Shown here one piece after another: positions 1 through 64,000 of a DNA stretch of 64,000 nucleotides (position 1 is its first letter; each line of letters starts with the position of its first letter). Below the pieces are notes generated by a model, which saw only the letters and a program-made list of their open reading frames with translations, did no database searches and was not told the DNA's origin. The stretch lies in NCBI RefSeq assembly GCF_019511645.1, contig NZ_JAEUAX010000002.1, positions 372,001 to 436,000 on the forward strand. The letters run 5' to 3'. The position numbers and the translations under genes were made by a program. The DNA comes from Microbacterium ureisolvens. Its GTDB lineage: Bacteria > Actinomycetota > Actinomycetes > Actinomycetales > Microbacteriaceae.

Positions 1-180
1 GGCGGCCGCCACTCCCGAGGCATCCCGTCCCACGACGACGTCCATCGACGGCGTCAGAGGCAGGTCGAAGAAGCGCGGCGCGACGCGCCAGCCCTGCGAG
101 TGCGCGGCTCCCATGAAGCCGTACCCGATCATGGCGACGCGCAGCGGCGGAGTGCCGCCGGTGGGCTGGTGATTGGTCAA
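1..180 (-). CDS. Gfo/Idh/MocA family oxidoreductase, N-terminal part only
   Basis: Only the first 60 residues are inside the window; the gene continues past base 1. The start is taken as TTG at 180 because a GAGAGGGGA Shine-Dalgarno-like stretch lies about nine bases upstream. Residues 14-28 carry the Rossmann beta-alpha turn (VAMIGYGFMGAAH), nearly identical to the paralogue at 8487-9677. Family members are NAD(P)-dependent sugar or cyclitol dehydrogenases. The gene follows the binding-protein gene at 251 on the same strand after a strong hairpin. The ribosome-binding region itself can fold (CCTCTC with GAGAGG, 191-210), which might dampen translation. Confidence 0.8.
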   Translation of the reverse strand, partial: MTNHQPTGGTPPLRVAMIGYGFMGAAHSQGWRVAPRFFDLPLTPSMDVVVGRDASGVAAA

Positions 181-208
181 CGCGATGTCCCCTCTCGGAA
201 CCGGGAGA

Positions 209-236
209 GGGCGCCCGTCGCGTTCGACGGGCGCCC
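209..236 (-). terminator. Perfect 12-bp stem behind the sugar-binding-protein gene
   Basis: Arms 209-220 and 225-236 are perfectly complementary with a 4-nt loop and sit 15 bases after the stop of the binding-protein gene. There is no U-tract, which is usual in high-GC actinobacteria. It may terminate, or partly attenuate read-through into the dehydrogenase gene ending at base 1. Confidence 0.6.
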
Positions 237-250
237 CGTGAGCTGATGGA

Positions 251-1297
251 TTATTCGAACGACAGGTCGATGTACTGGTCGACGTTCTCCTTCGTCACGA
301 CCGGGGCGTCGAGCACCACGCGGTTGGGGATGCTCGGCGTGATGAGGTCGCCCATGGTCTTGCTCTGGGCGATCAGTCGCGCGAGCGCGACGCCGTCGGC
401 CGCCTGGGTCGACGGGTAGATCACCGTCGCCTTGAGCACCGTGTCGTCGGCCTCGATCGCCTCCATCGCGCTGCGGCTGCCCGCGCCGCCCATCATGAAG
501 AACTCGTCGCGACCGGCCGAGTCGATCGCCGCCAGAACGCCGACGCCCTGGTCGTCGTCATGGTTCCAGATGGCGTCGATCTTCGGGTTGGCCGAAAGGA
601 GCTGGGATGCCGCGGCCTCACCGCCAGCGACGGTGAAGTCGGCTGCGACCCGGGCGGACACCTCGAGGCCGCAGTCCTCGAGGGCGTCGGCGAAGCCCTG
701 CGAGCGGTCCTGGGTCAGCGGCAGCGAGTCGATGCCGGCGATCTCGGCGACGATGGCGTCGGGGTTGTCGCCCAGCTGCTCGCAGATGTAGGTTCCGGCG
801 CTCACCCCCATCCCGTAGTTGTCGCCCAGGATCGTGGTGCGGGCGGCGAAGGGGCTCGAGAACTCGCGGTCGACGTTGATGACCGGAACGCCGGCCTCCA
901 TGGCCGCGATGGCCGCTTCGGTCAGAGCGGCGCCGTCGGACGGCAGCAGCACGATCGCGTCGACACCGTCGTTCACGAAGGTCTCCACCGCCGCGATCTG
1001 TGCGATCGGGTCGTTCGTGCCCTCCGCGACGCGGAAGTCCACATCGTCGAAGCTGTCTGCGGCCGCCTGAGCACCCGAGTTGATGGCACCGAGCCAGCCG
1101 TGATCGGCTGCCGGGCCCGAGAAGCCGATGACGACCGTGTCGCCGGACTCGGCGTTCTCCTCCGACGTCGTGCCCTGGTCGACGACATTCTCCTCGTCGG
1201 CGCCGCTGCCGGTGCAGCCCGCGAGAAGTCCGGCCGCCGCCGCGACGGCGGTTGCGGTCAGCACGAGCCGTGTACGCGCCTTCAGGTGTGAGCGCAT
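251..1297 (-). CDS. Sugar ABC transporter substrate-binding lipoprotein (ribose/xylose type)
   Basis: A 348-residue exported lipoprotein. Residues 1-27 form a lipoprotein signal peptide ending in the lipobox LAGC, with Cys28 as the lipidation site, followed by an acidic low-complexity linker. The body has the two-lobed periplasmic-binding-protein-1 pattern, including GFSGPAADHGWLGAI near the start and WNHDDDQGVGVL in the second lobe, as in ribose and related carbohydrate-binding proteins. The start at 1297 follows an AAGGAGG site. The ATPase and permease that should partner it are transcribed divergently from 1555. The natural ligand cannot be read from sequence. Confidence 0.88.
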   Translation of the reverse strand: MRSHLKARTRLVLTATAVAAAAGLLAGCTGSGADEENVVDQGTTSEENAESGDTVVIGFSGPAADHGWLGAINSGAQAAADSFDDVDFRVAEGTNDPIAQIAAVETFVNDGVDAIVLLPSDGAALTEAAIAAMEAGVPVINVDREFSSPFAARTTILGDNYGMGVSAGTYICEQLGDNPDAIVAEIAGIDSLPLTQDRSQGFADALEDCGLEVSARVAADFTVAGGEAAASQLLSANPKIDAIWNHDDDQGVGVLAAIDSAGRDEFFMMGGAGSRSAMEAIEADDTVLKATVIYPSTQAADGVALARLIAQSKTMGDLITPSIPNRVVLDAPVVTKENVDQYIDLSFE

Positions 1298-1554
1298 TCT
1301 TTCCTCCTTGAAATGTGATGCAGTGCGGCAGCGCACGGGACGAGCTCCGAGCAACGGCGCACGGGCTGACCGTCCACGCTGACGGGCATCACGGTAGCAG
1401 GCGAATCGTTCGGGCGACACCTTTTGTATTAGTTGCGGCAAAAGCGATTCTCCGAAACTTCCCGACGATTCTGCGAAACCTCCACGGCTGCGGGGCGAGC
1501 GGCATGCGGCGACCTCCGTCGACGCGGCAGAAGGGTGCATGTTATGTTCGCTGC
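1298..1554. promoter_or_regulatory. Divergent control region with a tandem 14-bp repeat (candidate ROK operators)
   Basis: This 257-bp spacer separates the binding-protein gene from the ATPase gene. Near the ATPase side lie two near-identical 14-mers, CGATTCTCCGAAAC at 1446-1459 and CGATTCTGCGAAAC at 1467-1480. Their starts are 21 bp apart, two helical turns. A related CGAATCG is at 1402-1408. The ROK regulator at 4227 is the obvious candidate binder, but that is inference. Confidence 0.5.
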
Positions 1555-3075
1555 GTGATCAAAGACGACCATGACTCGGCGATACTCGTCGTCCACGGCG
1601 TGACGAAGTCCTTCGCCGGGGTGCGGGCGCTGCGCGGCGTCGACCTGGAGGTGCTGCCCGGCGAGGTGCACTGCATCCTCGGCCAGAACGGCGCGGGAAA
1701 GTCGACGCTCATCAAGACCCTCGCGGGCGTGCACCGCCCGGATGAGGGGGTGATCTCGTGGCTCGGCCAGCAGGTCGAGATCCCCACGCCCGAGGCCGCG
1801 ATCGAGCTCGGCATCGCGACGATGTACCAGGAGCTCGACGTCGTCGACGGCCTGACCGTCGCCGAGAACATCTTCCTCGGCCATGAGCTCTCCCGCGGCG
1901 GCTTCACGAAGCGCTCGGAGGCGGCGAAGCAGACCCGCGACCTGCTGCGCCGGCTGGGTCACGGGAATCTCTCCCCCCATGCCGAAGTGGGGTCCCTCAG
2001 CGCGGCGAACAAGCAGATCGTGAGCATGGCGCGGGCGCTGTCGCACGACATCAAGCTCATCATCATGGATGAGCCGTCGGCCGTGCTCGACACGGAGGAG
2101 GTCAAGAACCTCTTCCACGTCATCAAGGAGCTCACCGCCGCCGGCATCGCGGTGGTCTACATCACGCACCGCCTCGAGGAGATCCGTCAGATCGGCGACC
2201 GGATCACCGTCCTGAAGGACGGCCGGTCGATGGCGAGCGGGCTGCGGGTCGCCGACACGCCCACGGCCGAGCTCATCCGGCTCATGACGGGGCGCGAGGT
2301 CGCGAACGTCTTTCCGCCTGCCTCCCCCATCGCCGTCGACGCGCCGAAGGTGCTCGAGGTCGAGGGACTGGGGGTCACCGGTCTCTTCAGCGACGTCTCG
2401 TTCTCGGTGCGCGCCGGCGAGATCGTCGGGCTTGCGGGGCTCGTCGGCTCTGGTCGCTCCGAGATCCTCGAGACGGTGTACGGTGCCCGCAAGGCGACGG
2501 CGGGGTCCGTCAGGGTAGGCGGGAAGACGCTGCGGCGAGGCTCCGTCGTCGAGGCGGTGCACGCGGGCATCGGCCTGTCGCCCGAGGAGCGCAAGAGCCA
2601 GGGACTCGTCCTCGACGAGCCCATCTACGTCAACGTCACCCTCTCCTCCATGTCGCGCTTCGCCAAGGCCGGATTCCTGGACGAGCGGGCGGAGCGCAAG
2701 ATCACCCGCGAGCAGATCGATGCGCTCGAGCTCCGCCCCGCCGATCCGGACCGCGCCGCGATGACGCTCTCGGGCGGCAACCAGCAGAAGATCCTGCTCG
2801 CACGCTGGCTCGTGCACGGGACCCGTGTGCTCCTGCTCGATGAGCCGACGCGCGGCGTCGACGTCGGCGCGCGCGCAGAGATCTACGCGCTGATCCGCCG
2901 CCTGGCGGCCGCCGGCAACGCCGTCGTCATCGTGTCGAGCGAGATCGAGGAAGTGCTCGGCCTCGCCGACACGGTGCTGGTCGTCGCCGACGGACGCGTG
3001 CTCCAGACCCTTCCCGCCTCCCAGATCGACGAGCACGGCGTGCTCGATCTCGTCATGAAAGGAACCGCCGCGTGA
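1555..3075 (+). CDS. Sugar ABC transporter ATP-binding protein, tandem NBD (RbsA/MglA type)
   Basis: A 506-residue protein with two fused nucleotide-binding domains that powers monosaccharide import from the cytoplasmic face. The first domain has Walker A GQNGAGKST at residues 43-51, a divergent signature LSAANKQIV and Walker B LIIMDEPSAVLD. The second has the degenerate P-loop GLVGSGRSE usual for this family, an intact signature LSGGNQQKILLARW and LLLDEPTRGVD. The GTG at 1555 is preferred because it gives normal family length; its ribosome-binding site is weak. The stop overlaps the permease start (GTGA). Confidence 0.92.
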   Translation: MIKDDHDSAILVVHGVTKSFAGVRALRGVDLEVLPGEVHCILGQNGAGKSTLIKTLAGVHRPDEGVISWLGQQVEIPTPEAAIELGIATMYQELDVVDGLTVAENIFLGHELSRGGFTKRSEAAKQTRDLLRRLGHGNLSPHAEVGSLSAANKQIVSMARALSHDIKLIIMDEPSAVLDTEEVKNLFHVIKELTAAGIAVVYITHRLEEIRQIGDRITVLKDGRSMASGLRVADTPTAELIRLMTGREVANVFPPASPIAVDAPKVLEVEGLGVTGLFSDVSFSVRAGEIVGLAGLVGSGRSEILETVYGARKATAGSVRVGGKTLRRGSVVEAVHAGIGLSPEERKSQGLVLDEPIYVNVTLSSMSRFAKAGFLDERAERKITREQIDALELRPADPDRAAMTLSGGNQQKILLARWLVHGTRVLLLDEPTRGVDVGARAEIYALIRRLAAAGNAVVIVSSEIEEVLGLADTVLVVADGRVLQTLPASQIDEHGVLDLVMKGTAA

Positions 3076-4136
3076 GCGAGCAGACTACGCAGGGGACCGC
3101 AGGCGTCCCCACCGCCGGCGAGGCGCCGCCGCCTGCCGGCCGACCGGACGACTCCCGCAAGTCCGGATTCCAGCGCGTCATGTCGGGCTCGGTGGGACGC
3201 AATCTCGGCCTCGTCGTCGCCCTGCTGGTCCTCGTGATCGTGGGAGCCGTCACCGCCCCCGACACCTTCACGAGCGTCAGCAACATCCTCACGATCCTCC
3301 GTCAGGCCTCGATCATCGGCGTGATCAGCATCGGCATGACGCTCGTGATCATCGCGGGCGGCATCGACCTCTCGGTCGGGTCGGTCATGGGCCTTGCATC
3401 GGTGGCCGCGACCCTCGCCGCGGTGCAGGACCTCGCCGACCAGTCGCACTGGATCGTCATGGTCGTCATCGCGCTCCTCGTGGGGCTCTGCGCCGGGCTC
3501 ATCAACGGCGTCGTGATCGCGTACGGCAAGGTCGTCGCCTTCATGGCGACTCTGGCGATGCTGGTCGCGGCCCGGGGCCTCGCCGAGATCCTCGCCAACC
3601 GCCGCACGCTCCAGATCGGCGACCGCGGGTTCATCCAGGCGATGAACGCCGACATCATCGGCGTCGACATCCTCATCTGGATCTTCGCGATCGTGGCCGC
3701 CCTGGGGTGGGTCGTCCTCAACCGCACGACCTTCGGCCGCCGGACCGTCGCCATCGGCGGCAACCGGGAGGCCGCGCGGCTGGCGGGCATCAACGTCAAG
3801 CGGCACACGATGTGGCTCTACGCCATCTCGGGACTGTGCGCGGGCATCGGCGCCGTCATGATCCTCGGCCGCACGACCGCCGGCACCTCCACCCACGGAA
3901 CGCTCTACGAACTCGACGCGATCGCCGCCGTGGTCGTCGGCGGCACGCTCCTCGTCGGCGGCCGCGGCACGATCACCGGCACCGTCTTCGGCGTGCTCAT
4001 CTTCGCGACGCTGACGAACGTCTTCGTGCAGAACAACCTCAGCTCGTCGGTGCAGGCGGTCGTCAAGGGCGTCATCATCGTGGTCGCGGTGCTCCTGCAG
4101 CAGCGCTTCGCCAAGCCCACGGGTCGCGCCACGTGA
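3072..4136 (+). CDS. Sugar ABC transporter permease (RbsC type)
   Basis: A 354-residue inner-membrane protein with a polar 40-residue N-terminus and then eight to ten hydrophobic segments, matching the BPD_transp_2 permeases of ribose, galactose and xylose importers. Family features include VIIAGGIDLSVGSVMGL and NREAARLAGINVKRHTMW before the last helices. It starts on a GTG that overlaps the ATPase stop codon, so translation is probably coupled. It forms the channel with the ATPase at 1555 and receives substrate from the lipoprotein at 251. Confidence 0.92.
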   Translation: MSEQTTQGTAGVPTAGEAPPPAGRPDDSRKSGFQRVMSGSVGRNLGLVVALLVLVIVGAVTAPDTFTSVSNILTILRQASIIGVISIGMTLVIIAGGIDLSVGSVMGLASVAATLAAVQDLADQSHWIVMVVIALLVGLCAGLINGVVIAYGKVVAFMATLAMLVAARGLAEILANRRTLQIGDRGFIQAMNADIIGVDILIWIFAIVAALGWVVLNRTTFGRRTVAIGGNREAARLAGINVKRHTMWLYAISGLCAGIGAVMILGRTTAGTSTHGTLYELDAIAAVVVGGTLLVGGRGTITGTVFGVLIFATLTNVFVQNNLSSSVQAVVKGVIIVVAVLLQQRFAKPTGRAT

Positions 4137-4226
4137 ACGCTCCGGCCACGCGCGAGCGCGGCATCCGTCATCCCCCATCCGAGGCCACTCGATCGCAGCG
4201 TGGTCCGCAGCCTGATTGACTGAGTC

Positions 4227-5411
4227 GTGGTCACTCTCTCCTCTGAATCGACGGTCGCCGGCACCGGCGCGATGGAGCTGTTCCAGCTGCTGCGGGACGG
4301 CGTGCCCCGCACCCGCGCGCAGCTCGCGAAGTCCACGGGCCTCGCCCGGTCGACGATCGCGGCCCGTGTCGAGGAGCTCATGCGTATGGGGCTCGTCATG
4401 CCGGTGGCCGATGCCGCGTCCACCGGCGGGCGACCGCCCTCCCAGTTCGCCCTCAACCCCAGCGCCCGGGTGGTGCTCGCGGCAGACATCGGCGCGTCGC
4501 ACACCACGGTCGCCGTGGTGGACCTCACCGGCGCGATCCTGGCCGCCCGCACGGAGTCCCTCGCCGTCGCGGAGGGCCCCGAGCGCGTGCTGACCTGGAT
4601 GGTGGACGCCGCGGTCGGGCTTCTCGAAGACGCCGGGCGCGACGTGCGCTCCCTCGTCGCGATCGGCATCGGCGTGCCGGGTCCGGTCGAGCACTCGACG
4701 GGGCAGCCGGTCAACCCCCCGATCATGCCGGGATGGAACCGGTTCGACGTGCCCGGCTGGGTTCAGCAGCACCTTCAGGTGCCCGTGCTCGTCGACAACG
4801 ACGTCAACATCATGGCGCTCGGCGAGCGGGCGACGGCGTGGCCGACCACGGCGCACCTCATGTTCGTGAAGGTCGCCACCGGCATCGGCGCAGGCGTGAT
4901 CTCCGGCGGCGAGCTGCAGCGGGGCGCACAGGGCGTCGCCGGCGACATCGGCCACGTGCGCGTCGCACGGGGCTCGTCTGTGGTGTGCCATTGCGGCAAT
5001 CAGGGATGCCTCGAAGCCATCGCCTCCGGACCCGCCATCGCCCGAGCGCTCCGGGCCCAAGGGGTTCCCGCCGAGAACGGCGACGACGTGGTGGCGCTGG
5101 TCAAGCAGGGCAATCTCGATGCGATCCAGGCGGTCCGCCAGGCCGGCCGGGACATCGGCGAAGTGCTGACCGCCTGCGTGAGCCTGATGAACCCCTCGGT
5201 GATCGCCATGGGCGGCTCGATGTCGCGCGTCGGGGAGCACCTCATCGCGGGGGTGCGGGAGGTCGTGTACACGCGCTCCATGCCGCTCGCGACCGAGCAC
5301 CTCGCCATCGTGCCGTCATCGGCAGCCGAGAACGCGGGCATCATCGGTGCCGGAATGCTGGCGATCGAGCACGCGCTCTCGCCGGAGGCGTTCCACTCAC
5401 TCGCCGGCTGA
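4227..5411 (+). CDS. ROK-family transcriptional regulator
   Basis: A 394-residue protein with an N-terminal winged helix (residues about 15-65, including TRAQLAKSTGLARSTIAARVEEL) followed by a ROK sugar-kinase fold. The kinase part shows ADIGASHTTVAVVDL, the DND catalytic-type motif in VDNDVNIMALGE, and the ROK zinc site GHVRV...CHCGNQGCLE. Repressors such as NagC and XylR share this plan. It lies 90 bp after the permease on the same strand and is the likely sugar-responsive regulator of the importer. Whether the kinase site is active is not decided by sequence. Confidence 0.9.
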   Translation: MVTLSSESTVAGTGAMELFQLLRDGVPRTRAQLAKSTGLARSTIAARVEELMRMGLVMPVADAASTGGRPPSQFALNPSARVVLAADIGASHTTVAVVDLTGAILAARTESLAVAEGPERVLTWMVDAAVGLLEDAGRDVRSLVAIGIGVPGPVEHSTGQPVNPPIMPGWNRFDVPGWVQQHLQVPVLVDNDVNIMALGERATAWPTTAHLMFVKVATGIGAGVISGGELQRGAQGVAGDIGHVRVARGSSVVCHCGNQGCLEAIASGPAIARALRAQGVPAENGDDVVALVKQGNLDAIQAVRQAGRDIGEVLTACVSLMNPSVIAMGGSMSRVGEHLIAGVREVVYTRSMPLATEHLAIVPSSAAENAGIIGAGMLAIEHALSPEAFHSLAG

Positions 5412-5474
5412 CGCCCGGCTGACCAGCCGTCTGACTCGCCGGTTCACTCTGGCGCCGATCCTGGAGCCCGCGGT

Positions 5475-6467
5475 TCAGCGAGGCTGAAGGCCGGCGGCGC
5501 GATAGACGTCGTCGACCACGCGCATGGTGCCGACGCCGCGACGGGCGTCCAGCAGGCTCGGCGAGCCGTCGGCCAGCACGGCGACCAGGTGCTCCAGTTG
5601 GCGTGCGTAGCTGTTCTCGCCCTCCGCGGCCTTGTCCTCCAGGAGGACATTCTCGCCCGCGGTGACGCGCAGCGTCGCGCCCCACTGCGGGACGATCACG
5701 CTCGTCGCGAGCAGTTCTGCCGCTGAGCCCGAAACCCGCAACGACATGGCGCCCTGGTCGTCGCCGAGGAAGGACGAGCGCACGCACGCACGGGCACCTG
5801 ACGGCAGCCGCAGGACGGCATCCGTCTGCAGGTCGATCCGGGGGTCGTCGCCGGAGAGCACCGCCGTGGCCGACTCGACGGCGGGCTCGCCCCACGCGGC
5901 CCGGATGAGGTCGACCGCGTAGCATCCGACGTCCATCACGGCCCCGCCGCCGAGGTCGCCGTCGAGGCGGATGTTGCCCGGCTTCACGACGAAGTGCGGG
6001 ATGCTGAAGTCGACGTCCACGCGCTCGATGTCGCCGAGCACGCCCGACGCGATCACCTCGAGAAGACGCTGCGTGAACCCGTGCAGCCGGTAGTGGAAGC
6101 CGACGAACGCCCGCCGGCCCGTCTCCGTGGCGGCGTCGGCGATGGCCGACGCCGTCGTGCCGTTCACCGACAGCGGCTTCTCGCAGAGGACGTGCTTTCC
6201 CGCCTGCAGCGCACGGATCGCCCACTCGGCGTGCGTGATGGGCGGGAGAGCAAGGTAGACGAGGTCGATCTCGGGATCCGACAGGATCGTCTCGTAGTCG
6301 CCGTGCTTCGGCAGGTTCACGCGCTCGGCGAAGACCCGAGCACGCTCGGGGTCGCGCGCGCCGATGGCGTCGACACGGATGCCGTCCACGTAGTGAGAAG
6401 GCTCCACCATCGCGCGCTCGGCGATGCCGCCGGCACCCAGGATGCCGACCCTCAGCTCCGATGCCAC
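5475..6467 (-). CDS. Gfo/Idh/MocA family oxidoreductase
   Basis: A 330-residue NAD(P)-dependent dehydrogenase. An N-terminal Rossmann domain begins with VGILGAGGIAERAM; the family CEKPL motif follows HVLC near residue 97, and GGAVMDVGCYAVDLIRAAWG supplies the usual C-terminal-domain substrate contacts. The GTG at 6467 is chosen for the GAGGG site and because it directly abuts the ThuA stop. Together with the ThuA-type gene and the TIM-barrel gene upstream it resembles sets that process oxidised (3-keto) sugars. That role is inferred from context. Confidence 0.88.
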   Translation of the reverse strand: MASELRVGILGAGGIAERAMVEPSHYVDGIRVDAIGARDPERARVFAERVNLPKHGDYETILSDPEIDLVYLALPPITHAEWAIRALQAGKHVLCEKPLSVNGTTASAIADAATETGRRAFVGFHYRLHGFTQRLLEVIASGVLGDIERVDVDFSIPHFVVKPGNIRLDGDLGGGAVMDVGCYAVDLIRAAWGEPAVESATAVLSGDDPRIDLQTDAVLRLPSGARACVRSSFLGDDQGAMSLRVSGSAAELLATSVIVPQWGATLRVTAGENVLLEDKAAEGENSYARQLEHLVAVLADGSPSLLDARRGVGTMRVVDDVYRAAGLQPR

Positions 6468-6469
6468 GC

Positions 6470-7342
6470 TCAGCCCTCGTGGTTGTAGTAGGGCCAGGGC
6501 AGGAACCGGCGCTCGCCCCGGCGGTCGGGCCCGTGGAGTGTGACGTCGCCGGTCGCTGCCCACTCGACGCCGCGGGGGAACATGCGGATGAACTCGATGC
6601 GGCGGAAGGTGTCGATGTCGTGGCCGATCGTGATGGTGAACGACCGGCCCTTCCCGTACTCGTTGATCCACGCGATGGGCTGGTCGGTGTTCATGCCGTT
6701 GAGCGCGGCGATGCCCCCCTCGGGGATGTCGACCGGGTAGTGCGACATCGGCCAGACCGGCGCCTTCTCGTAGGCCTCGAGGTCGTCGAAGGTCGTGAGA
6801 AGCACCTGCGCGCCCTCGTAGAGGTCCACGCCGGTCAGGATGTCATCGCCGGTGACGGTCCAGCGGGCGCTGATCCCCTCGGTGATGGGATGCCGCGGCT
6901 CGACCGTGTCGAGCTGCGCCTCGCCCCACGGCCGAGGGCGGAGGCCGGTCTCGTACGCGCTGAGCTTCGCGCCGCGCATGACGTTGTACTCCTCGGGATA
7001 GCCCCAGCGGTCCTCCTGTGCGGCGGAGCCGTGGAACCACACGATGCCCTTGCCGTCGTCGTGGACGAACTTCAGGATCGCGGCATCCGTCTCGGGTCCG
7101 AATCCGACGGCCTTCTCGAAGAAGCCGTCGCGACCCTCGAACACGACGATGAGCACGTCGTACTTGTCGATGATGTCGGCGCCGAGCCCGCGCGGGTCCT
7201 CGACGACCCGCACCTTGAAGCGCCCGGTGTCTTCGAGCAGCGTGGTGATCCACTGGTTGTGCAGACGGAAGCTGCGGTGCTCGTTGTCGTGCTCGCGGGT
7301 CATGTGACCCGAGAGGATGAGCACGTTCAGGACGTCGGTCAT
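6470..7342 (-). CDS. ThuA-domain protein (trehalose-utilisation / 3-keto-sugar family)
   Basis: A 290-residue protein with the ThuA glutamine-amidotransferase-like fold. It begins LNVLILSGHMTREHDNEHRS and contains IVWFHGSAAQED and WPMSHYPVDIPEGG, positions where the family carries conserved histidines. ThuA proteins accompany sugar oxidoreductases in trehalose and sucrose 3-keto pathways in Rhizobium-type systems; the exact reaction is poorly defined. The ATG at 7342 has a good AAGGAG site. It is co-directional with the dehydrogenase at 5475 and would be cytoplasmic, lacking a signal peptide. Confidence 0.82.
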   Translation of the reverse strand: MTDVLNVLILSGHMTREHDNEHRSFRLHNQWITTLLEDTGRFKVRVVEDPRGLGADIIDKYDVLIVVFEGRDGFFEKAVGFGPETDAAILKFVHDDGKGIVWFHGSAAQEDRWGYPEEYNVMRGAKLSAYETGLRPRPWGEAQLDTVEPRHPITEGISARWTVTGDDILTGVDLYEGAQVLLTTFDDLEAYEKAPVWPMSHYPVDIPEGGIAALNGMNTDQPIAWINEYGKGRSFTITIGHDIDTFRRIEFIRMFPRGVEWAATGDVTLHGPDRRGERRFLPWPYYNHEG

Positions 7343-7382
7343 CGGTGTCGCTCCTTGTATCGGTGGTTCCGGGCACGCCGGA

Positions 7383-7403
7383 CACCGGCCAGGGCAGCCG
7401 GTG
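7383..7403 (-). terminator. Weak stem between the TIM-barrel and ThuA genes
   Basis: Arms CACCGGC and GCCGGTG (7 bp) enclose a 7-nt loop in the 75-bp gap. It is too small to be a convincing terminator and may only modulate read-through. Confidence 0.25.
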
Positions 7404-7417
7404 AAGGGCGGGACGAT

Positions 7418-8425
7418 TCAGTCGGTCTTGCTCGAGAAGGCGGCGTCGAACGCGGCGGCGGGGGGCGTGATGGCGTTGAGCTTGCGGACGAACTCGATGG
7501 CCTCGGGTGCGCCGGCCAGGCGATCCATGCCGGCGTCCTCCCACTCGATCGAGGTGGGCCCGTCGTAGCCGATCGCATTGAGCGCGCGGAACAGCGGCTC
7601 CCACGGCACGGCGCCGTGCCCCGTCGACACGAACGTCCAGCCACGGCGCGGGTTCGCCCACGGCAGGTGGGATCCCAGCACGCCGTTGCGGCCGTCGAGG
7701 TTGGTGATCGACTCCTTCACGTGGACGTGGAAGATGTCATCTGCGAAATCGAGGACGAAGGCCACCGGGTCCAGCTGCTGCCACATGAAGTGCGACGGGT
7801 CGAAGTTGAGGCCGAAGCTCTTGCGGTGGCCGATGGCGTCGAGCGTCGCCTTGGCGGTCCAGTAGTCGTACGCGATCTCCGACGGGTGCACCTCGAGGCC
7901 GAACCGCACGCCGACCTCCTCGAACACGTCGAGGATCGGGTTCCACCGGTCGGCGAAGTCCTGGTAGCCGGCGGCGATCCACTCGTCGGAGGCCGGCGGG
8001 AACATCGCGACCGCCTTCCAGATCGACGAGCCCGTGAACCCGTTCACCGTCTTCACGCCGAGCTTCGCGGCGAACCGGGCCGTGTTCTTCATGTCCTCCG
8101 CGGCACGCTGGCGCACCCCTTCCGGCTCGCCGTCTCCCCACACCCGTGCCGGAAGGATGTCCTTGTGCCGCACGTCGATGGGGTCGTCGCACACCGCCTG
8201 GCCGGTGAGGTGGTTCGAGATGGCCCACACCTTCAGGCCGTTGCGCTCGAGGATGTCCTTGCGGGACTGCACGTACTCGTCGTCGTCCCACCGGGATACG
8301 TCGATGTGGTCTCCCCAGCAGGCGATCTCGAGGCCGTCGAAGCCCCACTCGCCGGCGAGCCGCGCGACCTCCTCGAACGGCAGATCGGCCCACTGGCCGG
8401 TGAACAGGGTGATCGGACGAGGCAT
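7418..8425 (-). CDS. Sugar phosphate isomerase/epimerase-like TIM-barrel protein
   Basis: A 335-residue AP-endonuclease-2-type TIM barrel. Candidate divalent-metal ligands are visible in the order expected: Glu in GLEVHPSEI, Asp and His in NFDPSHF, His in HVHVKE and Glu in SIEWEDAGM. Such proteins act as isomerases, epimerases or lyases on sugars and cyclitols. It is longer than the hydroxypyruvate-isomerase-like gene at 15010 and is not of the CarB subfamily. It has a clear AAGGAG site and shares an upstream TAGAAACA-type motif with the operon starting at 13449. Confidence 0.85.
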
Positions 8426-8486
8426 CGAAGCTCCTTTGCTTTGTTGTTTCTATAAACCTATCCGGCGATTCGCGCGGAGCAACGGG
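8426..8486 (-). promoter_or_regulatory. Upstream region with a TAGAAACA...ACAAAG motif
   Basis: Read on the minus strand this 61-bp gap contains TATAGAAACAACAAAG just before the AAGGAGC ribosome-binding site. A similar TAGAAACATAGACAAAG precedes the gene starting at 13449. The match suggests a shared promoter or operator, but two copies are weak evidence. Confidence 0.3.
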
Positions 8487-9677
8487 TCAGTGCGAGATCG
8501 TCTCGGCCGCCACCGGCGCCTCGACGCTCACCCAGCCGGACCCGGTCGCCGAGCTCTCCTCGACGGCCGCGAGCACGCGCTGCACCGACAGCCCCTCGGC
8601 GAAGGACGGGTGCGGGTCGGTGCCCTCGGCGATCGCGGTCACGAGGTCGACGACCTGGTGGCTGAAGCCGTGCTCGTAGCCGAGCATGTGGCCGGCGGGC
8701 CACCACGCCGAGACATACGGATGCTGCGCCTCGGTGACGAGGATGCGGGTGAAGCCCTGCGTGACCTCCGGCGCCGTGCGGTCGTAGAACCACAGCGTGT
8801 TGAGATCTTCGAGGTCGAAGCGCAGGGCGCCCTTGTCGCCCGACACCTCGATGGACAGGTCGTTCTTGCGCCCGGTGGCGAAGCGCGTCGCCTCGAACGA
8901 CACGAGGGCTCCGCTGGACAGGCGGCCGGTGAAGATCGCGATGTCGTCGACGGTGACCTCGCCGTAACCCTCCGCCGCCGTGCCCGAAAGGCCCGAGCCC
9001 GACCCCTGGAGCGGCCGCTCCTTCACGATCGTGTCGATCACGCCGGAGACGGCAGTCACGTCCAGCCCCGTCACGAACTGCGTCATGTCGATGATGTGCG
9101 CGCCGATGTCGCCGAGGGCCCCCGAGCCGGCGTGCTCCTTCTGGAGGCGCCACGCGAGCGGCATCTCGGGGTCGACGAGCCAGTCCTGACGGTAGGCCGC
9201 ACGCACCTGGGCGATCTTCCCCACCGCACCCTGGGCGATGAGATCGCGCACAAAGGTGACCGCCGGCACGCGGCGGTAGGTGAAGCCCACCATGGAGCGG
9301 ATACCGCGCGCCGCGGCGCGGGCCGCGGCATCGGCCATCGCCTCGGCCTCGCCCACGGTGTTGGCGAGCGGCTTCTCGCACAGCACGTGCTTGCCCGCCT
9401 CGAGCGCGGCGATGGCGATCTCGGCGTGCGAGTCGCCCGGGGTGACGACGTCGACGATGTCGATGTCGTCTCGCGCGATGACCTCGCGCCAGTCCGTCGC
9501 CGACTCCTGCCAGCCCCACTGGGCCGCGGCATCCGCCACCGCCTCGGCGTTGCGCCCGACGACCACGGCCATCTCGACCTCGTCCGGCAGTGAGAAGACG
9601 CGCGGCGCCTGCCGCCAGCCCACCGAGTGCGCGGCGCCCATGAAGCCGTAGCCAATCATGGCCACGCGCAGCGTCAT
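8487..9677 (-). CDS. Gfo/Idh/MocA family oxidoreductase
   Basis: A 396-residue dehydrogenase with Rossmann start LRVAMIGYGFMGAAHSVGW and CEKPLANTVGEAEAM near residue 100, followed by the family's alpha/beta C-terminal domain (LGDIGAHIIDM). Its first residues nearly match the truncated protein at 1-180, so the window holds two close paralogues. Its ATG overlaps the stop of the beta-subunit gene at 9674 (ATGA), making it the last gene of the deglycosidase operon. Gut C-glycoside pathways use a family member (DgpA) to form the 3-oxo sugar, so a role in oxidising or reducing 3-keto-glycosides is plausible. Confidence 0.88.
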   Translation of the reverse strand: MTLRVAMIGYGFMGAAHSVGWRQAPRVFSLPDEVEMAVVVGRNAEAVADAAAQWGWQESATDWREVIARDDIDIVDVVTPGDSHAEIAIAALEAGKHVLCEKPLANTVGEAEAMADAAARAAARGIRSMVGFTYRRVPAVTFVRDLIAQGAVGKIAQVRAAYRQDWLVDPEMPLAWRLQKEHAGSGALGDIGAHIIDMTQFVTGLDVTAVSGVIDTIVKERPLQGSGSGLSGTAAEGYGEVTVDDIAIFTGRLSSGALVSFEATRFATGRKNDLSIEVSGDKGALRFDLEDLNTLWFYDRTAPEVTQGFTRILVTEAQHPYVSAWWPAGHMLGYEHGFSHQVVDLVTAIAEGTDPHPSFAEGLSVQRVLAAVEESSATGSGWVSVEAPVAAETISH

Positions 9678-10090
9678 GCGAGCACGACCTCGCGCTCGAC
9701 GGGGACGCGGTTGGTGACGTACCGGCCGGGACCGCCGTCCACGCCCGGCATGATCTGCATGTAGAGCAGACGCATGGTGAGCACGACCTCGACTGTGAGC
9801 TTCTCACCAGGCTCCGGCGCGCGACCCAGATCGATCACGACCTCGGGCTTGTCGGCGACGAACCACAGCGTCTCGGACTGCTCGGGCAGCTCCTCGACGC
9901 GGTAGCTCTTGCCCTGGAGCTCGAAGCGCAGGGAGTCCTTGGGGATCTCGACGCCGTTGACGGATGCCGCGACATCGTCGACCGCCGAGAGCCAGAGGCT
10001 CCGGTACCAGGGCAGCTGAACCGAGACGGCGATGCCGCTGTCGGTGCGACGGACGTCCTTCTCGGAGAAGAGGGAGTTGTGGGTTGCCAT
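9674..10090 (-). CDS. C-glycoside deglycosidase beta subunit (CarC/DgpC-like, DUF6379)
   Basis: A 138-residue all-beta protein of the type that pairs with TIM-barrel alpha subunits in CarBC and DgpBC enzymes. Shared features include SVQLPWYRSLWLSAV, VNGVEIP, the ETLWF strand and LLYMQIMPGVDGGPGRYV near the C-terminus. The same segments recur in the N-terminal halves of the fused proteins at 19354 and 20861. The ATG start follows the NTF2-like gene by nine bases and has an AGGATCAGCC-type site. It most likely partners the alpha subunit at 10893. Confidence 0.85.
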   Translation of the reverse strand: MATHNSLFSEKDVRRTDSGIAVSVQLPWYRSLWLSAVDDVAASVNGVEIPKDSLRFELQGKSYRVEELPEQSETLWFVADKPEVVIDLGRAPEPGEKLTVEVVLTMRLLYMQIMPGVDGGPGRYVTNRVPVEREVVLA

Positions 10091-10099
10091 GGCTGATCC

Positions 10100-10900
10100 T
10101 CAGGCGTAGGTGTCGGTGAAGGTCTCGTGCGGCACCGGCGGGGCGGGCTCGAGCTTCTGCACCGTCTGCGGGCTGTACGGGTGGTTGGTCGAGGGGACCG
10201 GCTCGTCGGCCGGCGGCATGAAGACGGGCTTGCCGTCGTCGCCGAAGTACATGAGGTCGAGATCGAACGCGCCCTGGTTCTTCAGGCCGAAACTCACCCA
10301 GTTCTCCTCGAACGGGGCGCGGGCCAGCTCGTAGCAGCGGAACTTCCAGAACTTCCACTCGCCGTCCTGCTTGAGGAAGTCGATCGCGTACTTGCACCAC
10401 ACCCAGTGGGCCCAGACCTTCTTGCCGAGCACCTCGTCGGGCGAGTACATGTCGGGGAACGCCTCGGCCACCTTCGGGTCGGTGAGGCCCGATTCGGTGC
10501 CCGCCATGAGCCAGACGCCCTTCGCAGTCCTGCCGTCGGCGGCGACCTCGATGACCGGCGTCGTCGTGGCGTGCAGGATGAGCTTGCCCTCGGGGTGCGG
10601 GCGGTCGCGGTGGTATCGCGTCACGCTCTCCCACGTCGTGTACTGACCGGCGTTGGTGTAGCGCGCGCGGATGCCCTCCGTGCCCTCCTTCACCCACAAC
10701 GGGATGATCTGCTCGTCCTCGAAGGCGTTGTGCAGGTACATGTAGCGGTTGAACAGGTTCTCGACCTGACCGCGGTCCTCCGCGCGCTGAGCCAGCCGCT
10801 GGGCGGCAGCCAGCTGCTCGCGGAGGTCGGCGACCTCGGCGGCGAGCTCGGCGACCGAGACCTCGTCCACGGTCGTCGAGCTTGTCGAAACATCAGACAT
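10100..10900 (-). CDS. NTF2-like (SnoaL-type) protein with N-terminal coiled coil
   Basis: A 266-residue protein. Residues about 10-45 (ELAAEVADLREQLAAAQRLAQRAEDR) predict a coiled coil, followed by a cone-shaped NTF2/SnoaL-like domain (VENLFNRYMYLHNAFEDEQIIPLWV... and DGEWKFWKFRCYELARAPF). Family members include dehydratases, hydroxylase partners and cyclases acting on aromatic compounds. The start overlaps the upstream alpha-subunit stop by eight bases, and the beta subunit follows closely, so it is embedded in the deglycosidase operon. Aglycone processing is a guess; a structural role with the deglycosidase is also possible. Confidence 0.75.
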   Translation of the reverse strand: MSDVSTSSTTVDEVSVAELAAEVADLREQLAAAQRLAQRAEDRGQVENLFNRYMYLHNAFEDEQIIPLWVKEGTEGIRARYTNAGQYTTWESVTRYHRDRPHPEGKLILHATTTPVIEVAADGRTAKGVWLMAGTESGLTDPKVAEAFPDMYSPDEVLGKKVWAHWVWCKYAIDFLKQDGEWKFWKFRCYELARAPFEENWVSFGLKNQGAFDLDLMYFGDDGKPVFMPPADEPVPSTNHPYSPQTVQKLEPAPPVPHETFTDTYA

Positions 10901-11939
10901 TCGCGGTCTCCTTGGACTGCTCGGCGACGGTGTCTTCGATGGCCTTGCGCATGAGCGCGTGCTGCTTCTTCACGACGTCGATCGGGTCGACCACGCCGAG
11001 GTCGACGAAGGCGTGCCCCTCCCACTCGCTGGACAGATACCCCTGGTAGCCGCCCACGACGAACTGCTTCACGATGCGCGGGATGTCCATCGCCGGCTCG
11101 TCGCCGTTCTCGTCGATGTCGTAGAACTTCGCGTGCACGTGGAAGATCTGCGGCATGATGTCGAGCCACTCCTCCGGCGGCACGAGCCCGTGCATGTTGA
11201 ACGCGAGGCGCGTGTGCGGCCCGAAGCCGACCGGGTCGACACCTTCGCCGATCAGGTAGTCCTCGAACTTCTGGTTGCGCTCGTTCATCGGCATCGGCTC
11301 GTGCCAGATCTCGTCCATCACCGCGAAGTGCTTCGGATCCATGCCCATCAGTTCCAGCTGGTCCAGCAGCAGCGGAGACAGCGAGTGCATGGTCGATGAG
11401 AAGTCGGCGGTGAAGCCGAGGCGCTCCGACTGCAGCTCGTCGTACATCTCGCGCATCTGCACGACGGCGGGATTGTTCGGCCCGGACGGCGCGTGGATCT
11501 CGTAGCCGAGGTACTGGTCGTACTTCTCCGCGAGCGGCAGGAGGCTGCGCAGCAGCTCCTTGCCGTGCGAGCGGATGACGACCTTCTTGAAGCCGAGCGT
11601 GTGCGCGGTCTTCAGCTGGCGGGCGAGGAAGTCGTGCTCCTCGTCGGGCGTCATGTCGCGGTCCTTGCGGCGGCCCATGTCGAGGTTCGTGCCGACGGCG
11701 CTCGCCTCCAGGCCGTACTTCTCGAGCGAGTCGAACCAGAGCTTCACGAACTCCTGGTCGACGTCGGGGTACGTGCGCAGCAGCTGCGCGATGTTGAACT
11801 CGACGCCCGGGCCGATGCCCTCCTCGGCGACGGCCGCGATGAGAGTCTCGGGTGTGTAGAGGCCCGCGGCGAACTCACTCGTCAGCGAGTACAGCGTCGT
11901 GCCGAGCTTGATGCCGGTGCCGGCGATGCCGTCGGTCAT
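10893..11939 (-). CDS. C-glycoside deglycosidase alpha subunit (CarB/DgpB-like TIM barrel)
   Basis: A 348-residue TIM barrel related to sugar phosphate isomerases. The presumed metal site is intact: Glu147 (YEIHA), Asp179 (TADFSS), His269 (HVHAKFYDI) and Glu305 (SSEWEGH). Members cleave the C-C bond of 3-oxo-C-glycosides together with a DUF6379 beta subunit. It is much closer to the C-terminal half of the fused protein at 19354 (shared NLDMGRR.DRDMTPDEE and SSEWEGHAF) than to its operon neighbour at 11936. Translation is probably coupled to that neighbour through an ATGA overlap. Confidence 0.85.
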   Translation of the reverse strand: MTDGIAGTGIKLGTTLYSLTSEFAAGLYTPETLIAAVAEEGIGPGVEFNIAQLLRTYPDVDQEFVKLWFDSLEKYGLEASAVGTNLDMGRRKDRDMTPDEEHDFLARQLKTAHTLGFKKVVIRSHGKELLRSLLPLAEKYDQYLGYEIHAPSGPNNPAVVQMREMYDELQSERLGFTADFSSTMHSLSPLLLDQLELMGMDPKHFAVMDEIWHEPMPMNERNQKFEDYLIGEGVDPVGFGPHTRLAFNMHGLVPPEEWLDIMPQIFHVHAKFYDIDENGDEPAMDIPRIVKQFVVGGYQGYLSSEWEGHAFVDLGVVDPIDVVKKQHALMRKAIEDTVAEQSKETANV

Positions 11940-13048
11940 GCGGATGCTCCTTGCGTGGTCGGGAGCCAGGCGGCGAGCTGGGCGCGCGCCTCGGCGAGGT
12001 CGGTGGTCATGCGCGAGCCGGCGTCGGCGGCGGCGGAGCGCTGCACGGCCTGCTCGTCACGGATGATGTCGAACGGCGACTGCCAGTAGTTCCAGTGCCA
12101 GCCCTCGTACTCGCTGGAGATCGCACCGTTGTAGCCGTTCTCCACGAGCAGGCGGATGAGGTCGCGCACCGGCACGGACGGCTCCTCGTGCTGGTCGTCG
12201 ATGCCGAAGAACTTGCCGTGGACGTGCTTGATCCACGGGAAGATCTCGAGCCAGTCGTCGACGCGGGCCGGGCCGAAGAGGCCCGTGCCGTTGATCCCGA
12301 AGTCGATGCCCAGGTCGGGCCGCCCGTGCTGCGCCGCCAGACCGATGAACCGGCCGAAGCGCTGTCCGTGATCCGCCTGGTCGGCCGGGGGACCCTGCCG
12401 GTAGAACTCGTCCCAGAGTCCGGTGACCGCGGCCAGCAGCTCCTCCGACGCGCCGCGCCGGCGGTACGCCTCGATGAGCGAGGGGGCGAAGCCGGAGACG
12501 GTGGCACCCCAGTCCATGGTGAAGCCGAGGAACGGTGACCCGACCTTGTCGTAGCGGTCGCGCAGCGCCAGGATGCGCGGGTGCGACGCGTACTGGTCGG
12601 CGTGCACCTCGAGCGCGAGCGTGACGCCGTACTCCTCGGCGATGGGAGCGAGCGCCTCCATCGAGTCGGGGGTGATCGAGATCTGCACACGTGCGATGGG
12701 GAACCCGAGCTTTGCCGCGGCGGCGATCTGGCGGCGCATGTACTCCAACAGCTCGTCCTGAGTGAGGAGGCGGTCGCGGTGGATGCCGATGTCGGCGTTG
12801 ACGGCGAGCGAGGTGGTGACGAGCCCGGTCTCTGCGATCAGGTCCTTGAACCAGCCGGCGTAGTGGTCGTCGATCTCGGGGAAGCCGCGGAAGCTCGAGA
12901 ATCCGATGATCTCCAGGCCCGGGCCGAAGCCCTCGGCCGCCGCCTTGCGGATGAGACCCTCGAGGTCGTACTCGCGGCCGTGGAAGGCGCGCGTGAAGCT
13001 GTAGAGCGTCACGCCCTGGATGGGCGTGCCCTTCGCCTGGGCGGTCAT
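11936..13048 (-). CDS. carB: C-glycoside deglycosidase alpha subunit (CarB-like)
   Basis: A 370-residue TIM barrel with the subfamily's metal ligands Glu147 (LEVHA), Asp179 (TMDWG), His277 (KHVHGKF) and Glu313 (SSEYEGW). Compared with the gene at 10893 it has a longer loop at residues 215-265 and a C-terminal extension, pointing to a different glycoside preference. ATGA overlaps join it to a beta subunit (13045) upstream and the second alpha subunit (10893) downstream, so beta-alpha-alpha-NTF2-beta form one transcript. The carB assignment rests on family resemblance, the partner gene and the CarA-like oxidase next door. Confidence 0.82.
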   Translation of the reverse strand: MTAQAKGTPIQGVTLYSFTRAFHGREYDLEGLIRKAAAEGFGPGLEIIGFSSFRGFPEIDDHYAGWFKDLIAETGLVTTSLAVNADIGIHRDRLLTQDELLEYMRRQIAAAAKLGFPIARVQISITPDSMEALAPIAEEYGVTLALEVHADQYASHPRILALRDRYDKVGSPFLGFTMDWGATVSGFAPSLIEAYRRRGASEELLAAVTGLWDEFYRQGPPADQADHGQRFGRFIGLAAQHGRPDLGIDFGINGTGLFGPARVDDWLEIFPWIKHVHGKFFGIDDQHEEPSVPVRDLIRLLVENGYNGAISSEYEGWHWNYWQSPFDIIRDEQAVQRSAAADAGSRMTTDLAEARAQLAAWLPTTQGASA

Positions 13049-13449
13049 GCCGCCACCGCCTTTCGTGCGGACATCGTCTTGGTGTCCTTCTCCTCGATGT
13101 GCAGCACCTCATCGGCGCCGATGACGATGTAGGGGATGTAGAGCACCAGCTCGACCGACACGGTGTGCTCGCCGTCCCCCGACACCGCGACGTCGCCCGA
13201 GAGCACGGCGGAGTCCGTCGGGAACCACCACTCCTCGGCGTTGGGCGTGAGCTCGGCGAAGGTGAAAATGCGACCGTTCATCTCCCAGCGGAGCGACTCG
13301 GCCGGCGCCTCCACGCCGTCGACGGTGAGCGTGGCACCCGCGATGCACGAAGCGGGCAGTGCGCGATACCACGGCAGCCGCACCTCGACCGCGGCGCGGT
13401 CGCCGTCGGTCGTGAGCGTGCCCTGCTCGATGATTCGATCGGGGATCAC
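13045..13449 (-). CDS. carC: C-glycoside deglycosidase beta subunit (CarC-like, DUF6379)
   Basis: A 134-residue beta-sandwich-type protein with the signature VEVRLPWYRALPASCI, TLTVDGVEAP and a WWFPTD strand. It aligns with the beta subunit at 9674 but ends differently (LYIPYIVIGADEVLHI), consistent with pairing to the distinct alpha subunit at 11936. The GTG at 13449 has an AGGAGA site. It is the first gene after a 49-bp gap from the oxidase stop; that gap carries the TAGAAACA-type motif, so an internal promoter is possible. Confidence 0.82.
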   Translation of the reverse strand: MIPDRIIEQGTLTTDGDRAAVEVRLPWYRALPASCIAGATLTVDGVEAPAESLRWEMNGRIFTFAELTPNAEEWWFPTDSAVLSGDVAVSGDGEHTVSVELVLYIPYIVIGADEVLHIEEKDTKTMSARKAVAA

Positions 13450-13498
13450 GGGGTTCTCCTGACTACTTTGTCTATGTTTCTACACTCTAATGTCTGAA
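13450..13498 (-). promoter_or_regulatory. Gap with TAGAAACATAGACAAAG, candidate internal promoter
   Basis: On the minus strand the gap reads a TAGAAACA...ACAAAG block followed by AGGAGAACC and the GTG start. It resembles the region before 8425. No clear -35/-10 pair is visible. Confidence 0.3.
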
Positions 13499-15013
13499 TC
13501 AGACAGAAGCAAGATCGCGTGCGATCTTCCTGGCGCCGCGCACGCTGAGCGCGACGGACGTGACGGTGGGGTTGCACGCCGTGGCCGTCGGGATGACGCC
13601 GTTGCCGGCGACGAAGAGGCCCGGAACGCCCCACACCTCGCTGTCGGGACCGCACACGCTCGTGCCGTCGTCGGTCTCGCCCATGCGCGTGGTGCCCTGG
13701 TAATGGAGCGAGGAGCCCAGAGGAAGCGTGAACGGACGCGCGTCGAGCGGATCGCCGACGGCCTCCCCCAGACGCACGATCTCAGCGCGAGCGCGTTCGA
13801 TCACCTCGTGGTCGCGATCGGTGAGCGTGTAATGGATGCGGGGCGCCGGCATCCCGTAGGCGTCGCACTCGGCGTCGTCGAACTCGACCCGGTCGTCGGC
13901 CTGCAGGTCCTTCGCGCAGAACAGCCCCAGTCCGACGATCGAGCCGGGGACGACGGGGTCGTCCTCGGCGAGCGGGATGGGTGAGGCATCCAGCTGCATC
14001 ACCTGCCCGTGGAAGGGCACGTCGTCGGTGAACGGCACCCAGCTGACCCCGCTGTACTCCGCGAGACCCGTCGTCGGAGCGTCGGCGCCGAGGGTCTCGA
14101 CGCCGCGCAGGCGGGAGGCGAAGACGACCTGCGCCTGATCGTTGAGGTAGCGCCCGAGAGCTGCGGGACGGATGCCGGAGGCCCACAGCAGCTGCGGGGT
14201 GCGCAGCGCATCGGCGGCGACGACCACGAATCGGGCGCCCACCTCGTGAGTCTCGCCGGAGCGGAGGTCGCGCACCCGCACGCCTGCCGCACGCCCGTCG
14301 CGCACGAGCACGGCGGTGACGAGGGATTCGTCGAACAGCGAGAAGTCGGGGTTCTCGCGCGTGACGTCACCCAGCACGACGTCCGATCCCGACCAGACGA
14401 GACGGCCGTCCTCGCGGCGATGCGCGGCGAGAGGCATCCGCTGCACCTTCGTCTGGGCGGTGCGGCCCTCGTCGACCGCCTTCGCCAGGCGCTCGCGGAC
14501 GATCTCACCGAAGGGCGCCGCGTCGAAGGCGTTCGTGGTGACGCCGAGGAGGCGGTCGCCCTCGGCCAACAGCTCGTCGAAATCCGGGAGGAAGTCGATG
14601 CGCTCGCTGCCGCCGGGACGCGGGCAGGCGCCGGTCCAGTGCGCCGACATGCCGCCGACGTTGCTCGACATCGCGACGACGGGCAGTCCGTCCTCGCCGG
14701 GGAACTGGTAGCCGTCCTCGAGCAGGAAGGTGCCGGGGCGAGCGGCACGCACGCCGGCTTTCGCGGCTCCGGGGTTCGCGACCTTGGCGCCGCGCTCCCC
14801 CGGCCCCTCGGAGGCGGCCTGCGCACGAGCGCGCGCCTCGGGGTCGGCGATGTTCTTGACGTGCGCACCCGGCGGGTCGGAGATCGTCGGACCGACCTCG
14901 AACATCGCGATGGTCGCTCCGGGCGCCTGCTCGCTCAGGATTCGCGCGTACGCGGCTCCGGTCGGACCGGATCCGACGATGGCGACGTCGACGGCATCGG
15001 GGTACCTCGTCAC
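13499..15013 (-). CDS. carA: GMC-type FAD oxidoreductase, C-glycoside 3-oxidase (CarA-like)
   Basis: A 504-residue flavoprotein with the FAD-binding GSGPTG at residues 14-19 and the GMC/pyranose-oxidase C-terminus: His437 in SSLHYQGTTRMG and Asn481 in ATACNPTVTS form the expected catalytic pair. CarA-type enzymes oxidise the C3 hydroxyl of a C-linked sugar, which allows CarBC to break the C-C bond. No signal peptide is visible, so it should act in the cytoplasm. The GTG start overlaps the preceding stop (GTGA), and the carC/carB-like genes follow. Substrate identity is inferred from the neighbourhood. Confidence 0.85.
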   Translation of the reverse strand: MTRYPDAVDVAIVGSGPTGAAYARILSEQAPGATIAMFEVGPTISDPPGAHVKNIADPEARARAQAASEGPGERGAKVANPGAAKAGVRAARPGTFLLEDGYQFPGEDGLPVVAMSSNVGGMSAHWTGACPRPGGSERIDFLPDFDELLAEGDRLLGVTTNAFDAAPFGEIVRERLAKAVDEGRTAQTKVQRMPLAAHRREDGRLVWSGSDVVLGDVTRENPDFSLFDESLVTAVLVRDGRAAGVRVRDLRSGETHEVGARFVVVAADALRTPQLLWASGIRPAALGRYLNDQAQVVFASRLRGVETLGADAPTTGLAEYSGVSWVPFTDDVPFHGQVMQLDASPIPLAEDDPVVPGSIVGLGLFCAKDLQADDRVEFDDAECDAYGMPAPRIHYTLTDRDHEVIERARAEIVRLGEAVGDPLDARPFTLPLGSSLHYQGTTRMGETDDGTSVCGPDSEVWGVPGLFVAGNGVIPTATACNPTVTSVALSVRGARKIARDLASV

Positions 15014-15804
15014 GCCGCGGCCGCCACTTCACGGATGAGGACGACGGATGCCTCGGACTCGATCGTCGGGTAGTACTCGAGGCCGATCGGCCCGTCGTAG
15101 CCGCTGGCGCGGAGGATGCCGAGGCGCTCGGCCCAGTCGAGGGAACCGGTGCCGGGCTCGCCGCGGCCGGGGGCATCGGCCAGCTGTACGTACTTCACGA
15201 GGTCGCCGGCGTTCCTCAGCTCTGCGGCCATGTCCTCGCCCTCGACGGCGGAGTGGTAGATGTCGTACAGCACGCCGAACTGCGGGGAGGCGACGCCGCG
15301 GGCGACGTAGACGGCCTCGGCCGTGCGGTCCAGGAGCGACCCGGGGTGGTCCACGCGGACGTTGACCGGCTCGAGCACGAGGGCGATGCCGGAGCCCTCG
15401 ATCTGCGCGATCGCCTTCTGGTAGATCTCGATGAGCTTGTCGAGCTGCACCTGGCGCTTCCAGCCGCCGAAACCCGTGCCGCTGCCCACGACGATCCGCG
15501 GGCAGCCGAGGTCCTGCGCGATGGCGACGCCCTCGTCGAGCTTGCGGTAGAACTCCGAGTGATCCCACGGCGGGATCATGAACTGCGTGCGGGGCTCGGC
15601 GAGCTGAGCGGTGAGCTGCGTGCCGGTCTCCTGCAGGGCGGCCTTGAGAGCCGGCAGATCCTTCGGTGTCGCCGGAGCGTCCACTCCGGTCGGGCCCCAC
15701 ATCTCGACGGCGTCGAAGCCGGCCGCTGCTGCGGCGCGCACGCGGTCGTGGTAGTCACCGGCCTCGGTGAAGAGCAGTTCGATGTTGGGTGCGAGTTGAT
15801 ACAT
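15010..15804 (-). CDS. Hydroxypyruvate isomerase-like TIM-barrel protein
   Basis: A 264-residue AP-endonuclease-2-fold protein of the Hyi/OtnI type. It opens with YQLAPNIELLFTEAG and shows Glu in LVLEPVNVR, Asp and His in LYDIYHSAVEGED and Glu in IGLEYYPT as likely metal and catalytic residues. Relatives isomerise hydroxypyruvate or 2-oxo-tetronate and related small keto-sugars. Here it probably handles a sugar fragment from deglycosylation. It has a GGAAAGG site and its stop overlaps the CarA-like start. Confidence 0.82.
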   Translation of the reverse strand: MYQLAPNIELLFTEAGDYHDRVRAAAAAGFDAVEMWGPTGVDAPATPKDLPALKAALQETGTQLTAQLAEPRTQFMIPPWDHSEFYRKLDEGVAIAQDLGCPRIVVGSGTGFGGWKRQVQLDKLIEIYQKAIAQIEGSGIALVLEPVNVRVDHPGSLLDRTAEAVYVARGVASPQFGVLYDIYHSAVEGEDMAAELRNAGDLVKYVQLADAPGRGEPGTGSLDWAERLGILRASGYDGPIGLEYYPTIESEASVVLIREVAAAA

Positions 15805-15839
15805 GACGTGCCTTTCCGTTCCAGTGCCCGTCGAACGGG

Positions 15840-15959
15840 TCAGAACATCGGGTGGTCGTGGGCGGCGTGCACGGAGGCATCCACCACACGCTTGTGCGTG
15901 GAGAAGAGGTCGACGAACGTCCCGAACGCCGCGCGGTCGCCGGCGCCGAAGGGATTCAT
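15840..15959 (-). CDS. Possible 39-residue protein between permease and TIM-barrel genes
   Basis: An ATG at 15959 overlaps the permease stop (ATGA), the arrangement used throughout this locus, and opens a 39-codon frame ending at 15840. The peptide begins MNPFGAGDRAAFGTF and contains DASVHAAHDHPMF. It has no signal peptide or membrane segment and I do not recognise it. It may be a genuine small protein, the relic of a longer gene, or a leader coupling translation to the gene at 15804. Confidence 0.35.
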   Translation of the reverse strand: MNPFGAGDRAAFGTFVDLFSTHKRVVDASVHAAHDHPMF

Positions 15960-16792
15960 CCCTTCAGACCGCCGGCGAAGCCCTGGATGAAGCGCTTCTG
16001 AGCGAACAGGTAGAAGGCGAGGATCGGGATCATGGACACGATGACGATCGCGAAGATCTTGTTCCAGGACGACACCAGGGAGCCGATGTAGTAGTACATG
16101 GCGACCGGGAGGGTCTGATTCTCCGATCCGCCGAGGAAGATCAGCGACGTGAAGAAGTCATTCCAGACGATGAGCCCCGCCAGGATCGCGACGGTGCCCG
16201 TCGCGGGTGACATGAGCGGGAGCACGATGCGGAAGAAGATCTGCGTCCGCGATGCGCCGTCGATCGTCGCCGCTTCCTCGTACTCCGTGCCGAGACCGCG
16301 GAAGAATCCCGCGTACAGGAAGATCGACAGCGGCAGGAGCATCCCGGTGTACAGGACCACCATGCCCCAGATCGAGCCGGTCAGGCCCACCGCACGCGCG
16401 CCGATGTACAGCGGCACGGTGCCGAGCTGCGTCGGCAGGACGATGGCGATCAGGAAGAGGTAGAAGACGGCGCGGCTCCAGCGCCGGGTGCTGCGGGCGA
16501 TGACGTAGCCGGTGAGTGCTCCGAGCAGGACGAGGCCCAGAATGCTGCCGGCGGTGATGATGACGCTGTTGAGCAGACCCTGCAGGACGTTGGAGTTGCC
16601 CTGAGCCGTCAGCACCTCGGTGAAGTTGCTGAAATCCAGGCTGGACGGCGGTGCGAGGTTGGACGTGGTGAGCACCTCCTCGTCGGACTTCAAGGCGGTC
16701 GTGACGAGGAAGTAGAAGGGCGCGAGGAACAGAACCGCGAGGATCCAGAAGATGACCTCGCGCAGCCCGGTGAGCTTGGTGTAGCGGAACAT
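15956..16792 (-). CDS. Carbohydrate ABC transporter permease (MalG type)
   Basis: A 278-residue membrane protein with about six transmembrane segments and the EAA loop (YEEAATIDGASRTQIFFRIVLPLMSPA) that contacts the ATPase. The ATG at 16792 is preferred over an upstream GTG at 16810 because GAGGAGG sits six bases before it. It pairs with the MalF-type permease at 16794 and the lipoprotein at 17829. No ATPase gene is present here, so the system presumably borrows a shared MsiK-type ATPase encoded elsewhere, as is common in actinobacteria. Confidence 0.9.
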   Translation of the reverse strand: MFRYTKLTGLREVIFWILAVLFLAPFYFLVTTALKSDEEVLTTSNLAPPSSLDFSNFTEVLTAQGNSNVLQGLLNSVIITAGSILGLVLLGALTGYVIARSTRRWSRAVFYLFLIAIVLPTQLGTVPLYIGARAVGLTGSIWGMVVLYTGMLLPLSIFLYAGFFRGLGTEYEEAATIDGASRTQIFFRIVLPLMSPATGTVAILAGLIVWNDFFTSLIFLGGSENQTLPVAMYYYIGSLVSSWNKIFAIVIVSMIPILAFYLFAQKRFIQGFAGGLKG

Positions 16793-16793
16793 G

Positions 16794-17753
16794 TCAGGCC
16801 TCCTCGGCACGACCGGTGGTCACCCGCTGCTGGATGACGGCGAAAACCAGGATGATGAGCGTGAGCACGAGCGCCAGCGCGGCGCCGTAGCCGAAGTTCC
16901 CGAGCGCGAAGGACTCCTTGTAGACCTGGGTCGCGAGGGTCTCGGTGGCCCCCGCGGGGCCGCCCCCGGTCAGCGCCATGATCTGATCGAAGACGCGCAG
17001 GCCGTTGACGAGGCCGAGCGTGGTGGCTATGGCGACCGCCGGACGGATGGACGGCAGTGTCACGTGCCGGAAGCGCTGCCAGAGGTTCGCTCCGTCGATC
17101 GCCGCCGCTTCCTCGATCTCGACCGGCACGGCCGCGAGACCCGCCATGTAGATCACCATGGCGAACCCGGTGTTCTGCCAGACGATCACGATGAGCACGG
17201 TCCAGATCGCCCAGGTGGGGTCGGCCACCCAGGCCTTCGCGAACTCTTCGAGCCCCAGCGCGCGGAGCACGCCGTTGATCGGGCCGTTGTAATCGAAGAT
17301 GAACTTCCAGACGTACGAGACGGCGAGCGGGCTCAGCACGACCGGCATGAAGAAGAGGACGCGGAGGGCGTACCGGGTCTTCAGCCCGCGGTTCAGGCCG
17401 AGCGCCAGCGCGAGCCCCGCGATGTTGCTGAGGATCACGGAGGCGAAGGCGAGGAACAGCGTGTTGGTGACGGCGCCGATCTGGGTCGGGTCATTGAAGA
17501 TGGCGACGAAGTTGTCGAGCCCGATCCAGCTGAAATCGCCGATGCCCGACCAGTCGGTGAAGGCGAAGAACCCGCCGATCGCCGTGGCGACGTAGTGGAT
17601 AGCGAGAACGAGAAGGATGCCGGGCAGAGCCCACCACCAGTACCCGAACTTGAGCAGTCCAGGGCGGCGCGGCGCGGCATCGCGGCGATGCCCCCGGCGA
17701 TCGCGCTTGGGGACGATCAGCGCCTCGGTCTCGGAGTTCAAGGTGGCGGTCAT
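16794..17753 (-). CDS. Carbohydrate ABC transporter permease (MalF type)
   Basis: A 319-residue permease with a charged N-terminus (residues 1-35), six or seven membrane spans and the EAA motif VEIEEAAAIDGANLWQRFRHVTLPSIRPA. The ATG at 17753 has a GAGGAA site. It is the first permease after the binding protein and is separated from it by a hairpin at 17794-17822. Together with the 15956 gene it forms the heterodimeric channel of a CUT1-type importer, likely for the glycosides processed by this locus. Confidence 0.9.
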   Translation of the reverse strand: MTATLNSETEALIVPKRDRRGHRRDAAPRRPGLLKFGYWWWALPGILLVLAIHYVATAIGGFFAFTDWSGIGDFSWIGLDNFVAIFNDPTQIGAVTNTLFLAFASVILSNIAGLALALGLNRGLKTRYALRVLFFMPVVLSPLAVSYVWKFIFDYNGPINGVLRALGLEEFAKAWVADPTWAIWTVLIVIVWQNTGFAMVIYMAGLAAVPVEIEEAAAIDGANLWQRFRHVTLPSIRPAVAIATTLGLVNGLRVFDQIMALTGGGPAGATETLATQVYKESFALGNFGYGAALALVLTLIILVFAVIQQRVTTGRAEEA

Positions 17754-17793
17754 GATTCCTCGTGTTCGTACGTCATCGTGCGGAGGCCGGGGT

Positions 17794-17822
17794 GGCCGCC
17801 CAGGCACGAGGCCCGGGCGGCC
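17794..17822 (-). terminator. Stem-loop between binding-protein and permease genes
   Basis: Arms GGCCGCCC (17794-17801) and GGGCGGCC (17815-17822) enclose a 13-nt loop just after the binding-protein stop. A stem here would lower permease expression relative to the binding protein. Confidence 0.45.
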
Positions 17823-17828
17823 GTCGGA

Positions 17829-19130
17829 TCACTCGCCCCAGGCGGCGTCCATGTCTTCGAGCACCTGGTCGATCGTCTTCTGGCCGGTCAGCAGACCCTG
17901 CACACCGACCTGAAGCGCCTCGTAGACAGCCGGATTCGGCCAGATGTTGTTGGGCAGCGGCGCGTACGATCCCTCGGCGAGGAGGTCGACGATAGGCGAG
18001 TAGATGGTCTCGCTGAGGTCGAGGTCCTGGTACGAGGAGATCGGGAGCAGGCCCGACGCCTCGTAGTAGATCTCCTGCGCCTCCGGCGTCGCGAGCCACT
18101 CCACGAAGTCGGATGCGGCGTCCTTCTTCTCCGACGCGGCGTTGATCGAGATCGTGTAGTTCGAGCTGGCGATGATGTACGGGTCGCCGCCGTCCGCCGC
18201 GGGGAAGGGCTGCACCTTGAAGTCCGCCTCCGGCGGAGCGGCGGTCGCGATTTCGACTGCCGAGCCCGACGGGATGAAGCTGCCCACGGACGTCCCCTGC
18301 GAGAGGCCGTTGGTGATCGCATCGAAGCCGCCGCCCTCGGCGCCCGGCTGGAAGCACCCGCCCTCGTTCAGATCGATGATCGTCTGGAGGGTGTCTGCCC
18401 AGCCCTCGCTCTCGGCGAAAGTGGTGTCGCCTGCGGCGCGCTGCTCGTTCCAGTCGGGCGTCTCGGCGTAGACGCGGGTCGCGGCGATGCCCTGAGCGGT
18501 CAGACCGGCGTTGGGGCCTGCGGCGCCGGCGAGCGCAAGAAGTGACTTGCCGTCCGCGGCGAGTGCCGAGCAGGCATCGTAGAGGTCCGCCTCGGTCGTC
18601 GGCCACTCTTCGAGGCCGTTCATGGCCGCGGTGCCCATGCTGGCGACGACCGCGGCAATCGTGAAGTCCATCGGCTGGCCGTAGACCTCGCCGTCGATCT
18701 CGAAGATCGTCTCGCTGCCCTCGGGGACGAGTCCAGCGGCCGTGTCGCCCAGCGGCTCGAGGAAGCCCGCCTCCGCCAGCGGGATGATGCCGCGGGCGTC
18801 GCCGGATCCCGGCGTGGTCTGTACGACGTCGGCGGCGTTGCCCGCCTGGAACTGCGTGCGGATGGTCTCGCCGTACTTGTCGTTCGGCGTCGGGTTGGTC
18901 GTGATGGTGACGTCGGGGTTGGCTTCCATGTACGCCTTGGCGAGCGTCTCGTACGGGCTCTCGAGGTTGTTCGAAGTGGCGAACGTGAAGGAGAACTCGG
19001 CCGAGCCCGAGTCGCCGCTGTCGCCCGAGTCACCACCCGAGCCGGAGCAGCCGGCGAGGAGCAGTGCTCCGACCACCGGGACGGCGATGATCGCGGCCCG
19101 GCGAGCGGCGGAGGAACGGTGCTGTGTCAT
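17829..19130 (-). CDS. Carbohydrate ABC transporter substrate-binding lipoprotein
   Basis: A 433-residue family-1 extracellular solute-binding protein. Residues 1-27 form a lipoprotein signal peptide with lipobox LAGC and Cys28, followed by a Gly/Ser/Asp linker. The mature part has TFATSNNLESPYETLAKAYMEANPDVTI, typical of sugar-binding proteins of CUT1 importers, and a conserved C-terminal region with WPNPAVYEALQVGVQGLLTGQKT. It has its own promoter region (19131-19294) sharing a motif with the promoter of the fused deglycosidase genes, which supports a role in glycoside uptake. Confidence 0.9.
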   Translation of the reverse strand: MTQHRSSAARRAAIIAVPVVGALLLAGCSGSGGDSGDSGDSGSAEFSFTFATSNNLESPYETLAKAYMEANPDVTITTNPTPNDKYGETIRTQFQAGNAADVVQTTPGSGDARGIIPLAEAGFLEPLGDTAAGLVPEGSETIFEIDGEVYGQPMDFTIAAVVASMGTAAMNGLEEWPTTEADLYDACSALAADGKSLLALAGAAGPNAGLTAQGIAATRVYAETPDWNEQRAAGDTTFAESEGWADTLQTIIDLNEGGCFQPGAEGGGFDAITNGLSQGTSVGSFIPSGSAVEIATAAPPEADFKVQPFPAADGGDPYIIASSNYTISINAASEKKDAASDFVEWLATPEAQEIYYEASGLLPISSYQDLDLSETIYSPIVDLLAEGSYAPLPNNIWPNPAVYEALQVGVQGLLTGQKTIDQVLEDMDAAWGE

Positions 19131-19219
19131 TTCCAGCCTTTCTGACTTCGTTGTCGGCGACTCGATCGTTCGAGCGCCCGTGCTGTGATCCCAGTATCAC
19201 CGGGATGCGCCAGAAACAC

Positions 19220-19247
19220 ACATAAGTATTGACGATACGGCGCATAA
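19220..19247 (-). promoter_or_regulatory. ACATAAGTA-N11-GCGCATAA motif upstream of the binding-protein gene
   Basis: The two blocks ACATAAGTA (19220-19228) and GCGCATAA (19240-19247) also occur, with a 10-nt spacer, at 22244-22270 before the fused deglycosidase operon and beside the LysR gene. A shared LysR-controlled operator is the simplest reading. The two short blocks are the only evidence. Confidence 0.45.
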
Positions 19248-19294
19248 CCCTGGACGCGCCCTCGGGCAGTAGCCCCGGCATGCGGGATCGAGAA

Positions 19295-19336
19295 CGCCAC
19301 AGCCCCGTCGACGGGTCCGTCGACGGGGCTGTGGCG
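19295..19336 (-). terminator. Perfect 20-bp inverted repeat, strong terminator
   Basis: Arms 19295-19314 and 19317-19336 are perfectly complementary with only two bases between them. It lies 18 bases past the stop of the fused deglycosidase at 19354 and separates that operon from the importer operon. It is symmetrical but only minus-strand genes flank it. Confidence 0.8.
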
Positions 19337-19353
19337 CGCTTCGGGAGCCGGGT

Positions 19354-20841
19354 CTAGCGAACGACTCGCGCGGGTTGTACCGCTCGCATCGAGGCGCGGA
19401 TGAGGTCGTGCTGCTTGCGCACGAGCAGCAGCGGGTCGACCTCGCCGAGCTCGGCGAACGCGTGACCCTCCCACTCGCTCGACCAGTACCCGCGGTAGCC
19501 GCCTTCGACGAAGACCCGCACGAGCTCGGGGTAGTCGATCGCGGGCTCCTGGCCGCTCTCGTCGATGTCGTAGAACTTCGCGTGCACGTGCAGGATCTGC
19601 GGCATGATGTCGGCCCACTCGCGCGGGTCGACGTGGCCGTGCATGTTGAACGCGAGATGCGCGAACGAGCCGAGCCGGCCGGGATCGAAGTCCCGGCCGT
19701 TCAGGTAGCCGATGAACTCCTGCTGCCGCTCGCGGATCGGGGCATCCGTCGCCCAGATCTCCTGCAGACGGGCGACGGCCTCGTCGTCGAGCCCCGCTCG
19801 GCGCACGGCCCGCAACAGGGTCGGCGACATGCTGCGCATCGTCGATGAGAAGTCCGCGACGAAACCCAGGAGGGGCGAGTCGAGGTCGGCGTAGACGTCG
19901 CGCACCTTCATGATCTCGGGCGAGTTCGGTCCCATCGGAGCGTGGATCTCGTACGCCAGCTTCAGACCGAGGCTCTCGGCGACGGGCAGCAGGCGGCGCA
20001 GGAGGTCGGGCTTGGCGCTCTGGATGCGCACGAGCGGGAAGCCGAGCTTCTTCGCGCCCTGGAACAGCAGTTCGCTGAACTCGAACTCCTCGTCGGGCGT
20101 CATGTCGCGATCGCGGCGGCGGCCCATGTCGAGGTTGGCGCCGAACGAGCTGGCGTCGAAGCCGTGGCGGTCGAACGCGGCGCGCCACTGCGTGACGAAG
20201 TCGTCCGAGACGACGGGGTAGGTCGGCAGCACCTGCGACGCCACGATCTCGATGCCCGGTCCGATGCCGAGCTCCGCGACGCGGTCGAGGAGTCCGTCGA
20301 AGTCGTACCAGCCGGCGCGGAACTCCGCACTCGCCGAGTACAGCGTGAGGCCGAGCTGGAAGGGGTCGTCGCCGGACGCCGGCGGCGGGGGCGCGATCCC
20401 GGTCGCGATCGCCAGGAGCGCAGCATCCGTGTCGGTCACCGTCAGCGTGAACGACTGACGCACGATGTTCGGCACGTACATGCCGGGGCCGCCCTCCTGG
20501 CCGGGTGCGATCTGCATGTAGGGCAGGCGCAGCTCGCCGAAGATCTCGACATCGTGCTGCTGCCCGAGCGCGACCGGTTCAGCCCGACGGACGATGAGGA
20601 GTGGATGCTGCTGCAAGAACCACAGCGTCTCGCTCTGCTGCGGCAGATCGGCGATGGCGTAGCGGGTGCCGCCGAGCTCGAACGCGACGTCGTCGGCGGG
20701 GATCTCGACGCCGTCGACCGTGACGCGCAGCGTCGAGACGGATGAGAGCCAGAGGCTCCGGTACCAGGGGATCGTGAGCTTCAGCGCGAGCCCGTCCGGG
20801 TGCGGGCGGAGGCTGTCTTCGGCGATGAGTCCGTTGGGCAT
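19354..20841 (-). CDS. Fused C-glycoside deglycosidase, beta (DUF6379) plus alpha (TIM barrel)
   Basis: A 495-residue single chain. Residues 1-140 match the beta subunits (LTIPWYRSLWLSSV, VDGVEIP, ETLWF, LPYMQIAPGQEGGPGMYVPN). A Pro-rich linker follows (about 141-160), then residues 162-495 match the alpha subunit at 10893, with metal ligands Glu298, Asp330, His420 and Glu456 all present. The ATG at 20841 is chosen because the homology begins there; GAGAAC is a modest ribosome-binding site. It is the second gene of a two-gene operon led by a second fusion, and a strong terminator follows. Confidence 0.85.
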   Translation of the reverse strand: MPNGLIAEDSLRPHPDGLALKLTIPWYRSLWLSSVSTLRVTVDGVEIPADDVAFELGGTRYAIADLPQQSETLWFLQQHPLLIVRRAEPVALGQQHDVEIFGELRLPYMQIAPGQEGGPGMYVPNIVRQSFTLTVTDTDAALLAIATGIAPPPPASGDDPFQLGLTLYSASAEFRAGWYDFDGLLDRVAELGIGPGIEIVASQVLPTYPVVSDDFVTQWRAAFDRHGFDASSFGANLDMGRRRDRDMTPDEEFEFSELLFQGAKKLGFPLVRIQSAKPDLLRRLLPVAESLGLKLAYEIHAPMGPNSPEIMKVRDVYADLDSPLLGFVADFSSTMRSMSPTLLRAVRRAGLDDEAVARLQEIWATDAPIRERQQEFIGYLNGRDFDPGRLGSFAHLAFNMHGHVDPREWADIMPQILHVHAKFYDIDESGQEPAIDYPELVRVFVEGGYRGYWSSEWEGHAFAELGEVDPLLLVRKQHDLIRASMRAVQPARVVR

Positions 20842-20860
20842 GAGGTTCTCGTTTCGGCGG

Positions 20861-22162
20861 TCAGAGGCGGGAGGCGATCGAGCGGAGGAGCGAATGCTGG
20901 CGTCGCACCTGTTCGATGGAGCGCCATGGGACGCGCTCGCCTTCGTATTCGCTCGAGAGGTACCCCGTGTAGCCGGCGTCCTTGAGGGCACGCAGGACCG
21001 GCTCCCAGGGGATCTGCTGGTCCACGAGGTTCTCGTCGATGTCGTGGAACTTCGCCTGGATGAAGACGACGTACTCCGCGATGCCGGCGATGTCGGCGGG
21101 GTCGACCGCGATGCCGTCCAGGAAGGCGGGCCGGCGACCCGGCAGCTCGCCGGGCTTCAGCGGGATCGGGCGGTCCTGGAAGATGCCGGTGTCGAGCAGC
21201 AGCCCGAAGTGCTTCGTCCCCGTGCGCTGGATGAGGCCGATGTAGTCGTCGACGACCTCGTGCTTGATGGGCGTCGGCGAATGGATCTCGGGGCAGATGA
21301 CGACGTCGAGCTCGGCGGCGAGGTCGAGCGAGCGTTCGACGGACTCGGTCCAGATGGGGTGCGGGACGAGATCGCTCGAGACGACGCCGATCTTGGGACG
21401 CACGAATCGGAAGCCCAGACGCTTCGCGAGACGCAGGTCGCGCTGCAGCATCGCCGCGCCTTCGGCTGCCGTCAGATCGCGCGCGTTCACGCCGCTCGAG
21501 TGCAGGCGCGTGTCGATCCACGAGCCGTAGTTCGTCGGCTCGAGCGAGTACTTCTCGAGGAGCGCGAACCAGCGGTCGATCCACTCGGTCGTGGGCTCGG
21601 GATACCGCTCGATGTGGCCTTCGCCGAGGATCTCGATGCCGGTCGCGCCGACATCGGCCACCGCCGCGAGCGCAGTCTCGAGGTCCATGACGGTGCCGTA
21701 GTCGGTCATGAAGCTGTAGAGGCTGACGCCGTACTGGAACGGGCCGCCGTCCTCCGACGAGGTCAGCGTGATGTGCCGCGACACCTCGTAGGTCGACGGC
21801 TGGTGCTCCTCGGGGATGTACGACATGCGCAGGCGGAGCTGGATGGAGACCTCGTGCGTACCCTCGGGAAGGCCTCCCGGGTGAGGCACCGTGACGATCG
21901 CGGCCTCCTCGAGCGGCCAGCGCACGCCGTCCGAGTCCCACAGCTCCTGCAGCGAGTAGGTGCGGCCGGAGAACGTCCACCGGGGCACGTCGGCGGGGAC
22001 ATCGACGAGATCCCCGACCCGCACCGCCACCCCGTCGATGAGGGACGCCGCCATCCCGCGATACGACGGCATACGGAGGCGGAACTGGAAGCCGGTGACC
22101 TCACCCCCCTCGCGGACGTTGCGGAAGCCGACGGACTGGATGAGATCTCTCTCGAGAAGCAT
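20861..22162 (-). CDS. Divergent fused C-glycoside deglycosidase-like protein with altered metal site
   Basis: A 433-residue beta-alpha fusion. Residues 1-135 align with DUF6379 (FRLRMPSYRGMAASLIDGVAV, RWTFSGRTYSLQEL). Residues 142-433 form the TIM barrel (VSLYSFMTDY... and YLSSEYEGERVPW). Candidate ligands Glu292, Asp324 and Glu405 are kept, but the position of the usual metal-binding His is Gln369 (FIQAKFHDID instead of HVHAKFYDID), with His373 four residues on. Activity may differ from the other copies. It is first in its operon, facing the LysR gene. Confidence 0.8.
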   Translation of the reverse strand: MLLERDLIQSVGFRNVREGGEVTGFQFRLRMPSYRGMAASLIDGVAVRVGDLVDVPADVPRWTFSGRTYSLQELWDSDGVRWPLEEAAIVTVPHPGGLPEGTHEVSIQLRLRMSYIPEEHQPSTYEVSRHITLTSSEDGGPFQYGVSLYSFMTDYGTVMDLETALAAVADVGATGIEILGEGHIERYPEPTTEWIDRWFALLEKYSLEPTNYGSWIDTRLHSSGVNARDLTAAEGAAMLQRDLRLAKRLGFRFVRPKIGVVSSDLVPHPIWTESVERSLDLAAELDVVICPEIHSPTPIKHEVVDDYIGLIQRTGTKHFGLLLDTGIFQDRPIPLKPGELPGRRPAFLDGIAVDPADIAGIAEYVVFIQAKFHDIDENLVDQQIPWEPVLRALKDAGYTGYLSSEYEGERVPWRSIEQVRRQHSLLRSIASRL

Positions 22163-22376
22163 CGATGCTCGCTCTCTGGGTCGGGACCGCGCTGTCGCGG
22201 GCCGGGAGTCGTTCCCAGGGTAACAGCGTTACGCACTATTTAGACATAAGTAAGTATGATGTGCGCATAATCACACTATCGCCCGCCCATTGCCGGGAGC
22301 GATGCCACCTACCCCGCCCATAGACTGCGCAGATACACTGAGCCGAGGCATCCCGAACCCGGAGGAGCACATCGTC
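22163..22376. promoter_or_regulatory. Divergent LysR / deglycosidase-operon control region
   Basis: The 214-bp spacer contains the AT-rich stretch 22235-22275 with ACATAAGTA (22244-22252) and GCGCATAA (22263-22270). The same two blocks occur upstream of the importer gene at 19130. LysR proteins typically bind in such divergent spacers, so this is the likely operator. No confident -35/-10 pair could be assigned. Confidence 0.5.
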
Positions 22377-23330
22377 GTGTCCGATCAACCGCTGCTCTCC
22401 CGGCTCGACCTGAACCTCCTCGTCGCTCTGGACGCACTGCTGACCGAGCGCAGCGTGACGCGCGCCGCCGAGCGGCTGCACCTGAGTCAGCCCGCTCTGA
22501 GCGCCTCGCTCGCCCGGCTGCGCACGCACTTCAACGATCAGATCCTCGCCCGGCGCGGCAACACCTACGAGCTCACCCCGCTCGCGCTGCGCTTGACCGA
22601 GCACACCACCACCGCCCTCGAGGCCGCGCGCCGCGTGTTCGAAAGCCAGGCGACGTGGAGTCCGCGGGACTCCACCCGCGAGTTCTCGATCTACGGCTCG
22701 GACTACGGCTTCGCCACCATCGGCAGCGAGGTGTCCCGCCTCGCCGCCGAGGCGGCTCCGGGCGTGCGTTTCCGGTTCATGCTGCACAATCCGGCCATCG
22801 TGGACGACGCCCTCAACCGGCTGCGCTCGGCCGACGGCATGGTGATCCCCCACGGCCACCTCATCGACCTCCCGTACGCGGACCTGTGGCGCGACGGCTG
22901 GGTGGTCGTCGCGTCGGAGTCGAACGAGCTGGTCGGCGACGAGCTCACGATGGACGTGCTCGGCGCCCTGCCCTGGGTCTTCACGTACCAGTCGCGCACG
23001 GCCTTCACCTCGGCGGCCCGCCAGCTGCAGCAGCTCGGCATCGAGCCGCACATCGAGGCGGTCGTCGAGAGCTTCCTCGCGCTGCCGCACTTCATCGCCG
23101 GCACGAACCGCCTCGGCCTGATCCAGGCGGGACTCGCCCACGTCGCCGAGTCCGTGGCCGGCGTGCGCACGCTCGAGGCGCCCTTCGACGCCACCCCCGT
23201 CGTCAACGCGCTGTGGTGGCACCCCGTTCACGGCCGCGACCCCGAGCATGCCTGGATGCGCGGCATCTTCGAGCAGGCCGCAGCATCCGTATCGAATCGC
23301 CCGACGTCGGGCGTGAGCCTGCCGGTCTGA
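22377..23330 (+). CDS. LysR-family transcriptional regulator
   Basis: A 317-residue regulator. The N-terminal winged helix (DLNLLVALDALLTERSVTRAAERLHLSQPALSASLARLR, split over residues 12-50) is characteristic, and the effector domain resembles the NodD-like branch. The GTG at 22377 is picked for the GGAGGAG site nine bases upstream. It is transcribed away from the fused deglycosidase operon, the usual arrangement for a LysR activator of adjacent genes; the inducer could be a glycoside or aglycone. Confidence 0.9.
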   Translation: MSDQPLLSRLDLNLLVALDALLTERSVTRAAERLHLSQPALSASLARLRTHFNDQILARRGNTYELTPLALRLTEHTTTALEAARRVFESQATWSPRDSTREFSIYGSDYGFATIGSEVSRLAAEAAPGVRFRFMLHNPAIVDDALNRLRSADGMVIPHGHLIDLPYADLWRDGWVVVASESNELVGDELTMDVLGALPWVFTYQSRTAFTSAARQLQQLGIEPHIEAVVESFLALPHFIAGTNRLGLIQAGLAHVAESVAGVRTLEAPFDATPVVNALWWHPVHGRDPEHAWMRGIFEQAAASVSNRPTSGVSLPV

Positions 23331-23350
23331 TGCCTGTCTGACCCGGCGCT

Positions 23351-23401
23351 GACCTGTCGCCGCGCCCCGCGGGGGCACCTCTGCGAGGCGGCGGCCAGGT
23401 C
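23351..23401. terminator. Complex hairpin between convergent LysR and RpiB-like genes
   Basis: Outer arms GACCTG and CAGGTC, second arms CGCCGC and GCGGCG, and an internal CCCCGCGGGG stem fit the 70-bp convergent gap. Its last base overlaps the end of the RpiB-like gene. Probably a bidirectional terminator. Confidence 0.5.
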
Positions 23402-23919
23402 TACTCCCGTGAGACCGCGATCTGCTCGGGCTCCAGCTGCACCGCCCAGCCCTCGATCGTGCCGGCGTTCTCGTACTCCTCGATCTGCAGGATGCGGCGG
23501 CCTCGCTCGACCGAGTGCGGCAGCGCCGCCTTCACGAACGCGCTGAGCGTCAGCCAGGCGTTCTCCTCAAACGCGATCCCGTCGAACACCAGGACGTTCG
23601 CGTCGACGATCTCGCGCGCGTCGACCGCGGCTCGCGGCGATGCCACCTGCACGGCCCGGGCTCCGTTGACCTTGTTCGCAGCGATCACGCCGGTGAAGCC
23701 CTCGCCGAGCACGAGCGTTCCGAACGCGTCGACGCCGGCGTCCTGGTCGGTGATCACCGCCTGCCCCACGCGGATCGCGAAGACCGGGTAATCGTCGCCC
23801 GGGTCCAGCTGCTCTGCGCCGTGCCAGACCGCCTCGTGACCCGCGGCTCTTGCGCGGGCCTCGAGAGCGCGAGCGAGCTCGTAGCCGCCGTGATCCGCGG
23901 CGAAGTGGATGCGTACCAT
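23401..23919 (-). CDS. RpiB/LacAB-family sugar isomerase-like protein, catalytic Cys not seen
   Basis: A 172-residue protein starting MVRIHFAADHGGYELAR, the RpiB nucleotide-like fold with conserved Asp9-His10. The C-terminal family signature is recognisable (AAVDAREIVDANVLVFDG), but where canonical RpiB has CGTGIGMSIAANK this protein reads GEGFTGVIAANK, so the active-site cysteine is missing. RpiB interconverts ribose- and ribulose-5-phosphate; this copy may use another substrate. It follows the extradiol dioxygenase gene by 26 bp and is probably co-transcribed. ATG 23919 has a GAGGAGAG site. Confidence 0.75.
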   Translation of the reverse strand: MVRIHFAADHGGYELARALEARARAAGHEAVWHGAEQLDPGDDYPVFAIRVGQAVITDQDAGVDAFGTLVLGEGFTGVIAANKVNGARAVQVASPRAAVDAREIVDANVLVFDGIAFEENAWLTLSAFVKAALPHSVERGRRILQIEEYENAGTIEGWAVQLEPEQIAVSRE

Positions 23920-23945
23920 GGGATGACTCTCCTCGTCGATCTCGA

Positions 23946-24884
23946 TCACACCGGCGGCGCGACGAAGAGACCCTTGTCGATGTCGTTGAACGATTCGCGC
24001 GCGATGAGCTCGCTCATCTCCTGCGCGGTTCCCCACTGATCCTGGTTCGACACGTCCTTGATGTTGAGCCGGTGCGGTTGCCACGTCTCCTCGTCGACCA
24101 CTGACAGCTCCGTGGTGTATTCGATCGTGTTGCCTGCGGGCGAGAGGAAGTACGCGAACGTGTTGTCTCCCGCGTTGTGGCGGCCCGGGCCCCAGATCAT
24201 CCGCGCACCCGATCGCAGGATCTTGCCCGCACCGCGCATCCACTCCTCGATGCCGCGCATCTCGAACGAGAGGTGGTGCAGCGAGTGATGAGGGCCCATG
24301 GCGATCGCGACCGAGTGGTGCGTCGGGTTGCATCGCATGAAGTGCATCATGCTCGCGCCGTCGGGACGGGTCAGAGAGTCCGAGATGGAGAAATCGAGGT
24401 GGTCGATATACCACTGCGCCGACTGCTCGAGGTTGGCCGAGTTGAACACCACGTGCGACAGCTTCGCCGGGATCGGCTCGCGCTCGCGGATCTTGCGCGC
24501 CTCGCGGGTCTGGTAACCCGTGGAGAACTCCAGCACGCGGCCGTCGCCGTCGAAGACGCGGAACCCGTACCCGCCGCCGAACCCGCCGAGCTCCTGCGGC
24601 TCGTGCACGAACTGCACGTCCTCGGCGTGGAGCTTCGCGGCGAGCGCCTCGAGGTCGCTTCGATCGGCGACGGCGAACGCCGCGAGATCGACACGCTTCT
24701 CACCGCGGCGCAGACGCAGGATGAATGGCTCGCTCGACCCCTCGGCGGCGAGGTGACTGAGGCCGTCCTCGGCAGCCACCTCGGTGAGGCCCCAGTGCTT
24801 CACGAAGAAGTCGCGCTCCGTCTCGAAGTCCGGCACGGCGAGTGCCGCGTATCGGAGGTGGGACACCAGGCGTCGGGTCATCAT
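23946..24884 (-). CDS. Extradiol (catechol 2,3-dioxygenase-type) ring-cleavage dioxygenase, VOC family
   Basis: A 312-residue type-I extradiol dioxygenase made of two VOC modules. The metal triad expected in the C-terminal module is present as His144 (KLSHVVF), His204 (SLHHLSFEM) and Glu255 (GNTIEYTTE). Such enzymes cleave a catechol ring next to the hydroxyls with Fe(II) or Mn(II). It could open the aglycone released by the deglycosidases. An alternative start three bases downstream (second Met) is possible. Substrate unknown. Confidence 0.85.
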   Translation of the reverse strand: MMTRRLVSHLRYAALAVPDFETERDFFVKHWGLTEVAAEDGLSHLAAEGSSEPFILRLRRGEKRVDLAAFAVADRSDLEALAAKLHAEDVQFVHEPQELGGFGGGYGFRVFDGDGRVLEFSTGYQTREARKIREREPIPAKLSHVVFNSANLEQSAQWYIDHLDFSISDSLTRPDGASMMHFMRCNPTHHSVAIAMGPHHSLHHLSFEMRGIEEWMRGAGKILRSGARMIWGPGRHNAGDNTFAYFLSPAGNTIEYTTELSVVDEETWQPHRLNIKDVSNQDQWGTAQEMSELIARESFNDIDKGLFVAPPV

Positions 24885-24975
24885 CGACTCACTTTCTTGA
24901 GGACGACTCCATGCTCGCGCGACGCCTGCTATCGAGGAAGATGATATTGGCGATCAGCCGTATCAGCCTCGGTGA

Positions 24976-26196
24976 TCAGACACGGGCGCCGGCCCGGCGC
25001 GAGGCGAGCGTCGCACCGAAGGCGGTCAGCCCTGCGGCGAGAAGCACGACGGCGGCCGACACCGCCATGTTCGCCGTCGGGCCGTAGGTCGCGGTGAGCT
25101 GGCCGCCCGCCCACGAGCCGCCCGCGATCCCGACGTTGAAGAGGACCACGATCGACGCGCTGGCGAGGTCTCGGAGGCGGTCGGATGCTGCGCGCATGAG
25201 GGCCGTCTGGATCAGCGGGAACATCGCGCCGGTTCCGGCACCCCACAGCGCGAGGGCGATCACCACGACGGCCGTCGCGTGCGGCGCCGCGGCGAGCGCG
25301 GCGAAGGCGCCGACGAAAACGAGCAGGGTCGCGGTCAGGGCCGTCCGTGGGAACCGATCGGCGAGGCTGCCGGCCACCGCCACCCCGACCATGCCCGCGG
25401 CGCCGAACACGAACAGCAGAGCGCTCGCCCAGCCGTCGGCGATCCCGGCCGACTCGGCGAGGTACGGCCGGATGTAGACGAACGCGAGGAACTGCGCGAG
25501 CCCGATCAAGAGCCCCGCGACTCCGAACGCGACCAGCGGCGGCAGCGACCGGTCGCGCCGCAGGGGCGCACGGTCCCCCGCACCCACGGGCTCGACCACG
25601 GACCGCGGAAGCCGGCGGTACACGACGGCGGCGAGCAGCAGCATCCCGATCCCCGACACCCCGAACGAGACCCGCCAGCTCGTCAGCTGCGCGAGAGCCG
25701 TCGCCGCGGGAAGGCCCAGCACGGTCGCGGCCGTGCCCCCGCCGGTGACCAGGGCGAGGCCGCGGCCGAGCTGCGCACCCGCCAGCAGCGACGACGCGTA
25801 CACGATGACGATCGCCCAGAACACGCCGTGCGCGACCGCGGCGACCGCCCGGGTCGCGAACGCGAACTCGTACGTCGGGGCGAAGGCGGTGGCGACGTTC
25901 GCCACCGCGAACACCGCGAGCGAGGCCGCGACCACGATGCGGCGGTCGATGCGACGCGTCGCACGCGTGAGCGGGATGCTCGTCGCGATCACCACGACCG
26001 CCCAGACCGAGACGAGCAGCCCGATGCGCAGGGGGTCGACGCCGAGGTCGCGGGCCATCTCGGGCATGAGCCCGGCCGGCAGCGATTCGGCGGTGACGGT
26101 GACGAAGACCCCCAGCGAGAGCAGCAGCAGGGCGCTCAGCGGGAACCGTGGGGCGGAGGTTTCGGGGAGGACGACGGCGGCGGTGGACGAGGTCAT
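24976..26196 (-). CDS. MFS efflux transporter (Cmx/CmlR/AraJ type)
   Basis: A 406-residue protein with about twelve membrane helices, beginning PLSALLLLSLGVFVTVTAESLPAGLMPEMARDLGV, the opening typical of drug/arabinose MFS exporters with the motif-C-like region in helix five. It is divergent from a MerR gene with a MerR-type promoter between them, so it is probably induced by a compound sensed by that regulator. The ATG at 26196 lies only about eight bases from the predicted -10, suggesting a leaderless message. Confidence 0.88.
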   Translation of the reverse strand: MTSSTAAVVLPETSAPRFPLSALLLLSLGVFVTVTAESLPAGLMPEMARDLGVDPLRIGLLVSVWAVVVIATSIPLTRATRRIDRRIVVAASLAVFAVANVATAFAPTYEFAFATRAVAAVAHGVFWAIVIVYASSLLAGAQLGRGLALVTGGGTAATVLGLPAATALAQLTSWRVSFGVSGIGMLLLAAVVYRRLPRSVVEPVGAGDRAPLRRDRSLPPLVAFGVAGLLIGLAQFLAFVYIRPYLAESAGIADGWASALLFVFGAAGMVGVAVAGSLADRFPRTALTATLLVFVGAFAALAAAPHATAVVVIALALWGAGTGAMFPLIQTALMRAASDRLRDLASASIVVLFNVGIAGGSWAGGQLTATYGPTANMAVSAAVVLLAAGLTAFGATLASRRAGARV

Positions 26197-26203
26197 GGAG
26201 CGA

Positions 26204-26234
26204 GGCTAAACTTTGACACCAATGTCAATGTCAA
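26204..26234 (-). promoter_or_regulatory. MerR-type promoter with 19-bp spacer for the MFS gene
   Basis: On the minus strand TTGACA (26229-26234) and TTAGCC (26204-26209) are 19 bp apart, the long spacing that MerR activators correct. The spacer contains an imperfect dyad made of TTGACA and TGTCAA. The divergent MerR gene starts at 26265. Confidence 0.6.
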
Positions 26235-26264
26235 GCTTTCGCTCGCCGACACGGAGGGGCACGC

Positions 26265-26669
26265 ATGAAGATCGGTGAACTGTCGGAGCGCACCGGCATT
26301 CCCGCGCGGATGCTGCGGTACTACGAGGCGCAGGGACTGCTGGCGTCCGAGCGCTCGGCGAACGGCTACCGCTCCTACGACGAGGCCGACGTGGAGCGGG
26401 CAACCCGCGCGCGCGGCCTCGTTCAGGCCGGCCTGTCGACGCGCCTCGCCAAAGTGGTGCTCGACGTCGAACGGCAGTGCGCGATGGCGGCGCCGACCTG
26501 CTCCCGCGAGCTGGCCGAGATGCTCGCGACCGAGCTCACCGCCCTCGACGAGCGCCTCGCGTGCCTCACCAAGAGCCGCGACGCCGTCGCCCGCTACCTC
26601 GACCTCACCCGCAACGGCGACCTGCTCGGAGCCGCGGAGGTGCGCGAGCCGGCTACGGCTCGAGTGTGA
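26265..26669 (+). CDS. MerR-family transcriptional regulator
   Basis: A 134-residue MerR protein: winged helix at residues 1-70 (MKIGELSERTGIPARMLRYYEAQGLL and ANGYRSYDEADVERA) followed by a dimerisation coiled coil. Cysteines occur at CAMAAPTC and ACL, but there is no textbook metal-binding loop, so small-molecule sensing is more likely. It should act on the divergent MFS gene. The last 17 bases overlap the convergent thioesterase gene. Confidence 0.88.
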   Translation: MKIGELSERTGIPARMLRYYEAQGLLASERSANGYRSYDEADVERATRARGLVQAGLSTRLAKVVLDVERQCAMAAPTCSRELAEMLATELTALDERLACLTKSRDAVARYLDLTRNGDLLGAAEVREPATARV

Positions 26670-27651
26670 GGGATGCCGCGATCGGGACGATCTCCTCGCG
26701 CAGCGCCATGATCTCGCGCACGTGCTGCTGCAGGCGCTCGTCCTCGGCGAACTCGGGCGTCCACTGCGGGACGGGCTGAGCGACGCCGTCGGCGCCCGGG
26801 ACGACGAACACGCTCAGGCACTGCGTGGTGAGCGTGCGTTCGTGCGGCGTGCGCGGATCGGCGGTCCACACGCGGGTGCTCACGTGCATGCTGTGCGGGC
26901 TCGTGTAGACGATGCGCGCGTCGACGTCGACGAGGTGCCCGATCACGACCGGCGCCAGGAAGTGGATGCCTCCCGAGTAGACGCCGATCGCCGCGCTCGC
27001 CTCCTCGCCGTCTCTCGCCCACGCCGCCGCGACCGCGTAGCCCGCCTCGTCGATCCAGCGCATGACCGTGCCGCCGTGCGCCTTGCCGCCGAAGTTCACG
27101 ACCCCCGGCGGCGCGAGGAACCTGAGCGTCGTGCGCGGGGCGGTCGAGGCATCCGTGTAGTCCTCTGCGAGCATGAGGCGCTTGATCTCGGCGCGCGACT
27201 CGATGCGTTCGAGGGCCCCCTCGGCGAGCTTGTGGTCGGAGCGGGTCACCGGGGTCCACGCCGGCACCTCGGTCGGCCGTCCGTCGGCGCCCTTGGCCAC
27301 GAAGACCAGGATGCACGTCGTCGCGGGCGTGTACAGGCGCTCGCTGACCTCCGTCGACGAGACGGTGACCACCACGTGCATGCTCGTGCGACCGGTGTAG
27401 ACGATGCGGGCCTGCACCTCGATGAGGCTGCCCGGCGCGATCGGCCGGCGGTGACGGACATTGCCGACGTAGGCGGTCACGCAGTACGCGCCCGCCCAGC
27501 CGACGGCGCACGCATAGCCGGCCTTGTCGATCCACTCCATGACGCTGCCTGCCGCGACCGAGCGTCCGCCGGCCGCCGTGTCGGCGGGGACCGCCATGAA
27601 CCGCATCGTGATGCGGTCGTCACGGGCCGCGGCGCCGGAGGTGGTGCTCAT
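26653..27651 (-). CDS. Acyl-CoA thioesterase with two HotDog domains
   Basis: A 332-residue protein with duplicated HotDog folds. Each half has the helix GSVMEWIDKAGYACA / GTVMRWIDEAGYAVA and a following strand pair (ARIVYTGRTSMHVVV / ARIVYTSPHSMHVST), as in BACH/YciA-type acyl-CoA hydrolases. The second half keeps the GGKAHGGTVMRW substrate loop. It would release free acid and CoA from aryl- or fatty acyl-CoA. It overlaps the MerR gene end by 17 bp in convergent orientation. Confidence 0.85.
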   Translation of the reverse strand: MSTTSGAAARDDRITMRFMAVPADTAAGGRSVAAGSVMEWIDKAGYACAVGWAGAYCVTAYVGNVRHRRPIAPGSLIEVQARIVYTGRTSMHVVVTVSSTEVSERLYTPATTCILVFVAKGADGRPTEVPAWTPVTRSDHKLAEGALERIESRAEIKRLMLAEDYTDASTAPRTTLRFLAPPGVVNFGGKAHGGTVMRWIDEAGYAVAAAWARDGEEASAAIGVYSGGIHFLAPVVIGHLVDVDARIVYTSPHSMHVSTRVWTADPRTPHERTLTTQCLSVFVVPGADGVAQPVPQWTPEFAEDERLQQHVREIMALREEIVPIAASLTLEP

Positions 27652-27749
27652 GCCGTCAGGCTACGGGCCGCAGCATCCGTCTGTCCCGCCGATGTCCGTG
27701 AGGCTGCCTCAAAGAAGCGATGTTCCTTCGCGCACGGCAGAATCGAACA

Positions 27750-28625
27750 ATGGCCGCTTCCCCGCACCTCAATCCCGACCACGCCTGCCTCATCGTCCAC
27801 GGCAGCGACCAGCCGGGAATCGTGGCGGCGGTCTCGGCGATGATCACGCGCATCGGCGGCAACATCGTCGCGTTCGACCAGTACTCCGACAACCCGGAGG
27901 GCGGCGCGTACTTCCAGCGGGTGGTGTTCCATCGGCCGGGCTTCGCGGCCGACCGCCCGCGCATCGAGGACGAGATCGCCCAGACGCTCGCCGGCTTCGA
28001 TCTGGAGTGGTCGCTGACCGACCAGTCCGTACCGAAGCGCATGGCGATCCTGTCGTCGAAGCAGGACCACTGCCTGCTCGACCTGCTGTGGCGCCACCGT
28101 CGCGGCGACCTGCCGGTGACGATCCCCATGGTGATCTCGAACCACACGTCCTCCGCAGAGGACGTTCGCTCGTTCGGCGTGCCGTTCTTCCACGTGCCGG
28201 GCGTGGCCGGGCCCGACAAGTCGGCGTCCGAGGCGAAGATCCTGGAGCTCCTGCGCGGGAACGTGGACTTCGTGGTGCTGGCCCGCTACATGCAGATCCT
28301 GTCGGGTGAGTTCCTCAAGGAGCTCGGGGTGCCGGTGATCAACATCCACCACTCGTTCCTGCCCGCCTTCATCGGCGCCGAACCGTACAAGAAGGCCAAG
28401 GAGCGCGGCGTGAAGCTCATCGGCGCCACCTCGCACTACGTCACCGACGATCTCGACGAGGGCCCGATCATCGAGCAGGACACCGTCCGCGTGACCCACG
28501 CCGACTCCGCTTCGGAGCTCGCCCGCCGCGGCGCCGACGTGGAGCGACAGGTGCTCTCCCGCGCGGTGCTGTGGCACGCCGAGGACCGCGTGATCCGACA
28601 CGGCAACCACACGATCGTCTTCTGA
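27750..28625 (+). CDS. purU: Formyltetrahydrofolate deformylase
   Basis: A 291-residue enzyme that hydrolyses 10-formyl-THF to THF and formate. An N-terminal ACT domain ([20 protein letters not shown]) precedes the formyltransferase fold, with the catalytic triad Asn198 and His200 ([10 protein letters not shown]) and Asp236 (DDLDEGPII). The ATG at 27750 has no ribosome-binding site and may be leaderless. A closely similar paralogue at 53176 sits in the O-demethylation operon; this copy stands alone and may serve general one-carbon balance. Confidence 0.92.
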   Translation: MAASPHLNPDHACLIVHGSDQPGIVAAVSAMITRIGGNIVAFDQYSDNPEGGAYFQRVVFHRPGFAADRPRIEDEIAQTLAGFDLEWSLTDQSVPKRMAILSSKQDHCLLDLLWRHRRGDLPVTIPMVISNHTSSAEDVRSFGVPFFHVPGVAGPDKSASEAKILELLRGNVDFVVLARYMQILSGEFLKELGVPVINIHHSFLPAFIGAEPYKKAKERGVKLIGATSHYVTDDLDEGPIIEQDTVRVTHADSASELARRGADVERQVLSRAVLWHAEDRVIRHGNHTIVF

Positions 28626-28667
28626 CGGACGATTCCGCAACCGGATTGCGCCTGACAGGATGTGCGC

Positions 28668-28949
28668 ATGACGCGCAATCCGTGGGCGGTCTCGCTATGG
28701 GTCGCAGGAGCTCTGTCGCTCGCCGTCGCCTTCATGCTGACCGTTGTCACGTGGCAGCTCACCGACTACGAGACGTACGACGTCGCGGGCGTGGCCTCGA
28801 TCGAGGCGTGGGCCCGGCTCCTCGTCGTCGTCGCGGCCGTCACGTTCACCGGCGCCGTCACCCTCGCCGGGATCGAGCGGCTGGTCGGCCACGGCGTCGG
28901 CGTCGGGCACGCGGAGGTTCGCGCCGACGTCGAAGGGCCGACGCGCTAG
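28668..28949 (+). CDS. Small membrane protein with two transmembrane segments
   Basis: A 93-residue protein starting MTRNPWAVSLWVAGALSLA. Hydrophobic stretches at about residues 9-29 and 47-66 predict two membrane helices with a short acidic extracytoplasmic loop (TDYETYD). ATG 28668 is preferred over GTG 28662 because AGGA is correctly spaced. It follows purU by 42 bp and overlaps the end of the convergent IclR gene by four bases. Function not recognised. Confidence 0.65.
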   Translation: MTRNPWAVSLWVAGALSLAVAFMLTVVTWQLTDYETYDVAGVASIEAWARLLVVVAAVTFTGAVTLAGIERLVGHGVGVGHAEVRADVEGPTR

Positions 28950-29755
28950 ACCAGCCGCAGCTCCGCGTCGATGGCGTCGGCAGTGCGCTGCAACGGCGGC
29001 AGGTACTCATTCACGACGTGGTCGACCGAGTCCCGCGTCGCGCTGGTGGAGACGTTGACGGCGGCCACCACGTCGCCGCGGCGATCGTGCAGCGGCACGG
29101 CCACCGAGCGAAGGCCAGGCTCGAGCTCGCCGTCGACGAGGGACCAGCCTTGCGCGCGCACGCGGTCGAGCTCCGCGCGCAGCGCGTGGGGATCGGTGAG
29201 CGTGCGCTCGGTGAGGGACGGGAGAGCGGATGCCTCGAGCAGCTCGTCGAGGGATCCAGCCCGCAGGCCAGCCAGCAGCACGCGCCCCATCGACGTCGCG
29301 AACGCGGGGAACCGGGTGCCGATCGTGATGCGGACGCTCATGATGCGCCGGGTCGGAACGCGCGCGATGTAGACGATGTCGCCGCCGTCGAGGACGGCCG
29401 CCGAGACGCTCTCGTCGACCTCGCGCGACAGTCGCTCGAGGTGAGGCTGCACGATCTCGGGGATCGAGAGCGCCGAGAGGTAGCTGAAGCCGAGCTCGAG
29501 CACGCGCGGCGTCAGCGAGAAGGTGCGTCCGGCCGCGCGGACGTAGCCCAGCTGCTCGAGCGTGCGCAGGAAGCGCCCGGCTGCCGCCCGCGTGATGTCG
29601 GCGCGGCGGGCCACGTCGCTCAGCGTCAGTTCGGGATGCTCCGCATCGAAGGCCCGGATGACGGCGAGCCCGCGCGCCAGCGACTGGACGACGTCGCTGC
29701 CGCGACCGGACTCGCCGGTGGCCGGCTCAAGGGAGGCATCTGCGGACGAGGTCAC
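28946..29755 (-). CDS. IclR-family regulator (PcaR/PobR-type), next to pcaF
   Basis: A 269-residue regulator with an N-terminal winged helix (SDVARRADITRAAAGRFLRTLEQLGYV) and an IclR effector domain (TSMGRVLLAGL and the C-terminal AAVNVSTSATRDSV). This branch resembles the beta-ketoadipate regulators PcaR and PcaU, whose inducers are beta-ketoadipate or protocatechuate. It is downstream of pcaIJF on the same strand, separated by a hairpin, so it probably controls the pca genes. Confidence 0.88.
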   Translation of the reverse strand: MTSSADASLEPATGESGRGSDVVQSLARGLAVIRAFDAEHPELTLSDVARRADITRAAAGRFLRTLEQLGYVRAAGRTFSLTPRVLELGFSYLSALSIPEIVQPHLERLSREVDESVSAAVLDGGDIVYIARVPTRRIMSVRITIGTRFPAFATSMGRVLLAGLRAGSLDELLEASALPSLTERTLTDPHALRAELDRVRAQGWSLVDGELEPGLRSVAVPLHDRRGDVVAAVNVSTSATRDSVDHVVNEYLPPLQRTADAIDAELRLV

Positions 29756-29805
29756 CGGCTCACCCTACCGATGCCGCCACAGGCGTCGGACCGGTCGAGT
29801 GCTGC

Positions 29806-29853
29806 AGTTTCCTGCGACCGCTTCGTCGGACGACGCCGCACTCGCAGGAGACT
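29806..29853 (-). terminator. Stem-loop after pcaF
   Basis: Arms AGTTTCCTGCGA (29806-29817) and TCGCAGGAGACT (29842-29853) pair over 12 bp with one wobble; the loop contains a smaller CGTC/GACG stem. It lies 30 bp past the pcaF stop and before the IclR gene. Confidence 0.45.
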
Positions 29854-29883
29854 GGAGCGGTAGCGCCAGGCCGCGGGCCATGC

Positions 29884-31056
29884 TCAGCGCTCGAGCACGA
29901 CGGCGAGCCCCTGCCCGACGCCGATGCAGATCGCAGCGACCGCGACGCCGCCCCCGCGACGGGCGAGCTCGTGCGCGGCGTGGCCGATGATGCGGCCGCC
30001 CGATGCCCCGAGCGGGTGCCCGATCGCGAGCGCACCGCCGTGGATGTTGACGCGCTCCGGGTCGAGGCCGGCCCACCCCTGGATGTCGGCGAGCGACTGC
30101 GACGCGAACGCCTCGTTGAGCTCGACGAGGTCCACATCGGCCCAGGTGCGCCCGGCGCGGGCGAGCGCCTTGTTCGCAGCCTCGATCGGCGCCAGCGGGA
30201 ACTGGTCGGGGTCGACGCCGTGCGCCGCGCGCGCGGTGATGCGGGCCAGCGGCTCGCCGTCCAGCGCGCCCTCACGGCCGAGCAGCACCGCGGAGGCGCC
30301 GTCGTTGATCGGCGATGAGTTGCCGGCCGTGACGCTGCCCTCGCCGTCGGCGGCGAACAGGGCCTTCAGCCCGGCGAGCTTCTCGACAGAGGTGTCGTCG
30401 CGGATGCCCTCGTCCCGCGCCAGCTCGGCGCCGGGCACCTGCACGATCTCGCCGTCGTAGACGCCGGCGGCCCACGCGGCGGCGGCCAGGCGGTGCGAGC
30501 GGACCGCGAACTCGTCCTGCGCCTCGCGGGAGATGCCCTGCTCGCGTGCGATCTTCTCCGCGGACTCGCCGTTCGAGATCGTCCAGTGCTTCGGGAGCTT
30601 CGGGTTGGTCATCCGCCACCCGATGGAGGTGTTCCACAGCGTCTGGTTGCCCACGCTCGGCCAGGGTCGCGGCGACTTCTCCACGACGAAGGGCGCGCGG
30701 CTCATCGACTCCACTCCGCCGGCCAGCACGATGTCGGCATCGCCCGCCTCGATGGCGCGCGACCCCTGGATCACGGCTTCGACCGACGACGCGCACAGCC
30801 GGTTGACGGTCACGCCGGTCACCGTCGTCGGGAAGCCGGCCAGCAGCGCGCCCATGCGCGCGACGTTGCGGTTGTCCTCACCGGCCTGGTTCGCGTCGCC
30901 GAAGATCACGTCGTCGATGCGCACCGGATCGAGGCCGGTGCGCTCGATCGTCGCCTTCATCACGACGGCGGCGAGGTCGTCGGGCCTGACGCCCGACAGC
31001 GCGCCGCCGGCGCGGCCGAACGGTGTGCGGACGGCGTCGTAGACGTAGGTCGCCAT
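29884..31056 (-). CDS. pcaF: 3-oxoadipyl-CoA thiolase
   Basis: A 390-residue thiolase that splits 3-oxoadipyl-CoA to succinyl-CoA and acetyl-CoA, the last step of the beta-ketoadipate pathway. Catalytic residues are Cys88 (VNRLCASS), His347 (AIGHPLGASG) and Cys377 (ICIGVGQG). ATG 31056 follows an AGGAAGGTG site one base from the preceding stop. The pathway-specific role is assigned from the preceding CoA-transferase genes; thiolase sequence alone would allow other acyl-CoAs. Confidence 0.92.
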   Translation of the reverse strand: MATYVYDAVRTPFGRAGGALSGVRPDDLAAVVMKATIERTGLDPVRIDDVIFGDANQAGEDNRNVARMGALLAGFPTTVTGVTVNRLCASSVEAVIQGSRAIEAGDADIVLAGGVESMSRAPFVVEKSPRPWPSVGNQTLWNTSIGWRMTNPKLPKHWTISNGESAEKIAREQGISREAQDEFAVRSHRLAAAAWAAGVYDGEIVQVPGAELARDEGIRDDTSVEKLAGLKALFAADGEGSVTAGNSSPINDGASAVLLGREGALDGEPLARITARAAHGVDPDQFPLAPIEAANKALARAGRTWADVDLVELNEAFASQSLADIQGWAGLDPERVNIHGGALAIGHPLGASGGRIIGHAAHELARRGGGVAVAAICIGVGQGLAVVLER

Positions 31057-31057
31057 G

Positions 31058-31744
31058 TCATTCACCTTCCTGGATGCCGCGGCTCGCAGCATCCGTCAAT
31101 TCCAGGCCCGTCAGCTCGGCGAGGAGCTTCACGGTGTTGTCTCCGAAGGCCTCGCGCACCGCGAAGCCCTCGGGCGTGACGTCGAAGACCGCATGGTCGG
31201 TGTAGACGCGCGTGACGCAGCCGACGCCGGTGAGCGGGTACGTGCAGGCCTCGACGAGCTTGGACTCGCCGGCCTTGGTCAGCAGGTCGGTCATGACGTA
31301 GACGTTCTTGGCGCCGATGGCGAGGTCCATCGCGCCGCCGACCGCGGGGATCGCCCCGGGTGCGCCGGTCGACCAGTTCGCGAGGTCGCCGCCCTGCGAG
31401 ACCTGGAACGCGCCGAGCACGCACACGTCGAGGTGGCCGCCTCGCATCATGCCGAACGAGTCGGCGTGGTGGAAGTACGCGGCACCGGCCAGCGCGGTGA
31501 CCGGCTGCTTGCCGGCGTTGATCAGATCCGGGTCGATCTGGCCGGGCTCGGGCGACGGGCCCATGCCGAGCATGCCGTTCTCGGTGTGGAGGATGATCTC
31601 CTGGCCCTCGGGCAGGTAGTCGGCGACGAGCGTGGGGGCGCCGATGCCGAGGTTGACGAAGGATCCCTCGGGGATGTCCTGCGCGATTCGCGCGGCGAGC
31701 TGGGCGCGGGTGATGCGCGTGGCCTGGCCGGTCTCGGTGCTCAC
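31058..31744 (-). CDS. pcaJ: 3-oxoadipate CoA-transferase, beta subunit
   Basis: A 228-residue class-I CoA-transferase subunit. Glu56 in HTENGMLGMGP is the residue that forms the covalent CoA thioester, and GGHLDVCVLGAFQVS is typical of the subunit. With PcaI it transfers CoA from succinyl-CoA to 3-oxoadipate. The GTG at 31744 has GGAGG seven bases upstream and overlaps the pcaI stop. Other 3-oxoacid CoA-transferases look alike; the pca context decides. Confidence 0.92.
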   Translation of the reverse strand: MSTETGQATRITRAQLAARIAQDIPEGSFVNLGIGAPTLVADYLPEGQEIILHTENGMLGMGPSPEPGQIDPDLINAGKQPVTALAGAAYFHHADSFGMMRGGHLDVCVLGAFQVSQGGDLANWSTGAPGAIPAVGGAMDLAIGAKNVYVMTDLLTKAGESKLVEACTYPLTGVGCVTRVYTDHAVFDVTPEGFAVREAFGDNTVKLLAELTGLELTDAASRGIQEGE

Positions 31745-32502
31745 TGGTCGACCTCCGTCTCGATCCCGGCCGCGTTCTCGAGCGGGCGGCCTTCGATGTC
31801 CACGCCCCCGATGAAGGCGCCGCCGTCGAGCCAGGCGCGCTCGCCCACCGCGACGACGCGGTCCACGAAGATGCCGGGTGTGACGACGGTCTCGGGGTCG
31901 ATCGAGCCGAGCGGCACGATCTCGTCGACCTGCACGATCGTGGTCGTGGCGGCCGAGGCCATGATGGGACCGAAGTTGCGCGCGGTCTCGCGGTAGACGA
32001 GGTTGCCCCAGCGGTCGGCGCGGTACGCGCTGATGAGCGCGACATCGGCCTTTATGGGGTACTCCAGCGCGTACCGGCGGCCGTCGATCTCGCGAATCTC
32101 CTTGCCGTCGGCGAGCTCGGTGCCCACGCCCGTCGGCGAGAAGAACGCGCCGATGCCGGCCCCCGCCGCGCGGATGCGCTCGGCGAGGTTGCCCTGCGGC
32201 ACAAGCTCCAGTTCGATCTCGCCCGCGCGGTACAGGCCGTCGAACACCCACGAATCGTGCTGACGCGGGAAGGAGCAGAGGATCTTGCGGACGCGCTTCT
32301 TCGCGAGCAGCGCCGCCAGGCCCACGTCGCCGTTGCCGGCGTTGTTGTTGATGATCGTGAGCTCCCCCGCCCCCTGGGCGATGAGCGCGTCGATCAGCTC
32401 CACGGGCTGCCCGGCGCGCCCGAAGCCGCCGATCATGATGGTCGCACCGTCACGGATGCCGGCCACGGCCTCCTCGACGGACGCCACGGTCTTGTCGATC
32501 AC
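31741..32502 (-). CDS. pcaI: 3-oxoadipate CoA-transferase, alpha subunit
   Basis: A 253-residue class-I CoA-transferase subunit with the glycine-rich GGFGRAGQPVELIDAL at about residues 27-42 and NNNAGNGDVGLAALL. The GTG at 32502 is chosen for the AAGGAGG site; upstream in-frame codons would run over the operator. It is first in pcaIJF and is preceded by a clean palindrome at 32518-32534, the probable regulator site. Confidence 0.92.
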   Translation of the reverse strand: MIDKTVASVEEAVAGIRDGATIMIGGFGRAGQPVELIDALIAQGAGELTIINNNAGNGDVGLAALLAKKRVRKILCSFPRQHDSWVFDGLYRAGEIELELVPQGNLAERIRAAGAGIGAFFSPTGVGTELADGKEIREIDGRRYALEYPIKADVALISAYRADRWGNLVYRETARNFGPIMASAATTTIVQVDEIVPLGSIDPETVVTPGIFVDRVVAVGERAWLDGGAFIGGVDIEGRPLENAAGIETEVDQ

Positions 32503-32517
32503 GAACTGCCTCCTTGC

Positions 32518-32534
32518 TGTTCGCTCTGCGAACA
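32518..32534. promoter_or_regulatory. IclR-type operator before pcaIJF
   Basis: TGTTCGCTCTGCGAACA is a perfect 7-3-7 palindrome 16 bases upstream of the pcaI start. Placement over the start region fits repression or activation by an IclR protein, most likely the one at 28946. The assignment of the protein is inference. Confidence 0.6.
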
Positions 32535-32653
32535 CATGTACGCTATGCGGCTATTGTACTGCAGACCTCGGGGTCACCGGAACCCCCACCCGTCCCTGGT
32601 CTTCGTGTGAGCTCCAGGCCGCCGCATCGTCTCGTCCTCTCTCCTCTCCCTCG

Positions 32654-32722
32654 TTTGGGGCGCAGCGCGCCCAGTCGGGGCGCACGCCGCACGCCCCGAA
32701 TGCACGCGACGCGCCCCAAACC
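32654..32722. repeat. 69-bp double-stem repeat, copy A
   Basis: Begins GTTTGGGGCGC and ends GCGCCCCAAAC (perfect outer arms), with inner arms TCGGGGCG and CGCCCCGA. It lies 16 bp past the pcaC stop, between pcaC and pcaI. Three further copies of identical length are at 36882, 39947 and 56363. Confidence 0.8.
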
Positions 32723-32738
32723 AGGATGGGAAGGTCGG

Positions 32739-33140
32739 CTACTCGGCCTCGGCGAACACGTCCTTCGCGATGCGGAATGCCGTGTTCGCGGCGGGGACGC
32801 CGCAGTAGAGGCCGGCCTGGAGGATGACTTCCTTGACCTCGTCGACCGTCAGCCCGTTGCGCAGGGCGGCGCGCAGGTGCATCGCGAGCTCCTCGTGATG
32901 GCCGAGCGCGATGAGGGCCGTGAGCACCGCGACGGAGCGCGAGCGGCGATCCAGGCCCGGTCGCGACCAGATGTCGCCCCACGCGACGCGGGTGATGAAG
33001 TCCTGGAAGTCCGCGGTCAGCTCGGTCGTGCCGGCGATCGCGCGGTCGACGTGGGCGTCCGACAGCACCTCGCGGCGCACCATCATGCCCTGGTCGTAGC
33101 GCTCCTCGTCGGTGAGGCCCTCGCCGTCGGGGCGGGTCAT
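32739..33140 (-). CDS. pcaC: 4-carboxymuconolactone decarboxylase
   Basis: A 133-residue alpha-helical protein of the AhpD-like decarboxylase family. DERYDQGMMVRREVLSDAHVDRA and HHEELAMHLRAALRNGLTVDEV...QAGLYCGVPAAN are the family blocks. It converts 4-carboxymuconolactone to 3-oxoadipate enol-lactone. The start at 33140 overlaps the pcaD stop (ATGA). Many actinobacteria fuse this activity to PcaD as PcaL; here the two are separate genes in adjacent frames. Confidence 0.92.
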   Translation of the reverse strand: MTRPDGEGLTDEERYDQGMMVRREVLSDAHVDRAIAGTTELTADFQDFITRVAWGDIWSRPGLDRRSRSVAVLTALIALGHHEELAMHLRAALRNGLTVDEVKEVILQAGLYCGVPAANTAFRIAKDVFAEAE

Positions 33141-33916
33141 GCCGCGCGCTCCGCCGCGACGGTGTCGAAGAAGTGCAGCAGCGCCTCGGCGAGCGGAGCC
33201 GGGGCGTCCGCGGGTGGCAGGTGCGAGGCATCCGTCAGTCCGACCGCCTCGCCTGCGCGCACGCCGTCCGCGATCTCGCGAGCGGATGCCTCGGGCGTGA
33301 CGCCGTCGTGATCGCCCCACACCGCGAGCACCGGCGCGCCGATCTCGCCGAGTCGGTCGCGCACGTCGAAGCCCGCGAGGGCCTCGCAGCACAGCGCGTA
33401 GCTCTCGTCGTCCGCGTCCTGGAGGGCATGCAGCAGCCGACCCGTCAGGTCGGGGTCGCGCTCGATGGAGCCGGGCGCGAACCACCGCTGGGCGGAGCCG
33501 ATGATGAGGCTCGACGTGCTCTGCGCGCGCACCTGCGCGGCTCGCGCGTGCCACGCCGGGGCCTCTCCGATCGAGGCGCCGGAGCAGATGATGGCGGCCG
33601 CGCGGACGCGGTCGGGGTGACGCAGGAGCAGCTCGAGGCCGACGCAGCCGCCGAGCGACACCCCGGCGTAGAGGAAGGGTTCGTCGATCGCATCCGCGAC
33701 GGCATCGGCGAGCTCGCCGATCGTGAACGGCTCGGCGGACGCCGGCGCCGCGCCGTGGCCCGGCAGGTCCCACGCGACGACCCGGTACCGCTCGGCGAGC
33801 GCCGGGATCACGCGATCCCACAGCAGCGTCGAGGTGCCCAGCGACGGACCGAGCACGAGCAGCGGCGCACCTTCCCGGCCGGCCGGGGTGGTGACGAAGA
33901 TGGCGGGGACGGTCAC
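33137..33916 (-). CDS. pcaD: 3-oxoadipate enol-lactonase
   Basis: A 259-residue alpha/beta hydrolase. The nucleophile elbow is AGVSLGG with Ser87, the acid is in VWGDHDGVTP (around residue 205), and His232 in DASHLPPAD completes the triad. It hydrolyses 3-oxoadipate enol-lactone to 3-oxoadipate. GTG 33916 overlaps the pcaB stop (GTGA) and has an upstream GAGAGGA. The overlap and frame change with pcaC show this is not a PcaL fusion. Confidence 0.92.
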   Translation of the reverse strand: MTVPAIFVTTPAGREGAPLLVLGPSLGTSTLLWDRVIPALAERYRVVAWDLPGHGAAPASAEPFTIGELADAVADAIDEPFLYAGVSLGGCVGLELLLRHPDRVRAAAIICSGASIGEAPAWHARAAQVRAQSTSSLIIGSAQRWFAPGSIERDPDLTGRLLHALQDADDESYALCCEALAGFDVRDRLGEIGAPVLAVWGDHDGVTPEASAREIADGVRAGEAVGLTDASHLPPADAPAPLAEALLHFFDTVAAERAA

Positions 33917-35322
33917 GCGTTGTCCTCTCGATGGGATGCCTCGGGGGCCACCGCGTCGTCGACGAGGCGACCGGCGAGGCCTATGTAGCGGGCGGGGTCG
34001 AGCAGATCGGCGACGAACGCCGGGGGGGCGACACCCCGCTCTGCGGCGACCGAGCCCACCTCGGGAAGCGCCGTCAAGGCGGCGGCCAGGTCTGCTCCCC
34101 CGGCTGCATCGGCCACCAGATCCGACACGCGCGCCGATCCCAGGACCGGCCCGAGCACGACCGAGAGCCGCTCGGCGACGATGAGCCCGCCTGTCGACGC
34201 GAGGTTGCGCTCGACGGCGTCGGTGTCGACGTGCAGGCCGGCCACGAGCGTCGCGGCGTGGGCGGTCGCGCCGAGCGCGAGACGCAGCAGTTCGCGGAGC
34301 ACCGGCCACTCGGCGTGCCACGCGCCGTCCGGGCGCTCATCGGCGGCGAGGGCGGACGCGAGGTGCAGCGTCGCGCCGAGCTGTGGTGCGCGCAGCGCGG
34401 CGGAGCGGATGAGGACGGATGCCGCGGGGTTGCGCTTCTGCGGCATCGCCGACGATCCGCCCCCTGAGCCCTCCGCCAGTTCGCCGATCTCGGTACGGCT
34501 GAGGGTCGCGACATCCGTGGCGATCTTCCCGACCGCGTCGACGGCCTGGACGAGGGCATCCCCCAGCTCGGTGATCGGCCAGCGGTTCGTGTGCCACGGG
34601 GCGTCGGGCGCCGCGAGCCCGAGTTCGTGCGCGAAGGCGGCCGGCAGGTCGGCGGCCGCCTCCGTTCCAGCGACCTCGGTGAACGACGCGAGCGTTCCCG
34701 CCGCGCCGCCCAGCTGGGCAGGCAGCCGGTGCTGGGCGTCCTCGACGCGCTCCCTGGCGCGTGCCACGCCGCGGAGCCACCCGGCGGCACGCAGCCCGAC
34801 GGTGGTCGGCACGGCGTGCTGGGTCAGGGTGCGCGCCGCCGCGACCTCGTCCCGTCGCGAACGGGCAAGCGAGCGCAGCAAGACCTCCGCGTGCGCGAGC
34901 GACGCCGCGATGCGACTCGTCGCCGCACGCGCGACGAGCATCGCGGCGGTGTCGACGATGTCCTGACTGGTCGCACCGCGGTGGATCCAGGTCCGGGAGC
35001 CGGCGCCGACGCGCTCCTTGAGCCGCCCGACCAGCGGGATCACCGGGTTGCCGCCGGCGACGGCCGCCGCCGTCAGCGCCGCGAGGTCGACGCCGTGGTC
35101 AGGGCATCCGCGCAGGCCGCTGCGCCAGCCGAACTCGGTCTCGATCTCGTCCACCGCCTCGGCCGGCGCGAGACCCAGCTCCCGATACGCCCTCACCAGC
35201 GCGACCTCGGCCGTGACGAGCGCGTCGAGGTACGCGGCATCCGTCACCGTCTCGTCGTGACCGACGGTCACGGGCGAGAGCAGGCCCACATCGAGTGCGG
35301 GCCGGTCACGGTCAGAAGGCAA
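33913..35322 (-). CDS. pcaB: 3-carboxy-cis,cis-muconate cycloisomerase
   Basis: A 469-residue fumarase/aspartase-superfamily enzyme with the signature GGSSAMPQKRNPAAS in mid-protein and the GATSQDIVDTA block near residue 110. It cyclises 3-carboxymuconate to 4-carboxymuconolactone. The start is probably TTG 35322, inside the last codons of pcaG, with AAGGAGA nine bases upstream. This gives an 11-base overlap. A GTG ten codons downstream is an alternative but lacks a site. Confidence 0.9.
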   Translation of the reverse strand: MPSDRDRPALDVGLLSPVTVGHDETVTDAAYLDALVTAEVALVRAYRELGLAPAEAVDEIETEFGWRSGLRGCPDHGVDLAALTAAAVAGGNPVIPLVGRLKERVGAGSRTWIHRGATSQDIVDTAAMLVARAATSRIAASLAHAEVLLRSLARSRRDEVAAARTLTQHAVPTTVGLRAAGWLRGVARARERVEDAQHRLPAQLGGAAGTLASFTEVAGTEAAADLPAAFAHELGLAAPDAPWHTNRWPITELGDALVQAVDAVGKIATDVATLSRTEIGELAEGSGGGSSAMPQKRNPAASVLIRSAALRAPQLGATLHLASALAADERPDGAWHAEWPVLRELLRLALGATAHAATLVAGLHVDTDAVERNLASTGGLIVAERLSVVLGPVLGSARVSDLVADAAGGADLAAALTALPEVGSVAAERGVAPPAFVADLLDPARYIGLAGRLVDDAVAPEASHREDNA

Positions 35323-35890
35323 GGAACACGGTCTCCTTCTCGCCCTGCAGGTGGATGTCGTGGTGCAGGTTGCCGTCCGGCAGGCGCGTCGCGATGAGCG
35401 TAGCGCGCTCGTCGGCGTCGAGCGAGGAGAGGAGGGCGTCGGCGGCGAGCAGCTCCTCGTGCTCGGGCAGGTAGACGCGGGTGACGAGCTTGTCGGGAAG
35501 GCCGCGTGCGAACACGATGACGGAGTAGAACGGTGCCCCGCCGTCGACCGGGCCGGGATTGCGGGTCCAGAACTCGTAGCGGCCGACGTCCGTCGTCGCC
35601 GCGCGGCCGAAGCCCGTGAACGAGTGGTCGTCGCGGCGGAAGGCGCCGTGGGCCCGAGGGATGCGGCCGTTCTCGTCCGCGCTCCAGATCTCGATGACCG
35701 CGTCGGGGATCGGGTTGCCGGCGCCGTCGAACACGGTGCCGCCCAGCACGACCGAGCCGGGGCTGTGCGGGAACACCACCTGGTGCTTCTTGTCGTAGTC
35801 CAGGCCGAAGGCGAAGAACGGGCCGACGGTCTGACCGCCGGTGGGCTCGTGGGTCTTCGGGCCCAGGTCGCGCTTGGTGCGAGCGGCCAT
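35312..35890 (-). CDS. pcaG: Protocatechuate 3,4-dioxygenase, alpha subunit
   Basis: A 192-residue intradiol-dioxygenase subunit with the expected TVGPFFAFGL near the N-terminus, a transthyretin-like core (GAGNPIPDAVIEIWSADENGRI) and LVTRVYLPEHEE. The alpha subunit lacks the iron ligands and builds the heteromer with PcaH. Its ATG shares one base with the pcaH stop (TGATG), with a GGAGAG site, so production should be coupled. Confidence 0.92.
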   Translation of the reverse strand: MAARTKRDLGPKTHEPTGGQTVGPFFAFGLDYDKKHQVVFPHSPGSVVLGGTVFDGAGNPIPDAVIEIWSADENGRIPRAHGAFRRDDHSFTGFGRAATTDVGRYEFWTRNPGPVDGGAPFYSVIVFARGLPDKLVTRVYLPEHEELLAADALLSSLDADERATLIATRLPDGNLHHDIHLQGEKETVFLAF

Positions 35891-36759
35891 CAGTGCTCTC
35901 CTTCTTCCGGCTCGAACCAGGTCGCGTCGGGGCCGTCGACGACGATGTCGAAGCGGTAGCCCATCGAGAACTCGGGCACCGACAGGTCGTGGTCGTACTG
36001 CCCGATCAGGCGGTCGCGGTCCTTCTGACGCCAGATCGTGTTGTAGATCGGATCGAGCGGGAACAGCGGGTCGCCCGGGAAGTACATCTGCGTCACGAGG
36101 CGCTGCGTGAAGCCCGTGCCGAAGATCGAGAAGTGGATGTGCGCAGGGCGCCACGCGTTGACATGGTTCTTCCAGGGGTACGCGCCCGGCTTGATGGTCG
36201 TGAACTTGTAGAACCCGTCGTCGTCGGTGACGGTGCGTCCGGCGCCGGTGAAGTTCGGGTCGAGCGGGGCAGGATGCTGATCCCGCTGGTGGATGTACCG
36301 GCCCGCGGCATTCGCCTGCCAGATCTCGACGAGCTGGTTCGCGAGCGGGCGGCCCCACGAGTCGAGGAGGCGCCCCTCGACAGTCATGCGCTCGCCCTGG
36401 GGCTCGCCGATGTGCTGCAGAGTGAGGTCGGACTCGATGGCCGCGACATCGCGCTGGCCGAAGGCCGGCGACCACAGCTCGATCGTCTCAGGGTCGACGA
36501 GCTTCGGGTTCTTGGTCGGGTGGCGCAGCAGGCTCGAGCGGTACGGCGGGAAGTCGTGGAGGCTCATATTGAGCCGCTCACCCGCGGCTTCCCGCCGCGC
36601 GGCGGCGGCGTGGTAGTCGACGATCTCCTGCGTGATCTCGTTCTGCGTCAGCTGGTCGGGCGAGGCGAGCAGCGACTCGGGGGCCGCCGCGGTCTGCTCC
36701 AGCACCACCGACGACGAGAACGCCTCCTCGCCCCGGGGATCGGCCTGGGCCTGTGTCAT
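35890..36759 (-). CDS. pcaH: Protocatechuate 3,4-dioxygenase, beta subunit
   Basis: A 289-residue catalytic subunit that opens protocatechuate between the hydroxyls using Fe(III). The four iron ligands are visible as Tyr155 (GRYIH), Tyr194 (GAYPW), His207 and His209 (RPAHIHFS). An N-terminal extension of about 45 residues makes it longer than proteobacterial PcaH. It is the first gene of pcaHGBDC. A palindrome at 36823-36843 lies about 65 bp upstream. Confidence 0.95.
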   Translation of the reverse strand: MTQAQADPRGEEAFSSSVVLEQTAAAPESLLASPDQLTQNEITQEIVDYHAAAARREAAGERLNMSLHDFPPYRSSLLRHPTKNPKLVDPETIELWSPAFGQRDVAAIESDLTLQHIGEPQGERMTVEGRLLDSWGRPLANQLVEIWQANAAGRYIHQRDQHPAPLDPNFTGAGRTVTDDDGFYKFTTIKPGAYPWKNHVNAWRPAHIHFSIFGTGFTQRLVTQMYFPGDPLFPLDPIYNTIWRQKDRDRLIGQYDHDLSVPEFSMGYRFDIVVDGPDATWFEPEEGEH

Positions 36760-36822
36760 GAGGTCTCCTTCGACGACTCGGGTCGTCCCAGGGTCGCACT
36801 CCGCAGCGGCCGCCGCCCCGTG

Positions 36823-36843
36823 GATTCCCGCTCAGTGGGAATC
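36823..36843. promoter_or_regulatory. Palindromic operator upstream of pcaH
   Basis: GATTCCC and GGGAATC arms enclose GCTCAGT, perfect over 7 bp. Related sites TTCCCG-N5-CGGGAA lie before pobA (38643) and before the MFS gene (40031). Two IclR genes at 36967 and 37778 are adjacent and one of them is the probable binder. Confidence 0.6.
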
Positions 36844-36881
36844 ACGGATGCTGCGGCCCGCAGCATCCGTCCCGGCCACGG

Positions 36882-36950
36882 GTTTGGGGCGCGGCGCGCG
36901 CATTCGGGGCGCGCGACGCACGCCCCGAACGTACGGAGTGCGCCCCAAAC
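36882..36950. repeat. 69-bp double-stem repeat, copy B
   Basis: Outer arms GTTTGGGGCGC / GCGCCCCAAAC pair nearly perfectly; inner arms TTCGGGGCG and CGCCCCGAA. It sits 16 bp after the stop of the IclR gene at 36967 and upstream of the pcaH operator. Confidence 0.8.
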
Positions 36951-36966
36951 CCAGGAGCTCCCCCGC

Positions 36967-37725
36967 CTACGTCACCCGGAGGTCGTGGTGGAGGTCCTTC
37001 GCGGCCTGCACCACGAGGGGGCCGAGCCGCCGCTCGTCGGCGCGCGCCAGGTGCACCACGAGACCCAGCGCGATGGGCGGCAGACCCTCGACGCGGGGCA
37101 GCGCGGCGGCGACCGAGACGTTCCCGAGGGTCATCTCCTCGCGGGTCGTCGCGTAGCCGAGGGCGCGAGTGCGCGCGATGTCGGCGCGGAGCTCCGGCTC
37201 GGTCGTGATCGAGTTCACGGTCTCGCGCTCGAGCGGGGCCTCGAAGTACTGGCGCAGCCATCCTTCGTCGCGCGTCGCGAGCAGCGCCTTGCCGACCCCG
37301 GTCGTGTGCAGAGGGCCGCGTCCGCCCATGCGGCTGAGGGTCGGGATCGACTGGCGTCCCGTGAGGCGCCCGACGTACAGCGCGGTCGTCGTCGCGGGCG
37401 TCGCTCCGTCGAGCACGGCGAGGTGCACGTTCTCGCCCGTCGCCTCGTACAGGCGCACCATGTGCGGCAGCGCCGTCTCGCGCAGCCGCAGCGAGAGCGG
37501 CGAGAGCTCGCCGAGCTCCCACAGCCGAGGGCCGATGGCGTAGGTGTGTCCGGGGCCGCGCGTGAGCAGCCCTTCGGCCACGAGCGTCGCGAGCAGCCGG
37601 TGCAGCGTCGACGACGCGAGCCCGGTGCGGGCGGCGAGCGTCGTCGCGGTGACCGCCGGCTCGTCGTCGGTGAAGCAGCCGAGCACGCGCAGCGTGCGCT
37701 CGAGCACCCCCTCGCCGTCGCCCAT
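36967..37725 (-). CDS. IclR-family regulator
   Basis: A 252-residue IclR protein: winged helix in residues 8-65 (TATTLAARTGLASSTLHRLLATLVAEGLL) and an effector domain containing LHTTGVGKALLA and SVAAALPRVEGLPP. It is divergent from a second IclR gene at 37778 with only 52 bp between. ATG 37725 has a GGAGGAC site. Position between pcaHGBDC and pobA suggests control of protocatechuate or 4-hydroxybenzoate genes. Confidence 0.88.
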   Translation of the reverse strand: MGDGEGVLERTLRVLGCFTDDEPAVTATTLAARTGLASSTLHRLLATLVAEGLLTRGPGHTYAIGPRLWELGELSPLSLRLRETALPHMVRLYEATGENVHLAVLDGATPATTTALYVGRLTGRQSIPTLSRMGGRGPLHTTGVGKALLATRDEGWLRQYFEAPLERETVNSITTEPELRADIARTRALGYATTREEMTLGNVSVAAALPRVEGLPPIALGLVVHLARADERRLGPLVVQAAKDLHHDLRVT

Positions 37726-37777
37726 GCGTCCTCCCCGAGCGACGTTACCCGGATAGTCGGGGTGGCAGAGTGGGCGC

Positions 37778-38530
37778 ATGGCCAACTCGCCCTCCGGCGA
37801 CTCGATGACCGACCGCATCGTGCGCGTGCTCGAGACGTTCACCGCCGAGCGCTCGATGCAATCGGCGTCGGAGATCGGCCGTCGCGCCCGGCTCCCGTCG
37901 TCGACCGCGCACCGCATCGTCGACGAGCTCGTCGACGCGGGCCTGCTCGAACGCGACGAGGACCGCCGCGTGCACCTGGGCATGCGCCTGTGGGAGCTCG
38001 CCCTCCGCGGCTCGACGGCGCTGCGCCTGCGCCAGGCCGCGCTCCCGCACATGGAGCAGGTGCAGGCGCGCATCCGCGAGCACACCCAGCTCGCCGTGCT
38101 CGAGCAGGACGAGGCCCTCTTCCTCGAGCGCCTCTCCCACCCCGACGCCGGTGCGAACATCACCCGCATCGCGGGCCGGCTCCCGCTGCACGCCTCGTCG
38201 TCGGGGCTCGTCCTGCTCGCCTACGCGCCCTCCGCGCTGCGCGAACGCGTGCTCGCCGGCGCGCTGCGCGCCCTGGCGCCGGAGACGGTGACGGATGCTG
38301 CGCGCCTGCGCCGCCTCCTCGCCGAGGTGCGCCGTGCCGGGGTTGTGGTGGCGCCCGGCTCGATCGAGGCCGTGTCGACCGGCGTGGCCGTGCCGATCCG
38401 CGACGCCGGCGAGGTCGTCGCCGCTCTGTCGGTCGTGCTGCCGCGGGAGACCGACCCGGCGGCCGCCGTCCAGGCGCTGCGCGAGGCCGCCGCCGGCATC
38501 GAGGCCGACCTGCGGGCCGACCGCCGCTGA
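37778..38530 (+). CDS. IclR-family regulator (PobR-like by position)
   Basis: A 250-residue IclR regulator. The helix-turn-helix is ASEIGRRARLPSSTAHRIVDELVDAGLLERDE (residues about 34-65) and the effector domain has PLHASSSGLVLLAYAP. It is clearly diverged from the IclR at 36967. It directly precedes pobA, whose promoter carries a 6-5-6 palindrome, so control of 4-hydroxybenzoate conversion is likely. An IclR-type PobR is known in several bacteria. Confidence 0.87.
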   Translation: MANSPSGDSMTDRIVRVLETFTAERSMQSASEIGRRARLPSSTAHRIVDELVDAGLLERDEDRRVHLGMRLWELALRGSTALRLRQAALPHMEQVQARIREHTQLAVLEQDEALFLERLSHPDAGANITRIAGRLPLHASSSGLVLLAYAPSALRERVLAGALRALAPETVTDAARLRRLLAEVRRAGVVVAPGSIEAVSTGVAVPIRDAGEVVAALSVVLPRETDPAAAVQALREAAAGIEADLRADRR

Positions 38531-38736
38531 CTCCCCCGGCGCCATCCCCATCCTCATCTGAGGTCCAGGGCCGCGCTGAGGAGCAGAACCGGTTTCGCTC
38601 TCCTCACCTCAGCCCGGATCCTCAGCTGAGGAAGACGACACCTTCCCGATGAACGGGAATCCACGCCGACCCGGGCGCGACGGGGTCACACTGGGCCGAG
38701 GCATCCGTTCCACCACGAACGTCGAAGGAGACGTCC
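38531..38736 (+). promoter_or_regulatory. pobA upstream region: stem-loop and operator
   Basis: After the IclR stop lies an imperfect stem (TGAGGAG...CTCCTCA, about 38577-38605) that could terminate the IclR transcript. The palindrome TTCCCGATGAACGGGAA at 38643-38659 follows, about 80 bp before the pobA start, then a GAAGGAG ribosome-binding site. No confident -35/-10 is visible. Confidence 0.45.
38643..38659. promoter_or_regulatory. TTCCCG-N5-CGGGAA operator upstream of pobA
   Basis: Perfect 6-bp arms around ATGAA. It matches the sites at 36823 and 40031 in spacing and flanks. Confidence 0.6.
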
Positions 38737-39921
38737 ATGTCCACGATCCGCACCCGCGTCGCCATCGTCGGCGCCGGTCCCGCCGGGCTGCTGCTCTCGC
38801 ACCTGCTCGGGATCGCCGGCATCGAGTCGGTCGTCATCGACCAGCGGTCGCGCGAAGAGATCGAGACCACGATCCGCGCCGGCATCCTCGAGCAGGGCAC
38901 CGTCGAGGTGCTCGACTCGTCGGGTGCGTCCAGCCGCGTGCGCACGGTCGGCCACCGCCACGACGGCATCGAGCTGCGCTTCGCGGGTCACGGCCACCGC
39001 ATCGACTTCGCCGACCTCGTCGGCCGCGGCGTCTGGCTCTACCCCCAGCACGAGGCGCTCAAGGACCTCATCGCCGTGCGCCTCGGCAAGGGCCAGGATC
39101 TGCGCTTCGGCGTGACCGCGCTGCGGGTGGAGGACGCAGCATCCGATCGCCCTCGCGTGATCGCGACCGACGCGAACGGCGACCCCCTCGAGATCGAGGC
39201 CGAGTTCGTCGTGGGCTCAGACGGATCGCGCAGCGTCGTGCGCGAGGCCGTGACCGGCTCGCACACCGGAGGCTACTTCCGCGAGTACCCGTTCGCGTGG
39301 TTCGGCATCCTGTGCGAGGCGCCGCCGAGCGCCGAGGAACTCATCTACAGCAACTCCCCCGACGGCTTCGCCCTCATCAGCCAGCGCAGCGCCACGGTGC
39401 AGCGCATGTACTTCCAGTGCGACCCGAACGCCGACCCGAACGCCCTCAGCGAGGAGCAGCTGTGGGAGGAGCTGCAGAAGCGTGTGCCCGGCACCACGCT
39501 CAAGGAGGGCCCGATCTTCCAGCGCGACGTGCTGCGGTTCCGCAGCTTCGTCGCCCACGAACTGCTCAACGGCCGCGTCGCGCTCATCGGCGATGCCGCG
39601 CACACGGTGCCGCCGACCGGTGCGAAGGGCATGAACCTCGCCGTCGCCGACGTGCTCGTGCTCGAGCGCGCGCTGCGTGCGCTGCTACTCGAGAACGACG
39701 ACCGGCTCATCGAGGCGTTCCCGGAGAAGGCGCTCCACCGCATCTGGAAGGCGCAGCACTTCTCGTGGTGGATGACGAACATGCTCCACGTCGCCCCCGA
39801 CGCGTCGGACTTCGACCGCCTGCGCCAGCTCGGCGAGCTGCGCTCGGTCGTCGAGTCAGAGGCAGGCCGCCGGTTCCTCGCGGAGGCGTACACCGGCTGG
39901 CCTCTCGAAGGCCTCGCCTGA
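38737..39921 (+). CDS. pobA: 4-hydroxybenzoate 3-monooxygenase
   Basis: A 394-residue class-A flavoprotein hydroxylase producing protocatechuate from 4-hydroxybenzoate, NAD(P)H and oxygen. The FAD dinucleotide fold is at residues 8-20 (VAIVGAGPAGLLLS), the DG motif in VVGSDGSRSVVRE and the second FAD motif in LIGDAAHTVPPTGAKGMNLA. Length and the RAGILEQGTVEVL segment fit PobA exactly. It links 4-hydroxybenzoate from side-chain shortening to the pca genes on the other strand. Confidence 0.95.
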   Translation: MSTIRTRVAIVGAGPAGLLLSHLLGIAGIESVVIDQRSREEIETTIRAGILEQGTVEVLDSSGASSRVRTVGHRHDGIELRFAGHGHRIDFADLVGRGVWLYPQHEALKDLIAVRLGKGQDLRFGVTALRVEDAASDRPRVIATDANGDPLEIEAEFVVGSDGSRSVVREAVTGSHTGGYFREYPFAWFGILCEAPPSAEELIYSNSPDGFALISQRSATVQRMYFQCDPNADPNALSEEQLWEELQKRVPGTTLKEGPIFQRDVLRFRSFVAHELLNGRVALIGDAAHTVPPTGAKGMNLAVADVLVLERALRALLLENDDRLIEAFPEKALHRIWKAQHFSWWMTNMLHVAPDASDFDRLRQLGELRSVVESEAGRRFLAEAYTGWPLEGLA

Positions 39922-39946
39922 CGCCGCGGTTCCCTCGGTGAGGTCG

Positions 39947-40015
39947 GTTCGGGGCGCACGCCGCGCGTTCGGGGCGCACGCCGCGCGCCCCGAACGGACG
40001 CGCCGCGCCCCAAAC
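39947..40015. repeat. 69-bp double-stem repeat, copy C
   Basis: Begins GTTCGGGGCGC and ends GCGCCCCAAAC, one wobble in the outer stem; inner arms TTCGGGGCGC and GCGCCCCGAA. It starts 26 bp after the pobA stop and would act as its terminator. Confidence 0.8.
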
Positions 40016-40030
40016 CCCCACGACCCGGCA

Positions 40031-40047
40031 TTGCCGCTCAACGGGAA
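40031..40047. promoter_or_regulatory. Imperfect TTGCCG-N5-CGGGAA operator upstream of the MFS gene
   Basis: Same pattern as the pcaH and pobA sites with one arm mismatch; the spacer CTCAA resembles CTCAG at 36823. It would put the transporter under the same regulator. Confidence 0.45.
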
Positions 40048-40091
40048 TGAGCGGATGCTACGGGGAAGGCCTGGGCTATAGTCCGGTGCCT

Positions 40092-41318
40092 ATGGCCTCA
40101 CCGTCGCGGACCACGCGCACCGAGCCGTCGCGCACGGCATCGGCCCTGATGCTGCTCGCGGCGGTGTGCCTCGTCGCGATGAACATGCGCCCGGCGATCA
40201 CGGGGCTCGGGCCGCTCCTCGATCAGATCGGCGCCGACACCGGCATGTCGGTCTCGGCGCTGGGGCTGCTCGCCGCGGTGCCGCTCGTCGCGTGGGCGCT
40301 GTTCTCGCCGCTCGCGCACGACCTCAGCCGCCGGTTCGGGCAGCCGCGCGTGCTGCTGTGGTCGCTGCTGGTGCTGCTCGCCGGCACCCTCGTGCGCTCG
40401 ATCCCGGGCCCGGTGGCGAGCCTGTGGATCGGCACGGCGATCATCGGCATCGGGATCGCCATCATCAACGTGCTCATGCCCGCCGTGGTCAAGCGCGAGT
40501 TCGCCGGGCACGTGCCCGCCGTGACCGCGGCGTACACCGCGCTGCTCGCGGGCCTGGGCGCCGTCTCGTCGGGCGTGGTCGTGCCGATCTCGCACATCGA
40601 GCTCGGCGGCGATCCGGCCGGCTGGCGCTTCGCCCTCCTCGTGACCGGAGCCGCACTCCTGCCGTTCGCGATCGCCGCATGGTGGTGGGCGCACCGCGGC
40701 GCCGGACGCGCGCACGATCGCTCTTCGGCACCGCGCGGGCGCACCGGCATCTGGCGCGACCCGATCGCCTGGCTGGTCGCCGCCTACATGGGCCTGCAGG
40801 CATCCATGTTCTACATGTTCGTGACGTGGCTCGCGCCGCTGTCGATGTCGATCGGGCGCTCCGAGGTCGTCGCCGGCATCGACGTCATGGTCTATCAGCT
40901 GTTCTCGCTCGCCGGCTGCCTGCTGCTGCCGCTGGCACTCCGGGGCGGCCTCGAGCGCTGGGCGCCGGCACTCATCCCGTCGCTGGCGGTCGTCGGCGTC
41001 GCCGGGCTCATGATCGCCCCGGGCGGCGTGCTGCTGTGGGGCTCGCTCATCGGGCTCACCGGCGGCGCGACCCTCGCGATGTCGCTCACGCTCATGGCTC
41101 AGCGCGCCCGCGACCACGACACGTCGACGGCGCTGTCGGGCATGTCGCAGTCGGTCGGCTACGTCATCGCCGCACTCGGGCCGATCGCCTTCGGCGCCCT
41201 GCACAGCCTCACGGGAGGCTGGACCGCATCGCTCGCGCTCGTGCTCGCCGTCCTTCTGGCCCTGACGGTGGTGGGCGTGTTCGCCGGGCGCGACCGCTAC
41301 GTCCTCGAACGCCGATAG
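40092..41318 (+). CDS. MFS transporter (CynX/NimT type), candidate aromatic-acid importer
   Basis: A 408-residue protein with about twelve membrane helices; NMRPAITGLGPLLDQIGADTGMS is the opening of the CynX/NimT group. TATAGT at 40077-40082 is a good -10 only ten bases before the ATG at 40092, so the message may be leaderless. An operator of the pcaH/pobA type lies upstream. Position between pobA and a phd-like operon suggests uptake of hydroxybenzoate or phenylpropanoid; drug export cannot be excluded. Confidence 0.85.
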   Translation: MASPSRTTRTEPSRTASALMLLAAVCLVAMNMRPAITGLGPLLDQIGADTGMSVSALGLLAAVPLVAWALFSPLAHDLSRRFGQPRVLLWSLLVLLAGTLVRSIPGPVASLWIGTAIIGIGIAIINVLMPAVVKREFAGHVPAVTAAYTALLAGLGAVSSGVVVPISHIELGGDPAGWRFALLVTGAALLPFAIAAWWWAHRGAGRAHDRSSAPRGRTGIWRDPIAWLVAAYMGLQASMFYMFVTWLAPLSMSIGRSEVVAGIDVMVYQLFSLAGCLLLPLALRGGLERWAPALIPSLAVVGVAGLMIAPGGVLLWGSLIGLTGGATLAMSLTLMAQRARDHDTSTALSGMSQSVGYVIAALGPIAFGALHSLTGGWTASLALVLAVLLALTVVGVFAGRDRYVLERR

Positions 41319-41352
41319 CGGGACGGATGCTGCGCCCCCGGCGCCCGGCCGG

Positions 41353-41817
41353 TCATTCCCCGGGGAAGGCCAACGCGCGCAGCAGTCTCGCGAGCGTCTC
41401 GCGGTCATCGGTCGACAGGTCGGCGTGGACACGCTCCTCGGCGGCGCGTGCGGCCTCGCCGGCCGCGGCGACGAGCGCCCGCCCGGCGGCCGTGGCGACG
41501 ACGACGTTCGCGCGCCGGTCGGCCGGGTCGGGCTGACGCTCGACGAGTCTGCGCGACTGCAGCTCGTCGACGAGGCTCACCACCTGGCTGGGATCGAGCC
41601 GGAGGAACTCGGCGAGCTCGCGCTGGGAGGGCCGGGCATCTCCCGACGCCAGCACCAGGACGGAGTACGACCGCGCCTTGAGCCCGTGCTCCGACAGGGC
41701 TGCGTTTCCGGCGGCGAGCGCGATGGCGTTGGCCCGCGCCAGAAGAAAGCTCAGGTCGTCGCTGAGTGCCGACGAGCGCAGGCCCGGTGTGGCGGCGACA
41801 TCAGCGGCTTTCGGCAT
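41353..41817 (-). CDS. phdR: MarR-family repressor, PhdR-like
   Basis: A 154-residue MarR protein with the winged helix PSQRELAEFLRLDPSQVVSLVDELQSRRLVERQPDPADRRAN in the middle. ATG 41817 is preferred; an in-frame GTG at 41823 would add two residues. The palindrome GTCCA-ATTAA-TGGAC at 41831-41845 sits just before the start. It is divergent from an operon with phd gene content. In Corynebacterium glutamicum the MarR protein PhdR represses the phenylpropanoid genes and responds to phenylpropanoyl-CoA; the name is given by that analogy. Confidence 0.75.
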   Translation of the reverse strand: MPKAADVAATPGLRSSALSDDLSFLLARANAIALAAGNAALSEHGLKARSYSVLVLASGDARPSQRELAEFLRLDPSQVVSLVDELQSRRLVERQPDPADRRANVVVATAAGRALVAAAGEAARAAEERVHADLSTDDRETLARLLRALAFPGE

Positions 41818-41830
41818 GGCCACGATGCTA

Positions 41831-41845
41831 GTCCAATTAATGGAC
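41831..41845. promoter_or_regulatory. MarR operator 1, GTCCA-N5-TGGAC
   Basis: Perfect 5-5-5 palindrome 14 bp from the MarR start, suited to autorepression. Confidence 0.6.
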
Positions 41846-41856
41846 GAACGGAATGA

Positions 41857-41891
41857 TTGACTTTTTCAACAGTTGGGTCTTCAATGGACCC
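41857..41891 (+). promoter_or_regulatory. Promoter of the phd-like operon with MarR operator 2
   Basis: TTGACT (41857-41862) and TTCAAT (41880-41885) are 17 bp apart. The -10 lies inside GGGTC-N7-GACCC (41875-41891), which repeats the AATGGAC half-site of operator 1. A MarR protein bound here would block the promoter. Confidence 0.5.
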
Positions 41892-41910
41892 GACACGAAG
41901 GAGTTCACGC

Positions 41911-42840
41911 ATGTCTTCGCACGCACCGCTCGACGGCAAGGTCGCCATCGTCACCGGGTCGGGCCGCGGCCTCGGCCTCGCCTACGCCCAGGAACTCGCC
42001 CGGCAGGGGGCCGCCGTCGTGATCAACGACGTCGACGAGGCCACGGCGGCGGAGGCCGTCGCCACGATCACCGCGGAAGGCGGCCGCGCGGTCGCGGTCG
42101 TGGCACCGGTCGGGCCCACCGAGACGGCGCAGCAGCTGGTGCGCACCGCGGTCGACACCTTCGGGCGGCTCGACATCCTGGTGACCAACGCCGGGGTCCT
42201 GCGCGACACGGTGCTCTGGAAGATGAGCGACGACGACTTCGACACCGTCATCAACGTGCACCTGCGCGGGACCTTCACGTGCGTGCGCGAGGCCGCGAGC
42301 TGGATGCGCGAGAACGAGGTGCCCGGCCGCATCATCTGCATCGGCTCCCCCACCGGCCAGCGCGGCAACTTCGGCCAGACGAACTACGCCGCCGCCAAGG
42401 CCGGCATCGTCGGCATGGTGCGCACGTGGGCCCTCGAGCTCAAGCGCGCCGGCATCACGGCGAACGCCGTCATCCCCGTCGCCGCGACCGCCATGACCGC
42501 GACCGTGCCGTACTTCGCCGCCGCCGTCGAGGCAGATGCGGCGGGCGAGCCCATGCCGGCCTTCTTCCGCCACGACCTCGGGTTCGGCACCTCCGACGAC
42601 GTCGCGGGGCTCATCGCCTATCTCGCATCGGATGCTGCGGCCGGCGTCACCGGTCAGGCCATCGGTGTCGGTGGCGACAGGCTGCAGCTGTGGTCGCACC
42701 CCGAGGCCGTCGCGACCGCCTACCGCGAGGGCGGCTGGTCCCACGACGACCTCGCATCCGGGTTCGCAGAGGCGGTCGGCGAGCTGCAGACCGTCGGCGA
42801 GAAGTTCCCGCCGCTGCCCGAAGAACTTCAGCGCCCGTGA
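41911..42840 (+). CDS. phdB: SDR oxidoreductase, PhdB-like 3-hydroxyacyl-CoA dehydrogenase
   Basis: A 309-residue short-chain dehydrogenase. NAD(P) motif TGSGRGLGLAY (residues 15-25), NAG at 93-95, catalytic Ser146, Tyr159 and Lys163 (YAAAK). It is about 60 residues longer than classical SDRs, with a C-terminal extension as in multifunctional beta-oxidation-type SDRs. ATG 41911 follows GAAGGAG. As first gene of the operon it would oxidise the 3-hydroxy-3-aryl-propanoyl-CoA. The symbol rests on gene order and content. Confidence 0.75.
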   Translation: MSSHAPLDGKVAIVTGSGRGLGLAYAQELARQGAAVVINDVDEATAAEAVATITAEGGRAVAVVAPVGPTETAQQLVRTAVDTFGRLDILVTNAGVLRDTVLWKMSDDDFDTVINVHLRGTFTCVREAASWMRENEVPGRIICIGSPTGQRGNFGQTNYAAAKAGIVGMVRTWALELKRAGITANAVIPVAATAMTATVPYFAAAVEADAAGEPMPAFFRHDLGFGTSDDVAGLIAYLASDAAAGVTGQAIGVGGDRLQLWSHPEAVATAYREGGWSHDDLASGFAEAVGELQTVGEKFPPLPEELQRP

Positions 42841-43724
42841 CCCGCTACGAACCGGCGATCGACCTCGACGCCATCACGGCGATCGACGTGCACGTGCACA
42901 TCGAGGTCGACGGTCACGGTCACGCCTCGCTCCCCGAGGATCTCGCCGCCGGCGCGGCCGAGTACTTCAGCACCGACGGCCCGAACCCCGACCTCGACTC
43001 GGTGGCGGAGTACTACCGCGAGCGCCGGATGGCGGCGGTCGTGTTCACGGTGGATGCCGAGACCCAGCTCGGCCACGCTCCGCTGTCGAGCGCCGAGATC
43101 GCCGAGGGCGCGGCGCGCAACAATGACGCGCTCATCCCGTTCGGCTCGGTCGACCCGCGCCGGCCCGACGCGCTCGATCGCGTTCGGCGCCTCATCGACG
43201 AGAACGGGGTGCGCGGCTTCAAGTTCCACCCGACGGTGCAGGGCTTCGACCCGTCCGACGAGGCGCACTTCCCCCTGTACGAGGTGCTGCAGGAGGCGGG
43301 GGTCGTGGCCCTCTTCCACACCGGCCAGACCGGCATCGGCGCGGGCCTTCCCGGTGGGCGCGGCCTGCTGCTGGGCCTTTCGAACCCGATGCTGCTCGAC
43401 CCGGTCGCGGCCCGGTTCCCCGAGCTGCAGATCATCATGGCCCACCCCTCGGTGCCCTGGCAGGACGAGGCCCTCTCCGTGGCGACCCACAAGCACAACA
43501 CGTGGATCGACCTCTCCGGCTGGAGCCCCAAGTACTTCCCCGAGTCGCTGGTGCGTGCCGCGAACTCGTACCTGAAGAAGCGGGTGCTCTTCGGCTCGGA
43601 CTTCCCCCTGCTCACCCCCGACCGGTGGATGAGGGATGCCGAGACCATGGGCTCCTTCAAGCCCGAGGTGCTGCCCGGCATCCTCAAGGACAACGCGGCG
43701 CGGCTCCTGGGGCTCGGAGGCTGA
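42837..43724 (+). CDS. phdC: Amidohydrolase-2 family protein, PhdC-like beta-ketoacyl-CoA hydrolase
   Basis: A 295-residue TIM-barrel metal hydrolase of the ACMSD/LigJ type. Metal ligands are recognisable: His19 and His21 (IDVHVHIE), His in FKFHPTVQG, His in IIMAHPSVPW and Asp in LFGSDFPLLTPDRW. In the phd pathway such an enzyme releases the aromatic acid from the 3-oxoacyl-CoA by hydrolysis instead of thiolysis. GTG 42837 overlaps the SDR stop. Ring-acid decarboxylation is the main alternative function for the family. Confidence 0.75.
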   Translation: MTRYEPAIDLDAITAIDVHVHIEVDGHGHASLPEDLAAGAAEYFSTDGPNPDLDSVAEYYRERRMAAVVFTVDAETQLGHAPLSSAEIAEGAARNNDALIPFGSVDPRRPDALDRVRRLIDENGVRGFKFHPTVQGFDPSDEAHFPLYEVLQEAGVVALFHTGQTGIGAGLPGGRGLLLGLSNPMLLDPVAARFPELQIIMAHPSVPWQDEALSVATHKHNTWIDLSGWSPKYFPESLVRAANSYLKKRVLFGSDFPLLTPDRWMRDAETMGSFKPEVLPGILKDNAARLLGLGG

Positions 43725-43725
43725 C

Positions 43726-44916
43726 ATGCCCGCACTCGAGGCCGATGCCACGTTCGGGTTCGACCCGTACGCGATCGCGGCCGCGCACCTCAGCCCGGCC
43801 GCGCGGGCAGCGCTCGGGCGTCTGCAGCACACGCTGGAGCGCAGCATCCATCCCCTCCTCGCCCAGGCGTGGGAGACGGCGACCATGCCGCCCGAGGTGC
43901 TCGATGCGCTCATCCCGCTCGACCTCATGCAGCCGGAGGGAATGGATGCTGCGGAGGCGGCGTCGAGCGTGTACTCCGGGTTCCGCAACTACGTGCTGGC
44001 GCGCACCGACGTGTCGGTGGCGACGCTCTACAACGCGCAGTCCGGGCTGTTCCGCACCGCGATCGCGCTGGGCGGATCGCCCGCGCAGGCGGCGGAGCTC
44101 GACCCTCGTGTGCGCAGCTTCGATCTGAAGGGCGTCTTCGCGCTCACCGAGCCGGAGCACGGGTCCGACATCGCCGGCGGCCTCGCCACCACCGCACGCC
44201 GGGAGGGCGACGAGTGGGTGATCGACGGCCGCAAGAAGTGGATCGGCGGGGCCGCGGCATCCGATGTGCTCGTCGTGTTCGCCCGCGACGTCGACGACCA
44301 CGCGGTCAAGGCGTTTCTCGTGCCCACCCACGCGCCCGGCGTGCGGCTCGAGGCGATCGGCGGCAAGGTCGCGCTGCGCCCCATGCAGAACGCGGTGATC
44401 GCGCTCGACGGCGCGCGGGTGACCGAGGCGGAGCGCCTCCAGAACGTGAACGGCTGGCGCGACGTATCGCGCATCCTCCGGGCGATGCGCTCGGACGTCG
44501 CCTGGATCGCTGCGGGCCTTCAAGCGGGTGCGCTCGACGCGGCGGTGCGGTACGTGCGCGAGCGGCACCAGTTCGAGCGGCCTATCGGCGGGTTCCAGCT
44601 CGTGCAGGAGAAGCTCGCCCGCATGCTCGGCAACACCGTGGCCTCGCTCGCTCTCGTCGTGCAGCTGTCCGCGCGGCAGGATCAGGGCGAGTACGCCGAC
44701 GAGAACTCCGCGCTCGCCAAGCTGCAGACGGCGCGACTGGCGCGCGAGACCGTGGCGCTCGGCCGCGAGGTGCTCGGGGGCAACGGCATCCTGCTCGAGC
44801 ACGACGTCGCCCGCTTCTTCGCCGACGCCGAAGCCGTGTACTCGTACGAGGGCACGCACGAGATCAACGCCCTCATCGTCGGCCGCGCCCTGACGGGCGC
44901 CTCGGCCTTCACCTGA
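43726..44916 (+). CDS. phdD: Acyl-CoA dehydrogenase, PhdD-like
   Basis: A 396-residue flavoprotein of the glutaryl-CoA-dehydrogenase-like branch. ALTEPEHGSDIAGG marks the FAD/acyl-CoA site, LGGNGIL the FAD-binding loop, and Glu375 in SYEGTHEINALIVGRA is the catalytic base. It would desaturate dihydro-phenylpropanoyl-CoA to the cinnamoyl form. It begins one base after the amidohydrolase stop. Confidence 0.82.
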   Translation: MPALEADATFGFDPYAIAAAHLSPAARAALGRLQHTLERSIHPLLAQAWETATMPPEVLDALIPLDLMQPEGMDAAEAASSVYSGFRNYVLARTDVSVATLYNAQSGLFRTAIALGGSPAQAAELDPRVRSFDLKGVFALTEPEHGSDIAGGLATTARREGDEWVIDGRKKWIGGAAASDVLVVFARDVDDHAVKAFLVPTHAPGVRLEAIGGKVALRPMQNAVIALDGARVTEAERLQNVNGWRDVSRILRAMRSDVAWIAAGLQAGALDAAVRYVRERHQFERPIGGFQLVQEKLARMLGNTVASLALVVQLSARQDQGEYADENSALAKLQTARLARETVALGREVLGGNGILLEHDVARFFADAEAVYSYEGTHEINALIVGRALTGASAFT

Positions 44917-44943
44917 ACCATCCGATCGATCGAAGGAGACCCC

Positions 44944-45396
44944 ATGACCACCACCGTCGACTACGCCGACGTCGCAGGCCTCGCCGGCACCGACCTCGGC
45001 TGGACCGAGTGGCTCGAGGTCACGCAGGAGCGCGTGAACCTCTTCGCCGACGCCACCGACGACCACCAGTGGATCCACGTCGACCCCGAGCGGGCCGCAG
45101 AGGGACCGTTCGGCGGGGCGATCGCGCACGGCTTCCTGTCGCTGTCGCTGACCGTGAAGTTCTGGTCGGAGCTGTTCGACGTCACCGGTGTGACCACGCG
45201 GGTGAACTACGGCCTCGACAAGGTGCGGTTCGTGTCGCCGGTCAAGGTCGGCGCGCGCGTGCGCGGCGGCGCGGTGATCGCCGAGGTCACCGAGATCCCC
45301 GGCGGTTACCAGTTCGCCGTCGACCAGACCATCGAGATCGAGGGCGCCGGCAAGCCCGCCGTCGTCGCCCGCGGTCTGTACCGCTTCTACGCCTGA
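44944..45396 (+). CDS. phdE: MaoC-like enoyl-CoA hydratase, PhdE-like
   Basis: A 150-residue single-HotDog R-specific hydratase. The catalytic Asp40 and His45 are in DDHQWIHVDPERA, followed by the GGAIAHGFLSLSL helix. It would hydrate cinnamoyl-, coumaroyl- or feruloyl-CoA. A GAAGGAG site precedes ATG 44944. Some aromatic pathways use a crotonase instead; a MaoC protein in this position matches the phd cluster. Confidence 0.82.
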   Translation: MTTTVDYADVAGLAGTDLGWTEWLEVTQERVNLFADATDDHQWIHVDPERAAEGPFGGAIAHGFLSLSLTVKFWSELFDVTGVTTRVNYGLDKVRFVSPVKVGARVRGGAVIAEVTEIPGGYQFAVDQTIEIEGAGKPAVVARGLYRFYA

Positions 45397-45447
45397 CCCC
45401 ATCGGGTCCGAACGCACCACCTCCTCGAGGGAGAGGACTCCGCAACG

Positions 45448-46971
45448 ATGCACAGGGGAATCGGGTTCTGGCTCGCCAAACGGCGCCTGAAGAACCCCGG
45501 CAAGACGGCCGTCGTCTTCGGCGACGGCGAGCTGACGTACCGTGAACTGGCGGACGCGGCCGACCGCGTCGCCGCGGTGCTGTGGCACCGCGGCATCCGC
45601 CGCGGCGACGCCGTCGCCTACATCGGCGAGAACAGCCCGCAGTTCCTGCAGGTGATGTTCGGCGCCGCGCAGCTCGGCGCCGTGTTCGTGCCCGTCAACA
45701 CCCGGCTGGCGGCGCCCGAGGTGACGCACCTGCTCGTCGACTCGGGCGCGCGCGCCGTGGTGCTCGATGCCGAGTTCCTCGAGCGTGCGATGCCGGGAGT
45801 CGAGGCGGGCCGGATCGCCCACGTCATCGTGACCGGTGAGGGCCTGCCTGAGCATCCCGGCCTGGCGCGGCTCGTCGCCGAGGCACCCGGCGGGCACACG
45901 GTGGCCGATGTCACGCTCGACGACCCGGCCGCCATCATCTACACGTCGGGAACGACCGGCAAGCCCAAGGGCGCAGTGCTCAGCCACGGCAACCTCACGT
46001 GGGTCGCCCTCAACTGCATCGTCGACTACGACGTGGTCTCCACCGACGTGTCGCTGATGATCTCGCCGCTGTTCCACGTGGCGTCGCTCGGGATGGGCGC
46101 GCTGCCGGTCATCCTCAAGGGCGCCACGCTCGTGCTCGAGAAGGGCTTCGAACCGGGACGGGCCCTCGCGCTCATCCAGGAGCACGGGATCACGATGCTG
46201 AGCGGCGTGCCCACGACGTACCAGATGATGGCCGATCATCCCGCGTGGGCCACGACCGATCTCTCGACGCTGCAGAAGCTCACGTGCGGCGGCTCGGCCG
46301 TGCCGACGCGGATCCTCAACGCCTACGAGGAGCGCGGGCTGTCGTTCTCGCAGGGCTACGGCATGACCGAGACGTCCCCCGGCGCGACCTCGCTCTCACC
46401 CGCGATGACCCGCGAGAAGCAGGGCAGCGTCGGACTGCCGCACTTCTTCACCGAGGTGCGGATCACCGACCAACGCGGCGACGTGGTGCCGCGCGGCACG
46501 GTCGGCGAGATCGAGGTCGCCGGGCCGAACGTGTTCCTCGGCTACCACGGGCAGCCCGAGGCGACGGCGGCGGCGTTCACCGACGACGGCTGGTTCCGCT
46601 CCGGCGACCTCGGCTATCTCGACGCCGACGGCTACCTCTACATCGCCGACCGCCTGAAGGACATGATCATCTCGGGCGGCGAGAACATCTACCCGGCCGA
46701 GGTCGAGAACCTCATCGCCGACATCGAGGGCATATCGGGGGTCGCGGTGGTCGGCGTACCCGACGAGCGCTGGGGCGAGGTCCCCTGGGCCGTCGTCACG
46801 CTCCGCGAGGGCGCCGAGGTCGACACCGAGATCGTCCGCGCACACCTCGACGGACTGCTCGCGCGCTACAAACTGCCCAAGAACGTCGTCGTCGTCGAAG
46901 ACCTTCCGCGCACAGCATCCGGGAAGGTCCGCAAGGCCGATCTCCGCGAGCGGTACGGCCGGGGATCGTGA
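45448..46971 (+). CDS. phdA: Acyl-CoA synthetase (AMP-forming), PhdA-like
   Basis: A 507-residue ANL-superfamily ligase. YTSGTTGKPKGA is the ATP-binding P-loop, QGYGMTETSP the A5 motif, and SGDLGYLDADGYLYIADRLKDMIISGGENIYPAEVE the A7-A8 hinge; the catalytic Lys is in TASGKVRKADL at the C-terminus. It would activate phenylpropanoids (coumarate, ferulate, caffeate or dihydro forms) to CoA thioesters. A 51-bp gap and GGGAGAG site precede the ATG. Confidence 0.85.
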   Translation: MHRGIGFWLAKRRLKNPGKTAVVFGDGELTYRELADAADRVAAVLWHRGIRRGDAVAYIGENSPQFLQVMFGAAQLGAVFVPVNTRLAAPEVTHLLVDSGARAVVLDAEFLERAMPGVEAGRIAHVIVTGEGLPEHPGLARLVAEAPGGHTVADVTLDDPAAIIYTSGTTGKPKGAVLSHGNLTWVALNCIVDYDVVSTDVSLMISPLFHVASLGMGALPVILKGATLVLEKGFEPGRALALIQEHGITMLSGVPTTYQMMADHPAWATTDLSTLQKLTCGGSAVPTRILNAYEERGLSFSQGYGMTETSPGATSLSPAMTREKQGSVGLPHFFTEVRITDQRGDVVPRGTVGEIEVAGPNVFLGYHGQPEATAAAFTDDGWFRSGDLGYLDADGYLYIADRLKDMIISGGENIYPAEVENLIADIEGISGVAVVGVPDERWGEVPWAVVTLREGAEVDTEIVRAHLDGLLARYKLPKNVVVVEDLPRTASGKVRKADLRERYGRGS

Positions 46972-47435
46972 CGCCTGCCCCGCAGCCGCCGATCCCTTCG
47001 CTCGAGCGCGCGTTCGAGGTCGTCGCCGACCTCGGCCCGCTCGAGGACCACGGCATGACCCGGGCCGGCCACAGGCGCATCATCCCGGTGATCGGCGGCA
47101 CCGTCACGGGCGCCTTCGCCGGCACGATCCTTCCCGGGGGCGCGGACTGGCAGACCGTCCGCGCCGACGGCTCGATCGAGATCGACGGCCGCTACAGTGC
47201 GCGCGGCGACGACGGCTCGCTGCTCTACATCCGCGCCCAGGGCGTGCGCAGCGGCGACCCCGCCGTGCTCGAGGCGCTGCTGCGCGGCGAGGACGTGGAG
47301 CCCTCGCGCTACTACTTCCGCGCGGCGCTCACCCTCGAGTGCGCCGCGCGCCCCGAGTTCGAGCGCTCGCTCTACCTGGCCTCGTACATCCGCGAGGCGA
47401 ACCGCGTGCGGTACGTCGCGTACCGCGTCACCTGA
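46968..47435 (+). CDS. DUF3237-family protein
   Basis: A 155-residue protein matching the DUF3237 pattern: FEVVADLGPLEDHGMTRAGHRRIIPVIGGTVTG at the start, then LPGGADWQTVRADGSIEIDGRYSARGDDG and YYFRAALTLECAARPEFERS. The family forms a small beta-barrel and is frequent beside CoA-dependent aromatic pathways, but its activity is not established. GTG 46968 overlaps the ligase stop, so it belongs to the same operon. Confidence 0.8.
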   Translation: MTPAPQPPIPSLERAFEVVADLGPLEDHGMTRAGHRRIIPVIGGTVTGAFAGTILPGGADWQTVRADGSIEIDGRYSARGDDGSLLYIRAQGVRSGDPAVLEALLRGEDVEPSRYYFRAALTLECAARPEFERSLYLASYIREANRVRYVAYRVT

Positions 47436-47462
47436 CGTCGCGGTGCGGTGCAGAACCGCGGA

Positions 47463-47524
47463 GATGTGCACGATCGCGGATCTGCGTCGCGGCGCCCGTC
47501 CGTCATCGTGCATATCGACGCAGA
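47463..47524. other. Interleaved inverted repeats in a convergent intergenic gap
   Basis: GATGTGCACGAT (47463-47474) pairs with ATCGTGCATATC (47505-47516, one wobble). TCTGCGTCG (47481-47489) pairs perfectly with CGACGCAGA (47516-47524). The order A-B-A'-B' allows either alternative stems or a pseudoknot. It may be a two-sided terminator for the DUF3237 and PaaX genes. Confidence 0.4.
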
Positions 47525-47570
47525 GAAGTCACGACGTGCTCGCTCCCGCCGCACATGGAGACCGGGGAGC

Positions 47571-48398
47571 TCAGTCGACGAGGCCTGCGAAGTCGCGCAC
47601 CGCGGGGAAGGCGAACTCCCGATGCCGCCGCGTGAAGAGCTCGAAGGAGCGGTCCGCCGGCCAGTCCTCGCCCATGTACTGGCGCGGCAGGCGCGGGTCG
47701 GCGCGCAGCAGGGCGAGCCAGTCCGCGACGAGCAGCGTGCGTGCGGTGACCGCCGGGAGCTCGGACGCCGCGTCCTCCCGCTCCCAGTGCTCGATGAACT
47801 CGGCATGGGCTGCTCGGATGCCTTCGATGTCCCAGGCGACGCGCACGGTCTCGGCCATGGGGAAGCCGTCGAGCTCCGACGCCGAGAAGGCGTTGACGGA
47901 ACCCGGCGGCAGATCCGGGATGATCGCCCCGAGGGCCGCAGCGAGATCCACGGCCCCGGGCGCGACCCACAGGCCGTCGCGCAGCACGGCGAAGCCAGAC
48001 CACGTGAGCGCGGCCCGCAGGCGGTGGCGCAGGTCGCGCAGGTGCTCGGGCACGCTGAAGGTCACGAGGGTCCACCCCTCGCCCTGCGGCTCGAAGGGGG
48101 CGGGGCCGTTGACGCGATGGGATGCCTCGCGCAGCACCTCGCTGCCGTGCCCGGTGAGCTCGAACCCGATCTCGCGTCCGAGCCGCCGACGCTCGAGCAT
48201 GCCGCTGTGGACCATCCGGTCGAGGTTCGTGCGTACCGCAGACGCGGCCACCCCGGCGCTCTCGAGCGCGCCGATCAGCACGCTGGCGCGCAGCGGCTCG
48301 AAGTACCGGTCGCAGACGAACTCACCGAAGAACGCCAGCAGGAGCTGGCGAGGCTTGCGCGTGAGGATCGACGCGTCGGCGGTGGAGACGACGCTCAC
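47571..48398 (-). CDS. PaaX-family transcriptional regulator
   Basis: A 275-residue regulator with an N-terminal winged helix (ESAGVAASAVRTNLDRMVHSGMLERRRLG) and the PaaX middle and C-terminal blocks (WTLVTFSVPEHLRDLRHRLRAALTWSGFAVLRDGLWVAPG). PaaX represses phenylacetate genes in response to phenylacetyl-CoA; relatives sense other aryl-CoAs. It overlaps the ATPase stop by four bases and is the last gene of the importer operon, so it may autoregulate the transporter. Confidence 0.85.
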   Translation of the reverse strand: MSVVSTADASILTRKPRQLLLAFFGEFVCDRYFEPLRASVLIGALESAGVAASAVRTNLDRMVHSGMLERRRLGREIGFELTGHGSEVLREASHRVNGPAPFEPQGEGWTLVTFSVPEHLRDLRHRLRAALTWSGFAVLRDGLWVAPGAVDLAAALGAIIPDLPPGSVNAFSASELDGFPMAETVRVAWDIEGIRAAHAEFIEHWEREDAASELPAVTARTLLVADWLALLRADPRLPRQYMGEDWPADRSFELFTRRHREFAFPAVRDFAGLVD

Positions 48399-49216
48399 GC
48401 CGCCTCCGGACGGACGGCCTCACCGCGCTTGGCGCGCTGGATCTGCTCGTACACGTGCGTGCGCAGCTCGGTGAACCGCGGCAGCGCCCGCGTCGTGATC
48501 TGGTCCCGCTCCGGGGCGAGGTCGATCGCGAGGTCCTCCTGCACCCAGGTCGGCGACTTCGACAGCACGATGACGCGCTCGCCGAGGTAGACGGACTCGT
48601 CGATGTCGTGCGTGACGAAGAGGATCGACATCCCGCGCTCGCGATGGAGCTTGCGCACCAGATCCTCGAGGTCGGCACGGGTCTGCGCGTCGACGGCGGC
48701 GAAGGGCTCGTCCATGATGAGCACCTCCGGCTCGTACGCGACGGCGCGGGCGATGGCCACGCGCTGCTGCATGCCGCCCGACAGCTGCCAGGGGTAGCTG
48801 CCCGTCGCGTGCTCCAGGCCGACGGCGCTCAGCGCGTCGTCGACGAGCCGATCGCGCTCGGCGCGCGTGAGCTTCTTGTGCTTGAGCGGCAGCTCGACGT
48901 TCCCGCGGACGGTGAGCCAAGGGTAGAGGCTGCGCCCGTACTCCTGGAACACGAGGGCCATCTTCGGCGGCGGGGCGGTCACCCGCCGCCCGCCGAGCTC
49001 GACGACGCCCGACGTCGGCTTGAGCAGGCCGGCGATGCACTTCAGCAGCGTCGTCTTGCCGCATCCGGAAGGGCCGACGATGCACACCAGCTCGCCGGCA
49101 TCCATCCGGAACCCGATGTCGCCGATCGCCTCGACGCTGCCGGTCGACGACTCGTACACCTTGCGCAGGTGCTCGACGTTCAAGAGCGTCTGCGTTGTCT
49201 GAAGCGGCTCAGGCAC
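48395..49216 (-). CDS. ABC transporter ATP-binding protein (nitrate/sulfonate/taurine type)
   Basis: A 273-residue ATPase with Walker A GPSGCGKTT (about 50-58), Q-loop VFQEYGRSLYPW, signature LSGGMQQRVAIARA, Walker B VLIMDEPFAAVD and the switch His in FVTHDIDESVYL. It energises the two permeases at 49209 and 50030. The substrate class (nitrate, sulfonate, taurine, phthalate and related acids) is set by the family; neighbouring genes favour an aromatic acid. Confidence 0.92.
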   Translation of the reverse strand: MPEPLQTTQTLLNVEHLRKVYESSTGSVEAIGDIGFRMDAGELVCIVGPSGCGKTTLLKCIAGLLKPTSGVVELGGRRVTAPPPKMALVFQEYGRSLYPWLTVRGNVELPLKHKKLTRAERDRLVDDALSAVGLEHATGSYPWQLSGGMQQRVAIARAVAYEPEVLIMDEPFAAVDAQTRADLEDLVRKLHRERGMSILFVTHDIDESVYLGERVIVLSKSPTWVQEDLAIDLAPERDQITTRALPRFTELRTHVYEQIQRAKRGEAVRPEAA

Positions 49217-50033
49217 GCTCCACCTCCTTGATTCCGTGATACCAGCGCAGCACGCGTCGCTCGACGAGACCGAAGATCGCCGCGAGCAGGATACCGATGA
49301 GTCCCAGCAGCAGGATGCCGCTCCACATCTCGGCGATGAGGTAGTTCCGCTGGAAGTAGACGATCTGATAGCCGAGGCCCGACGACGAGTACGCCAGCTC
49401 CGAGATCACCATCAGGATGAGGGCGATCGACAGCGATTGCCGCACGCCCGCCATGATGCGGGGGCTCGCCGCGGGCAGCACGAGGTAGCGCAGCCGCTCG
49501 CCGGGCGTCACCGCGAACGATCGCGCGGTCTCTGTCATGACGGAGTCGGTGGAGCGGACGCCCTCGATCGTGTTGAGGAGGATCGGCCACACCGAGCCGA
49601 CCACGATGACCACGATCTTCATGGCGTCGGTCGGCCCCATCAGCACCACGACGATCGGCAGCAGCACCGGCGGCGGCACGGCGCGGAAGAACTCCAGCAT
49701 CGGCTCGAGCAGCTCGCGCAGCCAGCGGTTGAGGCCGATCAGCGTGCCGGCGACGATGCCGACCGTGATCGAGATGACGATGCCGATCGCCAGCCTGCCG
49801 AGGCTCGGCAGCACGTCGGTGACGAAGGCGGGACCGATCCAGGTGTCGACGAAGGCGTCGAGGATCTCGAGCGGCGGCGGGAAGAACAGCGCCGGGCTGA
49901 TGGTGGCCCACACGCCCCAGATCACCAGCAGGAGCAGAGGCAGGCCGATCGCGTAGAGCGTGCTCTCGCCGATCTTCGCCCACACCCGTGAGCGCCGGCG
50001 CGGCGTCACGACGGTGCTCGTGTAGAGGGTCAC
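49209..50033 (-). CDS. ABC transporter permease (SsuC/TauC type)
   Basis: A 274-residue membrane protein with six predicted spans and the EAA-like loop ETARSFAVTPGERLRYLVLPAASPRIMAGV. GTG 50033 overlaps the upstream permease stop (GTGA) and has AGGAGG. It overlaps the ATPase start by eight bases. Two different permease genes suggest a heterodimeric channel rather than the homodimer usual for SsuC. Confidence 0.9.
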   Translation of the reverse strand: MTLYTSTVVTPRRRSRVWAKIGESTLYAIGLPLLLLVIWGVWATISPALFFPPPLEILDAFVDTWIGPAFVTDVLPSLGRLAIGIVISITVGIVAGTLIGLNRWLRELLEPMLEFFRAVPPPVLLPIVVVLMGPTDAMKIVVIVVGSVWPILLNTIEGVRSTDSVMTETARSFAVTPGERLRYLVLPAASPRIMAGVRQSLSIALILMVISELAYSSSGLGYQIVYFQRNYLIAEMWSGILLLGLIGILLAAIFGLVERRVLRWYHGIKEVERA

Positions 50034-50875
50034 AGGACCTCCTCCCCTCGCACCGACTGGTGCCATGCGAGCGAGCGGCGCTCGATCGCGCGGAACACGA
50101 GGTTGATGAGAAGGCCGAGGATGCCGGTCACGATGACCAGGGCATAGACCACGGGCCAGTTGCCCGCGGACTGGGCGAAGACGATCTCGCGGCCGAGCCC
50201 CGGATTGCCGATGAACATCTCGGCGGTGATCGCGAGGATCAGCGCCACCGCGGCGGCCAGGCGCAGCCCCGTCATGAGGTAGGGCAGAGCCGTAGGGAAC
50301 ACCAGGTTCACGATGCGCGAGCCGCGCGAGAGACCGAAGCTGCGCGCCGTGTCGCGCGCGACGGTGTCGATGTCGGCGACCCCGTAGAGCACCTGGATGA
50401 AGACCTGCCAGAAGCTGGCGTAGACGATGATGACGAGGGCCGCCTCGATGCGCAGCCCGAACATGAGGATCGCGAGTGGGATGAGGGCGACCGAGGGGAT
50501 GGGCCGCAGGAACTCGACCGTGGTGTGCGTCGCGCGGCGCAGGAACGGGACGAGCCCGATGATCGTGCCGAGCACCGTGGCGAGCACGGTCGCGATGACG
50601 AGGCCCAGGCCCCACGCGGTCATCGTGCGTCCGACGTTGCGCCAGAACTCGAGGTCGCGCATCTGCTCGCCGAGGGCGGCGAGGGTGACGGTGGCGCTCG
50701 GGAAGTACCGCGGGTCGACGAGGCCGATCGTCGGCAGCAGCTGCCAGGTGACGAGGAATCCGAGGATGCCGGCGATGCCGAGCGCGATCTTGCGCGCCGT
50801 TCGCGACCGGCGGGCGCTGCGGGCAGGACGCGGCGGCGGCGTGGCGACGATCAGGGGAGCGTCAGCGGTGGCCAT
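50030..50875 (-). CDS. ABC transporter permease (SsuC/TauC type)
   Basis: A 281-residue permease. A charged 35-residue N-terminus precedes six spans; DTARSFGLSRGSRIVNLVFPTALPYLMTGLRLAAAVALI carries the ATPase-contact loop. ATG 50875 fits the start of homology. It follows the binding-protein gene across a 95-bp gap that holds a hairpin at 50923-50955. Confidence 0.9.
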   Translation of the reverse strand: MATADAPLIVATPPPRPARSARRSRTARKIALGIAGILGFLVTWQLLPTIGLVDPRYFPSATVTLAALGEQMRDLEFWRNVGRTMTAWGLGLVIATVLATVLGTIIGLVPFLRRATHTTVEFLRPIPSVALIPLAILMFGLRIEAALVIIVYASFWQVFIQVLYGVADIDTVARDTARSFGLSRGSRIVNLVFPTALPYLMTGLRLAAAVALILAITAEMFIGNPGLGREIVFAQSAGNWPVVYALVIVTGILGLLINLVFRAIERRSLAWHQSVRGEEVL

Positions 50876-50922
50876 CGGGGGGTCCGATCTGGTGGAGACG
50901 AGGGGATGACGGGGCGTGGGAG

Positions 50923-50955
50923 GTGACGGATGCCGCTGCACGCGGCATCCGTCAC
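50923..50955 (-). terminator. Perfect 14-bp stem after the binding-protein gene
   Basis: Arms 50923-50936 and 50942-50955 pair perfectly around a 5-nt loop. They contain the ACGGATGC/GCATCCGT octamer in both orientations. Likely partial terminator between binding protein and permease. Confidence 0.6.
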
Positions 50956-50970
50956 CCTCTCGTCGTGCGA

Positions 50971-51963
50971 CTACTGCTGCTGGAGCAGGCGGTCGTAGTC
51001 GGGCTCGGCATCGATGTAGGCGAACTCGACGGCGAGAGCGCCGAGGTCCTCGATGCCGGCGCCGCCGAGGTCCCACGTGAAGGTGGGCAGCGTGATGCCC
51101 GCCGCGGCCTCCTCGGGGATGTCGAGGTTGGTCGCGATCGCGGCGCGCACAGCCTCCTCGTTGTCGGCCGCCCAGTCCAGCGCCTCGGCCATCGCCTCGG
51201 AGTACGCCGTCACGAGCTCGGGATCCTCGTCGAGGATCGCCTGCGTCGTGATGTTCGTGAGCACCGAGAGTCCGGGGATCGTCGCCTGGTACGGCTGCAC
51301 GACCGACACCCCGCCGTCACCGACGATCATCGCGCGGAACGGGTCGGGCGCCCACGCGGCGTCCATCGTGCCCGCTTCGAGCTGCGCCGGCACGTCGGGG
51401 AACGCCACCTCGACGAACTCGATCGTCGAGGGGTCTCCGCCGTCGTCCTGCACGGCCTTGCGGATCGTCAGGTCGCCGGCGGCGCCGATGGTGTTCACCG
51501 ACACCTTCTTGCCCGCGAGGTCGGCGGGCCGCGTGATGCCCGAATCACCCAGTGCGACCACCGCGTTGACGTCCGTCTCGTCGGCGAGGCTGTTCGCGTA
51601 GTTGCCGACGATCACGACGCCGAGGTCCTGCTGGTCGGCCCGGATCGGCCCGAACGGCTGGCCGATCGCGAACTGGATGTCGCCGCTGAGGAGCGCGGGG
51701 ATCGCGTTGGCGCCGCCCTGGGAGGGGACCACCTCGATCTCGAGGCCGTGCTCCTCGAAGATCCCCTCGTCGATGGCGGCCCAGAGCGCGCCGGTCTCGG
51801 CGATGGGGAGCGCCGCGACGCGGACTTTGGTGAGCTCGCCCGAGTCGCCGGCGTCGCCGGTGGACGTGGCGGTGGACGCGGGATCCGCGGCGGAATCGGT
51901 GCAGCCGCTCAGCGCGAGCGCTGCTGCGGCGAGAACGCCGAGGGTGACAAGACTCTTCTTCAT
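50971..51963 (-). CDS. ABC transporter substrate-binding lipoprotein (NMT1/SsuA type)
   Basis: A 330-residue lipoprotein with lipobox LSGC (Cys21) and the NMT1-like two-domain body: VRVAALPIAETGALWAAIDEGIFEEHGLEIEVVPSQGGANAIPALLSGDIQFAIGQ is split across the first lobe. Proteins of this group bind sulfonates, nitrate, thiamine precursors or aromatic carboxylates. ATG 51963 is right after the promoter region. The catabolic setting argues for an aromatic acid, but the sequence does not prove it. Confidence 0.88.
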   Translation of the reverse strand: MKKSLVTLGVLAAAALALSGCTDSAADPASTATSTGDAGDSGELTKVRVAALPIAETGALWAAIDEGIFEEHGLEIEVVPSQGGANAIPALLSGDIQFAIGQPFGPIRADQQDLGVVIVGNYANSLADETDVNAVVALGDSGITRPADLAGKKVSVNTIGAAGDLTIRKAVQDDGGDPSTIEFVEVAFPDVPAQLEAGTMDAAWAPDPFRAMIVGDGGVSVVQPYQATIPGLSVLTNITTQAILDEDPELVTAYSEAMAEALDWAADNEEAVRAAIATNLDIPEEAAAGITLPTFTWDLGGAGIEDLGALAVEFAYIDAEPDYDRLLQQQ

Positions 51964-52294
51964 TGACGGGCCTCTCGTGACGGTGCGGGTGGGTCGGCCG
52001 CCGGGTCTCGTCCGGCGCAGGGCCGGAGTCCTCACCTCGGCGTGCCGGACAAGAGTCATCGTGCGCCAGATGCGGGCAATTGTCAACAGATTCGTGACGC
52101 GCGTCACATTTCTCTTGAACTAACGGCTCCCCACATCCGTTCAACGGAGCCCTGCTCGGCCCCCCTGTGCGCCGACGCGGAGGATGACAGGACAGCATCA
52201 GCCATTAGCTATTGCCATTACCTATGTCCATAGGTAATCTGACATCACTCCCCGCGGTGCGAAGGCGCCCGCGCCGAGGAAAGGACCTCGATCA
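51964..52294. promoter_or_regulatory. 331-bp divergent region between importer and O-demethylation operons
   Basis: No gene is seen. On the minus strand, -35 TTGACA (52081-52086) and -10 CACGAT (52058-52063) are 17 bp apart, and the CRP-like palindrome GTGACGCGCGTCAC (52094-52107) lies just upstream. Further right is a GGCTCC...GGAGCC inverted repeat (52125-52151). The plus-strand side holds three 9-bp operator half-sites at 52204-52238 and a GAGGAAAGG ribosome-binding site. Confidence 0.55.
52204..52238. promoter_or_regulatory. Triple 9-bp operator before metF-purU-ligM
   Basis: ATTAGCTAT (52204), ATTACCTAT (52217) and the inverted ATAGGTAAT (52230) start exactly 13 bp apart. The last two make a perfect 9-4-9 palindrome. 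AT-rich bases stand out in this 70 percent GC context. The PadR protein at 55745 is the nearest candidate binder. Confidence 0.6.
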
Positions 52295-55562
<3,268 letters not shown>

Positions 55563-55575
55563 CCCCACCCGACCC

Positions 55576-55609
55576 GAGGGGGTCCGCCCGCGGCCGGGCG
55601 GGCCCCCTC
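55576..55609 (+). terminator. Strong stem-loop after ligM
   Basis: Fifteen-base arms (55576-55590 and 55595-55609) with one wobble and a 4-nt loop begin 13 bp past the ligM stop. Confidence 0.75.
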
Positions 55610-55651
55610 GTACCATTCAGGCCCGGCCGCTCCGGCGGCGAGACGGCATCG

Positions 55652-55691
55652 GAGCGCCGAGACTGCGGGAAACCCCGCAGTCTCGGCGCTC
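55652..55691. terminator. Perfect 18-bp stem upstream of padR
   Basis: Arms 55652-55669 and 55674-55691 are perfectly complementary around AAAC. The arm segment GTCTCGGCG occurs again at 55700-55708, so the element may also be a regulator site for the PadR gene that follows. Confidence 0.6.
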
Positions 55692-55744
55692 GGGTGAAGT
55701 CTCGGCGTCTGCGGCCGCTACCCTCGGGCGAGAGGAGAGCATCG

Positions 55745-56326
55745 ATGAGCCTGCGCTACGCACTGCTGGCGATCCTGCGGGTCGGCCCGCTGTCGGGATA
55801 CGACCTGCAGAAGCAGTTCCACCAGTCGGTCGGTCACGTGTGGCACGCGCCCGACTCCCAGATCTATCCCGAACTGCGCAAGATGGAGGAGCTCGGCCTC
55901 ATCGAGGGCGAGGAGCAGACCCGCGGCGAGCGCGGCACGCGGCGGATGTATCACGTGACGGACGCCGGCAACCAGGCCTTCCTCGACTGGATGGCCGCTC
56001 CCCTGGACTACCAGCGCGTGCGCGACCCCGCGCACCTGCGCGCCGCCTATCTCGAGACCGCGACGCCCGAGGCCGCCCGCACGTTCCTCGAGCGGCACAT
56101 CGCCCAGTGGGAGGGCGAGCTGGCGCAGTGGGAGGGCGAGCTCGAGCGCATCGACGCCGTCGCCAACCCGATGCTGGTCCGCAGACTCACGGTGACACCC
56201 GACGCCGACCGCGAGCGCACCATCGCGTACAAGCGCTTCGCCTACGAGGGCCTCGTCGAGCGCGCCCAGGGCGAGATCGCCTGGGCGCGCCGGGGCCTCG
56301 CGCTGGTGGACCGCCTGGAGTCCTGA
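55745..56326 (+). CDS. PadR-family transcriptional regulator
   Basis: A 193-residue PadR protein with the winged helix RYALLAILRVGPLSGYDLQKQFHQSVGHVWHAPDSQIYPELRKMEELGLI (split over residues 4-53) and a C-terminal dimerisation helix pair containing the repeat QWEGELAQWEGELER. PadR proteins respond to phenolic acids. It has a GAGAGGAG site and follows ligM. It is a candidate repressor of the metF-purU-ligM operon or of the phd-like genes. Confidence 0.88.
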   Translation: MSLRYALLAILRVGPLSGYDLQKQFHQSVGHVWHAPDSQIYPELRKMEELGLIEGEEQTRGERGTRRMYHVTDAGNQAFLDWMAAPLDYQRVRDPAHLRAAYLETATPEAARTFLERHIAQWEGELAQWEGELERIDAVANPMLVRRLTVTPDADRERTIAYKRFAYEGLVERAQGEIAWARRGLALVDRLES

Positions 56327-56362
56327 CCCGGCGCTGTTCCCGGCTCGGGCCGATCCTCTTCG

Positions 56363-56431
56363 GTTCGGGGCGCATCGCGCACGTTCGGGGCGTGCGGCGC
56401 ACGCCCCGAACGTGCCCGGCGCGCCCCGAAC
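56363..56431. repeat. 69-bp double-stem repeat, copy D
   Basis: Begins GTTCGGGGCGC and ends GCGCCCCGAAC, so the outer stem is perfect; the inner stem (GCACGTTCGGGGCGTGC with GCACGCCCCGAACGTGC) is the longest of the four copies. It lies between the ends of convergent genes. Confidence 0.8.
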
Positions 56432-56456
56432 GACGATCTGCTCCATCCCGAACAGC

Positions 56457-56490
56457 GCATCCCCCTGCCGACACGTCGGCAGGGGGATGC
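56457..56490 (-). terminator. Perfect 15-bp stem after the secreted hydrolase-like gene
   Basis: Arms 56457-56471 and 56476-56490 around a 4-nt loop, 12 bp beyond the stop at 56502. Confidence 0.75.
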
Positions 56491-56501
56491 GGGTGCGAGG
56501 G

Positions 56502-58874
56502 TCAGGGCTTGCCCGGTGCCTTCTTCACCGCCTGGGTCTCGGCCGACAGCAGGGTCTGCGCGACGAGGTCGTCTGCCGACACCGTCACCCGCACCCGCAG
56601 CTCGGCTCCGACCAGGTCGGCCGTGGGGCTGAACGACGCCTCCGTGGCTCCGGCGACAGGTGTGCCGTCCGCGATCCACTGGTACGCGATCGCCGCGCCC
56701 TCCGGCGCGTCGACCTCAGCCGCCACCGACTCGCCGACGCGCGGGGTGCCCACGACCTCCGGTGCGGCGGTGGTCACGGTCTCGGTCGTTCCGAAGTCGA
56801 GCCACGTGCCTTCCAGCGGCTTGTAGCCCTGCGGGCGCGCGTCCCAGTCGCAGACCCCCGACGGGAAGGTCGCGGTGAACCGCGCCCACTGCGCGTCGCT
56901 CATCGCCGGATAGTCCGTCCGCACGGGCTGCGTCAGCGCGCACTTCAGACCGTCCGCGATCAGCGGCATGCCCGCCTCCGCCCGCGGCTGCGAGTGGTAC
57001 GGGTACAGCGTGTTGCACGCCGTCGACGGGTCGTCGTAGTCGAGCGGCTCGGCGATGAACGCCATCTGCGCATCGAAGCACCCGTCGACGAGGTCCGCGG
57101 GCCGCGCGGCCACGGTGCGTGCACGGTCGCCGGGCCCGCCGGCAGCCTCGATCGCGTCGAGCCAGTCCTCCAGCTTGTCGAGCGCCGCCACCCGCATCTG
57201 GTTGGTGTTCGCCCCGATGTTGGCGCCCGTCCAGTTGACGTGCGTTCCGGCGTCGCCGTAGGCCGCCAGCATGCGCTCGCGGATGATGGCCGACCGGTAG
57301 CGCTCGTGGAAGTCGCCCGTGGGATCGGTGTAGTTGCGGATCTCGATCACCGGCGTCCACCCGAGACCGCCCGTCATCATGTTGATGCGCCCGGTCTCGT
57401 ACGCCCGCTCGATCGCTTCGACGCTCGCCTCGGAACGTGCCGCGGTGCGGTTGCCGTCGACGCCCATGCCGCCGACCTGCTCGTTGAGCGAGACGAACTG
57501 CTCCACCGTGATCGCACCGCTCTGCAGGGCGTTCCAGCCGTACTGCACGCCGACGTTGTCGGGCTCCACGCGAAGGCCGCGCCCTTCGGCATCCGTGCCG
57601 TAGACGTTCTTCACCATGTCGGCGATCGTGCAGCGCAGACCCTCGGGGTTCGACGGCGACCAGCGGTCGGCGACCGGGATCGCCGGGTTGCAGCCCCGGT
57701 TGGGGTCGTCGACGCCGTCGAAGAACGTGAAGCCGAAGCACGTCCCCGGCAGCGCGTGCCCCGTGACCGCGACCTTCTGCGCGTCGGTCCAGCCGGCGCC
57801 ACTGGGCGTGCCCCAGTAGTTGAGCAGTGCACGGCAGTCGTGGCCGCCGATCGTGGTCGACCGCTCGTCGGGGTAGCCGATCTCTCCGAGCACGCCGTCG
57901 AGGATGCCCGGGTAGTTGTTGGCGAGGAGCAGCTGCTGCATGGTGCCCGCCGAGCCGCCCGAGCCGATCGTGTAGTCGACGGGGCCGAGCTGCTCGATGA
58001 CGTGCTCCTTGACCATCATCGCGGTCTCGGCGCTGGTGACGTCGTTGCAGTTCTGCGCGTAGACGTTGAACGTCGCCGACGCGACCGCGTAGCCGCGGCT
58101 CAGGAACAGGTCGTTCTGCACGCCGCCGGTGCTGCTGCCCTGCCAGTACCCGACGCCGCACGCGCCGCCGAAGGTGTAGACGAGCTTGCCGTTCCAGCCG
58201 GGGGTGGTCGTCCAGGCAGCGGGCTCCGCTGAGCCCGGCAGGTGGAGGACGGCGGTCTCGTAGACCGCCCGGTTGATGGTCCCACGCTCGACGCGCACGA
58301 CGTAGGGCACGGTGGCGCCGTCGACGGTGGTCGTCGCGAGGTTGGCCGGGGTGGATCCGTCCGTCGGGTAGTCCGCGAACTGCCCAGTGGTCGTGCGGTA
58401 GCGGTAGCTCACCGAGGGAGCCGCGACGTGGCAGTCCTCGTCGACGGCACCCAGGTTCCAGGGCGCGCCGGAGGCCGTGCAGTACATCGGATGCTGCGGC
58501 CCCGAGAACACGGGACCGGTGATGGGGTGGTTCTCGACCTCGAGCGTGGCCTGGACCTGACCGTTCTTCTTGGTGACCTGGATCTCGCTGACGCCCAGCG
58601 GCAGTTCGTCGACGAGCCCGATCAGCCGCCCGTCGACCGCATGGAACGCTTCGGTGACGTCGACACCGGCCGACAGGATGCGGAAATCGTCGCGGGCGCC
58701 GGCCACCGACACCAGGGCGTCGCCGCCGGAGACGCTGTCGGCGCGTCCGGACTCGATCTCGATCTTGACAGGCTGCGCGGCACTGACCGCGGTCGGCAGG
58801 GAAAGGCCGGCGAGGATGAGCCCCGCCGAAGCGAGCACCCCCATCGCGAGCGGCCCGGTTCTGGATCTCTTCAT
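56502..58874 (-). CDS. Secreted alpha/beta-hydrolase-like protein (DUF6351-like) with C-terminal Ig-like domain
   Basis: A 790-residue exported protein. MKRSRTGPLAMGVLASAGLI... with cleavage near residue 33 is a Sec signal peptide. A large domain (about 35-700) has TFGGACGVGYWQ and a nucleophile-elbow-like GSGGSAGTMQQ with Ser308, and many Cys residues that could form disulfides. Residues about 705-785 (VGTPRVGESVAAEV...YQWIADGTPVAGATEASF) look like a bacterial Ig-like module. An esterase acting on plant material outside the cell is plausible but unproven. ATG 58874 is chosen so that the signal peptide starts cleanly. Confidence 0.7.
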   Translation of the reverse strand: MKRSRTGPLAMGVLASAGLILAGLSLPTAVSAAQPVKIEIESGRADSVSGGDALVSVAGARDDFRILSAGVDVTEAFHAVDGRLIGLVDELPLGVSEIQVTKKNGQVQATLEVENHPITGPVFSGPQHPMYCTASGAPWNLGAVDEDCHVAAPSVSYRYRTTTGQFADYPTDGSTPANLATTTVDGATVPYVVRVERGTINRAVYETAVLHLPGSAEPAAWTTTPGWNGKLVYTFGGACGVGYWQGSSTGGVQNDLFLSRGYAVASATFNVYAQNCNDVTSAETAMMVKEHVIEQLGPVDYTIGSGGSAGTMQQLLLANNYPGILDGVLGEIGYPDERSTTIGGHDCRALLNYWGTPSGAGWTDAQKVAVTGHALPGTCFGFTFFDGVDDPNRGCNPAIPVADRWSPSNPEGLRCTIADMVKNVYGTDAEGRGLRVEPDNVGVQYGWNALQSGAITVEQFVSLNEQVGGMGVDGNRTAARSEASVEAIERAYETGRINMMTGGLGWTPVIEIRNYTDPTGDFHERYRSAIIRERMLAAYGDAGTHVNWTGANIGANTNQMRVAALDKLEDWLDAIEAAGGPGDRARTVAARPADLVDGCFDAQMAFIAEPLDYDDPSTACNTLYPYHSQPRAEAGMPLIADGLKCALTQPVRTDYPAMSDAQWARFTATFPSGVCDWDARPQGYKPLEGTWLDFGTTETVTTAAPEVVGTPRVGESVAAEVDAPEGAAIAYQWIADGTPVAGATEASFSPTADLVGAELRVRVTVSADDLVAQTLLSAETQAVKKAPGKP

Positions 58875-58968
58875 TGCACTCTCCGTCGACGTCGTCGTCA
58901 CGGCGCAGCATCGTCGCTGCCGCCTACGCGACAGAGTAGAACTCGTTGTGACGCTCGTCAACGAAAGA

Positions 58969-59853
58969 TTAAGTGTCGGCCCTCTCCGTCATCCGGCGAC
59001 GCGTGACCCGCCGCGCGAGATCCGCGTCGATCTCGCCGACCAGCGCGCGGATGCGGCTCTCCGCGGCGTCTCCGAGCTCGTTGTAGCGCTGCGCCCACGC
59101 GCGACGGGTGGCCGCACGCGGCCAATCGCCGGGCACCAGCTCGGCGGGCATGCCGGTGTCGAGCAGCCGGAACGCCTGCCAGCCGAGCATGAGCTGCATG
59201 CGCTCCACGAAGGCCGCCACCGGCCCATCGGGCTCCCCCGGCTTCATGGCGGCCGCGAATCGTCGATACTCAGCGGCGATGTCGTCGAGGTTCCAGGCCG
59301 CCTGCGCACCACCCGCGATGGTCGTCTGGAGAGTGGCGCGCATCGCGGTGACGTCGCCGACCCCGAGTTCTCGGAGCTCGGCCATCGCCGCCGCGGCACG
59401 ATCCTGCGGCGACACCCACACGCCGTCGTACAGCGGCGCGAACCCGAGCCAGCGGAGCCGGGATCGCGCGAGGTGCCGCGACGACCGCTCGGATTCGGGG
59501 ATCGAGAAGGCGAGGACCGTCCACAACCCGTCCCACGAGGGCTCGACCAGACCGAACGACTCGAGCCAGGCGCCTTCCTCCTCGACGATCTCCAGAGCCC
59601 GCGGGGTGAGGCTGTGGGTCGTCCGGCGTCCCGCCCGCTCGGCCGCCAGCAGCCCGCCCCGCACCATGCGAGCAAGCGTCGCCCGGGCTGCGGCCTCCTT
59701 GAGGCCGAGGTCGGTGAGCGCGGTCACCAGCGCGCCGGTCGGAAGAGGGTCGTCGACGCCCCACCAGTAGTCGCCGAAGACGGTGAGGACCTGTCGGACG
59801 GGCGAGACCCGGCGGAACTCGGGCGAGCCGGCGGCGTCGTCGGCGAGAGTCAT
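58969..59853 (-). CDS. PaaX-family transcriptional regulator
   Basis: A 294-residue PaaX-type protein: winged helix LVTALTDLGLKEAAARATLARMVRGGLLAAERAGRR, then LWTVLAFSIPESERSSRHLARSRLRWLGFAPLYDGVWVSP. Two starts are possible, 59862 and 59853; 59853 is preferred because GGGAAG is then nine bases away. A 42-bp palindrome abuts the start, a likely self-operator. It lies behind the aldehyde dehydrogenase on the same strand and is unlike the PaaX at 47571 in detail. Confidence 0.85.
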   Translation of the reverse strand: MTLADDAAGSPEFRRVSPVRQVLTVFGDYWWGVDDPLPTGALVTALTDLGLKEAAARATLARMVRGGLLAAERAGRRTTHSLTPRALEIVEEEGAWLESFGLVEPSWDGLWTVLAFSIPESERSSRHLARSRLRWLGFAPLYDGVWVSPQDRAAAAMAELRELGVGDVTAMRATLQTTIAGGAQAAWNLDDIAAEYRRFAAAMKPGEPDGPVAAFVERMQLMLGWQAFRLLDTGMPAELVPGDWPRAATRRAWAQRYNELGDAAESRIRALVGEIDADLARRVTRRRMTERADT

Positions 59854-59895
59854 GCGTGACATCTTCCCACCGGCGCCGGCGGGAAGATGTCACGC
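59854..59895. promoter_or_regulatory. 42-bp near-perfect palindrome at the PaaX start
   Basis: Arms GCGTGACATCTTCCC (59854-59868) and GGGAAGATGTCACGC (59881-59895) are exact, and the centre CCGGCGCCGG is itself symmetrical, with one mismatched pair. It ends eight bases from the aldehyde dehydrogenase stop. It could be both terminator for that gene and operator for PaaX. Confidence 0.6.
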
Positions 59896-59902
59896 GGAGT
59901 GC

Positions 59903-61453
59903 TCAGTGAGCCATCGAGGCCAGCGCCTCCGGGTCGAGGGTGGCGATGGAGCGGGTGTCCTGGAAGGCGCGCACGCCCTCGATGCCCTGCTCCCGGCCGA
60001 ACCCGGACTGCTTCATGCCGCCGAAGGGCGCGCGCAGGTCGAGCCGGGTTGCGCCGTGGTCGTTGACCCACACGTAGCCGCACTCCAGCTGCGAGCCGAC
60101 GCGCTGCGCCGCCTCGGACGAGGCGGTCCATACCGAGCCGCACAGGCCGCCCCACGTGTCGTTGGCGAGCCGCACCGCCTCGGCCTCGTCGTCGAACGGG
60201 ATCACCGGGATCACGGGCCCGAACTGCTCCTGCGTCACGACCCGCAGGTCGAGCCCCGGGTCGACGACGATCGCCGGGCGCACGAAGTTGCCACCCTCCA
60301 GCTCGCCACCGGGGAGCTGCCCGAACTCGCGGACGTCGGCGCCGGCATCCTTCGCCTCCTGGATGATCTCGTCGACGAACGCCTTCTGCGCCGGCTGGTG
60401 CAGCGGCCCCATGGTCGTCCCCTCGTCGAGGCCGTAGCCGAGCTGTGCCGCCTCCAGCCGCGCGGACAGCCCCGCGACGAGCTCGTCGGCGCGCGACCGG
60501 TGCACGAAGACGCGCTTGGCGTTCATGCAGATCTGCCCGGTCGTGTCGTAGATCGCCGCGTACAGGCGGTCGAGGTGCGCGTCGTCGAGGACCGCGTCCT
60601 CCAGGAACACCGCCGCATCGTTGCCGCCGAGCTCGAGCGTCACACGGGTGAGGGTCTTCGACGCCATCTCCATGATCCTCTTGCCGCCGTTCACGCTGCC
60701 CGTGAAGCACACCTTGGCGATGTCGGGGTTCTGGATGAGCCCCGACATGTCCTGGTCGCGTCCGGTCACGACGTTGAGAACGCCGGGCGGGAGCTTCTCG
60801 GCCACGCGCTGCACGACCCGGGTCGTCGCGAGCGGCGCCGAGGGCGGCGGCTTCACGATCGCGGTGTTGCCCGCCAGGAGCGCGTGCGGGAGCGAGGCGC
60901 CGAGGATCGCGATGGGCCAGTTGAACGGCACGATCACGGTCACCACACCCAGCGGCTGGTACGAGACGTCGGTCGACACGGGGATCGCGCCCGGAACCGG
61001 CGGCAGCGTCTTGGACGTGTCGACCTCGTCGGCGAGCATGAGCGCGAGGTTCCAGCGGATCTCGAAGACGAGCGCGTCGATCCACGACTCCATGCGGATC
61101 TTGCCGTTCTCCTGCGACAGGATCGCGGCGTCCTCGTCGCGGTCGTCCGCGATGCCGGCGATCGCCTCGGCCATCTTGGCGGCACGCTCCTGCGGCGTGA
61201 GCGCCGCCCACGCCGGGAACGCCTTCTTCGCGGCTGCCACGGCATCCTTCACATCCGACTCCGTCGCGGCGGCGGCCTCGCCGACCACGGCGCCCGGCTT
61301 GCCGGGATCGGCGATCGTCAGCACGTCGTCGGTGAACCGCTCCTCACCCCCGATGTACAGGCCGGTGCGCACCGCCGCGCCACTGGGCGAACCGGTCTGC
61401 GCCGTGCCTCGCACGGCATCCGTGCTCACCACTGCGTTCTCGACATCAGTCAT
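59903..61453 (-). CDS. NAD(P)-dependent aldehyde dehydrogenase
   Basis: A 516-residue ALDH-superfamily enzyme. Catalytic Glu274 (TLELGGNDA) and Cys309 (TTGQICMNAKR) are present, with the cofactor loop FTGSVNGGKRI at about 250-260 and PFNWPIAI for the nicotinamide region. An N-terminal extension of about 30 residues precedes the usual start of homology. It may oxidise an aromatic or sugar-derived aldehyde such as vanillin, but the substrate is not determined. The divergent GntR gene at 61630 probably controls it. Confidence 0.88.
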   Translation of the reverse strand: MTDVENAVVSTDAVRGTAQTGSPSGAAVRTGLYIGGEERFTDDVLTIADPGKPGAVVGEAAAATESDVKDAVAAAKKAFPAWAALTPQERAAKMAEAIAGIADDRDEDAAILSQENGKIRMESWIDALVFEIRWNLALMLADEVDTSKTLPPVPGAIPVSTDVSYQPLGVVTVIVPFNWPIAILGASLPHALLAGNTAIVKPPPSAPLATTRVVQRVAEKLPPGVLNVVTGRDQDMSGLIQNPDIAKVCFTGSVNGGKRIMEMASKTLTRVTLELGGNDAAVFLEDAVLDDAHLDRLYAAIYDTTGQICMNAKRVFVHRSRADELVAGLSARLEAAQLGYGLDEGTTMGPLHQPAQKAFVDEIIQEAKDAGADVREFGQLPGGELEGGNFVRPAIVVDPGLDLRVVTQEQFGPVIPVIPFDDEAEAVRLANDTWGGLCGSVWTASSEAAQRVGSQLECGYVWVNDHGATRLDLRAPFGGMKQSGFGREQGIEGVRAFQDTRSIATLDPEALASMAH

Positions 61454-61629
61454 CTCCGACCACCTCTCTGTGCATATCCGGAGCCTCCTTCAGCCTGCCC
61501 GCGCCCTGCGTGCGAATCAAGATTGTCGACGATTTTCGCGCGGATTTCGTATGAGATTCTTCGTGATGATCGGCTTCCCGCGAGATAGTGTCAGTGCACG
61601 GACGAAGGGGCCGAAGGGGGTTGGCGGAG
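61454..61629. promoter_or_regulatory. Divergent region between aldehyde dehydrogenase and GntR genes
   Basis: A 176-bp spacer. An AT-richer part (61510-61570) has TTTTCGCGCGGATTTCGTATGAGATTCTTCG-like sequence in which short TCGTATGAGA and TTCGTGATGA elements recur, but no clean palindrome was found. Confidence 0.3.
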
Positions 61630-62289
61630 ATGACGGATGCTGCAGTGCTGAGCGAGGACGACACCACAGAGCGTCCCGACCTGACGCAGGTGATCCGCGA
61701 GGCGATCCTCGATGCCCAGTTCGCGCCGCACCAGCGGCTCATCGAGGCGGACCTCAGCGAGCGCTACGGCGCCTCGCGAGCCTCCGTGCGCACGGCGCTG
61801 CTGAACCTCGCCGGCGAAGGACTCGTCGAGCGCCTCCCCAACCGCGGTGCGCGCGTGCGCGCGATCACCGTGGACGAGGCGATCGAGATCGTCGAGGTGC
61901 GCATCGGCCTCGAGACGCTGTGCGCCCGCAAGGCCGCCGAGAACCTGACCCCCGCCGACGCCGACCGGCTACGGGCGCTGCGCGCCGAGATCGAGGGGGC
62001 GATCAAGTCGGGCGACCTCATGGCTTACTCGCGCCTCAACCAGGAGCTCGACCGCCGCATCCGTGACCTCAGCCGCCACGGCACCGCGACGCAGCTGCTC
62101 GAGCGCCTGCGTGCGCAGTCCGCCCGCCACCAGTTCCGGCTCGCCTTCCATCCGGGCCGCGCCGCGACGTCGGCGCCCGAGCACATCGCGATCATCGACG
62201 CGATCCTCGCGAAGGACCCCGACGCCGCCGAGGCCGCCACCCGCGCGCACCTCTCGGGCATCGTCGAGGTGCTGCACGGCATGGAGTGA
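61630..62289 (+). CDS. GntR-family regulator (FadR/VanR-type FCD domain)
   Basis: A 219-residue regulator. The winged helix (IREAILDAQFAPHQRLIEADLSERYGASRASVRTALLNLAGEGLVERLPNRGARV, over residues 18-75) is followed by an all-helical FCD ligand domain. Residues such as His in LSRHGTA and HIAIIDAI fit the FCD metal-binding pattern. It is divergent from the aldehyde dehydrogenase. VanR-type FCD regulators control vanillate genes elsewhere, so aromatic sensing is possible. Confidence 0.88.
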   Translation: MTDAAVLSEDDTTERPDLTQVIREAILDAQFAPHQRLIEADLSERYGASRASVRTALLNLAGEGLVERLPNRGARVRAITVDEAIEIVEVRIGLETLCARKAAENLTPADADRLRALRAEIEGAIKSGDLMAYSRLNQELDRRIRDLSRHGTATQLLERLRAQSARHQFRLAFHPGRAATSAPEHIAIIDAILAKDPDAAEAATRAHLSGIVEVLHGME

Positions 62290-62300
62290 ACCGACGCGAA

Positions 62301-62328
62301 GGGGCGGACGGATGCCTCCGCCCGCCCC
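62301..62328. terminator. Stem-loop between convergent GntR and binding-protein genes
   Basis: GGGGCGGACGGA and TCCGCCCGCCCC pair with one mismatch around TGCC. The gap is 53 bp, so it probably serves both strands. Confidence 0.65.
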
Positions 62329-62342
62329 CTCGTGCACTCAGG

Positions 62343-63617
62343 TCATTCGTCCCACGACTCGGCGGGGGCGTAGCCCTTGCCGTTGTACCTCTGCACCTGC
62401 ACGGTCGAGACGGCGGGCTGGCCGTCCTCGGTCGTGTCGACGGTGGAGCCCTCGAGCATCAGCGGGGCCGTGAAGCCCGAGACGTCGCGCAGCGCCTCCA
62501 TGAAGTTCTCGCGCGTGGGCTCGGTCATGCTGCCGAACACCTCCTCGAGCGTCGCGCCGATCTGGTACGACCAGACGCAGTGCGGGAACGCCGGGACGTC
62601 GGGGTAGTTCGCGTACTCCTTCAGCTGCTCGAGGAAAGCGGCGCCCTCCTCGCTCTCGGCGAAGGTGGGGGCGGCCGCGGACTGCGCGAACGCCACCGTG
62701 TACACGCCCGGGAACGCGGCCGCGCCACCGGGCTCGAGGATCGCACTCGGGCTCGACGTGTTCGACGGCAGGAACCACGAGGGCAGCCAGCCGAGCTCCT
62801 GCGTCTTCTGCAGCGACGAGATCACGAGCGGCGTGATCGACATCGCGTTGAAGAACACGTCGGCTCCCGAGCCGGCGAGCTCGGTGAGCTGCGCGTCGAC
62901 CGACGTGTCGGTTGCCTCGTAGGTGAGCTCCTTGACGATCTCGATGTTGTCGGCGCCCTCGATCGCGTTCTTGAACCCCTCGACGTAGCCCTCGCCGTAG
63001 TCGTCGTTCTGCGACAGGATCGCGACCGTGTGCTCCTCGCCCGATCCGGCCAGCAGCTCGCCGAACGCCTCGCCCTCGTTCTGGTAGATCGGGACGAACC
63101 CGAGCTGCCAGGGACTCTCCTCCTGGTTGCTGAAGATCGGGTCGCCCGTCATGATCAGCACCTGCGGCACCTCGTCGGCGATCGCCGCCTCGCGCCATGC
63201 GCGGTTGGTGGGCGTGCCCAGGCCCGCGGTCATGGCGAACACGCTGCTCTTCAGCTGGTCGTAGTTCGCCTTCGCCTTCTGCGGGTCGTACTCGTCATCG
63301 AGCGCCTCGATCTCGACCGTGCGGGTGTTCCCGTCGCCGAACTCCACGCCCCCGTCGGCGTTCTTGGCGCCGAAGTAGGCGGTGATGCCGGCGACCGTGC
63401 ACGTTCCGGGGCCGGCGGTCGGCCCCGAGAGCGGGGTCGTGATGCCGAGCGTGATCGACGAGTCGGTGATGCCCGGGCTCGCCTCGGCGGACCCGCCGCC
63501 GTCCTCGGTGCTGTTCGGCGTGCCGCCGCCGCGTGAGCAGCCGGCGGCGAGCACGGCGACGATGCCGATCCCGGCGACGACCGAGGCGACGCGCATCTTC
63601 CTGCGGTTCGTGCTCAT
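62343..63617 (-). CDS. Branched-chain amino acid/aromatic-type ABC substrate-binding lipoprotein
   Basis: A 424-residue Leu/Ile/Val-type binding protein. Lipobox AAGC with Cys27, then a Gly/Ser linker and the Peripla_BP_6 body: ITLGITTPLSGPTAGPGTCTVAGITAYFGAKNADGG, AILSQNDDYGEGYVEGFKNAI and LTYEATDTSVDAQLTELAGSGADVFF. Members of this group (for example CouP-type proteins) bind aromatic acids as well as amino acids. The permease gene at 63661 follows. Confidence 0.9.
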   Translation of the reverse strand: MSTNRRKMRVASVVAGIGIVAVLAAGCSRGGGTPNSTEDGGGSAEASPGITDSSITLGITTPLSGPTAGPGTCTVAGITAYFGAKNADGGVEFGDGNTRTVEIEALDDEYDPQKAKANYDQLKSSVFAMTAGLGTPTNRAWREAAIADEVPQVLIMTGDPIFSNQEESPWQLGFVPIYQNEGEAFGELLAGSGEEHTVAILSQNDDYGEGYVEGFKNAIEGADNIEIVKELTYEATDTSVDAQLTELAGSGADVFFNAMSITPLVISSLQKTQELGWLPSWFLPSNTSSPSAILEPGGAAAFPGVYTVAFAQSAAAPTFAESEEGAAFLEQLKEYANYPDVPAFPHCVWSYQIGATLEEVFGSMTEPTRENFMEALRDVSGFTAPLMLEGSTVDTTEDGQPAVSTVQVQRYNGKGYAPAESWDE

Positions 63618-63660
63618 TGGTCCTGCCTCTCTGTGTTTTCTGTGACTGCGTTCGGGAGGG

Positions 63661-64000
63661 TCATGGCTGCGACGGAGGCGGCGCGCCCGGCGGCGCACCC
63701 AGGGCATCGCCGACCGTCGAGGATCCGGTGACGGATGCTGCAGCATCCGTCCGCTCGACGGCTCCGGTGGCTGCGCGGCCGCGAGGAGAGTCGCCGTCAC
63801 GGCGGCGACGGCGCCACAGCCTCGGCAGCGACACGAGGCCGCCGGGGAGGATGAACAGCACGATCAGGAGGATGGCGCCCTGCAGCACCGCGGTGATGTT
63901 CGGGTCGATGAGGTTCGTGATCTGCGGCACCAGCACATACCAGATGCCGCCGAGGATCGAGCCGACGATGCTGCCCGCGCCGCCGATCACCATCGACGCC
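63661..64000 (-). CDS. Branched-chain-type ABC transporter permease LivM, C-terminal part
   Basis: The gene enters from beyond base 64000; only the last 112 residues or so are visible. ASMVIGGAGSIVGSILGGIWYVLVPQ and the last membrane helix (VLQGAILLIVLFILPGGLVSLPRLW) are typical of LivM. An unusual 60-residue polar tail rich in Arg, Ala and Pro follows. Its coding sequence contains a perfect 22-bp palindrome at 63730-63751. It lies upstream of the binding-protein gene, so the operon order is permease first. Confidence 0.85.
   Translation of the reverse strand, partial: ASMVIGGAGSIVGSILGGIWYVLVPQITNLIDPNITAVLQGAILLIVLFILPGGLVSLPRLWRRRRRDGDSPRGRAATGAVERTDAAASVTGSSTVGDALGAPPGAPPPSQP
63730..63751. 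repeat. 22-bp palindrome made of two head-to-head octamers
   Basis: GACGGATGCTG followed by its exact complement. It combines ACGGATGC and GCATCCGT, the octamer scattered through the window, inside the LivM tail. Confidence 0.6.

Follow-up and report, generated by a model that had tools for sequence, protein, structure and literature searches.

A putative operon for aromatic C-glycoside breakdown in Microbacterium ureisolvens

Introduction

A stretch of 64,000 nucleotides from Microbacterium ureisolvens, referred to here as the window, carries a run of genes for an oxidase, several deglycosidases (CGDs) and an importer, and the question that this locus raises is which compounds it serves to break down, by which route, and with the help of which further proteins. 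On the basis of homology and conserved active-site residues, we consider it probable that positions 5475-22162 of the window form an operon for aromatic C-glycosides, plant compounds whose sugar is attached to the ring through a carbon-carbon bond. The operon would serve their uptake, their oxidation at C3 of the sugar and a beta-elimination that breaks the C-C bond, and would be linked to cleavage of the ring. A route in which oxidation precedes elimination appears the most likely.

Gene content and layout

The oxidase, CGD and importer genes are found by Pfam scans as one run at 5475-22162, all on the minus strand, with a LysR gene diverging from it. They are listed from the operon's upstream end.

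20861..22162, minus strand: Fus1, beta-alpha fusion CGD, 433 aa (CGDB, 116.9 bits, and AP_endonuc_2)
19354..20841, minus strand: Fus2, beta-alpha fusion CGD, ~495 aa (open reading frame and genome-wide PF19906 search; CGDB, 59.7 bits); the putative start was chosen at MPNGLIAEDS (~20841) in a frame open to 20991
17829..19130, minus strand: ABC substrate-binding protein (SBP_bac_1; Pfam)
16794..17807, minus strand: ABC permease, MalF type (Pfam)
15956..16810, minus strand: ABC permease, MalG type (Pfam)
15010..15804, minus strand: TIM_A, xylose-isomerase-like TIM barrel (Pfam and NCBIfam; nearest NCBIfam family hydroxypyruvate isomerase, 159.5 bits, below its cut-off of 353)
13499..15013, minus strand: GMC oxidase, CarA/PsG3Ox type (homology to 7qf8 and 7dve; His437, Asn481)
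13045..13449, minus strand: beta1, CGD beta subunit (PF19906, 56.0 bits)
11936..13048, minus strand: alpha1, CGD alpha subunit (AP_endonuc_2; 7dnm, 183 bits)
10893..11939, minus strand: alpha2, CGD alpha subunit (AP_endonuc_2; 7dnm, 609 bits over 1-339)
10100..10900, minus strand: SnoaL, SnoaL_4/NTF2-fold protein, LdpA-like, 266 aa (Pfam SnoaL_4)
9674..10090, minus strand: beta2, CGD beta subunit (PF19906, 54.1 bits)
8487..9677, minus strand: Gfo_A, Gfo/Idh/MocA oxidoreductase (Pfam)
7418..8425, minus strand: TIM_B, xylose-isomerase-like TIM barrel (Pfam)
6470..7342, minus strand: ThuA-family protein (Pfam)
5475..6467, minus strand: Gfo_C, Gfo/Idh/MocA oxidoreductase (Pfam); the start at ~6467 is a putative choice in a frame open to 6671
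22290..23330, plus strand: LysR regulator (Pfam), reading away from the operon; its start is uncertain

This inventory agrees in large part with the initial annotation. The two free TIM-barrel alphas and the two free DUF6379 betas lie where it had placed them and on the same strand, the MalFG importer, ThuA, TIM-barrel and Gfo/Idh/MocA genes are likewise recovered by Pfam, and the two beta-alpha fusions are confirmed, Fus1 by Pfam and Fus2 by its reading frame together with the PF19906 search. The single strand and the divergent LysR gene also stand, but the range quoted for the cluster runs on to the LysR stop, whereas the operon ends at 22162.

The CGDB domain (PF19906, curated Pfam cut-off 27.6 bits) scores above its cut-off in beta1, beta2, Fus1 and Fus2. 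A search of the whole genome returned five PF19906 matches, four in the operon and one 2.2 kb to the left of the window start. Since four of the five fall here, and since the gene set recurs across genera, the set carries real signal and is not a product of chance.

The oxidase and the four CGDs

The GMC oxidase matches the solved structures 7qf8 (856 bits) and 7dve (802 bits). Full-length homology and the catalytic His/Asn pair place it with CarA and the C-glycoside 3-oxidases, and a residue check found His437 and Asn481 exactly where they had been claimed. For the CGDs, the available text of PMC8563793 gives E147, D179, H269, K271 and E305 (AgCGD2 numbering) as metal ligands, and proposes the pair His149/Glu307, a catalytic His with its Glu partner, for C-C cleavage. 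Both His149 and Glu307 are present in all four window CGDs. The seven active-site columns read E H D H K E E in alpha1 (17/17 orthologues), alpha2 (15/15) and Fus2 (16/16), which therefore hold the full published ligand set. Fus1 departs from it at one position, reading E H D Q K E E in 18/18, and its Gln at metal-ligand position 269 aligns with the same letter in the solved CGD of Microbacterium testaceum (8qrz_A), which Fus1 matches at 808 bits over 1-433. At the level of sequence the TIM-barrel subunits match CGD alphas and the small proteins match CGDB/DUF6379, so the sequence-based grounds on which the initial annotation would have been refuted do not apply. Both the likeness to solved enzymes and the active-site residues give good support to the locus as first described, a catabolic one for C-glycosides that combines a CarA-like oxidase with four homologues of CGDs.

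In a quick tree with SH-aLRT supports alone, for which the program warns of long branches meeting (Fus3, described below, included), Fus2 groups with alpha2. Gene labels in the other genomes denote best matches; in one genome (G232) the proteins labelled 'Fus1' and 'Fus2' are divergent, and the tree places them outside the two clades. That four CGDs would broaden the substrate range is plausible, because published CGDs divide into C6-cleaving and C8-cleaving types (PMC8563793, available text) and alpha2 is closely related to the alpha subunit of the C8-type AgCGD2 (7dnm).

Distribution of the cassette

PF19906 occurs in 20 of 299 genomes of the family, 16 of which carry three to five copies. 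For the cassette counts a fetched stretch of 12-55 kb was surveyed in each genome, or a joined one of 58 kb in the genome of the window itself; a gene scored as absent may therefore sit beyond its ends. Matches covering less than 45% of the reference in family cassettes, or less than 40% at genome-record loci, were dropped. Within these stretches alpha1, beta1, alpha2 and beta2 are found together in 15 of the 20 PF19906 genomes, and a best-match orthologue of the LysR regulator (66-73% identity) in 13 of the other 19. Gene order is for the most part conserved between genera, and the set is also found on an Arthrobacter plasmid; its bearers include M. trichothecenolyticum DSM 8608 (L057) and Pseudarthrobacter siccitolerans 4J27 (L096). 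TIM_B, where present, is 74-91% identical in family cassettes, and both TIM_A and TIM_B are retained in the minimal cassettes of genomes G073 and G188. RpiB, VOC_R and MFS_R, which lie to the right of LysR, were considered as cassette members, but the stretches fetched from the other 19 genomes showed none of them, so that the family gives no support to their membership.

An NTF2-fold protein between alpha2 and beta2

The SnoaL_4 gene between alpha2 and beta2 was absent from the earlier gene list. Ten strong SnoaL matches exist in the 299 family genomes, all ten in cassettes and between alpha2 and beta2, and a CGD beta gene lies within 10 kb at 77 of 80 genome-record loci of SnoaL relatives, from Actinomycetota to Alphaproteobacteria, two counts that are not independent because several genomes are shared (L070 = G036, L087 = G103). 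The 80 loci were kept from 94 confirmed, many with flanks shorter than 10 kb, and as the purpose-built beta profile weakly matches some alphas, the 77 were rechecked against short beta reading frames and fusions. Of the 15 cassettes with both alpha2 and beta2, 5 showed no SnoaL in the stretch fetched; the protein is therefore not needed for alpha2/beta2, and an obligate CGD subunit is ruled out. Apparent fusions of SnoaL with alpha2/beta2 (the over-long P0154, P0221 and P0178) are read as frame slips in metagenome contigs and not as proof of contact.

An NCBIfam search returned no family for SnoaL. In a fold search with a predicted model, its neighbours include scytalone dehydratase, the bile-acid 7-alpha-dehydratases and ketosteroid isomerase, all of them cofactor-free acid-base enzymes. 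The nearest is LdpA (8abt-8abw), an NTF2-type lyase whose fold SnoaL shares at an identity of only 22-23%. His110 of SnoaL, invariant in 22 sequences, aligns with His97 of NaLdpA, which the title of structure 8abu (an H97Q mutant with substrate) marks as catalytic, and many Trp, Tyr and Phe residues are also invariant. No paper in the open-licence literature searched pairs an NTF2-type protein with C-glycosides, and 'SnoaL' occurs nowhere in the available main text of PMC8563793. SnoaL is likely to take part in the same breakdown as the CGDs, most likely as a cofactor-free acid-base enzyme in which His110 would play the part of LdpA His97 and whose substrate would be an intermediate that is a keto-glycoside or carries the aglycone.

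Fus3 and the left flank

Outside the window, on its left, lie Fus3 and a ring-cleavage flank, both also missing from the earlier reading. Fus3 is a fifth, CGD-like fusion that ends 1 kb from the window, with CGDB scores of 25.2 and 27 bits, both under the cut-off. All 14 family copies that could be read have Gln for the catalytic His149 and Gly for Glu307 and keep the metal ligands; a further copy, in G226, is a shortened call, too short to read, and was left out of both the 14 and the tree. A search that scored 7997 candidates sharing most words found the pattern EQDHKEG in 119 of the 120 homologues listed (the best 120 of 640), and EGDHKEG in one. The Fus3 copies form a single clade (SH-aLRT 100), and residues 151-479, searched as a segment of a predicted model, adopt a confident CGD-alpha fold; all structure models are of single chains without metal or ligand. 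Identity to the copy in the window's genome is 33-64%, as against 68-86% for alpha1 and 75-86% for alpha2.

As both the base and the Glu are missing, Fus3 is classed as CGD-like and not as a plain fifth CGD. A role as 3-keto-glycal hydratase is not favoured, since TIM_A and TIM_B are present in the minimal cassettes of G073 and G188 and no Fus3 is seen there. In the most likely reading, Fus3 is a metalloprotein of CGD descent that has lost the His-dependent elimination; it is inherited together with the operon and likely belongs to the same breakdown.

The flank further holds a second GMC oxidase (GMC2), which could be a clade II oxidase, a flavin monooxygenase with an FAD_binding_3 domain (FMO_L), an extradiol dioxygenase (VOC_L) and FAA hydrolases. 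VOC_L has two His and one Glu ligand, which we take, from the motif, to be His152, His216 and Glu267; by domains and ligands, the monooxygenase and dioxygenase would make a pair of the Fde/Ifc kind for A-ring cleavage. VOC_L at an identity of at least 63% is carried by 19 of the 20 genomes with PF19906 and by 8 of the 279 others (raw genome counts in the family sample, with at most seven candidates scored per genome), although in 4 of the 19 it is on a different contig or at a distance of ~60 kb or more.

Proposed pathway

In the scheme that we propose, the substrate-binding protein with MalF and MalG would import the glycoside and the GMC oxidase would oxidise C3 of its sugar. The pairs alpha1/beta1 and alpha2/beta2, together with Fus1 and Fus2, would then carry out the beta-elimination to yield the aglycone and 1,5-anhydro-hex-1-en-3-ulose, each CGD likely with its own preference for C6 or C8 or for the aglycone. 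The TIM_A, TIM_B and Gfo proteins would probably hydrate and reduce the 1,5-anhydro-hex-1-en-3-ulose, FMO_L, VOC_L and the FAA hydrolases of the flank would probably cleave the ring of the aglycone, and the divergent LysR protein would control the operon.

Alternative readings

CGDs also act on 3-keto-O-glycosides, as PuCGE does in cleaving 3-keto-phlorizin (PMC10628242, available text), and C-glycosides therefore need not be the main substrates. An operon devoted mainly to O-glycosides, through beta-elimination of 3-keto-O-glucosides and with C-glycosides as side substrates, would also fit the clade II oxidase of Microbacterium sp. 3H14, which is described in the available text of PMC11673046 as acting on aspalathin and phlorizin and to whose clade GMC2 could belong. 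We nevertheless regard it as improbable: the 3-keto forms of daidzin, genistin and apigetrin lose their sugar unaided (PMC12724307, available text), so that for such compounds the upkeep of four CGDs would hardly pay, all four keep the His149/Glu307 pair, and alpha2 is close to an enzyme of C8-C-glycosides. Within the favoured C-glycoside pathway, SnoaL might act on the released sugar, as a hydratase or keto-isomerase of 1,5-anhydro-hex-1-en-3-ulose or its 2-/3-keto isomers, the sugar steps otherwise being as proposed. Its acid-base fold neighbours would suit this role, its linkage to CGDs from Actinomycetota to Alphaproteobacteria suggests a shared intermediate, and the product in common is the sugar; the oxidation of puerarin, moreover, gives 3-keto-puerarin and isomers (PMC12724307, available text). 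Yet LdpA, the closest fold, is an enzyme of phenolic diaryl compounds, the invariant Trp, Tyr and Phe suggest an aromatic pocket, and the five cassettes that lack SnoaL must still handle the sugar, which leaves action on the sugar a serious possibility at somewhat less than even chance.

Fus3, for its part, could be a decaying and non-functional CGD copy, as the loss of the catalytic His and Glu, the CGDB score beneath the curated cut-off, the lower identity and the shortened call in G226 would all allow. Decay is quite improbable, however, given metal ligands kept in every readable family copy, one exact seven-residue pattern in nearly all the homologues listed, a single well-supported clade and a confident fold. 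Beyond the preferred view of Fus3 as a CGD-derived metalloprotein, a more ambitious joint proposal, which we think rather unlikely as a whole, would make SnoaL a third, metal-free partner, inherited with the CGDs across Actinomycetota and Alphaproteobacteria, that opens, isomerises or cleaves C-glycosyl phenols through a quinone methide in the manner of LdpA, and would at the same time make Fus3 the founder of a new class of enzymes descended from CGDs, one that retains the metal site, has Gln in place of the base and carries out a different reaction on a second set of keto-glycosides.

Relation to known systems

The combination of oxidase and CGD, and fused CGDs, are known kinds (7qf8, 7dve, 7dnm, 8qrz), and as two CGDs in one strain are also known, the term 'new system' used in the initial annotation is too strong for the core. 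CarA/CarBC of Microbacterium sp. 5-2b, MtCarA (7dve) and MtCGD of M. trichothecenolyticum comprise an FAD oxidase of the same family and a split CGD; in the available text of PMC8563793 strain 5-2b reportedly has one CGD pair, as against four CGDs and Fus3 here. M. trichothecenolyticum DSM 8608, which may differ from the strain of the papers, has a collinear cassette that includes SnoaL and Fus3. Arthrobacter globiformis has two CGDs, AgCGD1 and the alpha2-like AgCGD2 (7dnm, 7dnn), whereas the present locus has four, of which two are fusions, and SnoaL sits between alpha2 and beta2. The M. testaceum CGD (8qrz, 8un2), known as a deposited structure, is a beta-alpha fusion like Fus1 with the same Gln at 269, but Fus1 is one of several CGDs in its operon. 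PurABC of Paenarthrobacter is a soil oxidase and CGD route for puerarin with, in the available text of PMC12724307, one oxidase and one CGD pair, fewer CGDs than here. LdpA, an NTF2-family lyase that deformylates phenolic diarylpropanes, shares with SnoaL its fold and the His97 position, but the identity is low and SnoaL is a genomic partner of CGDs; SnoaL is not classed as an LdpA. Finally, the ifcA/ifcB (fdeE/fdeC-like) genes for isoflavone A-ring cleavage pair a flavin monooxygenase with a glyoxalase-fold dioxygenase within a single cluster (PMC11069340), as does the flank, a likeness drawn from gene descriptions and domains; here the pair lies beside a C-deglycosylation cassette.

C-glycosides resist ordinary glycosidases, and their mineralisation by soil bacteria is only partly known. 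For this process the locus offers several candidate components, namely the NTF2-type protein SnoaL, the conserved but base-less CGD-like Fus3, the second oxidase GMC2 and the putative ring-cleavage genes of the left flank.

Gene content of the operon

Pfam scans of the minus-strand genes running from 22162 to 5475 recovered the gene set that the initial annotation had placed on one strand, together with a SnoaL_4 gene that it had overlooked. The C-glycoside deglycosidase (CGD) genes are, as had been proposed, two free alpha subunits, two free beta subunits and two beta-alpha fusions (Fus1 and Fus2). The GMC oxidase, in which the predicted His437 and Asn481 are both found, scores 856 bits against 7qf8 (PsPOx/PsG3Ox) and 802 bits against MtCarA (7dve). 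The 16 operon genes, whose starts were partly chosen, overlap or lie less than 10 bases apart at 8 of their 15 junctions, with a largest gap of 223 bases. The expected LysR gene is also present.

Features of the operon region
22290-23330, divergent from the operon: LysR regulator
10100-10900: SnoaL_4 protein, overlapping the alpha2 end by 8 bases, with beta2 9 bases further on

A 59% relative of the SnoaL protein, P0233, has by eye a signal-peptide-like N-terminus, hinting that some relatives may be exported. Beyond LysR, on the operon's strand (23401-26196), lie an RpiB/LacAB-like isomerase, a second extradiol-dioxygenase-like gene (VOC_R) and an MFS transporter, none of which was found in the fetched stretches of other family cassettes. 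At loci L105, L108, L109, L111, L115 and L121, SnoaL has a VOC_R homologue (38-57%) no more than 10 kb away, accompanied by a flavin monooxygenase.

The left flank

The window is C12:372001-436000 in a 4.33-Mb genome. A whole-genome search with PF19906, the CGD beta domain, matched four genes of the operon and, weakly, a fifth at C12:369577 (27 bits, below the cut-off of 27.6). The flank, L006, is C12:354001-374000.

Genes of the left flank, from its left (L006 numbering)
Transporter
Short-chain dehydrogenase
2574-4169: GMC2, second GMC oxidase, His457/Asn501
MFS-like gene
FAA hydrolase (first)
Amidohydrolase
7900-9030: FMO_L, FAD monooxygenase
Cyclase
FAA hydrolase (second)
11108-12127: VOC_L, extradiol dioxygenase
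Gene without Pfam match
Gfo_E, Gfo/Idh/MocA gene
ROK regulator
15532-16971, plus strand: Fus3, a beta-alpha fusion and the fifth CGD-like protein of the locus; its end is 1 kb short of the window's left edge

Among the matches listed, the named proteins closest to Fus3 are from Microbacterium, which points to that genus or a near relative as the probable host. Left of the operon, 251-5411 holds a ribose-type ABC importer and ROK regulator, while one more Gfo/Idh/MocA gene and Fus3 lie past the window edge; ROK_1 and the permease are shown in only one (L101) of 80 SnoaL loci.

Conservation and ring-cleavage genes

PF19906 is present in 20 of 299 sampled family genomes, with 3-5 copies in 16 of them. 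Around the matches in the 19 others, 12-55 kb was fetched each and genes were assigned by best hit. Alpha1, beta1, alpha2 and beta2 all occur in the fetched stretches of 15 of the 20, in a mostly shared order, which is rearranged in G016 and G292; Fus1 is sited elsewhere in G055, Fus1 and Fus2 are swapped in G274, and the Fus1-type beta is its own short frame (138-157 aa) in G028, G045, G103, G171 and G226. G073 and G188 hold a minimal set (alpha1, beta1, oxidase, the TIM barrels TIM_A and TIM_B, Gfo and LysR) and also FMO_L, FAA hydrolase, amidohydrolase and cyclase. G045 and G171 have a Fus1-like CGD and oxidase, and G232 a divergent set.

Of the 20 PF19906 genomes 19 (all but G232), and of the 279 others 8, carry VOC_L, an extradiol dioxygenase homologue, at an identity of at least 63%. 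In 15 of the 19 its distance from a CGD gene is about 20 kb or less; in G073, G143, G188 and G274 it is separated from one by some 60 kb or more, or sits on a different contig. By description rather than sequence, FMO_L and VOC_L resemble the IfcA/IfcB (FdeE/FdeC-like) pair, a flavin monooxygenase and glyoxalase-fold dioxygenase that hydroxylate and open the A ring (PMC11069340).

Protocatechuate-pathway and 4-hydroxybenzoate hydroxylase homologues in the right half of the window could, if they belong to the route, receive ring fragments. A beta-ketoadipate-pathway-like region (29884-39921) encodes a thiolase, CoA-transferase, lyase family protein, intradiol (protocatechuate-type) dioxygenase, IclR regulator and 4-hydroxybenzoate 3-monooxygenase homologue; short-chain dehydrogenase, acyl-CoA dehydrogenase and AMP-binding enzyme genes (41857-46971) possibly act on aromatic side chains.

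Plasmid copies

In Arthrobacter sp. StoSoilB13 a 1.0-Mb plasmid (NZ_AP024649.1) bears the stretch that leads from Fus1 by way of SnoaL and Fus3 to VOC_L, FMO_L and the amidohydrolase. Identity is 66-87% in 20 of 25 assigned genes and 31-61% in the remainder (the substrate-binding protein, Fus3, ThuA, Gfo_E and the Pfam-less gene). Because it is plasmid-borne and of patchy occurrence, the gene set appears to have moved between genomes as one unit. The cassette lies at 553015-590028 (locus L125) of this plasmid, whose record in the collection searched has a single annotated feature. Alpha2 matches fall on 23 plasmid records, the StoSoilB13 copy at 78% and the other 22 all below 60%; the latter include Novosphingobium, Enterococcus, Arthrobacter, Sphingobium, Croceicoccus, Deinococcus, Niallia and Pantoea.

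A proposed route

The original CarA paper reportedly appeared in PNAS in 2021. Among the open-licence papers searched, none paired 'C-glycoside' with 'SnoaL-like' or 'nuclear transport factor 2'; the genes may have been noticed earlier, for example in the CarA paper or in the Deinococcus cluster paper that PMC11673046 cites.

The best-supported account is of an aromatic C-glycoside route in which the compound would be imported, oxidised at C3 and split by beta-elimination, its sugar salvaged and its ring cleaved; from the observed genes, their order, conservation, residues and folds we infer every reaction. The operon core is of an already known kind; the novelty lies in SnoaL and Fus3, two as yet unexplained members of the larger gene set, and in the constancy of that set.
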